Of a stretch of DNA of 33,425 nucleotides, positions 1 to 33,425 are shown piece by piece. The notes below the pieces were generated by a model. That model was not told the DNA's origin, made no database searches, and saw nothing but the letters and a program-made list of their open reading frames with translations. A program made the position numbers and the translations under genes. The first letter of the stretch is position 1; each line of letters starts with the position of its first letter. The stretch comes from an uncultured Bacteroidales bacterium (GTDB lineage: Bacteria > Bacteroidota > Bacteroidia > Bacteroidales > Bacteroidaceae). The stretch spans positions 1 to 33,425 of the forward strand of contig CACYQI010000048.1 in the NCBI GenBank assembly GCA_902776455.1. The letters are read 5' to 3'.

Positions 1-32
1 GGAGAAGTGAAGCCCCCTCCCAGCGTCTAAAA

Positions 33-93
33 CTCCTGTACTCCTATACTCCTTAGGCATCAAAAACTTTAAGGAGCCAAGGAGTAAAAGGAG
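33..93. repeat. Inverted pair of 8-bp tandem arrays (CTCC / GGAG hairpin)
   Basis: Three 8-bp units beginning CTCC (33-56) are followed by a 12-nt spacer and three units ending in GGAG (69-93). The second set is the inverted counterpart of the first, so the segment can fold as a hairpin. The same design recurs at 8400-8675, 9091-9160 and 12155-12250. No gene is visible here. Confidence 0.75.
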
Positions 94-159
94 GGAAGCA
101 GGGCCTTCTCCATGTACTCCATGTGCTCCTTGGAAATAAAAACTCTAAGGAAGAAAAAA

Positions 160-365
160 AGCCCCCTCCCAGCTTCCCCCTTTGGGGGAGGGGCTTGGAA
201 GTTAGCTTGAAGTCTGCCAACGACTCCACTAAGAAAGGCTCTGCTACCCCACCCCCAACCCCTCCACAGCCTCCTCTAAATCTCCCCCTAAAGGGAGAAA
301 CTTCAGACTCCCTCTAACTCCCCCCCATAAAGGGGGAGGACACCCTTCCCTTTAGGGGCGACTGG
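160..365. repeat. C-rich/G-rich intergenic palindromes (CCCCCTCC family)
   Basis: Several short palindromes of the form CCCCCTTTGGGGG and CCCCCCATAAAGGGGG occur here. Related blocks are at 1015-1135, 8679-8755, 9287-9345 and 12253-12325. These look like interspersed non-coding repeats; short ORFs across them are low-complexity (Pro/Leu/Gly) and not credible. Confidence 0.6.
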
Positions 366-522
366 GGTCTTTAGAGCAATGACTGAATGTCATTGCGGCC
401 CCACAAAGGGGAGCGAATTTTTCCGTAGAAATAAAACTCTAAGGAGTCAAGGAGTAAAAGGAGGACTATATAATAATAATAATGTTACGCGCACGCGCGT
501 ACACAAGGTTTTTTCCCGAGAA

Positions 523-640
523 AATCTGCCAATCTGCCACAGAGGGGCCTTATCACGTTGAAGCACAAACGGATATGCGTGTGGCAGATTTGTGGCAGAT
601 TGTAGAAAATGTGGCAGATTGTGGCAGATTGTGGCGATTC
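523..640. repeat. Inverted short tandem arrays (AATCTGCC / GTGGCAGATT)
   Basis: Two tandem copies of AATCTGCC (523-538) are followed, after about 40 nt, by four copies of GTGGCAGATT (581-590, 592-601, 611-620, 621-630) and a degenerate fifth. The second arm is the inverse complement of the first. This is the same array-spacer-inverted array design seen before several genes, but here no gene follows closely. Confidence 0.75.
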
Positions 641-685
641 TGTTTGGGCGCAGGTACACTTTCCTTCCAGCATCATCCAACTCTT

Positions 686-865
686 CACGTTAAGTTAGTC
701 AACTTCACACGTTAAGTTAGTCAACTTCACACGTTAAGTTAATCAACTTTACACGTTAAAAAACACAGCACGCAGTATCGGCCCACACTCCACGTTGCAT
801 CGGCCTACACTCCACGTTGCATCGGCCCACACTCCACGGAGCATCGGCCCACGCTCCACGTTGTG
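686..865. repeat. 22-bp periodic repeat arrays anchored on CACGTT
   Basis: Two adjacent arrays have an exact 22-bp period. In the first, CACG recurs at 686, 708, 730 and 752, with a body resembling AAGTTAGTCAACTT. In the second, a unit beginning TCGGCC starts at 778, 800, 822 and 844 and contains CCACGTTG or CCACGGAG. Both share the CACGTT core, and related units occur at 24702-24817 and inverted at 6128-6172. Spacers are not unique and repeats are not constant, so this is not CRISPR. Confidence 0.8.
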
Positions 866-1014
866 TTTTGTACAGACCTTGGGGATGGTTGTCACAGAAC
901 CCTAAGATGCCTACCAACGCCGGACATCATCTATGTTAAATGTTTATGTGTATGTATGTACCTCTCTCAAATACACTCTCTCCTCTATGTAGAGTGGTTT
1001 CTGTGTGAGGTTGA

Positions 1015-1135
1015 TACCCCACCACTAACCCCTCCCCTTAGAAGGGAGGGGAACCGCGGCGGAGGAGCCTCTCCTCAACCCTATCCCCTCTATGGGGGAA
1101 GGGCTTTTCTCCCCATAGAGGGGGAGTTAGAGGGG
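1015..1135. repeat. C/G-rich palindromic intergenic repeat
   Basis: The segment holds CCCCTCCCC..GGGGAGG and CCCCATAGAGGGGG-type palindromes of the same family as 160-365. It lies upstream of the promoter at 1233 and contains no convincing gene. Confidence 0.5.
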
Positions 1136-1232
1136 GCTTTTGTGTCTTCTTCGGCAGGGGAAATTTAGGGGTATTGTTGCGGATTACCAATTTATTTTAT
1201 ATATAAGCATAAGAGTTTTTGAGGGAAAAATG

Positions 1233-1262
1233 TTTGGCTTTTGAAAAAAAAGCGTAACTTTG
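1233..1262 (+). promoter_or_regulatory. Bacteroidetes-type promoter
   Basis: A TTTG (-33) at 1233-1236 is separated by 18 bp from TAACTTTG (-7) at 1255-1262, matching the Bacteroidetes primary sigma factor consensus. It lies 27 bp before the start at 1289. Confidence 0.75.
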
Positions 1263-1288
1263 CGAAAAAATAGATAGGAAACAAAGCT

Positions 1289-1636
1289 ATGCGAAACATC
1301 AGGTTAATCATCATTACAGCAGGGAGCGTATTCGTTCTCTCGTGCATCGGACTTGCTGTGGGCGTTATCTCCGACATGAGATGGTTGCAGGGCTTGAGCA
1401 TCTTGGCGGCAACTGTTGCTATCTTCGTCTTGCCTGTGAGCATCATCGTAGCCTTATGCATGCGCAAGTTCCTGACAGGTCTGTTGGGCCTTGGCCTTCT
1501 GGCATTAGACCTGACTGTTGGCTTCTTCACCATGATACTCATCGGTGCTGGTCAGCACCATCCGCCTACGAATCACGACGACATAATAGATGGGGATACC
1601 GTCGAATGGGTCGAGGACTCCACAATAGTCGCTTAG
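1289..1636 (+). CDS. Small hypothetical membrane protein (115 aa)
   Basis: The gene encodes a 115-residue protein with three likely membrane segments (about residues 5-25, 35-58 and 63-88) and a short acidic, hydrophilic C-terminus containing an HHPP stretch and several Asp. The start follows directly on a good promoter (1233-1262). It is monocistronic: the next gene downstream is on the other strand. I do not recognise a family and assign no function beyond an inner-membrane location. The promoter, good codon structure and coherent hydrophobic pattern support it as a real gene; the overlapping ORFs in other frames do not have these. Confidence 0.75.
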   Translation: MRNIRLIIITAGSVFVLSCIGLAVGVISDMRWLQGLSILAATVAIFVLPVSIIVALCMRKFLTGLLGLGLLALDLTVGFFTMILIGAGQHHPPTNHDDIIDGDTVEWVEDSTIVA

Positions 1637-1732
1637 ATGTTCTGCCGCTTTGTTGCGGAGGAAAGTTAGTTTGCCGGTCTTGTTCTAAACGGCAGACGTG
1701 TGTTCCCATACGACTAAACAAGGAAGAAAACA

Positions 1733-1768
1733 AGAAGGCATGTCAGCTTTTATGCTAGCATGCCTTCT
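1733..1768 (-). terminator. Rho-independent terminator for the 50-aa gene
   Basis: Inverted arms AGAAGGCATG (1733-1742) and CATGCCTTCT (1759-1768) form a 10-bp stem with extra inner pairing. Read on the minus strand the stem is followed by a T-rich tract. It sits about 20 nt after the stop of the 50-aa gene. Confidence 0.7.
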
Positions 1769-1787
1769 GCTTGTATGGAGCCGGAAC

Positions 1788-1940
1788 TTATTCTTCGTTC
1801 CAGATGTTCCAGTCGTCGTCCTCTTTGGTGAGGGCTTGACTGCCGTCAACGGTAGTGTTGCTGAGCTTCAGGCTCTCGGCCAGCATCTGAGCTGCCTGAG
1901 CCTCTTCTACCTGCAGGGCAGGACAAATATACTTCTTCAT
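1788..1940 (-). CDS. Small 50-aa protein coupled to the upstream secreted protein gene
   Basis: A 50-residue protein beginning MKKYICPALQVEE and ending in an acidic, Trp-containing tail (DDDWNIWNEE). Its ATG lies 1 nt after the stop of the 1189-aa gene (1942-5511), so the pair is probably translationally coupled, and a terminator follows at 1733-1768. The pattern of a basic MKKYI-P start, a Leu/Ala-Ser middle and an acidic Trp tail resembles short uncharacterised proteins I recall from Bacteroidales genomes; this is memory, not a search. There is no signal peptide or membrane segment. It could be a small partner, an immunity or regulatory peptide, or a peptide precursor; the sequence alone does not decide. 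It is easily missed by annotation because of its length. Confidence 0.75.
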   Translation of the reverse strand: MKKYICPALQVEEAQAAQMLAESLKLSNTTVDGSQALTKEDDDWNIWNEE

Positions 1941-1941
1941 A

Positions 1942-4900
1942 TTACTTGAGAACTTTTTTACCGTTAATAATGTTGATGCCCTTCTGCATCTTGCTTACAC
2001 GCTGGCCTGCGAGGTTGTAAATAGATTGACCATTGACCATTGACCATTGATCATTAACCTCATTGATGCCTGTTGCGTCGTCGCCGCTGAAGAAGAAGGC
2101 CTTCACGCTGCTTGCGCTCTGGAAGTAAGCCTTGCCTGCGGGGATGGTGCCTTCAGCCTTGTAGAAGCCGATGCCTTCAGAACCGTTGGCGAGGATGTAC
2201 ATCGTGCCGTCGGCTGCGATATCTGCGTCAGCTCCCTTGAGGTCGTTGGCAATGTTGATGGCAGGCAGGTCATTAGCAAACTTGTTGTAATAGGTGCCCT
2301 TCAGGACTACGGGAGTGCTTTCGGGAACATTCTCAATTTGAACGAGGTCGAGGTATTCGCCGTCGAATTGTGCCACGTAAGCCTCTACGTTGCCATTGAG
2401 CAAGTAGCCTGTTGTGGTGTCGTAAAGAGTTGCATAACCTGCATCACCTACATAGCTAACCTTTGTTTCGTTAAGAGGAGTGGGATATGCATCTGTACCG
2501 AGGAGCTGCCCCCAACCTACGGTGTAGGCAAGCTTACCGTTAGCGATGTCATCTTTTGTTAGACCGCTGTCGAGACCATAGTTGGTTTCGAGGCTGCTGT
2601 CGAAGTCTGTATCGGAAAGGTCGATGATGTTGGTGTGTGTGCCAGCGATGCGACCGATGTTGCCGCCATTGTGGCCGTTGATAGTGCCGAGGTTCACGAA
2701 GTTCTCGATGACGCTTTCGCCGTTGCCGCCAAGGTAGCAGCAAAGAGCACCAGCATAGGGAGCCGCGTTCTTAGCTGTGATGGTGCCTGTGTTCAGCACG
2801 TTCTTGATGAGCCACTTAGGACCATTGCCTTCCTGACCGCCGATGATGCCGGCTGCATCCTGATGCTCGGCGATTACAGTAGCTTCGTTGATGATGTTTT
2901 CCAGAGTGATGAGAGCGCCGTTGTTCTGGCAGCTACCCGTGATGCCGCCCACGCGGTTATAGCCGTGGATGGTGCAAGTCTTGTCGATGATGAGGTTCTT
3001 GACAGTCGTGTTGACTGCATTGCCGCGCAGGAAGCCGAAGAAGCCGATGTTGCTGTCAGTAGGACGATTGATAATCATGTTCTTTATGCGGAAGCCCTGG
3101 CCGTCGAAAGTGCCGTTGTACTTCTTTCCTGTTGTCTGACCGATAGGCTTGTGGAGGTTCTCGATGCTGAGCATGTCGATGTCGTTCATCAGCTTGCCGT
3201 TAATCTGGAGGTTAGCGTCGCCACCCTCGTCAACCTTGTTGCTGAACCATTCGAGGTTGCCGGCGTTCTTGATTTCGTAGTAGCCATCGACAAGGGCAGG
3301 AGCCTGGAACTGCGTGTAGCAGACGTCGCACATGCCAATCTCGTCGTTAATGTTGTGGGGAAGCACGATGGTCTCGCCGCTTGTATTATTATAGGTAATG
3401 CCACCTACTGCTGCACCTAAGCAGTTTACAGTACCTGCCTGATAAACCTGGCTGTGAGAAGCGTTGCGATAAACGGGCATCTCGTCTGTGCCGAGGTTCT
3501 GAGTGTAAACGATTTCAGACTGGTCGCCGTTCAGGAGGTAGCAAAGCTCACCGCTTGCGATGGGGTCTGCTGTGTTGAGGACAGCAACCTTGCCCTGATT
3601 ACCGGCATTCGTTGTGCAGAGGTCAACGATGTTGCGGGGAACGATGTTAGTGTTGCGACGGATGAGGTTGTAGCCATTGCCGTCAACGCCAGTTACTTCA
3701 CCAATGTTCCAGCAGCCTTCAACGTCAACTTCGCCATCGACATTGCGCTGACCGGTCCATGCGCAGATGGCAGCACTTTCGCCACCCTGACCTACGATTT
3801 TACCCTTGTTCCAAAGGTTGTAGAGCTTCAGGCCTACGTTAGTAGCTTCTACACAACCGAGAATACCTGCTACGTTCTTGCCCGTAGATGATACGTTTGC
3901 CTCGTTACCGCAGTTGCGGATGATGATATTCGACTGTTCGTTGTTGCGGCTGTTGATGTGAGCCACAACGCCTGCTGCAAAGTTGTTATCATGCTGAATG
4001 GAACAGGTTGCATCAATGATGAGGTTCTCAATAATAACCTCATTGGTAACGATGTTATCAACAGATGTGCCACCGCCACGGACAGAGCCGAAGAAGCCGT
4101 TGCCGTCGTAGCCGCGGTTCTCAAGTCTGCTGGCAGGTGTCAGCACCATGCCCTTGATGCGATGACCCTGACCGTCGAAGTGACCGAAGTACTTCTTGGC
4201 ACTTGTTCCGATGGGCATGTGAGCATCAGGCACACCTTGGTAGTCAATGTCGGCAGTCAGTTTGGCATTCATTGCGCCGTAACCGGCTCTAACCATTGCA
4301 GAGAACCATTCAACCTGAGCAGGTGTGCCAAGATAGAAGAAACCGTCGGCTTCTGCACTCATCCAGTCAACCTTGGGAGCAGAGCAGACTGTGCAAAGGC
4401 CTGTTGTTGTGTCGTAGTTGTGATCATCCTGAGAGCCGCCATCGGTGTTGCTGTATGTAACGCCGCCTTTGGGATTGCCAGCACAGTCGAGGTCTGCAAC
4501 CTGATATACAGTGGGACCGGGGATTGGAAGAGGAATAGAGTTAGGATCAGAAAGGTCCTGAGTGAAAGGATGAGCATTGGGATTGGCATTGGGAGCCAAA
4601 TCGGAACGCAAAGCCGTATTCAGCAGATAGCATATCTCACCGCTATGCAGAGGATTGTTTGTAGTATAGGTGGGGTGCTCACCTTGGAAATTACTTGCAC
4701 TATGGAAAGTGTCGTAGCAGTTGGCAATAGAACGGTTGGCGCCGCGGAAAAGCTGGTTGCCGCCATCGAGGACGCTAATTTCAGCAATGTTGAGGCAGTT
4801 CCACATCTTGGCATTGCCACCAGCAGACTTGTTCCATCCGCAGAAAGCAGAACCTCTATTGACAGCGTCAATGCGACCTGCATTCACACAGTTCTCCATA

Positions 4901-5511
4901 TCGAAGTAGGGATACTGCTCGCAGCCAGCGCCAATCATGCCTGCTGCACCCGAGGTTGTGGTAAGTGTTGCATAGCTGACACAGTTGAGAATCTCAAGTC
5001 CATCGCTTGCGCCAGTATTGGTCTGGATAAGGCCGACGATAGAGCCGATGCGATTCTTACCTTTGATGGAGCATGTGGAATCCATGATGATGTTCTTGAT
5101 TTTGGCATTGCCACGGCAAAAGCCGAAGAGACCAAGAGTCTCGTCATCAGGGCGGTCAATCACCAGATTGCTGATGGTGTGGAACTGTCCGTCGAATTTG
5201 CCAGAGAACTTGTAGGTGTCGATGACAGCGCCACTCTCGTTTGTGTAACGACCAATTGGACTGTGGTCGATGCCAGTCAGGTCGATGTCGGCAGTCAAAA
5301 CAGCTTGAGCATTAAGCTTAGCTTCTTTGTCTGGATCATCATTACCAGTTACAGAGTTTACGTACCCGGCAAACCATTCAAGTTCGGAGGCAGTGCCAAT
5401 CTGATAGACACCGTCTGCATCTTTTGCAGGCTCGTCCCATGCTTGGGCGGAGCCGCCTGCGAGCCATGCTGCTGCGAGCAGGGCTACGCTGAAAAGTTTT
5501 GTTCTTTTCAT
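1942..5511 (-). CDS. Large secreted GLUG/beta-helix-like repeat protein with C-terminal sorting tail (1189 aa)
   Basis: An exported, probably surface-displayed or secreted protein. The ATG at 5511 is preferred over an in-frame TTG three codons earlier because it gives a clean signal peptide (MKRTKLF.. to AQA|W, about residues 1-24). Three homologous modules of roughly 360 residues begin near residues 45, 394 and 755. Each starts with an 'LEWF' motif followed by 'L..DID' and 'F.G.FDGQ.H.I' and a series of short beta-helix-like turns typical of GLUG-type repeats. Modules 1 and 2 end in a C-x-x-C element (LCTVC, MCDVC) after an H-N or H-I-N segment. A beta-sandwich-like domain follows (about 1000-1140), and the tail 'YNLAGQRV..KGINIINGKKVLK' resembles Prevotella-type sorting domains associated with type IX secretion. 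Ligand unknown. A -7 box lies upstream at 5589, and the 50-aa gene is coupled downstream. Confidence 0.85.
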   Translation of the reverse strand: MKRTKLFSVALLAAAWLAGGSAQAWDEPAKDADGVYQIGTASELEWFAGYVNSVTGNDDPDKEAKLNAQAVLTADIDLTGIDHSPIGRYTNESGAVIDTYKFSGKFDGQFHTISNLVIDRPDDETLGLFGFCRGNAKIKNIIMDSTCSIKGKNRIGSIVGLIQTNTGASDGLEILNCVSYATLTTTSGAAGMIGAGCEQYPYFDMENCVNAGRIDAVNRGSAFCGWNKSAGGNAKMWNCLNIAEISVLDGGNQLFRGANRSIANCYDTFHSASNFQGEHPTYTTNNPLHSGEICYLLNTALRSDLAPNANPNAHPFTQDLSDPNSIPLPIPGPTVYQVADLDCAGNPKGGVTYSNTDGGSQDDHNYDTTTGLCTVCSAPKVDWMSAEADGFFYLGTPAQVEWFSAMVRAGYGAMNAKLTADIDYQGVPDAHMPIGTSAKKYFGHFDGQGHRIKGMVLTPASRLENRGYDGNGFFGSVRGGGTSVDNIVTNEVIIENLIIDATCSIQHDNNFAAGVVAHINSRNNEQSNIIIRNCGNEANVSSTGKNVAGILGCVEATNVGLKLYNLWNKGKIVGQGGESAAICAWTGQRNVDGEVDVEGCWNIGEVTGVDGNGYNLIRRNTNIVPRNIVDLCTTNAGNQGKVAVLNTADPIASGELCYLLNGDQSEIVYTQNLGTDEMPVYRNASHSQVYQAGTVNCLGAAVGGITYNNTSGETIVLPHNINDEIGMCDVCYTQFQAPALVDGYYEIKNAGNLEWFSNKVDEGGDANLQINGKLMNDIDMLSIENLHKPIGQTTGKKYNGTFDGQGFRIKNMIINRPTDSNIGFFGFLRGNAVNTTVKNLIIDKTCTIHGYNRVGGITGSCQNNGALITLENIINEATVIAEHQDAAGIIGGQEGNGPKWLIKNVLNTGTITAKNAAPYAGALCCYLGGNGESVIENFVNLGTINGHNGGNIGRIAGTHTNIIDLSDTDFDSSLETNYGLDSGLTKDDIANGKLAYTVGWGQLLGTDAYPTPLNETKVSYVGDAGYATLYDTTTGYLLNGNVEAYVAQFDGEYLDLVQIENVPESTPVVLKGTYYNKFANDLPAINIANDLKGADADIAADGTMYILANGSEGIGFYKAEGTIPAGKAYFQSASSVKAFFFSGDDATGINEVNDQWSMVNGQSIYNLAGQRVSKMQKGINIINGKKVLK
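2025..2059. repeat. In-gene 7-bp tandem repeat at the sorting-tail linker
   Basis: Three perfect copies of ATTGACC (2025-2045) followed by two degenerate copies (to 2059) lie inside the 1189-aa gene. They encode the linker 'NDQWSMVNGQS' directly before the C-terminal sorting tail. Because 7 is not a multiple of 3, loss or gain of a unit would shift the frame and remove the tail. Confidence 0.85.
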
Positions 5512-5588
5512 GTAAAACAAATTAAAGTTAATAATTATAAAGGTTTAATTCAAATGTCAATAAAGTATATCATATCTCCAATCGCGTG

Positions 5589-5596
5589 CAAAGTTA
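5589..5596 (-). promoter_or_regulatory. -7 promoter element for the GLUG-like protein gene
   Basis: CAAAGTTA on the plus strand reads TAACTTTG on the minus strand, about 78 bp upstream of the ATG at 5511. I could not find a convincing -33 TTTG at the usual spacing, so only the -7 box is called. Confidence 0.5.
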
Positions 5597-5698
5597 TACA
5601 AATTTACAGAGCTTTTCATAAATATATACGTTAAGAAGTGTTAAATCCGACAAAATACAGCAAGATTTCATGCCAAAAGCCATTTTTTATGACTGAAC

Positions 5699-5869
5699 TC
5701 AACCTATTTTATCAAAGAATGACCCATATTTGACAGTCAAGAAGGATTCAACAGAAACCTCTGCCAAGAGTTTCATTTCATTCGGAGTCATATTCTGTCC
5801 GTTTGCAAACAGGAAGTTCGGGGACGTCGCCTGCACCTGTATGCAATCACGGCTTTGTGGTTTATTCAT
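5699..5869 (-). CDS. Possible small ORF of 56 aa, unknown
   Basis: An open frame from ATG 5869 to TGA 5699 encodes 56 residues starting MNKPQSRDCIQVQ and containing 'FLFANGQNMTPNEMKLLAEV'. The composition is protein-like (mixed hydrophobic and charged residues, no low-complexity runs), unlike the other frames here. I see no promoter, and the DNA just upstream (5880-5935) contains an inverted repeat of the AGAAC/GTTCT kind, so it may belong to a repeated element. It lies between the promoter of the GLUG-like gene and a long non-coding stretch. Function unknown. Confidence 0.35.
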   Translation of the reverse strand: MNKPQSRDCIQVQATSPNFLFANGQNMTPNEMKLLAEVSVESFLTVKYGSFFDKIG

Positions 5870-6430
5870 TTAAAACACGTCTTTTGTCAGAACTTTTCGC
5901 AGCGAGGCGCGTTCTGGCGGCAATTTTTTGCTTCTGTGGCACTTTTGTCCACCCGAAGCGAAAAGAAGCCTTATTTTTAATCCCCATTGACAATCAACCA
6001 CTTACAAGGGAACTTTCTTTCGAGGAAAGCAAAGGAAGTGGCATCGTCGGCAGCAGTTCGGGCAAAATCCGCATAGAAAACAGGAAAATCCTACCCGTTT
6101 TGGCGGTGAAAACAACGAGGAGAAAAAGCCGACACTACGTGGAGTGTTGGCTGATTCAACGTGGAGTATCGGAAGAGACGGCTTGGGGCGAGGGAGATTT
6201 CCTCATGGAGAGAAGCAAAATTGTGTCGCGGATTTTCGGACACGCATCCTTTGCCTTCAGGGGAAGCCATGCGCCGCCCTTTGCGCTTAAGCTCAAATTC
6301 AAGCTTCCCCCGCCGTCCCGCATGTTGCGTTGCCAATGCAACTCTGCCAGCTCCTCCCCTCCCCCTTCCCTCCCCTTTCGCTGTTATTTGGCCAAATTCT
6401 CTACATATCTTCAAAAAAAAACACTTTTTC
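5870..6430. other. Gene-free stretch with a partial 22-bp repeat
   Basis: No convincing gene is seen. A 214-aa plus-strand frame across this stretch has no family features and a low-complexity, repeat-like composition. At 6128-6172 two units of the CCACGT-anchored 22-bp repeat occur in inverted orientation. C-rich tracts near 6340-6380 resemble the intergenic C/G-rich repeats. Confidence 0.5.
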
Positions 6431-6461
6431 TTTGCAACATTAGATAATTGTTCTATATTTG
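6431..6461 (+). promoter_or_regulatory. Bacteroidetes-type promoter for the RQC/HTH gene
   Basis: TTTG at 6431-6434, exactly 19 bp, then TATATTTG at 6454-6461. It is a near-perfect match to the Bacteroidetes consensus and sits about 140 bp before the start at 6600. The long leader in between contains the heptamer arrays at 6482-6593. Confidence 0.8.
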
Positions 6462-6481
6462 CACCCCGAAAGGAAATGAAT

Positions 6482-6593
6482 AGAGAAAAGTGAATAGTGA
6501 ACAGTTAAAAGCTGTAGCAAATTCATGGATGCTCAAGCACCATGGCGCGATTGGACTCGCGGAACTTCATTCTTCACTCTTAATTCTTTATTA
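6482..6593. repeat. Inverted heptamer arrays in the leader of the RQC/HTH gene
   Basis: Four heptamers (AGAGAAA, then AGTGAAT, then two further variants; 6482-6509) are followed by a 56-nt spacer and four heptamers of inverse sequence (TTCATTC, then TTCACTC, and two more; 6566-6593). The second array ends 6 nt before the ATG at 6600. Confidence 0.75.
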
Positions 6594-6599
6594 TATATA

Positions 6600-7337
6600 A
6601 TGGAAGCTAAAGAACCAATAGTCAAGCTCATTAAGGCACTGGTGGAGGTCAACATGCCTGCTCAGCGCCAGCTGCTCATCGATTTCCTCATGGGCAGAAA
6701 GAGTCGGCAAATTGAAGAATACGACTTATTCGACAAAGAAAACTACGGCATAGGCGAACTGAACGACGAGGACTTCTGGTCCACCGTCATCGATGCCGCC
6801 TACGAGGGCGGTCTGCTCAAGCAGATGGTGACAAAGAAGAATGCGCTCCTGCCCACAGCCGCTGGCAAGAAGTTCGCCAGAAAACCCCATTCGTTCATCA
6901 TTCCCGACGACGAGTCAATAGCGGAAACCGCTTCCGACGTGTCGGAGATTGACTCGCTTCTGGAACAGGCTCAGAACGACAAGGCGATGGCCGAACATAG
7001 CGTCTCGCCCCTCGCCAAGCAGCAGATCAAGCTCATCACGGCAATCGACCGCCACATCGCCCTCGATGCCTTCGCCGAAAGCGAGGGACTGGCGCTCGAC
7101 GAGGTGCTCGACGAACTCGAGATGCTCGCCGAGCAGAACCGGCACCTCGACATCACCTACTTCACCGACGAGGTGCTCGGCGACGACTGCATGAACGAAC
7201 TCCTCGGCTACTTCCAGCAGGCAAAGTCCGACGACATGGAGTCCGCCCTGAAGGAATACGGCGACACCTACCAGGAGGAAGAGCTTCGACTGGCTCGCAT
7301 CGTGTTCCGCATGAATCAAATTAAAACTGGAGGTTAG
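6600..7337 (+). CDS. Orphan RecQ C-terminal-like protein (RQC winged helix + HTH), no helicase domain
   Basis: A 245-aa protein that resembles the C-terminal third of Bacteroidetes RecQ helicases without the helicase. Residues about 8-95 look like an RQC winged-helix domain ('VIDAAYEGGLL', then 'LLPTAAGKKFA'). Residues about 130-240 resemble the RecQ-associated helix-turn-helix and terminal region ('LDEVLDELEML..ITYFTDEVL..YFQQAK..EEELRLARI'). In RecQ these parts bind DNA; here there are no Walker A or DEAH motifs and no helicase remnant upstream. The ATG at 6600 is chosen over the in-frame ATG at 6525, which would add 25 residues encoded by the repeat leader. It has its own promoter (6431-6461), so it appears to be expressed as a stand-alone gene. 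Its stop codon lies inside the next heptamer array. The role is inferred to be DNA binding; a decayed recQ is the alternative. Confidence 0.75.
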   Translation: MEAKEPIVKLIKALVEVNMPAQRQLLIDFLMGRKSRQIEEYDLFDKENYGIGELNDEDFWSTVIDAAYEGGLLKQMVTKKNALLPTAAGKKFARKPHSFIIPDDESIAETASDVSEIDSLLEQAQNDKAMAEHSVSPLAKQQIKLITAIDRHIALDAFAESEGLALDEVLDELEMLAEQNRHLDITYFTDEVLGDDCMNELLGYFQQAKSDDMESALKEYGDTYQEEELRLARIVFRMNQIKTGG

Positions 7338-7431
7338 AGGTTAGGGGTAAGAGGTTAGAGAATACATCTGGCTCCTACTCAGCTGCCCAAACATTCCTCT
7401 TACCTCTTACCTCTCACCACTAACCTCTCAA
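7331..7431. repeat. Inverted heptamer arrays between the RQC/HTH gene and manA
   Basis: Four heptamers of the AGGTTAG type (7331-7358) and, after a 38-nt spacer, five heptamers of the inverse CTCTTAC type (7397-7431). The first unit contains the TAG stop codon of the upstream gene. The second array ends 14 nt before the manA ATG. Confidence 0.85.
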
Positions 7432-7445
7432 CAAAATAGAAAGTT

Positions 7446-8369
7446 ATGAATATACTTAAGTTCAGCCCCATCTTCAAGCCTACCCTTTGGGGGTCAGAGA
7501 CATGGGTTGTCTCTGCCGTAAAAGGCTCCGAATCCATCGCTACCAACGGCCCCGACAAGGGCTTGACACTCCCCGAAATCGTCAGTCGCTACGGTGCCGA
7601 CTTCCTCGGAAAGAAGAACGCGGAGAAGTTCGGAACAGACTTCCCCCTCCTCATCAAGTTCATCGACGCTCGTCAGGACCTCTCCATCCAGGTGCATCCC
7701 GACGATGCCCTCAGCGCCAAACGCCACGGCAAGATGGGCAAGAACGAGATGTGGTACGTCGTGGATGCCGACCGCGGCAGCCAGCTCATCGCCGGCTTCC
7801 GCCAGAAGATTGAACTGGGCGACTACGCACAGAAGGTGGCCGACGGCAGCATCGAGGACGACCTCAACAAGGTCAACGTCAGCGAAGGCGACTGCTTCTA
7901 CATCCCCGCAGGCCGCGTACACGGCATCGGAGCAGGAATGGTCATCGCTGAGATACAGCAGACGAGCGACGTCACCTACCGCATCTACGACTACCTGCGC
8001 CGCGACCGCGACGGCAACCTACGAGAGCTACACACAGAGCTTGCACTCGAAGCCATCAACTTCCTCGACATCACCACCGACCCCAAGGTCAACTACACCG
8101 AAAGCCGCGACGCAGTCGTCAGCCTCGTCGAGTGTCCCTTCTTCAACACCAACGAGCTGAAACTCACCAAGCCCTTCCGTCGCGACTACACCGGCATCGA
8201 CAGCTTCCGCGTCTATATGTGCCTCAGCGGTCAGTGCTGCTTCCTCAGCCCCGACGGCCAGGGCATCTTCCTCCACCAGAGCGAAGCCCTCGTCGTGCCA
8301 GCCAGCATGCAGGAAGTCACCATCCTCCCCGACGAAGGCGCCAAGCTCCTGGAGAGCTACGTGGAATGA
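7446..8369 (+). CDS. manA: Class I mannose-6-phosphate isomerase
   Basis: A 307-residue cytosolic zinc enzyme that interconverts mannose 6-phosphate and fructose 6-phosphate, linking mannose use and GDP-mannose supply to glycolysis. The cupin-type metal ligands are visible: Gln82 and His84 in 'QVHPDD', Glu101 in 'NEMWYV' and His159 in 'GRVHGIGAG'. The N-terminal 'FKPTLWG' and 'DFPLLIKFIDA' segments are typical of the short bacterial form, and the length fits that form. The ATG follows the heptamer arrays at 7331-7431. No separate promoter is evident, so it may be cotranscribed with the RQC/HTH gene 108 bp upstream. No anomalies. Confidence 0.93.
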   Translation: MNILKFSPIFKPTLWGSETWVVSAVKGSESIATNGPDKGLTLPEIVSRYGADFLGKKNAEKFGTDFPLLIKFIDARQDLSIQVHPDDALSAKRHGKMGKNEMWYVVDADRGSQLIAGFRQKIELGDYAQKVADGSIEDDLNKVNVSEGDCFYIPAGRVHGIGAGMVIAEIQQTSDVTYRIYDYLRRDRDGNLRELHTELALEAINFLDITTDPKVNYTESRDAVVSLVECPFFNTNELKLTKPFRRDYTGIDSFRVYMCLSGQCCFLSPDGQGIFLHQSEALVVPASMQEVTILPDEGAKLLESYVE

Positions 8370-8384
8370 ACTTAAAACCCTAAG

Positions 8385-8675
8385 GAGCCAAGGAGTTTTC
8401 CATATACTCCGTAGAAATGAAACTCTACAGAGCCAAGGAGTCAAAGGAGTCTTTCTCCATGTACTCCATATACTCCGTAGAAACATAAACTCTACGGAGC
8501 CAAGGAGCCAAAGGAGTCTTTCTCCATGTACTCCATATACCTTTCTCCATGTACTCCATATACTCCGTAGAAACATAAACTCTACGGAGCCAAGGAGCCA
8601 AAGGAGTCTTTCTCCATGTACTCCATATACTCCGTAGAATCATAAACTCTACGGAGCCAAGGAGCCAAAGGAGGA
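8385..8675. repeat. 66-bp hairpin unit in tandem (CTCCGTAGA ... TCTACGGAG)
   Basis: Four CTCCGTAG copies lie at 8407, 8473, 8563 and 8629. Spacings are 66, 90 and 66 bp; the 90-bp interval contains an extra 24-bp partial copy. Each unit is three 9-bp repeats starting CTCC, a short loop, then inverse units ending GGAG. Copies also occur at 33-93, 9091-9160, 9256-9284 and 12155-12250. No gene is visible. Confidence 0.85.
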
Positions 8676-8678
8676 ACC

Positions 8679-8755
8679 ACTTCTCCTCATCATACGAGGA
8701 AAGCCTCCCCATAGAGGGGGAGGTTTGGAAGGGGTCTGAGAGGTTAGGGGTGGGG
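8679..8755. repeat. Interspersed block with CCTCCCCATAGAGGGGGAGG palindrome
   Basis: A block running from 'CCACTTCTCCTC' through the 20-bp palindrome to a G-rich tail. Near-identical blocks follow the CTCC/GGAG hairpins at 9287-9345 and 12253-12325, so the hairpin and this block travel together as a composite repeat. Confidence 0.75.
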
Positions 8756-8774
8756 TAAATACTTGTTGTCCACT

Positions 8775-8995
8775 AAATAAGTCCCGAAGGGACGAGAGAC
8801 CACAGACGGGGGCGTAAGCCCCCGGTAGTAGTGCGACAACCAAAGAAGCCCCGAAGGGGCGACAGAGACCTTAGCATGTTGTTATTAAACACGTTATATG
8901 TTCTGTCGCCCCCTCGGGGCTTAGTTTTGTTAATGCGCTTGTCCCGGGGGCTTGCGCCCCCGTCTGTGGTCTTTCGCGCCCTCGGCGCTTTTTTG
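8775..8995. repeat. Long nested palindrome of REP-like hairpins
   Basis: The left half (about 8778-8870) and right half (about 8900-8992) are inverted copies. GACCACAGACGGGGGCG near 8799 pairs with CGCCCCCGTCTGTGGTC near 8956, and AGCCCCGAAGGGGCGACAGA near 8848 pairs with its inverse near 8902. Each arm also contains small perfect hairpins such as GGGGGCGTAAGCCCCC. The element looks like a non-autonomous REP/BIME-type repeat; no transposase is seen in the window. Confidence 0.7.
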
Positions 8996-9021
8996 CGAAC
9001 AAAGCAAAAAAAATCTTCCTT

Positions 9022-9064
9022 GGGGGTTAACATTTCCGGGGGTGTCTCGTATATATTAATAGGG
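9022..9064. repeat. Copy 1 of a shared leader block, without a gene
   Basis: This about 43-bp block ends in CGTATATATTAATAGGG and is about 85% identical by eye to 11962-12004, which lies in the leader of the 721-aa protein gene. Here no credible gene follows it on the minus strand, so it is probably an orphaned leader copy. Confidence 0.6.
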
Positions 9065-9090
9065 TACTTAGACAAAAGCACACACAAACT

Positions 9091-9345
9091 TTCTCCATGT
9101 ACTCCATATCCTCCGTAGAAATATAAAACTCTAAGGAGTCCAGGAGTCAAAGGAGAAGCAATAGCCTCCTCTAAAACAACGGCAAAGAAAGTCCTTGACT
9201 TTCCCTTCGGCCGTCGACCTATTGGTTCCCTTTAGGGGAGGATTTAGGAGAGGCTATTCTACGGAGCCAAGGAGCCAAAGGAGAAACCACTTCCCCTCTT
9301 CATACGAGGAAAGCCTCCCCATAGAGGGGGAGGTTTGGAGGGGGT
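9091..9345. repeat. Composite CTCC/GGAG hairpin and G-rich palindrome copies
   Basis: A diverged hairpin copy spans 9091-9160, a half copy (CTACGGAG..) 9256-9284, and the CATACGAGGAAAGCCTCCCC block 9287-9345. This matches the order hairpin-then-block seen at 8385-8755 and 12155-12325. No gene is visible. Confidence 0.7.
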
Positions 9346-9374
9346 CTGTAGGGAGGAAAGTTACGCTACGGTTC

Positions 9375-9490
9375 GAGTGGATTTGTAATCCGCTCGTATA
9401 GAGTAAGGGGATTTGTAATCCCCCTATTCCTGGCATTTCAAATGCCTAACTCTCCTCTGTCGGATTACAAATCCGCCAGAACGGGCAGCG
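9375..9490. repeat. Cluster of small palindromes (GGATTTGTAATCC type)
   Basis: Four short imperfect palindromes in a row: GGATTTGTAATCC, GGGGATTTGTAATCCCC, GGCATTTCAAATGCC and CGGATTACAAATCCG. These are typical of interspersed hairpin repeats. The rest of 9490-9678 contains further small hairpins, one of which (near 9648-9662) follows the stop of the 721-aa gene but lacks a T-run. Confidence 0.6.
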
Positions 9491-9678
9491 GTTCGAACAG
9501 CCATATTTGCTGTTTTATTCATCTTTTCTTCAGCCACGAGCGCTGACGGGGGCGTGCCTTGAGGACACGCTGTTCCCCTCACACAAGGTGAGGTCGGCAC
9601 ATAAAATGTATAGGGTTTATTCGGCTGAGGGACTTAATTCTGTTCCGCGCATTAAAAGCGCGCCCTTGTGCTAAAGCA

Positions 9679-11844
9679 TCAAGGAACACGCACAGCCCGC
9701 ACGGAATTTCCGCTGCTGCGGCTGAAGCAGGTGCCCCAATTCCAGCGGAACGAACTGAAGTCGAAGTAGGTGGCTAACGCGGCGTCGTCGAGGAACGGGT
9801 AGAGAGAACTCGACCAGTAGTCGCCGTGGCTGCCTGCTTCGCAGAGATCGTCGACCCAGCGGTAGCCAGCAGCGGGCAGGAAAATCTGGCCGCCATTCCT
9901 TCCCGTCACAAGGATGCCGTTCACGCCGTTCTGTGTCGTCCACTGGCAAGAACAATTGTGCATCAACTCCTTTTGCTGGTCGTTAGACGGCATGCGCCAC
10001 GGCGCACCCATGCGGACGCGGGCAACATCGTCGCTCAAGTCCAATTCCGTCTTACCGTCAGTGAAGCCGTTGTAACCGTAACCGTAGGAAATTCTTGTGC
10101 TGTTGCAGTACTTCGTCAACGTGTACACCGAGCCGTTACACCACTTGTACGTATTCCAATCATATGTCGTCTTCTCGCTTGTCTCGCCCCAGGCATAGTA
10201 GCCGCCGTAGCCTTCGGGCGTGCTCGCCCCAACGTTGCAGCAGCACCACTTCGTCCCGCTCGGCAAGCCAAGGTCAATGGCATGGGGATGATGGTCGTCG
10301 GGGCAGGTGCTATTATTCACCTTTATCTCAAAAGACTTTGCCTTGCCATAAACTTTATCATCATTACTTTTACCAATTGCATAAGGAATTGCACTTAGTT
10401 TAAAACTGTTCGTAGTTTTATCCAAATATGTTTCAGACAAGAAGTCTTGATATTTGAATGTGTATGATTGTGTTCCTGACGGTGCTTCAATAATCTTGTT
10501 CTCTCCTAAGTCCATTGCAAGGGAATAAATTACTACACCCCATGATGTAATACCCTCCGATGAAAGAACATCTGCGTCGATTGATGCCTCTACTGCATAT
10601 TCATTCGAACTATCAAAATAAGTACATCTGCCTTGCTTTATATTTGATATCTGTACTACTTCACCTTCAAGCAACTCGTAACTACCATAACGTATATTAC
10701 CTGTATGCGCATAACCATAAGAGTAAGGTATCAAAACAGGAACAATATAATACTTTCCTCTTGGCTTTTCTATATTTATATCTATACTCAATGGTCCATC
10801 GCTATTAACGGGGTATAAAGTTGACTCACTGGTCTTATACTTGTAAGTTACAGTAGGATAATTCTCCCTTATATATATTCCTGCTTTTACATCCACCTGT
10901 TTATTATTCCAATGAGAGCCTGTAGGTCGTGTGTCCAATCCTGTTATACTGATTGTAACTTTGTATGAATATATGCCAGTTCTTTTAATGTTCGTGATTT
11001 GTACTTGAGAATCACCTAAAAGCATTTTGACACCCTTTTCTCCTAACTCCTTCAGGCGATTATTGAGGATATTAAAACATTCTCCTATGCCCAATCCTAT
11101 TATTGCACCTGGAACACCACCAATCGCACCACCAACAAGGGAACCAGCAAAATCTGTTCCAAGTCCATTCAGAGCTGAATCCCAGTCGCCTTGCAAGAAG
11201 TTTTGTAACGTGTTATATCTTCCTGCCCAATCATTGACAATCCCTGCACCTACAATGGCTTGTCCTACATCTGAAAGGAATCCGCCCACTTTTTTTATCT
11301 TTCTCCTTGCATTCGGGAGGTCAGCTAACTCTATTTCGTCTGACAAGACAACTTCTCCTGACGTATCAACAGAGTACACTAATACTTTATTATTGTTGTT
11401 ATCCCATTCAAAGAATAAACATCCTTTTTCAGAAACCATTTCCGTGACATTAAAGTCATTGTCATAATAAATGGCTAATCCCAAAGAACTATTCGCTCCA
11501 TCATTCATATAAGCAACATATCCCTCTTCATTCTCAGCTTTTCTAACAACAAAATAGTAACTGTCAGAAGAAACAATTCCTTCATCCCAGCCGTTCAAAT
11601 AATCCTGTGGGATTTGGTAATATCCTGGCTGAATAAAAGATATACTATCCACGTTGTTAACAAAGAACTCTGAAACTTGGTTCTTGCAGAAAAATTTGAG
11701 TATCTCATTCTTGTGAAATGTGATACTGTCCAGTAAAGACACATTGAAACTATTAATGTTATTGCCCTGATGAACTTTAACCCTTTGAGCATAACATGCA
11801 CAGGAAACTACCGCAACCAGCAGAATAAGTGATAATCTTTTCAT
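9679..11844 (-). CDS. Secreted mosaic protein with glycine-zipper segment and C-terminal FSU-type paralogous domain (721 aa)
   Basis: An exported protein with a signal peptide (about residues 1-19, cut after YAQ). Residues 20-75 contain two 'DSI.F' elements common in exported Bacteroidales proteins. Residues about 185-270 carry a glycine-rich hydrophobic stretch (GGAIGGVPGAIIGLGIG) that could insert in or span a membrane. Residues about 285-505 look like beta-rich repeats. The C-terminus (about 515-721) matches the 'major paralogous domain' type first named in Fibrobacter: 'IDLGLPSGTKW', 'GGYYAWGE', 'WRMPS', 'IFLPAAGYR', 'YWSSS', 'VRAVRV'. DNA coding for the C-terminal domain is G+C-rich while the rest is A+T-rich, with the break near 10315 at the domain edge. 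It has a promoter at 12058-12088 and a 34-aa ORF just upstream. Function unknown; binding or adhesion at the surface is plausible. Confidence 0.85.
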   Translation of the reverse strand: MKRLSLILLVAVVSCACYAQRVKVHQGNNINSFNVSLLDSITFHKNEILKFFCKNQVSEFFVNNVDSISFIQPGYYQIPQDYLNGWDEGIVSSDSYYFVVRKAENEEGYVAYMNDGANSSLGLAIYYDNDFNVTEMVSEKGCLFFEWDNNNNKVLVYSVDTSGEVVLSDEIELADLPNARRKIKKVGGFLSDVGQAIVGAGIVNDWAGRYNTLQNFLQGDWDSALNGLGTDFAGSLVGGAIGGVPGAIIGLGIGECFNILNNRLKELGEKGVKMLLGDSQVQITNIKRTGIYSYKVTISITGLDTRPTGSHWNNKQVDVKAGIYIRENYPTVTYKYKTSESTLYPVNSDGPLSIDINIEKPRGKYYIVPVLIPYSYGYAHTGNIRYGSYELLEGEVVQISNIKQGRCTYFDSSNEYAVEASIDADVLSSEGITSWGVVIYSLAMDLGENKIIEAPSGTQSYTFKYQDFLSETYLDKTTNSFKLSAIPYAIGKSNDDKVYGKAKSFEIKVNNSTCPDDHHPHAIDLGLPSGTKWCCCNVGASTPEGYGGYYAWGETSEKTTYDWNTYKWCNGSVYTLTKYCNSTRISYGYGYNGFTDGKTELDLSDDVARVRMGAPWRMPSNDQQKELMHNCSCQWTTQNGVNGILVTGRNGGQIFLPAAGYRWVDDLCEAGSHGDYWSSSLYPFLDDAALATYFDFSSFRWNWGTCFSRSSGNSVRAVRVP

Positions 11845-11856
11845 CTCTTTATGTTT

Positions 11857-11961
11857 TTATATGTTAAGCAATTGATAATAACGACCCGTGTAGGTGGTGA
11901 TGGAGGCTGCCCTTGCCGTCAACGCGAACAGCAACAGGGCATAAGAAAATAATTTCTTCAT
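11857..11961 (-). CDS. 34-aa signal-peptide-like leader ORF or gene remnant
   Basis: ATG at 11961 to TAA at 11857 encodes 34 residues: MKKLFSYALLLFALTARAA and then a short polar tail. The first half is a good signal peptide, but there is no mature domain. It lies between the promoter (12058-12088) and the start of the 721-aa gene, 12 nt upstream of the latter. It is either a leader peptide that is translated first or the stub of an older exported-protein gene that lost its body when the present gene arrived. I favour the stub. Confidence 0.5.
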   Translation of the reverse strand: MKKLFSYALLLFALTARAASITTYTGRYYQLLNI

Positions 11962-12007
11962 TGGGGTTAATTTTTTGGGGGGTGTATCGTATATATTAAT
12001 AGGGGGG
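11962..12007. repeat. Copy 2 of the shared leader block
   Basis: Matches 9022-9064 (see there). In this copy the block is part of the 5' leader of the 34-aa ORF and the 721-aa gene. Confidence 0.6.
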
Positions 12008-12057
12008 GGAAGGCACACTTATGCCTTCATCTTACTTCTTTATACCTTTTCAGTTTG

Positions 12058-12088
12058 CAAAGTTACACAATTTCTATCACTTCGCAAA
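12058..12088 (-). promoter_or_regulatory. Bacteroidetes-type promoter for the 721-aa protein gene
   Basis: On the minus strand TTTG (12088-12085), 19 bp, then TAACTTTG (12065-12058). This is a full match to the consensus. The leader to the 721-aa ATG is about 200 nt and contains the 34-aa ORF. Confidence 0.8.
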
Positions 12089-12154
12089 ATTATTTCGGTA
12101 TTTTCTCATCTCCCACGATGCTGATTGATACGATTGAGTATGGCTAACAATAAT

Positions 12155-12325
12155 CTCTACGGAGCCAAGGGAGCCAAAGGAGTCTTTCTCCATGTACTCC
12201 ATATCCTCCGTAGAAATATAAAACTCTAAGGAGTCAAGGAGCCAAAGGAGAAACCACTTCCCCTCTTCATACGAGGAAAGCCTCCCCATAGAGGGGGAGG
12301 TTTGGAGGGGGTCTGTGGATTAGGG
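12155..12325. repeat. Composite CTCC/GGAG hairpin plus G-rich palindrome block
   Basis: The half hairpin CTACGGAG is followed by a full CTCC/GGAG hairpin (to about 12250) and then by the CATACGAGG..CCTCCCC block. The order is the same as at 8385-8755 and 9091-9345. Confidence 0.75.
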
Positions 12326-12464
12326 GTGTGGCCTTTCCTTTGCCGCTCCATGCTTTGTGCCTTCATTTTGGGCGTATCTCTTCGTGTCTTTGTGTCTTTG
12401 TTTTTGATTAATCATTCCCAAAACTTGAATAAACTTAAAGTTCTCAGAAAAAAAACATCAAAAC

Positions 12465-12497
12465 ATTTGGCAGAAAGAGGAAAAAGCCGTACCTTTG
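12465..12497 (+). promoter_or_regulatory. Bacteroidetes-type promoter for rplU-rpmA
   Basis: TTTG at 12465-12468, 21 bp, then TACCTTTG at 12490-12497. A leader of about 85 nt with a G/C-rich segment (GGCCAG..CTGGCTCC) precedes rplU; it might carry ribosomal-protein feedback structure, but I cannot show that. Confidence 0.75.
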
Positions 12498-12589
12498 CAG
12501 CCGATTTATGCCGTAGAGGCCAGAAAAAGAGGGTCACGAGCTGGCTCCGCCCCGCGGTCAAAACCCGTTATAAACAATTAAATTAAACA

Positions 12590-12904
12590 ATGTACGCAAT
12601 CGTAGAGATTAACGGTCAGCAGTTCCGTGTTGAGGAAGGCAAGAAGCTCTTCGTTCACCACATGCCTGAGGCAGAAGCCGGCAAGACTGTTGAATTTGAG
12701 AATGTGTTGTTGGTCGATAACGGCACCATCACTGTGGGCACTCCCACCGTAGAGGGCGCAAAGGTTACGGCCGAAGTGGTTTCACCCCTGGTAAAGGGCG
12801 ACAAGGTGCTCGTCTTCCACAAGAAGCGTCGCAAGGGCTATCGCAAGCTCAACGGACATCGCCAGCAGTTCACCGAACTGACCATCAAGGGTATCAACGC
12901 TTAA
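12590..12904 (+). CDS. rplU: 50S ribosomal protein L21
   Basis: A 104-residue protein of the usual L21 length that binds 23S rRNA in the large subunit. The N-terminus '[18 protein letters not shown]' and the C-terminal '[18 protein letters not shown]' followed by 'FTELTI' are diagnostic. It is preceded by a good promoter (12465-12497) and followed 33 bp later by rpmA, the conserved partner; the two form an operon that ends at the terminator 13251-13291. Confidence 0.97.
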
Positions 12905-12937
12905 ATGAATGTTTAACACTCTAAAAGACTAAACAAC

Positions 12938-13201
12938 ATGGCACATAAAAAAGGTGTAGGTAGTTCTAAGAATGGTCGCGAATCGGCTGCTCAAAGATTA
13001 GGTGTTAAGATTTTCGGTGGCGAGAAATGCGTGGCAGGCAACATCATCGTTCGTCAGCGCGGCACACGTCACTATCCTGGCACAAACGTTGGCATGGGCA
13101 AGGACAACACGCTCTATGCTCTCGTGGATGGAACCGTACAGTTCAAGAAGGGTCGTCTCGACCGCAGTACTGTAAGTGTTGTTCCTACTGCTGAGGCATA
13201 A
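12938..13201 (+). CDS. rpmA: 50S ribosomal protein L27
   Basis: An 87-residue L27. The start '[17 protein letters not shown]' is already the mature form: it lacks the cleaved N-terminal extension found in Firmicutes. The flexible basic N-terminus reaches the peptidyl transferase centre. The 'RQRGT..PG.NVGMGKD' core is intact. It is second in the rplU-rpmA operon and is followed by a strong terminator. Confidence 0.97.
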
Positions 13202-13250
13202 GGGCTTCCCGCTCATCTGAAACAGACAATCACAAAAACTCAAATTAAAG

Positions 13251-13291
13251 GTCCCCTCATGCTTCATGCAGCGAGGGGACTATGCTTTTTT
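13251..13291 (+). terminator. Rho-independent terminator of rplU-rpmA
   Basis: Stem GTCCCCTC (13251-13258) with GAGGGGAC (13273-13280), a 14-nt loop and a run of T at 13286-13291. Confidence 0.85.
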
Positions 13292-13486
13292 ATCAATTCA
13301 CTTTATCAATTCACTTTATCAATTCACTTTATCAATTCATAATTCACAATTCATAATTCATAATTAAGGCTACGCCCTAAGTCCTGTAAAGTCGTAATTA
13401 AGGCTACGCCCTAAGTCCTGCGAAGGAGATAATTATGAATTATGAATTAAGAATTATGAATTAATAAAATGAATTATGAATTAAAT
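13291..13486. repeat. 13-bp, heptamer and 26-bp repeats forming inverted arrays before menA
   Basis: Three copies of TATCAATTCACTT (13291-13329) lead into heptamers AATTCAT, AATTCAC, AATTCAT, and so on (13334-13368). A 26-bp unit containing GGCTACGCCCTAAGTCCTG then occurs twice (13361-13386 and 13395-13420). Inverse heptamers of the ATTATGA type fill 13432-13486 and end directly at the menA start. The layout is array, spacer, inverted array, start codon. Confidence 0.85.
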
Positions 13487-14377
13487 ATGAAGGGTCATAC
13501 TTTTAAAGATTGGTTCCTTGCCACGAGGCCTTGGTCTTTCCCTGCATCGACTATGCCCGTTCTCGTGGCAATGATGTTCCTTTGGGCTACAGGACGTGAC
13601 GTCCAGTGGTTGCTCGGCATCATGGCATTGGTGAACATCGTCCTCGTCCATGCGGCAGGCAACGTATGGAGCGACTACCACGATTATAAGCGAGGCGTAG
13701 ATGCCCCGGACACTTATGGCGTGCGCATCCTTACCGACAAGCAGTTCACCCCGAAGGAGGTCTTCGCCCTTTCTGTCACGTTGCAGGCAGCAGCCATCGC
13801 AATGGGCTTGCTGATGGTCTGGCTCACGGGCATCACCCTGCTTTGGTTCGGGCTGGCCGGCATTGCCCTCTCTTTGCTCTATCCGCCATTGAAGTACATG
13901 GCCTTTGGCGACCTCGTCATCATGGCCTGCTATGCTCTGCTGCCGATGCTTGGCACAACGTTCATCTGCTGTGGCGACATCGTTCCCGAAGTGCTTTGGC
14001 TTGCCGTTCCCGTCGGGAGCATCACGATTGCCATCCTTCATGTCAACAATGCCCGCGACATCGAGACAGACCGACGAGCAGGCATCCGCACCTTCGCGTT
14101 GCTGACAGGGAGGCCTGTAGCTATCGGCGTCTATCTCTTCGAACTTATTCTCCCTTACTGCTGGCTACTGGCCGTCGCTGTGCTGGGAAAAGTCTCTCCC
14201 TGGTCTTTGCTCACGTTCATCACTCTTCCCTTGGCCTTGGGTAACTGCCGGAAGATGCTTTCGTGCAAGACGAAAGGCATCGAGGCTATTGCCAAACTCG
14301 ACGAAGCGACGGCTCAGCTTCAACTTGCCTTCAGCCTGACACTCACCATCGGACTTGTCGTCGAAGCCCTACTCTAA
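13487..14377 (+). CDS. menA: 1,4-dihydroxy-2-naphthoate polyprenyltransferase-like UbiA-family protein
   Basis: A 296-residue inner-membrane enzyme of the UbiA family, with about eight hydrophobic helices. MenA attaches the polyprenyl chain to dihydroxynaphthoate in menaquinone synthesis. The two Asp-rich prenyl-diphosphate/Mg motifs are present: 'NVWSDYHD' (N59, D63, D66) and 'NNARDIETD' (D191, D195). 'FLATRPWSFPAS' at the N-terminus is typical of MenA. I choose the ATG at 13487; the in-frame ATG at 13469 lies inside the heptamer repeat and would add six repeat-encoded residues (MNYELN). The CPBP protease gene follows 13 bp later, so the two are likely an operon. Another UbiA-type prenyltransferase is a weaker possibility. 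Confidence 0.85.
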   Translation: MKGHTFKDWFLATRPWSFPASTMPVLVAMMFLWATGRDVQWLLGIMALVNIVLVHAAGNVWSDYHDYKRGVDAPDTYGVRILTDKQFTPKEVFALSVTLQAAAIAMGLLMVWLTGITLLWFGLAGIALSLLYPPLKYMAFGDLVIMACYALLPMLGTTFICCGDIVPEVLWLAVPVGSITIAILHVNNARDIETDRRAGIRTFALLTGRPVAIGVYLFELILPYCWLLAVAVLGKVSPWSLLTFITLPLALGNCRKMLSCKTKGIEAIAKLDEATAQLQLAFSLTLTIGLVVEALL

Positions 14378-14390
14378 TAACAACTGAAAC

Positions 14391-15047
14391 ATGAACACCA
14401 AGATACACGACAAAAGCCAGCTTGTACTAAGCCTGCTCGTGGCTGCCCTGTTGTGGTTCGTCATGTTCTCACCCTTAACGGCTCCTCATGTCAACTTCTG
14501 GGTTTGCATGACCGCCTCGGCCCTCATCCTCACCTGCTTCGCCTTTGCCTTTGGCGGAAGCAAGAGCATCGGTACAGACATACCGGCCAAAGACACGCCG
14601 CCTGCAACTTTCACCTGCGTCCTGGGCATCATCATCGCTGCATGCCTGTGGGGAGTCTTCTTCGTTGGCGACAAGGTTTCGCAGCTCATCCTTCCCTTCG
14701 CACGTGAACAGGTCAACATTATATATAATATAAAGGGCAACCTCTCGCCTACCCTACTGGCTTTGCTGCTGCTCTTCGTCATCGGTCCGGCAGAAGAGAT
14801 CTTCTGGCGAGGCTATGTGCAGAGAACACTCACCAAGTATCGTTCGCCGTTTGTCGCTTTCCTGCTGACAACAGTCTGTTATACAGCAGTCCATCTGCCA
14901 TCGGGCAACTTCATGCTCATCATGGCAGCCCTCGTTTGCGGCATCGTCTGGGGTGGCCTCTACTGGCACATGCCGAATCAACTGAGAGCCATCATCATCA
15001 GCCACGCTCTATGGGACGCAGCCGCTTTCGTCTGGCTGCCGTTCTAA
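14391..15047 (+). CDS. CPBP family intramembrane glutamic endopeptidase
   Basis: A 218-residue membrane protein with about six to seven hydrophobic segments. The CPBP (CAAX protease/bacteriocin-processing) signature is clear: 'EEIFWRGYVQ' with Glu135, Glu136 and Arg140; His168 in 'AVHLPSG'; and His205 in 'SHALWDAA'. These residues form the active site within the membrane. Substrate unknown; members process prenylated or secreted peptides or act in bacteriocin self-immunity. It follows menA by 13 bp, probably in the same transcript, and is followed by a repeat-filled gap before serS. Confidence 0.88.
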   Translation: MNTKIHDKSQLVLSLLVAALLWFVMFSPLTAPHVNFWVCMTASALILTCFAFAFGGSKSIGTDIPAKDTPPATFTCVLGIIIAACLWGVFFVGDKVSQLILPFAREQVNIIYNIKGNLSPTLLALLLLFVIGPAEEIFWRGYVQRTLTKYRSPFVAFLLTTVCYTAVHLPSGNFMLIMAALVCGIVWGGLYWHMPNQLRAIIISHALWDAAAFVWLPF

Positions 15048-15064
15048 AGAAAAGGTAAAAAAGG

Positions 15065-15250
15065 GAAAGTTGAAAGTTGAAAAGGGAAAGTTGAAAGTTG
15101 AAAGTTGAAAACGGAAAGTTGAAAGTGGAAAAGTGGAAACAATAAAATTGTAAATTGTCAAATTACTAAATAGTACATAAATCGTAAATTGTAAATCGTC
15201 AAATTACTAAATAGTACATAAATCGTAAATTGTAAATCGTCAAATCGTAA
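15065..15250. repeat. Heptamer array plus 41-bp direct repeats upstream of serS
   Basis: About ten units of GAAAGTT or close variants fill 15065-15135. They are followed by a 41-bp unit starting AAATTGTAAAT, with copies at 15145, 15186 and a partial copy at 15227. The 41-bp unit itself is built largely of 7-bp subunits (AAATTGT, CAAATTA, CTAAATA). No inverted arm is present here. The repeats end about 10 bp before the serS ATG. Confidence 0.9.
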
Positions 15251-15260
15251 AATATATAAG

Positions 15261-16580
15261 ATGTTAACACTAAAACTCATCACAGAAGAAACTGAGCGCG
15301 TCATTGCAGGCTTGGAGAAGAAGCACTTCGCAGGCGCTCGTCAGGCAATAGAGGAAGTCATTGCCGTAGATAAGAATCGTCGTCAAGCACAGACTGAACT
15401 TGACCAAAACCTTTCTGCCGCAAAGAAACTTGCCGCCGAAATCGGTATGCTTATGAAGCAAGGCAAGCGCGAAGAGGCAGAAGAAGTAAAGGCAAAAGTT
15501 GCTGCACTCAAGGAAACAAGCAAGCAATTAGAAGAGAAGAAAGAGAATTCAGAGCAGGAGATGACACGCTTGCTCTGCCAAATTCCCAACATCCCCTACG
15601 ACGAAGTGCCCGAAGGAACATGTGCCGAAGACAACTGGGTCGTGAAGTCGAACCTCAAGGAATGTGTTCTTGGCAAAGATACCGTAGGCAATTGGAATGC
15701 TAACCCTGTCGTTGAGACCGCCAAACTTCCTCATTGGGAACTTGCCAAGAAGTACAATCTCATCGACTTCGACCTTGGCGTGAAGATAACGGGAGCCGGT
15801 TTCCCTGTCTATCGTGGCAAAGGAGCAAGGCTGCAGCGTGCCTTAATTGATTTCTTCTTGGACGAGGCGCAGAAGTCTGGCTACGAGGAGATTATGCCTC
15901 CCACAGTTGTGAATGCCGCTTCGGGCTACGGCACAGGTCAACTTCCCGATAAGGAAGGTCAGATGTACCATTGCGAAGTGGACGACCTCTACCTCATCCC
16001 GACGGCCGAAGTGCCTGTGACGAACATCTATCGCGACGTGATTCTCGACGAGAAAGACCTGCCCATCAAGAACTGCGCCTACACCCAATGTTTCCGTCGC
16101 GAAGCAGGTAGTTACGGTAAGGATGTGCGCGGATTGAACCGTCTGCACGAGTTCAGCAAGATAGAGATTGTACGTATCGACACACCTGAGCACAGCGCTG
16201 AGAGCCACAAGGAGATGCTCGCTCATGTGGAAGGCCTGTTGAAGAAGCTCGAGCTTCCCTATCGCATCCTCCGCCTCTGCGGTGGCGACCAGAGCTTCAC
16301 CAGCGCCATCTGCTACGACTTCGAGGTGTATAGCGAAGCCCAGAAGCGTTGGCTCGAAGTCAGCTCCGTCTCGAACTTCGACACCTATCAGGCCAACCGA
16401 CTGAAGTGCCGCGTCCGTCGAACCGCAACAGGCAAGACAGAGCTTTGCCACACCCTCAACGGCTCAGCTCTCGCTCTGCCTCGCATCGTGGCATCCATCT
16501 TGGAGAACAACCAGACACCCGAAGGCATCCGCGTCCCCAAAGTGCTCGTTCCCTACATGGGTTGCGAGATGATAAATTAA
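15261..16580 (+). CDS. serS: Serine--tRNA ligase
   Basis: A 439-residue class II aminoacyl-tRNA synthetase that charges tRNA-Ser (and tRNA-Sec where present) with serine in the cytosol. Residues 1-110 form the tRNA-binding coiled-coil arm. The catalytic core shows 'IPTAEVPVTN', motif 2 'FRREAGSYGKDVRGLNR' (from about residue 278) and motif 3 'LNGSALALPRIVASILE' (from about residue 398). The length is close to the usual 420-430. The last codons read VPYMGCEMIN-stop; a second copy of this end, reading VPYMGCEMID-stop, lies 649 bp downstream, so this 3' end seems to have been replaced when the toxin-antitoxin segment entered. The upstream region is filled with repeats and no promoter is clear. 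Confidence 0.96.
   Translation: MLTLKLITEETERVIAGLEKKHFAGARQAIEEVIAVDKNRRQAQTELDQNLSAAKKLAAEIGMLMKQGKREEAEEVKAKVAALKETSKQLEEKKENSEQEMTRLLCQIPNIPYDEVPEGTCAEDNWVVKSNLKECVLGKDTVGNWNANPVVETAKLPHWELAKKYNLIDFDLGVKITGAGFPVYRGKGARLQRALIDFFLDEAQKSGYEEIMPPTVVNAASGYGTGQLPDKEGQMYHCEVDDLYLIPTAEVPVTNIYRDVILDEKDLPIKNCAYTQCFRREAGSYGKDVRGLNRLHEFSKIEIVRIDTPEHSAESHKEMLAHVEGLLKKLELPYRILRLCGGDQSFTSAICYDFEVYSEAQKRWLEVSSVSNFDTYQANRLKCRVRRTATGKTELCHTLNGSALALPRIVASILENNQTPEGIRVPKVLVPYMGCEMIN
16551..16573 (+). repeat. Direct repeat at the serS 3' end, left copy
   Basis: This 23-bp stretch starts CCCTACATGGG and ends GCGAGATGAT. It is identical to 17200-17222 and lies within the last codons of serS. Confidence 0.9.
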
Positions 16581-16593
16581 TTTCGCCTGAATA

Positions 16594-16625
16594 TTTGGAA
16601 GGAAACGATAAATACCGTACCTTTG
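16594..16625 (+). promoter_or_regulatory. Bacteroidetes-type promoter of the toxin-antitoxin cassette
   Basis: TTTG at 16594-16597, 20 bp, then TACCTTTG at 16618-16625. It lies 25 bp before the antitoxin ATG, so the cassette carries its own promoter. Confidence 0.8.
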
Positions 16626-16649
16626 CAGCAAAACAAACGACAAAAGACT

Positions 16650-16907
16650 ATGACAGCAGTACAACTCAATGCAATGAACACCGAACTGTGGCAAAGCATA
16701 GGTGCTATTGCTGATAACGAATCGCTGATGAGGCGCTTGACACGTTACGCCAAGAAGTTGTTGAAGGAACGCGAAGCCGACCCTACACTCATGACGAAGG
16801 AAGAGTTCCTCGCAAGTCTCGACGAAGCAGAGGAACAGTATCAGCAAGGCAAGTGCAAGACCTTCGACAATCTGGAGAGCATGAACGCTTGGCTTAGCTC
16901 ATTATAG
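16650..16907 (+). CDS. Putative type II antitoxin
   Basis: An 85-residue, highly charged, helix-rich protein: 'MRRLTRYAKKLLKE' followed by 'LMTKEEFLASLDEAEEQYQQGK' in two parts. It matches the pattern I know for Bacteroidales antitoxins paired with RelE/YoeB/Txe toxins: an N-terminal dimer or DNA-binding part and a flexible acidic C-terminus that wraps the toxin. The ATG at 16650 is chosen because an in-frame ATG at 16623 overlaps the -7 box. The broken toxin gene follows after 2 bp. The antitoxin frame is intact although the toxin is not. Confidence 0.7.
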   Translation: MTAVQLNAMNTELWQSIGAIADNESLMRRLTRYAKKLLKEREADPTLMTKEEFLASLDEAEEQYQQGKCKTFDNLESMNAWLSSL

Positions 16908-16909
16908 CG

Positions 16910-17183
16910 ATGTATAAAATCAGTTTTGCCGACAGAGTTCAAGAAGACCTAGAACGCCTATCCTCTAATGAGCCTGCTGTTTTCAAAAAAGCAATAAAGA
17001 TGCTCAACGAGTTAGCCGAGCACCCAAGAACAGGCACTGGCCATCCATAGCCACTGAAAGGACAGCCAGAAGGACGATGGAGCCAGGCGCATTACCAAGA
17101 ATCACCGACTTGTTTATCGCATCTTTGATGACACAGTGTTAGTGCTCGTACTAAGAGCATACGGACATTACGACGACAAGTAG
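16910..17183 (+). pseudogene. Broken YoeB/Txe-type mRNA-interferase toxin
   Basis: The frame opens MYKISFADRVQEDLERL and runs to 'HPRTGTGHP' (46 codons), then meets TAG at 17048-17050. Past the stop the same frame reads 'PLKGQPEGRWS', and after a one-base shift near 17083 it continues 'RRITKNHRLVYRIFDD' and ends 'VLRAYGHYDDK' before TAG at 17181-17183. The joined sequence has the full length (about 90 aa) and motifs of Txe/YoeB toxins, including the Arg-rich 'SRRI' region and the C-terminal His-Tyr. Two independent lesions (nonsense and frameshift) make it inactive unless the base calls are wrong. It is a ribosome-dependent mRNA endonuclease when intact. Confidence 0.85.
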
Positions 17184-17199
17184 GTAGCGCCACATAGTA

Positions 17200-17222
17200 C
17201 CCTACATGGGTTGCGAGATGAT
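17200..17222 (+). repeat. Direct repeat of the serS 3' end, right copy
   Basis: Identical over 23 bp to 16551-16573. It continues into GACTAG, so the stretch encodes PYMGCEMID-stop, which is the ending expected for Bacteroidales SerRS from memory. It marks the downstream border of the 649-bp toxin-antitoxin segment. Confidence 0.85.
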
Positions 17223-17251
17223 TGACTAGATACCTTCTTAACGACAACGGG

Positions 17252-17321
17252 TTCCACGGATTTCACGGATTATCTTAAATGCTGATTACCAGCGTGCTTT
17301 ATATCCGTCAAATCCGTGGAA
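17252..17321. repeat. 19-bp inverted repeat (TTCCACGGATTT..)
   Basis: Arms at 17252-17270 and 17303-17321 are inverse complements with one mismatch and a 32-nt spacer. The arms contain the short repeat ACGGAT twice. It is probably an interspersed hairpin; there is no T-run to suggest a terminator. Confidence 0.7.
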
Positions 17322-17379
17322 TCTGTTGTTTCATAATGGTGTTTGACACACCCTCTTCTTTGAGTATGATGAATTCAGG

Positions 17380-17841
17380 TTACATATCACCCGACCAACC
17401 ATGACCGATATCCCAATGTTCATCATAGACAAACTCGAAGTAAGGAAGAGAGAATTCCTCTTCTACGAGATCTGTGAGTTCGTCGAGTAAAGGCTCAGCC
17501 CAATGTCCGACAAGGACAATAAACTTGTCGATGTTCCAAACCACACAACCACGTGGAACTTGTGTATAGTCGCCTTTGAACTTGGTTTCTTCGTGCTTGG
17601 CTTGAGCCTTAAAGTACTCTTTGGCCCACACTTGTCTGTGCAGATGGGGATAGTTGGTGAAGGGCAGACCTTTCTCGGCAGCTTCTTCAACCATCTTCGG
17701 AGTTATCTCTTTCTTGTGAACGCCAAAGAGAGAATGGCTTTCAAGGTCATATCAGAAGATACCTATGCAGGGCATCTGTTCGTCAAAAGCTTTCATGTCG
17801 GCCATCTGACACTTGTGTTCCTTTTCTGTAAGCTGAGTCAT
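17380..17841 (-). pseudogene. Hypothetical protein gene interrupted by one TGA (153 codons)
   Basis: From ATG 17841 the frame reads MTQLTEKEHKCQMADMKAF.. to 'PCIGIF', then TGA at 17754-17752, then continues without any break 'YDLESHSLFGVHKKEITPK' through to 'IGHGWSGDM' and TAA at 17380. TGG (Trp) to TGA is the simplest single change that explains it. A 104-aa remnant could start at an internal ATG (17694). It has its own promoter at 17866-17896. I recall similar uncharacterised Bacteroidales proteins with a His/Trp-rich C-terminus but cannot name a function. It lies beside the broken toxin, so this stretch is accumulating lesions. Confidence 0.75.
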
Positions 17842-17865
17842 AGCAGGTTTCTGTCTTTTGTTTTG

Positions 17866-17896
17866 CAAAGGTAGAACAAATAAACAGAACTGCCAA
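17866..17896 (-). promoter_or_regulatory. Promoter of the interrupted hypothetical gene
   Basis: On the minus strand TTG (17896-17894), 20 bp, then TACCTTTG (17873-17866), about 25 bp before the ATG at 17841. Confidence 0.65.
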
Positions 17897-17970
17897 GCAA
17901 TTTGAGAAAAACATCGGGATGCTGAGATACATTCCTGCCAAGTTAGGTAATAAATTTAGAGGAGATGCTG

Positions 17971-17999
17971 TTGCGTCTCGCTTTTTTTTTGTATCTTTG
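17971..17999 (+). promoter_or_regulatory. Promoter of the NfnAB-like gene
   Basis: TTG at 17971-17973, 18 bp, then TATCTTTG at 17992-17999. It lies about 45 bp before the start at 18045 and diverges from the promoter at 17866-17896. Confidence 0.7.
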
Positions 18000-18044
18000 C
18001 GCCCGATTATATGAATAAATAAACAAGGATAACATATTAAAGCT

Positions 18045-20420
18045 ATGTACAAAATCGTAAAGAAAGTTCAGTTCAGCGAGAAGGTATTCCGTCTGGACGT
18101 TGAAGCTCCGCTGATTGCTAAGGCTCGCAAGGCTGGTCATTTCGTTATCATCCGCGTGGATGAGAAGGGCGAACGCGTGCCCTTGACTATTGCCGGCAGC
18201 GACAAAGAGAAAGGGACCATTACCCTTGTCATTCAGACAGTTGGTGCCAGCACCAGTCAGCTCTGCGCCCTTGGCGAAGGAGACTATATAGCAGACGTGG
18301 TCGGCCCTCTGGGTCGCGCCACACACATCGAGAACTACGGCACCGTGCTTTGTGCCGGTGGTGGCGTCGGTACGGCTCCCATGCTGCCCATCATACAGGC
18401 GCTGAAGGCCGCAGGCAACCGCGTGATTAGCGTGATAGCAGGTCGTAGCAAGGACCTCATCATATTGGAGGACGAGGTACGTGCCTCAAGCGACGAGGTC
18501 ATCATTATGACCGACGACGGTTCCTACGGCAAACAAGGCGTCGTGACCGTCGGCATGGAGGAAGTCATCCAGCGCGAGAAGGTCGATAAGTGCTTTGCCA
18601 TCGGCCCTGCCATCATGATGAAGTTCTGCTGCTTGCTGACAAAGAAGTACGATATTCCGACTGATGTCAGCCTCAACACCATCATGGTGGATGGCACAGG
18701 CATGTGCGGTGCTTGTCGTGTAAGTGTTGGTGGCAAGACGAAGTTCGTCTGCGTGGACGGTCCCGAGTTCGACGGTCATCAGGTCGATTTCAACGAGATG
18801 ATGCAACGCGGCGGCGCGTTCAAGGCTGAGGAGGCAGAGGCCATGGCAGCCTATCAGGCTGCATTAGAGGGGCAAGGAGCAAGGAGCAAGGAGCAAGAGA
18901 AATGTTCCAAGACCTGTGCTCAAAACGCTCAAGTTAGTGCCAACAACATGGACACAACTACGTCTCTCTCTGAACTTACAGACAGAAGTGCCCCTTGGCG
19001 CGAGGAACTTCGCAAGTCGATGAAGGCCAAGGAGCGCACAGGCATCGAGCGTCAGAAGATGCCTGAGCTTGATCCTGTCTATCGTGCTACGACGAGAACC
19101 GAAGAGGTGAACCAAGGCTTGACCGTAGAGCAGGCTCTGACGGAAGCAAAGCGTTGCCTCGACTGCGCTAACCCGACCTGCATGCAAGGCTGTCCCGTGG
19201 GCATCAACATCCCGTCGTTCATCAAGAACATCGAGCGCGGCAAGTTCCTCGAAGCTGCCCGCGTGCTGAAGATGACCTCGGCTCTGCCTGCCGTTTGCGG
19301 TCGTGTCTGCCCGCAGGAGAAACAATGTGAAGCACAATGTATCCACTTGAAGATGAACGAGCCTGCTGTCGCCATCGGCAACTTGGAACGCTTCGCAGCC
19401 GACTACGAGCGTGAGAGCGGCAACATGTCGCTGCCCGAAGTGGCCGAGAAGAACGGCAAGAAGATAGCAGTCATCGGCTCTGGTCCTTCCGGACTGAGCT
19501 TCGCTGGCGACATGGCAAAGGCCGGCTACGACGTGACTGTCTTTGAGGCTCTGCACGAAATCGGCGGCGTGCTGAAGTACGGCATACCCGAATTCCGTCT
19601 GCCCAACGCGATTGTCGATGTCGAGATACAGAACCTGGAGAAGATTGGCGTGAAGTTCGTCAAGGACTGCGTCGTAGGTAAGACCATCACGATTGCCGAG
19701 CTTGAGAAGGAAGACTACAAGGGCATCTTCGTGGGAAGCGGCGCTGGTCTGCCCAACTTCATGGGCATTCCGGGCGAGAACTCCAACGGCATCATGTCGA
19801 GCAACGAGTACCTGACGCGCATCAACCTCATGGATGCCAGCAACCCGGAGTATGCTACGCCCATCAAGAAAGCGAAGAGCGTGATGGTAGTGGGTGGCGG
19901 CAATACCGCTATGGACAGCTGCCGCACGGCCAAGCGCCTGGGTGCCGAGCGTGTGTTCATCGCTTATCGTAGGAGCGAGGCTGAGATGCCTGCCCGACTC
20001 GAAGAGGTGAAGCACGCTAAGGAGGAGGGCATCGAGTTCCTCACCCTTCACAACCCCATCGAATATCATGCAGATGAGAAGGGAAATGTCTGCGAAGTAG
20101 TGCTCCAGAAGATGGAGCTTGGCGAACCCGATGCCAGCGGACGTCGCTCGCCCCAGCCCATTCCCGGAGCCACCGAGACCATCGCCATCGACCAGGCCAT
20201 CGTGGCCGTCGGCGTCAGCCCCAACCCCATCGTGCCCACTTCGATAGAGGGCCTGGAGCTGGGTCGCAAGAACACCATCGTCGTGAACGAAGGCATGCAG
20301 ACCAACATCCCGACCATCTTTGCCGGAGGCGACATCGTGCGCGGCGGCGCAACGGTCATCTTGGCTATGGGCGACGGACGCCGAGCAGCAGCAGCTATGC
20401 ACGAGTATCTGTCGAAGTAG
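18045..20420 (+). CDS. Fused NfnA-NfnB-like NADH-dependent ferredoxin:NADP oxidoreductase
   Basis: A 791-residue fusion. Residues 1-260 resemble NfnA (ferredoxin-NADP reductase/dihydroorotate dehydrogenase electron-transfer type): FAD part 'RVPLTIAG', NAD part 'GGGVGTAPMLPI', and a [2Fe-2S] cluster with Cys221, Cys224 and Cys236. After a repeat-encoded linker (about 275-310), residues 310-791 resemble NfnB/small glutamate synthase. They have two sets of 4Fe-4S cysteines ('CLDCANPTCMQGCP', 'CGRVCPQEKQCEAQC'), an FAD motif 'GSGPSGLSFAG' and an NADPH motif 'GGGNTAMDSC'. Separate NfnA and NfnB proteins balance NADH, NADPH and ferredoxin by electron bifurcation. In Bacteroidales databases such fusions are commonly labelled 'bifunctional DHOD B NAD-binding subunit/NADPH-dependent glutamate synthase'. 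A promoter lies at 17971. The cytosolic redox role is inferred from the family. Confidence 0.9.
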   Translation: MYKIVKKVQFSEKVFRLDVEAPLIAKARKAGHFVIIRVDEKGERVPLTIAGSDKEKGTITLVIQTVGASTSQLCALGEGDYIADVVGPLGRATHIENYGTVLCAGGGVGTAPMLPIIQALKAAGNRVISVIAGRSKDLIILEDEVRASSDEVIIMTDDGSYGKQGVVTVGMEEVIQREKVDKCFAIGPAIMMKFCCLLTKKYDIPTDVSLNTIMVDGTGMCGACRVSVGGKTKFVCVDGPEFDGHQVDFNEMMQRGGAFKAEEAEAMAAYQAALEGQGARSKEQEKCSKTCAQNAQVSANNMDTTTSLSELTDRSAPWREELRKSMKAKERTGIERQKMPELDPVYRATTRTEEVNQGLTVEQALTEAKRCLDCANPTCMQGCPVGINIPSFIKNIERGKFLEAARVLKMTSALPAVCGRVCPQEKQCEAQCIHLKMNEPAVAIGNLERFAADYERESGNMSLPEVAEKNGKKIAVIGSGPSGLSFAGDMAKAGYDVTVFEALHEIGGVLKYGIPEFRLPNAIVDVEIQNLEKIGVKFVKDCVVGKTITIAELEKEDYKGIFVGSGAGLPNFMGIPGENSNGIMSSNEYLTRINLMDASNPEYATPIKKAKSVMVVGGGNTAMDSCRTAKRLGAERVFIAYRRSEAEMPARLEEVKHAKEEGIEFLTLHNPIEYHADEKGNVCEVVLQKMELGEPDASGRRSPQPIPGATETIAIDQAIVAVGVSPNPIVPTSIEGLELGRKNTIVVNEGMQTNIPTIFAGGDIVRGGATVILAMGDGRRAAAAMHEYLSK
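18872..18899. repeat. In-gene heptamer repeat at the NfnA-NfnB junction
   Basis: Three perfect GCAAGGA units (18872-18892) and one degenerate unit encode 'QGARSKEQEK' in the linker between the two halves of the fusion. A change of one unit would shift the frame between the domains. The second half has its own Met at 18950 (MDTTTS), where the ancestral NfnB could have started. Confidence 0.85.
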
Positions 20421-20454
20421 TTTGCCGCCGCATCCGACACGGCACGCTCTTATC

Positions 20455-20538
20455 CCAGTCCTACCACGGTGGGACTCCAGTACTACCACGGGAAAACTCC
20501 AGTACCACCACGGTAGTACTGGAGTTGCTCCCCGGAGC
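20455..20538. repeat. Hairpin repeats downstream of the NfnAB-like gene
   Basis: Repeated CCAGTACYACCACGG segments, with a perfect stem AACTCCAGTAC (20495-20505) and GTACTGGAGTT (20516-20526), then a small GCTCC/GGAGC hairpin. There is no T-run; it may still slow transcription before the next gene. Confidence 0.65.
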
Positions 20539-20604
20539 ATGAGACAACGTGGCAAACCTCTGTCCATACAAACAACAGAAATCAACACCTAACTACTATA
20601 ACCC

Positions 20605-20970
20605 GTGAGTGCACTTTATACCATATTATTATTACTATGCAGCAACGTCTTCATGACGCTTGCATGGTACGGCCACCTGAAGCTCAACCAGGCCGGCATC
20701 TCGACCAACTGGCCGCTCTACGCCGTGATACTCTTCTCGTGGTGCATCGCCGGCATCGAGTACTGTTTCCTTGTGCCTGCCAACCGCATCGGCTTCATCG
20801 AAAACGGCGGACCCTTCACGTTGATGCAGCTGAAAGTCATACAGGAAGTCATCTCCCTCGTTGTGTTCTGCGTCATAGCCAACATCCTCTTCCAGGGACA
20901 ACAGCTCCAATGGAACCATTTGGCAGCACTCGTTTGCCTTGTTCTTGCCGTTTATTTCATATTCAAGTAA
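20605..20970 (+). CDS. DUF486 (DMT-type) small membrane protein
   Basis: A 121-residue protein with four membrane segments. 'CSNVFMTLAWYGHLK', 'PANRIGF.ENGGPF' and 'QLKVIQEVISL' are hallmark stretches of the DUF486 family, a small relative of the drug/metabolite transporter fold. The start appears to be GTG at 20605, since the first ATG would cut into the first helix; the length then fits the family. Transported substrate unknown. It ends 11 bp before the PD40 gene and likely opens that transcript. Confidence 0.88.
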   Translation: MSALYTILLLLCSNVFMTLAWYGHLKLNQAGISTNWPLYAVILFSWCIAGIEYCFLVPANRIGFIENGGPFTLMQLKVIQEVISLVVFCVIANILFQGQQLQWNHLAALVCLVLAVYFIFK

Positions 20971-20981
20971 AAGCCTACAGC

Positions 20982-22238
20982 ATGAAGAAATCAGTTGTCA
21001 TACTCGTCGCTTTGCTGCTCTCCATTCCGGTCGCAGCCCAGCGCAAAGGGAAAAGAGTGCAGCAGCCTGCCTATACCGTAACGCCCCAAGAGGCGATTGC
21101 CGCCTATGACTTCGGCCTCGCCGAAGAGATATTGGAGCATCAGATCGACGACCTGAAACGAAGAAAGCAATCGGCCATACTGGAAGAGGAACTGCTCGAG
21201 ACGGTCCGCAAGTCGCAGATACGCCTTCACGCCACAGAACAAGTGACATTCATCGACAGCATCGTACTGCCCAAAAGCCAAATGCTCGAGCAGATTAAGC
21301 TGTCGGAGGAATGCGGTTCCATCATGAACTATGACGACTTCTTCAAGAGCGGCAAAGGTTCTAACTGCATGGTCTATCTCAACGAACTTGGCAATAGGAT
21401 AGTCTATTCGGAAGCCAACGAGAGAGGTCATCTGCACCTCAAGGAGCAATCGTTCATTGGCGGAGAATGGACCATGGAACGCGAACTGAAGGGACTCGGC
21501 GAGAACGAAGGCGAAAGCTTAAACTATCCGTACATGCTTACCGACGGCATCACGATGTACTATGGCGCCGTATGCGAAGAGAGCATCGGCGGCTATGACA
21601 TCTTCATGACGCGCTACGATGCCGACGAACAGAAGTTCCTCGCCCCCGAAAACATCGGCATGCCCTTCAACTCGCCTGCCAACGACTACCTCATGGTCAT
21701 CGACGAGTATCAGCAACTCGGATGGTTCGTCACCGACCGCAACCAGCCGGCCGACACCGTCTGCCTCTATGTGTTCATCCCCACAGAGACGCGACGCATC
21801 TACAACGAAGAGGAAGTTGGAAAGGAAAAGCTCGCTTCGCTGGCTCGCATCGCGTCCATCAAGGACACCTGGAAAGACATGAATGCCGTTAATGCAGCTA
21901 AGAAACGCCTTGCAGAAGCGCGTCAAGGCTTCAAGGACGAAACGACGAAACGCGACTTCACCTTCGTCGTCAACGACAGCAAGACCTGCTACACCCTCTC
22001 CGACTTCAAAGACCCGCTGGCACAGCAAAAGGCCAAGGTTTGGCTCGAGACACAGAAAGAATACGACGCAAAAGCTTCGGAACTCAGCATGCTCCGAAGC
22101 AAATATGCCGCCATGAACGAGGTGCAACGCGTACAGATAGCGGCTCAGATACGCATCACGGAGTCGGCTCTCGAACGCATCGCTGCCGACAAACTCGCAC
22201 TCGAAAAGGAGATACGTCGAACAGAACTTAATAAATAA
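20982..22238 (+). CDS. Exported PD40 (beta-propeller-like) protein with C-terminal coiled coil
   Basis: A 418-residue exported protein. The signal peptide (MKKSVVILVALLLSIPVAAQ, cut after AQ) is clear. The central part (about residues 95-270) has WD40-like/PD40 repeats: 'NCMVYLNELGNRIVYS', 'MYYGAVCEESIGGYDIFMTR', 'FNSPANDYLMVID', 'GWFVTDR'. The last 140 residues are charged and helical with heptad character. Such PD40 proteins occur in the Bacteroidetes periplasm, often near OmpA-type or secretion genes, though none is adjacent here. An upstream in-frame extension overlaps the DUF486 gene and is not used. The nucleoside phosphorylase gene follows after 11 bp. Confidence 0.82.
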   Translation: MKKSVVILVALLLSIPVAAQRKGKRVQQPAYTVTPQEAIAAYDFGLAEEILEHQIDDLKRRKQSAILEEELLETVRKSQIRLHATEQVTFIDSIVLPKSQMLEQIKLSEECGSIMNYDDFFKSGKGSNCMVYLNELGNRIVYSEANERGHLHLKEQSFIGGEWTMERELKGLGENEGESLNYPYMLTDGITMYYGAVCEESIGGYDIFMTRYDADEQKFLAPENIGMPFNSPANDYLMVIDEYQQLGWFVTDRNQPADTVCLYVFIPTETRRIYNEEEVGKEKLASLARIASIKDTWKDMNAVNAAKKRLAEARQGFKDETTKRDFTFVVNDSKTCYTLSDFKDPLAQQKAKVWLETQKEYDAKASELSMLRSKYAAMNEVQRVQIAAQIRITESALERIAADKLALEKEIRRTELNK

Positions 22239-22249
22239 TACCACTTGAC

Positions 22250-23131
22250 ATGAAAAAATACGAAGATTCCGAACTTATCATCAACGAAGATGGCAGCATA
22301 TTCCACCTTCACGTCAAGCCCGAACAGCTTGCCGACCGCGTCATCCTGGTAGGCGACCCAGCCCGCGTCAACATCGTTGCCAGCCACTTCGACCAGCAGG
22401 AATGCGAGATAAACAATCGCGAGTTCCATACCATCACCGGCACCTATAAGGGCAAACGCATCACGACTATCAGCACAGGCATCGGTTGCGACAACATCGA
22501 CATCACCATGAACGAGATTGATGCTTTGGCCAACATCGACTTCAAGACACGCATGGAGAAGCCTCAGCACCGAACCCTCACAATCGTCCGCATCGGCACC
22601 TGTGGCAGCCTCCAGCCCGAAGCACCCTTGGGCACATACATCGCCAGCGTCAAGAGCATCGGCTTCGACGGACTGCTCAACTACTATGCCGGGCGCAACG
22701 AGGTTTGCGACCTCGAGATGGAAAAGGCTTTCACCAGCCACATGGACTGGTGTCCGCAGAAGGGAGCACCCTATGTGGCAACCGCCGACCCCTCCCTCAT
22801 CGAGCAAGTGGCAGGCAAGGAAATGCTTCGCGGCATCACCATCGCTTGCGGCGGCTTCTACGGACCGCAAGGCCGACTGATTCGCATCGGCATACAAGAC
22901 CCCAAGCAGAACGAGAAGGTCGAGTCCTTCCGCTACACTACGGACCAAGGCGAACTGAAGGTTTGCAACTTCGAGATGGAGTCGTCCGCCCTCGCCGGCC
23001 TTTCCGCCCTGCTCGGCCACCGCGCCATGACCTGCTGCATGGTCATCGCAAACCGCTTCGCAAAGGAGATGAACACCGACTACAAAGGCAGCATCGACCA
23101 CCTCATCAAGCTCGTCCTCGACCGCATCTAA
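22250..23131 (+). CDS. Nucleoside phosphorylase (PNP/UDP family, uridine-phosphorylase-like)
   Basis: A 293-residue cytosolic enzyme of the PNP/UDP phosphorylase family, which splits nucleosides with phosphate into base and ribose 1-phosphate for salvage. 'VILVGDPARV' near residue 33 is the phosphate-binding start. 'GIGCDNIDI', 'RIGTCGSLQP' and 'NFEMESSALAGL' are the conserved core and ribose-binding motifs. The exact substrate is not readable from sequence; uridine is the best guess. It sits 11 bp after the PD40 gene and 8 bp before the DUF3784 gene, so all are probably cotranscribed. Confidence 0.88.
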   Translation: MKKYEDSELIINEDGSIFHLHVKPEQLADRVILVGDPARVNIVASHFDQQECEINNREFHTITGTYKGKRITTISTGIGCDNIDITMNEIDALANIDFKTRMEKPQHRTLTIVRIGTCGSLQPEAPLGTYIASVKSIGFDGLLNYYAGRNEVCDLEMEKAFTSHMDWCPQKGAPYVATADPSLIEQVAGKEMLRGITIACGGFYGPQGRLIRIGIQDPKQNEKVESFRYTTDQGELKVCNFEMESSALAGLSALLGHRAMTCCMVIANRFAKEMNTDYKGSIDHLIKLVLDRI

Positions 23132-23139
23132 TCAAGGTA

Positions 23140-23442
23140 ATGGCAGAAATAACAATATCGATAATCTTTGCCCTTATTCCTCTAATAATGGGCATAATCA
23201 TTGCCTTTGGAAAGGGCGATAACCTCATTGCAGGGTACAACACTGCAAGCAAGGAAGAGAAAGAGAAGGTAAACATCAAGCGACTGAGACTTGCGACCGT
23301 CACTATGCTTCTGCTTTCCAGCATTTTTATCGCTTTTCTGCCTTTCGCCTCGCAGATGCTGCAATATGTAATGATTGCTGTATTGGTATTCCTCGCTGGG
23401 ATATTCATCATAATAGCCAACACCTGGTGCAAAAAGAAATAG
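23140..23442 (+). CDS. DUF3784-type small membrane protein
   Basis: A 100-residue protein with an N-terminal membrane segment, the motif 'GDNLIAGYNTASKEEKEKVN' characteristic of DUF3784, and two further hydrophobic segments. Function unknown. It is flanked with 8 bp and 2 bp gaps by the nucleoside phosphorylase and the aldolase, so it is an operon member. Confidence 0.85.
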   Translation: MAEITISIIFALIPLIMGIIIAFGKGDNLIAGYNTASKEEKEKVNIKRLRLATVTMLLLSSIFIAFLPFASQMLQYVMIAVLVFLAGIFIIIANTWCKKK

Positions 23443-23444
23443 CG

Positions 23445-24482
23445 ATGAAGACTTCTTTCGAGAGCGATTATAACAACGGAGCCCATCCAGAAGTAATTTG
23501 TCACCTGCTCGAGACAAACGGCAAGCAAAGCCAGTCGTATGGCTTCGACGAATGGAGCGAGCAGGCGCGAAACAAGATACGCACAGCTTGCAAGTGCCCT
23601 GAGGCTGACATCTTCTTCCTCGTCGGCGGCACGCAAGCCAATGCGACGGTCATCGACGGCATGCTCCAGACCTTCGAAGGTGTGATAGCCGTGCAGACGG
23701 CCCACATCAACGTCCACGAGTCGGGAGCCGTAGAACAGAGCGGACACAAGGTCATCATCCTACCCTCTCATGGCGGCAAGATGAGCGCGACGGACCTCGA
23801 AGCCTGGCTCAAAGCCTTTCATGCCGACCCGACACTCGAGCACATGGTCATCCCTGGCATGGTCTATATCACGTTTCCCACGGAGCTCGGCAGCGTCTAT
23901 ACGGCCAAAGAGATTGACGAGATACTTGCTGTTTGCCATCAATATGAGTTGAAACTCTTCATCGACGGAGCACGTCTGGGCTACGGACTTGCCTCTTCGG
24001 AATGCGATTTCGACCTGCCGTGGCTGGCTCATCATTGTGATGCCTTCTACATCGGCGGCACGAAAGTCGGGGCACTTTGTGGCGAAGCAGTCGTCTTCCC
24101 TCGAGGTAATGCACCCCGCCACTTCATGAACATCGTGAAGCGACACGGAGCACTTCTTGCAAAGAGCAGACTCGCTGGCGTTCAGTTCGATGCGCTATTC
24201 ACAGACAAGCTTTACTTCAACATCTCCAAGCATGCCATCGACATGGCCATGAAGATGCGAAAGTTGTTTGAAGATGCAGGCATTCCCCTTCGCGACTCCA
24301 GCACCAATCAACAATTCGTCGAGCTTACCCACGAGCAGATGAAGCACATACTTAAAGACATCCTCTTTGAGACATGGGAGCCGATAGACGCAGACCACAC
24401 TCTTTGCCGTTTCGTAACGAGCTGGGCCACGACCGACCGCGACCTCAAAACCATGAAAGAAGCCTTGGAAGCAATTCGCTGA
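23445..24482 (+). CDS. Low-specificity threonine-aldolase-like PLP enzyme (beta-eliminating lyase family)
   Basis: A 345-residue fold-type I PLP enzyme. 'FLVGGTQANATV' binds the cofactor phosphate, 'LFIDGARLGYGL' contains the cofactor-binding Asp, and Lys207 in 'YIGGTKVGAL' is the likely Schiff-base lysine. The family cleaves L-threonine or allo-threonine to glycine and acetaldehyde, or acts as a related lyase. The 'GGTK' version of the lysine motif differs from E. coli LtaE, so the substrate is uncertain. The ATG at 23445 is chosen, not an upstream in-frame ATG (23427) that overlaps the DUF3784 gene. It is last in its run of genes. Confidence 0.85.
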   Translation: MKTSFESDYNNGAHPEVICHLLETNGKQSQSYGFDEWSEQARNKIRTACKCPEADIFFLVGGTQANATVIDGMLQTFEGVIAVQTAHINVHESGAVEQSGHKVIILPSHGGKMSATDLEAWLKAFHADPTLEHMVIPGMVYITFPTELGSVYTAKEIDEILAVCHQYELKLFIDGARLGYGLASSECDFDLPWLAHHCDAFYIGGTKVGALCGEAVVFPRGNAPRHFMNIVKRHGALLAKSRLAGVQFDALFTDKLYFNISKHAIDMAMKMRKLFEDAGIPLRDSSTNQQFVELTHEQMKHILKDILFETWEPIDADHTLCRFVTSWATTDRDLKTMKEALEAIR

Positions 24483-24501
24483 GAAGTGAAATTTCAAAAA
24501 C

Positions 24502-24617
24502 AGCCTACATGCCTACATAAAATGCGTCGCAAGCCCGATGAATAAAGAGAATCTCGCAAATGCGCCAATCCCTTTTGTAGAGCGGCTTTCGGAAGAATTC
24601 ATGTAGGCATGTAGGCT
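24502..24617. repeat. Perfect 17-bp inverted arrays (CCTACATG) after the aldolase gene
   Basis: AGCCTACATGCCTACAT (24502-24518) and its exact inverse complement (24601-24617), spaced by 82 nt. Each arm is two copies of an 8-bp unit. It has the design of array, spacer, inverted array. Confidence 0.9.
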
Positions 24618-24658
24618 TGTTCGTAAAATTCACAAGAGAAGTTTATCCTTTTCACACA

Positions 24659-24690
24659 CTTTTCACCTTTTCAACTTTTCACCTTTTCAA
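24659..24690. repeat. 8-bp direct tandem array (CTTTTCAC/CTTTTCAA)
   Basis: Four units of 8 bp alternating CTTTTCAC and CTTTTCAA. No inverse arm is seen nearby. It lies in a gene-free stretch just before the 22-bp repeats. Confidence 0.8.
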
Positions 24691-24701
24691 CTTTGATTGC
24701 T

Positions 24702-24817
24702 CCACGGAGCATCGGCTCACACTCCACGTTGAATTCGCCAACTATCCACGTTGTATTCGCCAACTATCCACGTGAAGTCGGCCGTTCATCCGCGTGTAGT
24801 TCCCATCTGCTTCACGT
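24702..24817. repeat. Degenerate 22-bp periodic repeat anchored on CCACGT
   Basis: CCACG or a one-base variant recurs at 24702, 24724, 24746, 24768, 24790 and 24812, exactly 22 bp apart. The following 14-16 bp vary, often around TTCGCCAACTAT or ATCGGC. It belongs to the same family as 686-865. Confidence 0.85.
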
Positions 24818-24900
24818 TACAAAGCTTACGAAAAATCCCGAATTACGCAAGTAAATCGGCAATTATTTACACTCGAAAAGGGAGGTTTTGTCGAATGAGA

Positions 24901-25150
24901 GAAAGCAGGAAAGCAGGAAAGTAGGAAAGTAGGAAAGTAGGAAAGCCGACATTAAGGTGTTTCGGTGGTGCTGAGAAACGCGGAAAGTGGACTTTTCTTA
25001 GTAAAAGTTTATTATTATTATATTAATAAATAATTATATAAATATATACGGTATATATTACCTATATTATATATCCTTAATTATACCTGCTTTGCGGGTT
25101 CAAAATGTATTAATGTCTACTTTCCTACTTTCTTACTTTCTTCACTTTTC
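24901..25150. repeat. Inverted 8-bp arrays upstream of the restriction-modification gene
   Basis: Six units of GAAAGCAG or GAAAGTAG (24901-24948) and, after a 168-nt very A+T-rich spacer, three inverse units CTACTTTC, CTACTTTC, TTACTTTC (25117-25140) and a partial one. The stretch ends about 70 bp before the gene start, just ahead of its promoter. Confidence 0.9.
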
Positions 25151-25163
25151 TGCTGGAAGATGC

Positions 25164-25192
25164 TTGCAATTGAAAAATAAGTCGTAACTTTA
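25164..25192 (+). promoter_or_regulatory. Promoter of the restriction-modification gene
   Basis: TTG at 25164-25166, 18 bp, then TAACTTTA at 25185-25192 (one mismatch to TAnnTTTG). It lies 26 bp before the start. Confidence 0.6.
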
Positions 25193-25217
25193 CACCCGAA
25201 AACAATTAATCCGCTTT

Positions 25218-28200
25218 ATGCTATTCCAGAAGAACATCCTCAGAAAATACCTTGCCCTGCTGCCTGCCGAACAGATGGCCGAGGCGTGGAGCACGTTCCA
25301 GAGCTATTTCCTCAATGCCGCCATACAGCAGAACATCCTCCAGTCGAAGGAGGAGCAGTTCCAGGAAGGTTTCCTGCGCGAACTCTTCGTCAAGGTGCTT
25401 GGCTACACGCTCAATCCCTCGCCCAATTTCAACCTCATCACCGAGCAGAAGAACGAGACGAACTCCAAGAAAGCCGATGGCGCCATCCTGATTGAAGAAA
25501 AGGTTGTGGGCATCATCGAGCTGAAAGACCACAAGACGCCCGACCTCTCGAAGGTCGAGACGCAAGCCTTCGGCTACAAGAACCAGCATCCCGATGCCCG
25601 ACTTGTCGTCATTTCCAACTTCGAGAAGTTGCGACTCTACATCGACAATACGGTGGAGCATATCGAATGGAACCTCTTCACCCTCACAGAGCAAGACTTC
25701 CGCGAACTCTACCTCTGCCTCGCTTTCGAGCAGGTAAAGCAGGAAACAGCCCTGAAGATGAAGCAGGAGTCCGTCTCCAGCGAAGACCAAATCACGAAGG
25801 CCCTCTACAAGGACTACTCCCAATTCAAGCGCGTGCTCTTTGCCGACATCGTGAAGAACAACCCCGACTACGACCAGCTTCTGCTCTTCAAGAAGACACA
25901 AAAGCTGCTCGACCGCCTGCTCTTTATCTTCTTTGCCGAAGACTGCGCACTTTTGCCCCCAAACTCCATGATGCAAATCATCGACCAATGGGAGAAACTC
26001 TCGGAACTGGATGCCTACGTCCCCTTCTACGAGCGCATCAAGAAGTATTTCGGCTATATGAACACAGGCTTCCAAGGCAAGAAGTACGAAATCTTCGCCT
26101 ACAACGGAGGTCTGTTCAAACCTGATGAGGTGCTCGACAACATCACAATCTCCGATGCTGTGCTTGTGGAACACACCAAGCGCCTCTCGGAATACGACTT
26201 CGAGAGCGAAGTGGATGTGAACATTTTGGGCCACATCTTCGAGAACTCCCTCAGCGAGATTGAAGAAATGACAAGGCAGATAAATGGTACGCAAGATGGT
26301 ACGCAGGCGTCTCGCCTGCGGGAAAGCAGCCAGCCGACAGCCGCGGGCGAGACGCCCGCGTACCTTTCCAAGCGCAAGCAGGACGGCGTCTTCTATACGC
26401 CCCAATACATTACTAAATATATAGTTGAAAATACCGTAGGCCGTCTCTGCACGAAAAAGAAGCAAGAGCTGGGCATCGACGAGGCAGAGTACTTTGCCGA
26501 CGCTCACCGACAGAAGCAAACCAAGATTCGCCTGCTCGACAAGTTGACGCAATATCGCGACTGGCTCAAGCAAATCACGATTCTCGACCCCGCTTGCGGT
26601 TCGGGTGCCTTCCTGAATGCAGCACTTCGTTTCCTGATAGACGAGCACCACAAAATCGACGTAATGGAAGCCAAAGTGACAGAATCCACAATCGTCTATC
26701 CCGATATAGACAAAGAGATACTGGAGCACAACCTTTTTGGCGTTGACATCAACGAAGAGAGCGTAGAGATAGCGCAACTTGCTTTGTGGCTTCGTACTGC
26801 CCAGCCCCGCCGCAAGCTCAACACCCTTAACGAGAACATCAAGTGTGGCAACTCGCTCATCAGCGACCCAGCCATTGCCGGCGACAAAGCATTCGACTGG
26901 CAGAAAGAGTTCCCGCAAGTCTTCGAAAAGGGAGGATTTGATGTAGTTATAGGCAATCCGCCGTATGTGAGGGCAGATAGTCCAGGCAACTCTTTAGACT
27001 TTCGCAATTATATGACATCGTGCGGCAAATGGGAAACGCTTGCAGGCAAATGGGATTTATATATACCATTCCTCGAATTGTCAATCAAGTTGTCGAAGCC
27101 CAATGGCCTTTGCTCATTCATTATTCCTGATGCTTATTGTCATGCAGAATATGGGAAACAAAGCTTGGAATACATGAAGAGTCACCGCTATTTGTCGATG
27201 ATTGACTATTTCCCAGATATTGATGTGTTCGAAGGTGTAGGCGTAAAAAGTGTTATCGTAGGATTTGATAAGAAAGGAGCAAGCATCTTTACCCAAAGAG
27301 TCCATAACGCCAATCATCAATATGTAGAGAAGAATCAAGATAGTTATCCCGATAATCTGAGAATTGATGCTAAGCAAAGAGTTCTCGAAGGGAAGAATGA
27401 CATGATTCCTTTAGGAAACGTTTGCTATATTACTAAAGGTATTGTAGGCAATAGTGATGAAAAGCAATATAAAGGCGAATTTCTTGTAGGGGACTTACTC
27501 TCTGACATAAGGGATGAAAAGCATCCCAAACTATATTATGAAGGGAAAGATATAAGTAGTTGGCGACTACAAAGAGGTCGTTACATAGAATATGGAACAG
27601 AACGTTCGCCAAGCAAATGGAGTAGAAAAGGCTTCACAGAAATGTTCGAGGGTTCACAAAAGTTAGTAACGATGCGAAGTCCTGGCACTTTTCCTCGCAC
27701 ATTCCTCGACACAGAAAATGGGTACTTCAATGAAAGTGCAATTGGCTTTAAGCGTTGGATAGACCTAAAGGGCGTAAATAATAATAGTATATCAAAGTCA
27801 TATAATGATGAGGTAGAAAGAACGTCGTTTGAAGAAATATCTACAAACTATTCCTATAAGGCTTTGCTCGCCTTCTTCAATTCCTCACTTATACGCTATG
27901 AACTTAATACTGAGCGCCGTAGTAACATTCATATCTATCCAGACGATTGGAAGCGTCTTGTGCTACCTAAAGTGACGATAGGACAATTAGCTCCTCTTGA
28001 AGCCCTTGCCGACAAGATGCTCTCCCTTAACAAGGATTTGCAGGAGAAGCGCTCTCGTTTCCTGCGTCGTTTGGGTGAAAACATAGAGGGCGTGAAGATA
28101 ACAACTGCCCTGCAAACCTTCGACGAGCTGGACTTTGCAGGCTTCGTGGCAGAGCTGAAGAAACAGAAGATAAAGCTCTCACTCTCCCAGCAGGACGAAT

Positions 28201-28343
28201 GGGAGCCATACTTCAACGACTACAACACAGCCTGCAACACGCTGAAAGAGCAAATCAGCGAGACAGATAAAGAGATAGACTCCCGCGTCTTCGACCTCTA
28301 CGGCCTCACCCCAGAAGAACGACAGACTGTACTTAACACATAA
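25218..28343 (+). CDS. Type IIG (Eco57I-like) restriction-modification protein
   Basis: A 1041-residue single-chain restriction endonuclease and N6-adenine methyltransferase. The N-terminal nuclease has a PD-(D/E)xK core: Asp87 in 'KKADGAIL' and Glu101-Lys103 in 'GIIELKD'. The methyltransferase starts near residue 384 ('DGVFYTPQYITKYIVENTVG'), with SAM motif I 'LDPACGSGAFLNAAL' (from residue 456) and catalytic 'GNPPYV' (N580-Y583). The C-terminal third holds the target-recognition domain and a coiled segment. No separate methylase, specificity or nuclease gene is adjacent, as expected for type IIG. A palindromic repeat is inserted in frame at residues about 355-383. DNA from about 26935 to 27950 is distinctly A+T-richer than the rest, consistent with exchange of the recognition domain. 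The target site cannot be read from sequence. Confidence 0.92.
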   Translation: MLFQKNILRKYLALLPAEQMAEAWSTFQSYFLNAAIQQNILQSKEEQFQEGFLRELFVKVLGYTLNPSPNFNLITEQKNETNSKKADGAILIEEKVVGIIELKDHKTPDLSKVETQAFGYKNQHPDARLVVISNFEKLRLYIDNTVEHIEWNLFTLTEQDFRELYLCLAFEQVKQETALKMKQESVSSEDQITKALYKDYSQFKRVLFADIVKNNPDYDQLLLFKKTQKLLDRLLFIFFAEDCALLPPNSMMQIIDQWEKLSELDAYVPFYERIKKYFGYMNTGFQGKKYEIFAYNGGLFKPDEVLDNITISDAVLVEHTKRLSEYDFESEVDVNILGHIFENSLSEIEEMTRQINGTQDGTQASRLRESSQPTAAGETPAYLSKRKQDGVFYTPQYITKYIVENTVGRLCTKKKQELGIDEAEYFADAHRQKQTKIRLLDKLTQYRDWLKQITILDPACGSGAFLNAALRFLIDEHHKIDVMEAKVTESTIVYPDIDKEILEHNLFGVDINEESVEIAQLALWLRTAQPRRKLNTLNENIKCGNSLISDPAIAGDKAFDWQKEFPQVFEKGGFDVVIGNPPYVRADSPGNSLDFRNYMTSCGKWETLAGKWDLYIPFLELSIKLSKPNGLCSFIIPDAYCHAEYGKQSLEYMKSHRYLSMIDYFPDIDVFEGVGVKSVIVGFDKKGASIFTQRVHNANHQYVEKNQDSYPDNLRIDAKQRVLEGKNDMIPLGNVCYITKGIVGNSDEKQYKGEFLVGDLLSDIRDEKHPKLYYEGKDISSWRLQRGRYIEYGTERSPSKWSRKGFTEMFEGSQKLVTMRSPGTFPRTFLDTENGYFNESAIGFKRWIDLKGVNNNSISKSYNDEVERTSFEEISTNYSYKALLAFFNSSLIRYELNTERRSNIHIYPDDWKRLVLPKVTIGQLAPLEALADKMLSLNKDLQEKRSRFLRRLGENIEGVKITTALQTFDELDFAGFVAELKKQKIKLSLSQQDEWEPYFNDYNTACNTLKEQISETDKEIDSRVFDLYGLTPEERQTVLNT
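26298..26364. repeat. REP-like palindrome inserted in frame in the restriction-modification gene
   Basis: Arms GGTACGCAGGCGTCTCGCC.. (26298-26321) and their inverse (26341-26364) match over 24 bp with two mismatches, and each arm also folds alone (GCAGGCG tct CGCCTGC). The element adds about 25 residues ('GTQASRLRESSQPTAAGE' and flanks) between the nuclease half and the methyltransferase, keeping the frame. Confidence 0.85.
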
Positions 28344-28367
28344 CATCCAAAGGCGTTACCTATACGA

Positions 28368-28402
28368 ACTAACCTCTCATTTCTCAATCTTCAATTCTCA
28401 AT
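28368..28402. repeat. Heptamer array directly upstream of mnmE
   Basis: Five heptamers: ACTAACC, TCTCATT, and then variants of TCTCAAT up to 28402, 8 nt before the mnmE ATG. Only the downstream arm is present; the gap to the previous gene is 67 bp. Confidence 0.75.
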
Positions 28403-28410
28403 TTAATAAG

Positions 28411-29760
28411 ATGAAACAAGATACCATTTGCGCACTTGCCACACCTCCAGGAGGAGCCATCGCCATCGTTCGCATCAGCGGACCAGACGCTATTGCCATC
28501 ACAGACTGCATCTTCTCGGGAAACCTGAAGAATGCAAAGGGAAACACCATACACTTCGGAGATGTTATCGATGCCGACGGCAACGAACTCGATGAAGTAC
28601 TTGTAGCCGTCTTCCGGGAACCACATTCATACACAGGAGAAGACAGCACGGAAATCAGTTGCCACGGAAGCCCGTACATCGCACAGCACCTGCTGGAGTC
28701 GCTCATCCTGAGCGGAGCACGACAGGCAGAACCCGGCGAATACACCATGCGTGCTTTCATGAACGGCAAGTTTGACCTCAGCCAAGCAGAAGCCGTGGCC
28801 GACCTCATCGCATCTTCCACACAACAAACACACCAAATGGCAATAAGCCAGATGCGAGGACAGTTCAGCCACGAACTGGCAGAACTTCAAGGCGAACTGC
28901 TCCACCTCACCACCCTACTGGAACTCGAACTCGACTTCAACGACCAGGACGTAGAGTTCGCCAACCGACCGCAACTCTCCGAACTGATGGATAAAATAGA
29001 GGAGCATATCAGCCACCTGGCAGACTCCTTCCAGACAGGCAATGCCATCAAGAACGGCATTCCCGTCGCCATCATCGGAGCACCCAACGTCGGAAAATCA
29101 ACCCTCCTCAATGCCCTCGTAGGAGAAGAACGGGCCATCGTCTCAAACATTCAGGGAACAACACGCGACCTCATAGAAGATACCACACAAATAGACGGCA
29201 TCACATTCCGATTCATCGACACAGCAGGCATACGCAAAACGCAAAACAAACTGGAACGGATGGGCATAGAACGCTCAATACAAGCCGCCGAAAAAGCCCA
29301 AATCATACTTCTGCTCACCGAAAGCAACATACCATTCCCGGATATTGACTTCAGAGAAGACCAAGTAGTCCTACAAGTCATCAGCAAATGCGACATGACC
29401 CTGCCAAGCAGTTCCTACCTCTATCACCGACAGCCAGACAGCCGTTTGTTCCATATCTCTGCCGCCACAGGCGATGGTATGGACCTCCTTCGAAAAGCTC
29501 TCGTCAAAGAGTCCGCTCTGCCATCCAATCTCGACATGACTCATTCCGTAGTGACAAACGTACGACACTACAACGCACTACTCCAATCTCTCGAAGCCCT
29601 CCGCCGAGCCAAACAAGCCTTCGCCGACCACACCCCCACCGACCTAATCGCCGAAGACCTTCGCCAATGCCTCCACCACCTCGGCGAAATCACCGGCACC
29701 GAAATCACCTCCGACGACGTCCTCCACAACATCTTCGCAACATTCTGCGTGGGCAAGTAG
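28411..29760 (+). CDS. mnmE: tRNA uridine-5-carboxymethylaminomethyl(34) synthesis GTPase MnmE
   Basis: A 449-residue GTPase that, with MnmG, modifies the wobble uridine of certain tRNAs using tetrahydrofolate. The N-terminal folate-binding domain (about 1-118) starts 'DTICALATPPGGAIAIVR'. The G domain has G1 'GAPNVGKST' (from residue 223), G2 'GTTRD' and G3 'DTAG'. The G4 site reads 'SKCD' where NKxD is usual. The C-terminus ends 'FCVGK', the normal C-[IVL]-GK tail whose Cys is catalytic. Length is normal. It is preceded by heptamers (28368-28402). The following lipoprotein gene is on the other strand, so the two converge. Confidence 0.95.
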   Translation: MKQDTICALATPPGGAIAIVRISGPDAIAITDCIFSGNLKNAKGNTIHFGDVIDADGNELDEVLVAVFREPHSYTGEDSTEISCHGSPYIAQHLLESLILSGARQAEPGEYTMRAFMNGKFDLSQAEAVADLIASSTQQTHQMAISQMRGQFSHELAELQGELLHLTTLLELELDFNDQDVEFANRPQLSELMDKIEEHISHLADSFQTGNAIKNGIPVAIIGAPNVGKSTLLNALVGEERAIVSNIQGTTRDLIEDTTQIDGITFRFIDTAGIRKTQNKLERMGIERSIQAAEKAQIILLLTESNIPFPDIDFREDQVVLQVISKCDMTLPSSSYLYHRQPDSRLFHISAATGDGMDLLRKALVKESALPSNLDMTHSVVTNVRHYNALLQSLEALRRAKQAFADHTPTDLIAEDLRQCLHHLGEITGTEITSDDVLHNIFATFCVGK

Positions 29761-29826
29761 CTTCTGCGCGGGACACTAGTTACCCTTTTAAATTAAAACC
29801 GTCCTCACGTCTTATAACATCATACT

Positions 29827-30615
29827 CTATTTCAAATACTTACTTCCATTCCATCTATATGTAACACCACGAATACCGCTTGCTAAATCATATACACCGT
29901 TGGTTTTAGTTGAGAGTATTTTGAATTCGAGCCAATGATAGTCCACTTCTGGGTCTCCCCACCTTACTCCAGACTGGTATGAATATTCTATAATTTCGTT
30001 TTTTCCATCACCGTTTAGGTCATAACTCACCTGTTTCTTTACTTCACGCCCATGAAAAGGAGCCTCTTGCTCTTCTGGTGTAAACGCGGTATTAGGATCA
30101 ATTACTAATAACTCTTTAGTCCCATCAGGCTTAGGTTTAGTATAATCTTCAACCTTGAGAATTCTTCCTTTCTCATAAATGAATCGCACGTAGTGAGCAT
30201 CATTTCCCCCTGTGAAAGACCACTTTCCGTTCCATTTTTCTACTGAATCGTTAAGACTTACGTCAAGATTCCGAAACTCAACCTTCCGAAAAGTATTAGA
30301 TTCTTTATCGAAAAATACGATGGACGACCAACTAGCACTGCCACCCGCTGATTCACCTATAAAAGCTTCCTCTAATCCATCACCATCATAATCTCGTTGG
30401 TCTATTATCCAGACCACGTCACCAATCCCAGTATTCTGAAATTGGCCATCCTTTGTTGCCCATATTTCTTGACTATAATCGTCAGACTCAACCACTCGAT
30501 ATTCTATTTGGGGACCTTTACTTCCTTCGCTATTTTTACTATTGCCTGCACATGAAAATGCCATCAATGAAATAAGCAAAAATGCTAACGTTATGTTTGT
30601 TTTGTTCTGTGTCAT
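29827..30615 (-). CDS. Putative lipoprotein with EF-hand/FG-GAP-like Asp loops
   Basis: A 262-residue exported lipoprotein: signal 'LAFLLISLMAFSC' with the lipid-carrying Cys22. Two calcium-type loops are visible, 'DYDGDGLEEAF' and 'DLNGDGKNEIIE', like those in FG-GAP/VCBS-type repeats and EF-hand loops, so metal binding is plausible. The rest is beta-rich with a C-terminal 'VTYRWNGSKYLK'. Function not recognised. It follows the next lipoprotein gene (98 bp gap, same strand) and may share its transcript. The region is A+T-richer than the genes to its left. Confidence 0.75.
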   Translation of the reverse strand: MTQNKTNITLAFLLISLMAFSCAGNSKNSEGSKGPQIEYRVVESDDYSQEIWATKDGQFQNTGIGDVVWIIDQRDYDGDGLEEAFIGESAGGSASWSSIVFFDKESNTFRKVEFRNLDVSLNDSVEKWNGKWSFTGGNDAHYVRFIYEKGRILKVEDYTKPKPDGTKELLVIDPNTAFTPEEQEAPFHGREVKKQVSYDLNGDGKNEIIEYSYQSGVRWGDPEVDYHWLEFKILSTKTNGVYDLASGIRGVTYRWNGSKYLK

Positions 30616-30713
30616 ATTTATAAGTTCTTTAGTTAATACAATATTCTCAACGTGAAATCAACACTAATTTACAATGCACAAATAGGAGTTCCGTTGTGTA
30701 ATTAAAATAATCC

Positions 30714-31649
30714 TTACTTTCTTAAATTCCTATCAGTAATCTCATCGCTTTCCTCATCAATGAGCCAGTAGTTTCCAATCTTAGAAAAATACAGATAGCT
30801 GGGATAGTCCTTAGTTTTGCCGTTTTTTGTGACACGTTTGCCGAAATCACAACGAACCCGATTGTCAGATAGTTTCATCACATTTATATTGTAGCATTCT
30901 TGCCTGTAGTCCGAAGATCTATCACGAAGAGCATCCTGCTTCATCTTCACAACTTCCTTTCCTTTCATCCTCTTGCCGTAGAACATCACAGTCTCTGCAT
31001 ATGGATTGTTACTGGAATCCTCAAAACGACCCTGATGATGCATGTCGTTCCATTTGTGAACCTGCTGACAGAAAAAGGTATCATCACAGGCATCGCCACT
31101 CTCTTGATGGTCCTGACCGTCAGTTCTCATGTCATTTTGTGTTTTAGGCTGGCTCGTTTCTACTCTCTGATAATATACATCCCATGCCCTAATCTTGTCT
31201 CCATGTTCTCTATTATTGGAGACCATGTCTTTGAAACCGTCACGGTATCGGGTCGTTTCCCATATCATATCTTTATTTTCCGAAATATAATAATCACTGT
31301 TGCCAATTGTAATGTTGATATAGCCAAACTCGCTTCCTCCCCTATAAAATGAGCCATAATTCCAATAACCATAGTTCCAATAAATACGATTGCTGCTATA
31401 ACCATGATCAGCTCTATGGCCATGCTTGGCTGTCCCATCTGAATACATGATTAAAGAGCATGTTTCACTAAAATTAAACTCTTCATATCGTTTATATGTT
31501 ATTACTGTACTATCCCACTTTTCCTCTGTTACTGATTCTTCATCAGTATTAGCATCCTCTACTTGCTGCCTTTTTCCCAGCTGATTGCATGACAATAGAC
31601 TTAGTCCGCCGATCATCAGAACTAACATGATTAAAACTTTGTACTTCAT
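30714..31649 (-). CDS. Putative lipoprotein, hypothetical (311 aa)
   Basis: Signal 'VLMIGGLSLLSC' with lipidated Cys21 and a 'LLSC' lipobox. The mature part begins with an acidic linker and a Tyr/Gly/Asn-rich segment (about 85-110). The last 110 residues ('HKWNDMHHQGRFEDS.. MFYGKRMKGKEVV.. YLYFSKIGNYWLIDEE') have the outline of an NTF2/SnoaL-like alpha-beta domain. I do not recognise a specific function. Its start lies 15 bp after the stop of the UDG-like gene, so the two are likely one operon. Confidence 0.7.
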   Translation of the reverse strand: MKYKVLIMLVLMIGGLSLLSCNQLGKRQQVEDANTDEESVTEEKWDSTVITYKRYEEFNFSETCSLIMYSDGTAKHGHRADHGYSSNRIYWNYGYWNYGSFYRGGSEFGYINITIGNSDYYISENKDMIWETTRYRDGFKDMVSNNREHGDKIRAWDVYYQRVETSQPKTQNDMRTDGQDHQESGDACDDTFFCQQVHKWNDMHHQGRFEDSSNNPYAETVMFYGKRMKGKEVVKMKQDALRDRSSDYRQECYNINVMKLSDNRVRCDFGKRVTKNGKTKDYPSYLYFSKIGNYWLIDEESDEITDRNLRK

Positions 31650-31664
31650 AATCTCTATTCAATT

Positions 31665-32411
31665 TTAGTTATTACTATTCCTTTCTATTAAGTTGACGAT
31701 TGCCTCGGCATGAGCAGCCTCTGGTTTCCCCTGCGGATGCTCCGATACAATGATGAGCCGTCCGCCGATGCGATATGCCCAAGCCCAATAATCACCCCAA
31801 GCCTCTTTGTCAATGTACTCTGGCTCCTGTCCTCCATTCATCGGAATAAGAAAATCCTTCGCCCAATTCCAGCCCGTCAGCATCACCACAGAGCAAGGCG
31901 ACAGGAAGGAAATTTCTGCTTGCATAATTTTTACGCAGTCGTCCAACTCTGTATAGCATAGTGAGTCACTAGGATTGCCGCCTTTCCACGGTGCTATCTT
32001 ATAAAGATTGCTCCACGCCACATGGCTCGACCATTCATCGTAATATTCACTGGCTACATTCCGCATCGTGCGTATAAAAGCGGAACGCGAAGGCCGATAG
32101 CCGCCACCGTTATCATTCTCTATGTAATCATCTTCCATCCATGACATTTGATTGCCGAGGGCAAATATGCAATCCTCACTCCCCTCAGTAAATAACTCGT
32201 TCACGTCGTTCGATGATGTAATCCATCCGTTGTTCGCCCTGCCATAAAAGAGTATGCCTTCATTTTCGCTTGCAGGGAAATTCTTGCCCCATTGCATACA
32301 GAACTTTGCAGTATCATAATTAAAGCCAGCATCCAACACGACTTGAATCATGTGGGCGTAGAGTGGCAACAGACACTCCTTAAATTGAATGATTTTTGCT
32401 AATTCCAACAT
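31665..32411 (-). CDS. Possible uracil-DNA-glycosylase-superfamily-like protein
   Basis: A 248-residue cytosolic protein without signal or membrane segments. 'ILFYGRANNGW' near the N-terminus, 'VAWSNLYKIAPW' in the middle, 'VVMLTGWNW' and 'IIVSEHPQGK' near the C-terminus resemble in order the motif layout of uracil-DNA glycosylase relatives (the Gly-rich water-activating loop, the N/W motif and the His-Pro leucine-loop motif). The classical catalytic residues are not all obvious, so this is a fold suggestion, not a proven activity. It is first in a minus-strand run with the two lipoproteins. No clear promoter upstream. Confidence 0.45.
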   Translation of the reverse strand: MLELAKIIQFKECLLPLYAHMIQVVLDAGFNYDTAKFCMQWGKNFPASENEGILFYGRANNGWITSSNDVNELFTEGSEDCIFALGNQMSWMEDDYIENDNGGGYRPSRSAFIRTMRNVASEYYDEWSSHVAWSNLYKIAPWKGGNPSDSLCYTELDDCVKIMQAEISFLSPCSVVMLTGWNWAKDFLIPMNGGQEPEYIDKEAWGDYWAWAYRIGGRLIIVSEHPQGKPEAAHAEAIVNLIERNSNN

Positions 32412-32629
32412 TATTCTTAAATAAATGATACTATAATCTTCTCAAACACGTACTAGTTTTATTCCGCCAACTGGTATATTGTATTTGTCATCGAAAAAGT
32501 ATTAACTAAAATGAAACATTTTTAATTCTGATTTATCCTATCTATAAAGGTTTCATATATCAGAGGGTAAGCATCTCATGCATTGAAAATCAACCTTCAT
32601 AGACACCCTATATAACACAAGCATATGCC

Positions 32630-33425
32630 TTATATTTGTTTATCAAATTCTTTTTGTATGGATTCTATGGTATGCTCAGACAAAGCTGTATCTATTCTTT
32701 TTCCGAGTTGCACAAGACGTTCGTATGTCTCTTGTTTCTGTAATTTTACTTTTGCATCACGCATAGCAGCAACCATCATTCTATTTTGGGTAATTAAACG
32801 ATTGGTTAAACCAAGACTTTGTTGATATTGATTGAAGTTAGTATCATAAAGTGATGAATAACGCCCATCATTAAGAGTCTTATGTAATTCAAGAACATTT
32901 AAAATGCCATCTTTGATTAATCGTTCATGCTTATTATTATGAAACATTCGTAATAAATCAGAGTTTTCAATAGACGCTCTTGCATTCATGGCATCACATA
33001 AATCTTCAAAAGCTATAGGTATTTGATTTTTGATTCTCATGATTTCATCCGTATAGGGTTTATATATAGCAGAATACAAACTATCTATACCTTCTGAATA
33101 GAAATCCATAAGAGAATATGTTGTTCTGAAATCATCAATAAAATCATTTGACATCATAAAAGAAAAGGCATCATAAACCAAGTTCCTACTAATAGAAGTA
33201 TACCTGAACCGTGATTGTTTAGGGGTAAAGTAAAATGGAATTTCTCCTGTCGGATTTTCCTCTGTATACGCACAAAAGGTATCAATACTCTCACAAGTGA
33301 TACCTATCTCTTTTATCATGACATTTATATCAACGCTCATCAGTTGAAGAGCATTTCTGCTCTCTATTCTATTCTCTAATAACCTTAGATTAAAAGTTTT
33401 TCTAAGTTGCTCACTTTGTATTCTA
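32630..33425 (-). CDS. Partial hypothetical protein, 5' end outside the window
   Basis: The frame is open from the window edge to TAA at 32630; 264 residues are visible. An internal ATG at 33340 exists, but the frame upstream of it ('SEQLRKTFNLRLLENRIE') is open and protein-like, so the true start is outside. The visible part is helical, rich in Asn, Asp, Arg and Tyr, with a coiled-coil-like C-terminus ('AMRDAKVKLQKQETYERL'). No family is recognised. The A+T-rich composition matches the accessory genes next to it. Confidence 0.7.
   Translation of the reverse strand, partial: RIQSEQLRKTFNLRLLENRIESRNALQLMSVDINVMIKEIGITCESIDTFCAYTEENPTGEIPFYFTPKQSRFRYTSISRNLVYDAFSFMMSNDFIDDFRTTYSLMDFYSEGIDSLYSAIYKPYTDEIMRIKNQIPIAFEDLCDAMNARASIENSDLLRMFHNNKHERLIKDGILNVLELHKTLNDGRYSSLYDTNFNQYQQSLGLTNRLITQNRMMVAAMRDAKVKLQKQETYERLVQLGKRIDTALSEHTIESIQKEFDKQI

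Follow-up and report, generated by a model that had tools for sequence, protein, structure and literature searches.

Short heptamer arrays recur in cyanobacteria, Xanthomonas, and Bacteroidota, and an explanation for them has been missing so far. The window analysed here, a stretch of 33,425 nt from an uncultured Bacteroidales bacterium, raises the question of what such arrays are, with a design in which a short tandem array is followed by a spacer and an array of the inverse unit. A reading of the sequence alone had named eight loci of this kind. All eight hold the described structure with varying arm quality, the arms at 33-93 and 6482-6593 being degenerate and those at 24502-24617 consisting of two 8-mers each, and single arrays do precede serS and mnmE, as it noticed. 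The features of the window are as follows.

33-93, plus strand: degenerate copy of the CTCC/GGAG hairpin type found at 8385-8675
523-639, plus strand: inverted pair AATCTGCC / TGTGGCAGAT
2025-2059, minus strand: single F3 arm (ATTGACC) close to the C-terminal end of ORF 1942-5520, translated in frame (..NDQWSMVNGQS..)
6482-6593, plus strand: degenerate F5-type arms with a two-hairpin core, predicted fold z -3.1
7325-7432, minus strand: F1 element, GGTTAGA arms with four heptamers per side and a conserved hairpin core, from aligned copies
8385-8675, plus strand: one 67/90-nt hairpin repeated in tandem (CTCCATGTA.. / ..GGAGCCAAAGGAG, 8-9-mers)
13334-13486, plus strand: F4 element, AATTCAT arms, core TAATTAAGGCTACGCCCTAAGTCCTG twice, between rpmA and menA
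15065-15251, plus strand: GAAAGTT array and AAATCGT/AAATTGT array with no inverted partner, ahead of serS
18868-18897, plus strand: single F2-type array (AGGAGCA), in frame (..GQGARSKEQ..) within ORF 18045-20420
24502-24620, plus strand: F8 element, GCCTACAT, two 8-mers per arm, predicted fold z -5.1
24901-25148, plus strand: inverted pair GAAAGTAG / CTACTTTC separated by a long AT-rich spacer, preceding ORF 25218-28343
28375-28403, plus strand: single 7-mer array ahead of mnmE

Dispersal of the inverted arrays

We scanned for units with periods of 7-10 whose inverse lies at most 300 bp away, with at most one mismatch between consensus units (the loosest of three settings). The excess over chance that the sequence-only reading anticipated was borne out, with five inverted pairs in the window versus 0.00 in ten dinucleotide shuffles. 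Over 400 kb of the same genome the scan gave 37 inverted pairs versus 0.00 shuffled, and direct pairs there numbered 36. The scanner found seven inverted pairs in 791 kb around manA from 46 relatives, and none in 156 kb of outgroup sequence or a 50-kb stretch of E. coli K-12. Across periods 4-14, period 7 was the commonest (93 of 169 strong arrays), and 634 of 804 arrays lie outside short inverted pairs. Paired 7-mer arms peak at four units (62 of 120) and 9-mer arms at three (13 of 18). Rather than being local accidents, the array-spacer-inverse array structures are palindromes with a dispersed distribution.

The F1 element at 7325-7432 lies between ORF 6601-7337 and manA, the upstream ORF taking its stop codon from the first unit, and a query of 361 bases gave 72 match rows across the genome. 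Counted in both orientations, match rows number 41 in genome G000, 56 in G020, and 10 in G013, with zero in 34 of 41 genomes; F1-like elements are also present in G014 and G021. In 26 copies the left arm carries 11.8, 11.1, 9.9, and 8.2 bits per 7 nt and then 3.1, and the right arm 11.4, 11.0, 11.6, and 11.3 and then 1.9. F1 arms thus end sharply at four heptamers, and the core is conserved. The polarity of pairs is fixed (24/24 for F1, 11/11 for F2, 14/14 for F9, 5/5 for F3). Two long-range F1 arm pairs were rejected as parent elements because of their contents: the pair at L115 encloses a weak sigma-70-like, a Na/Pi-cotransporter, and an unassigned ORF, and that at L127 a 102-aa ORF without a family.

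Presence and absence of elements differ between species. By eye, the 190 nt preceding manA contain no F1 element at 47 relatives' loci. Among 15 relatives with both rpmA and menA, L032 and L048 have an element of the same type in the gap, L044 has a remnant with one arm, and 11 have no element there, with L034 not comparable; array-like sequence is visible by eye upstream of serS in 10 of 14 relatives. From the element at 6482-6593, 49 nt of core match L014:18211 and L011:15017, both with different arms, and F8 has one related element, L014:15604. In an 802-kb sample, the pair at 523-639 has six more matches (111-117 nt, 79-86%), one hairpin unit of 8385-8675 has 15 more if cluster neighbours are counted (window positions 9089 and 12184 are among the matches listed), the hairpin at 33-93 has one long match, L013:17471, and the pair at 24901-25148 has no second copy. 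The only match to a known RNA family in the window, Acido-Lenti-1, lies outside the elements.

Several families of one design occur inside a single rumen Bacteroidaceae genus. We consider it probable that these arrays form the arms of hairpin-shaped elements that are dispersed and share one architecture, in a short and a PF05635-bearing form. The common plan runs from about four heptamers (or, for 9-mers, three units) through a centre to the inverse arm; the short form, of about 75-125 nt and non-coding, occupies intergenic gaps and sits in frame within conserved enzymes.

Copies within conserved enzymes

Fifteen of 92 elements lie wholly within ORFs, 11 of these in ten ORFs with curated family matches, although ORFs were called by open frame, so the openness of these copies is partly by construction. 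In-frame hosts include AlaRS, PurL, PurM, RecG, and others, and homologues lacking the insert were found for AlaRS, PurL, and RecG. In 6 of 24 species, repeats belonging to four families in all occupy one and the same loop of AlaRS (the G014 and G015 units, which differ by one base, are counted together). PurL has five inserts in one genome. A heptamer array free of stops yields a single repeating peptide whichever frame is read, 7 and 3 being coprime, and this may help arms to survive within genes. The resulting protein segments would be tolerated loops. An AlphaFold2 model of AlaRS from a 21-sequence alignment (mean pLDDT 68, pTM 0.38, residues 461-481 below 50) is too weak for mapping the insert loop. 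The AlaRS, PurL, and RecG inserts offer natural replicates of the entry of a putative selfish hairpin into essential proteins. Neither the in-frame insertions in essential genes nor the gene-bearing form had been noticed in the sequence-only reading.

The gene-bearing form

The small S23/IVP protein is so far best known from rRNA insertions. In the long form of the element, a PF05635 gene, encoding the S23/IVP four-helix bundle, forms the centre, with arms drawn from the same families as in the short form. A strict scan found inverted arms at 10 of 40 PF05635 loci versus 3 of 167 control ORFs, with an arm-to-arm spacing of about 420-590 nt in nine of the ten (mostly 419-464 nt) and an ORF of 123-132 aa between the arms. 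Flank alignment within the genus gave inverted repeats at 21 of 38 PF05635 genes versus 5 of 169 controls (Fisher 4e-14), the other 17 showing no detectable inverted flank, and direct repeats at 2 of 38 versus 4 of 169. At plasmid loci, mostly cyanobacterial, inverted flanks were found for 11 of 12 PF05635 genes versus 2 of 75 controls; the Anabaena locus fails this test, and at the Treponema and Planktothrix loci direct repeats outscore inverted ones. All 12 plasmid copies are located between genes annotated as protein-coding.

Gene-bearing arms in G000 belong to families F6, F2, F5-type, and TTGAAAG, all of which are also present there as short elements, and the short forms encode no S23p/IVP protein. 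Genomes with the AlaRS insert have 12, 9, 8, 7, 7, and 6 PF05635 matches (n=6) versus 0-7 in those without (n=18, p = 0.0008), and matches per genome correlate with F3 matches (rho 0.58, p = 0.002); these counts take in weak matches and are affected by kinship and MAG completeness. Given the inverted arms around PF05635 genes, the window arrays seem to be arms of S23/IVP elements, kin in kind to the intervening sequences (IVS) of 23S rRNA, and the same applies to at least some heptamer repeats of cyanobacteria. One report assigns S23/IVP proteins no function (PMC4990558), and the tight placement of inverted arrays around their genes in two phyla, Bacteroidota and Cyanobacteriota, joins both puzzles and names a protein to test.

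Spread, alternatives, and known repeats

The elements are probably selfish. They would be mobile, with the PF05635 protein helping both short and long forms to spread, and entry may proceed through a hairpin, single-strand, or RNA-based event in which a few bases are replaced, and not through a cut-and-paste step that duplicates the target. An unlikely alternative, though the strongest of the rivals, is that an HUH or DDE transposase moves them in trans as REPIN-like or other MITEs, with PF05635 as mere cargo. Their dispersal in intergenic gaps as non-autonomous, hairpin-forming palindromic doublets resembles that described for REPINs (PMC3116915), and flank matches of 4 nt are weakly in excess (18 of 42 versus 11.6 +/- 2.2, with no excess at 5-9 nt), which may reflect a short target duplication. 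However, the arms here are tandem heptamers, and at the RecG site the native 18 nt are replaced with no visible duplication. The gene-bearing forms examined hold the PF05635 ORF alone, one of them with an additional overlapping 84-aa ORF. A PF01797 search found no RAYT association: F1-rich G020 (62% complete) has no match, G000 has only two barely above the cut-off, and the strongest are in G022 and G013. A role of RAYT as the mobiliser is not supported, since PF01797 does not track F1, within a comparison limited by MAG incompleteness.

Less likely again is local birth, in which slippage would expand a native seed into an array and template switching would then place an inverted copy nearby, a variant of the copy-and-invert process favoured by the sequence-only reading. 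The cores of F3, F4, and F5 are mostly unalignable between copies, so these spacers could be local sequence, and a relative's sequence resembles the unit at the junction at four sites (the manA region in L030, AlaRS in G012, PurL site 5 in G013, and RecG in G005). Against that process stand the recurrence of the same units at unrelated loci, with the same cores for F1, F2, and F6, and F1 arms that are no better matched within an element than when swapped between copies (complementarity 0.783 versus 0.794, 53 elements, p = 0.95). Arm lengths are also quantised, and whole genes sit between arms.

We regard it as very improbable that in-gene segments are removed from RNA, bypassed in translation, or excised by RNase III. 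Some yeast mitochondrial palindromes are described as removed at the RNA level or bypassed (PMC6649704), rRNA intervening sequences as excised by RNase III (PMC4990558), and the coding hairpins are predicted to be very stable (z -10.5 for the PurL element, -7.9 for that of AlaRS). Yet the copies inspected within genes preserve the reading frame. Each of the three F3 arms translated from the stop-bearing strand has one altered unit, and excision without ligation would break the mRNA. Least probable of all are regulatory leaders, foldable 5' UTR arrays tuning expression, for which the strong predicted hairpins (z -3.1 to -7.5 in the window; -7.5 and -6.3 for F1 at 7325-7432) and an F1 core strand opposed to its flanking genes in 15 of the 18 co-directional cases would speak, but copies lie within coding regions, most relatives lack an element at the same genes, and 20 of 77 intergenic elements lie between convergent genes. 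Three window arrays do end 0-14 nt before an ATG, as had been pointed out, but a general tie to start codons is not supported: by simple ORF calls, 0.38 of the 77 lie within 15 nt of a gene start versus 0.40 under uniform placement in the same gap.

IVS that encode S23p/IVP occur in 23S and 16S rRNA of Coxiella, Leptospira, and Brucella. Those of Coxiella are reported as 428-444 nt long with an S23p ORF, sporadic, and selfish, and an IVS is described as a stem-loop bordered by complementary sequences that takes the place of a small loop (PMC4990558). The selfish hairpins proposed here share the PF05635 gene of the long form and the complementary borders. They differ in their many copies and families per genome, in arms of tandem heptamers to nonamers, and in short forms within protein genes; since the 12 gene-bearing plasmid copies lie outside rRNA, we would not class them as IVS but as merely working like one.

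Rickettsia palindromic elements (RPE) and Wolbachia palindromes are likewise hairpin families with intergenic and in-frame copies. RPE are not known to have tandem 7-9-mer arms. RPE are described as hairpin repeats of 105-150 nt, several families per genus, in intergenic positions and in frame within conserved proteins (PMC10969869, PMC2229807). F1, at about 100 nt, agrees in size, and two folded coding elements are shorter (77-80 nt); the phylum is different, the arms here are tandem 7-9-mers, and the likeness is one of architecture, with no homology claimed. ERIC and a 107-bp Neisseria element are reported as other MITEs fused in frame.

Cyanobacterial STRR are usually described as tandem repeats, and an earlier paper is said to concern dispersed repeats within heptamers. 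The likeness to STRR seen in the sequence-only reading stands, but its view that they leave the inverted pairs unexplained does not, as Nostocales plasmids carry inverted heptamer pairs of the same design. The host here is not cyanobacterial, its nearest named relatives being rumen Bacteroidaceae/Prevotellaceae MAGs. Inverted pairs are also published for Xanthomonas: GGGAATC arrays, mostly of four units, occur as inverted pairs, 70 in one genome and 75 in another, usually directly after the upstream ORF. They were studied as G-quadruplexes, the relevant section neither terming them mobile nor tying them to S23p (PMC4692102). The solved S23p structure is of a Xanthomonas protein (PMC4990558). 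TAACTGA heptamer arrays of Beggiatoaceae, cyanobacteria, and some Bacteroidetes differ in being direct repeats, with a single inverted case reported (PMC4679880), and BrickBuilt of Porphyromonas, a Bacteroidales MITE with a tandem repeat (PMC4596501), is by report strictly intergenic.

None of the papers listed by our literature searches reports such elements in Bacteroidales or heptamer arms around S23/IVP genes. We tentatively entertain, as a serious possibility, a single class of mobile hairpins that spans phyla and is built around an S23/IVP four-helix-bundle gene, its arms being the heptamer arrays of Bacteroidota, Cyanobacteriota, and perhaps Xanthomonas. Short derivatives would spread in trans, exchange arm units under a constant architecture, and recolonise the same loops in essential enzymes, with the 23S rRNA IVS as a branch that settled in rRNA. 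The 23S rRNA IVP is also listed among CRISPR-linked families in a legend (PMC10910872).

Architecture and distribution of the inverted-array elements

The sequence-only reading had described an array, a spacer and an inverse array as a recurring design, and inspection found this arrangement at every locus it named. A scanner that looked for a tandem unit of 7-10 bp and, at most 300 bp beyond it, the inverse unit returned five pairs in the window and 37 pairs in 400 kb of its genome (G000), a density taken from the first G000 sample only, compared with 0.00 in dinucleotide shuffles. The same scanner found seven pairs in 791 kb of manA loci from 46 relatives (L068 and L072, two half-loci of one genome, were excluded), and 0 pairs in 156 kb of outgroup sequence. 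The window is an entire contig (G000:C48) of a draft genome of 3.39 Mb in 94 contigs, whose closest named relatives by manA neighbourhood (59 loci) are rumen Bacteroidaceae/Prevotellaceae MAGs.

A 361-base query around the element at 7325-7432 gave 72 match rows genome-wide, almost all confined to the element. Copies of this family (F1, GGTTAGA arms) agree in their arms and also in their core, an imperfect hairpin, AGAGGATTG...GTATTCTCT. From 53 oriented copies, eight with an unrecognised core edge and three with a 27-nt insert were dropped, and in the 26 G000 copies that remained conservation falls sharply past the fourth heptamer on both sides. Over all families, the commonest unit number in paired arms is four for 7-mers (62/120) and three for 9-mers (13/18), with unit numbers more widely spread in unpaired arrays. 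Arm polarity is constant, without flips, in F1 (24/24 pairs), F2 (AGGAGCA type; 11), F3 (ATTGACC/GGTCAAT; 5) and F9 (14), and is 6 to 1 in F5 and 7 to 4 in F4 (AATTCAT), whose unit is almost its own inverse. The local copy-and-invert origin first proposed is not supported for F1, the arms of which are not copied from each other.

Among 77 cores compared, significant similarity joins 161 F1 pairs, 12 F2 pairs and one pair each in F3, F6, F9 and F10, and also connects an ACACAAAG element with an ACACGAAG element; F1 and F2 cores are weakly similar in 4 pairs, and F4 and F5 cores gave no significant similar pairs. Arms and cores are partly modular, since the core at 6482-6593 reappears at L014 and L011 with different arms. 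Five F1 copies (L114:16605, L123:5661, L127:9581, L127:9181 and L152:8618) carry a 27-nt segment, CTTCGCTTCGCTCAGGCGCAGGCGGAA, where arm and core meet; it is absent from the G020 site orthologous to L123:5661. At L013:15685-15836, the two arms of an F2 element enclose an F6 element with its own arms and core.

F1 matches occur in 7/41 genomes and are abundant in G000, G020 and G013; F1-like elements were seen by eye in G021 and G014, and G010 and G017 have arrays. In G017, GGTTAG arrays are present and matches to F1 are arm-length only, so arms lacking a core may be able to survive or spread. An exact 22-nt F3 pattern was found in 21/81 same-genus genomes (up to 34 hits) and in 0/118 genomes of the order's other genera (G000 excepted). 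At orthologous sites in G000 and G020 the element is common to both, missing, or of a different family (F6 against F1 at L027/L151; F4 against F1 at L024/L145). The rpmA-menA gap of 15 relatives holds an F4-type element in two, a remnant in one and none in 11, one being not comparable, and in L033 a different element of the same design lies ahead of manA. F1 copies guided the choice of the second G000 sample and of the G020 sample.

The sole Rfam match in the window, over the gathering cut-off at 42.7 bits, is an Acido-Lenti-1 RNA (RF01687; 8780-8825, minus strand). Arrays of a 22-bp unit containing CACGTT lie at 686-759, 769-861 and 24700-24800; the 802-kb sample holds the 769-861 type at 47 further places, which makes it a dispersed family, distinct in kind from the hairpin elements.

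Placement between and within genes

Intergenic elements lie a median of 12 nt from a gene 3' end, a closeness largely due to their filling the gap, and they do not prefer gene starts, contrary to the placement at start codons suggested by the sequence-only reading. Where the flanking genes are co-directional, the F1 core strand runs against them in 15/18 cases in the G000 sample.

Merging inverted pairs with F1 profile hits gave 92 elements in the 802-kb sample, of which 15 lie wholly within ORFs. Eleven of these are spread over ten ORFs that match curated families and encode RsmF-like, PurM, AlaRS, S9 peptidase, V-ATPase subunit I, RecG, xylose-isomerase-like, HDIG, PurL (two elements) and MetH activation domain proteins; the other four element-bearing ORFs gave no curated family match. 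ORFs were called by open frame, and the openness of these elements is therefore partly by construction; the conserved identity of the host genes is the independent evidence, and insert-free homologues confirm the inserts in the three genes examined, AlaRS, PurL and RecG.

The AlaRS insert lies in the loop directly before the FVGYD motif. Four families occupy this loop, because the G014 and G015 units are one base apart, and 18 of the 24 genomes compared have no recognisable element there.

Elements in the AlaRS loop
G000 and G005: F3 element
G013: F2 element
G020: CTCCCC palindrome
G014: GTTGAAA-armed element
G015: lone four-unit arm, one base different from the G014 unit

PurL of G000 (L126:1683-5735) has five in-frame inserts from three families, one being a CTCCCC/GGGGAG palindrome missed by the array scanner; site 2 holds a GAAAGTT element in G018, and site 5 an F4 element of identical length, 87 nt, in G005. 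The RecG site measures 93 nt in G000, 18 nt in 19/23 genomes, and 15, 51 and 57 nt in the remaining three. Among 42 F3 arms, 17 are inside ORFs: 14 read as GGTCAAT, which is stop-free in all frames, and three as ATTGACC, in each of which a single changed unit creates an open frame (ATTTACC in PurM, ATTCATC in AlaRS and ATTCACC in PurL). The F2 peptide from RecG has at least 18 other matching places in G000, and nine among the matches listed sit in stop-free open frames that are 250 aa or longer. In-gene arm segments are predicted to form part of the protein product.

PF05635 genes between inverted arms

In the long form of the element the centre is a gene. At L124:10271-10753, inverted AGTGAAA/TTTTCAC arms enclose a gene of PF05635, the 23S rRNA-intervening sequence protein family, which has matches in 23/26 genomes of the genus (mostly incomplete drafts) and none in 14 control genomes. 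Forty such loci were fetched, comprising the full set of 12 from G000 and the best from other genomes. Strict array pairs surround the gene in 10/40 loci versus 3/167 control ORFs of 90-200 aa, and the examples displayed have four-unit arms immediately around an ORF of 123-132 aa. When 130-nt flanks were aligned (score of at least 32; two of the 40 loci, lacking a suitable ORF, were skipped), inverted repeats flanked 21/38 PF05635 genes versus 5/169 controls (Fisher 4e-14), whereas direct repeats flanked 2/38 and 4/169. PF05635 matches are commoner in genomes with the AlaRS insert (p = 0.0008), and their number correlates across genomes with that of F3 hits (rho 0.58, p = 0.002), both values being uncorrected for kinship and completeness.

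Twenty-five plasmid records contain a relative. In 12 plasmid loci of our own selection (ten cyanobacterial, one Bernardetia and one Treponema), inverted flanks scored at least 28 in 11, versus 2/75 control ORFs, the Anabaena locus falling below this threshold. Two additional genes in other stretches examined also have inverted flanks, scoring 66 and 46. At seven of the 12 loci, a heptamer array was detected on one side of the gene and another, inversely oriented, on the other side; the arms at the Nostoc C052 locus are TAATTCG/AATTACG. Direct repeats are stronger than inverted ones at the Treponema and Planktothrix loci, and the inverted repeat of Nostoc UHCC 0870 is non-tandem. On an Anabaena cylindrica plasmid (L292), genes annotated as cas2 and cas1 flank the PF05635 gene. 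A legend in a CRISPR survey also includes the 23S rRNA IVP family (PMC10910872), and, as a guess, arrays around PF05635 genes might be confused with CRISPR-like repeats.

Possible mechanism and known systems

The elements are probably mobile. No more than a weak 4-nt signal is seen in their flanks, and at four sites there are hints of microhomology with the arm unit. In RecG the native 18 nt were replaced, with no duplication visible at the site; PMC4990558 describes an intervening sequence that likewise replaces an rRNA loop. The PF05635 protein may recognise the arm hairpin, and short forms would be carried in trans.

By analogy, the gene-bearing form would work like S23p-encoding intervening sequences. 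Those sit in rRNA, whereas the plasmid copies of PF05635 do not, and we therefore do not class this form as an S23p intervening sequence. The short form works in a similar way to Rickettsia palindromic elements, a likeness of kind for which we claim no homology. The elements are probably not REPINs, since no RAYT association emerged among these mostly incomplete drafts. As a lead only, Xanthomonas could offer a related case, with inverted heptamer arrays of four units (PMC4692102) and an S23p (PMC4990558).
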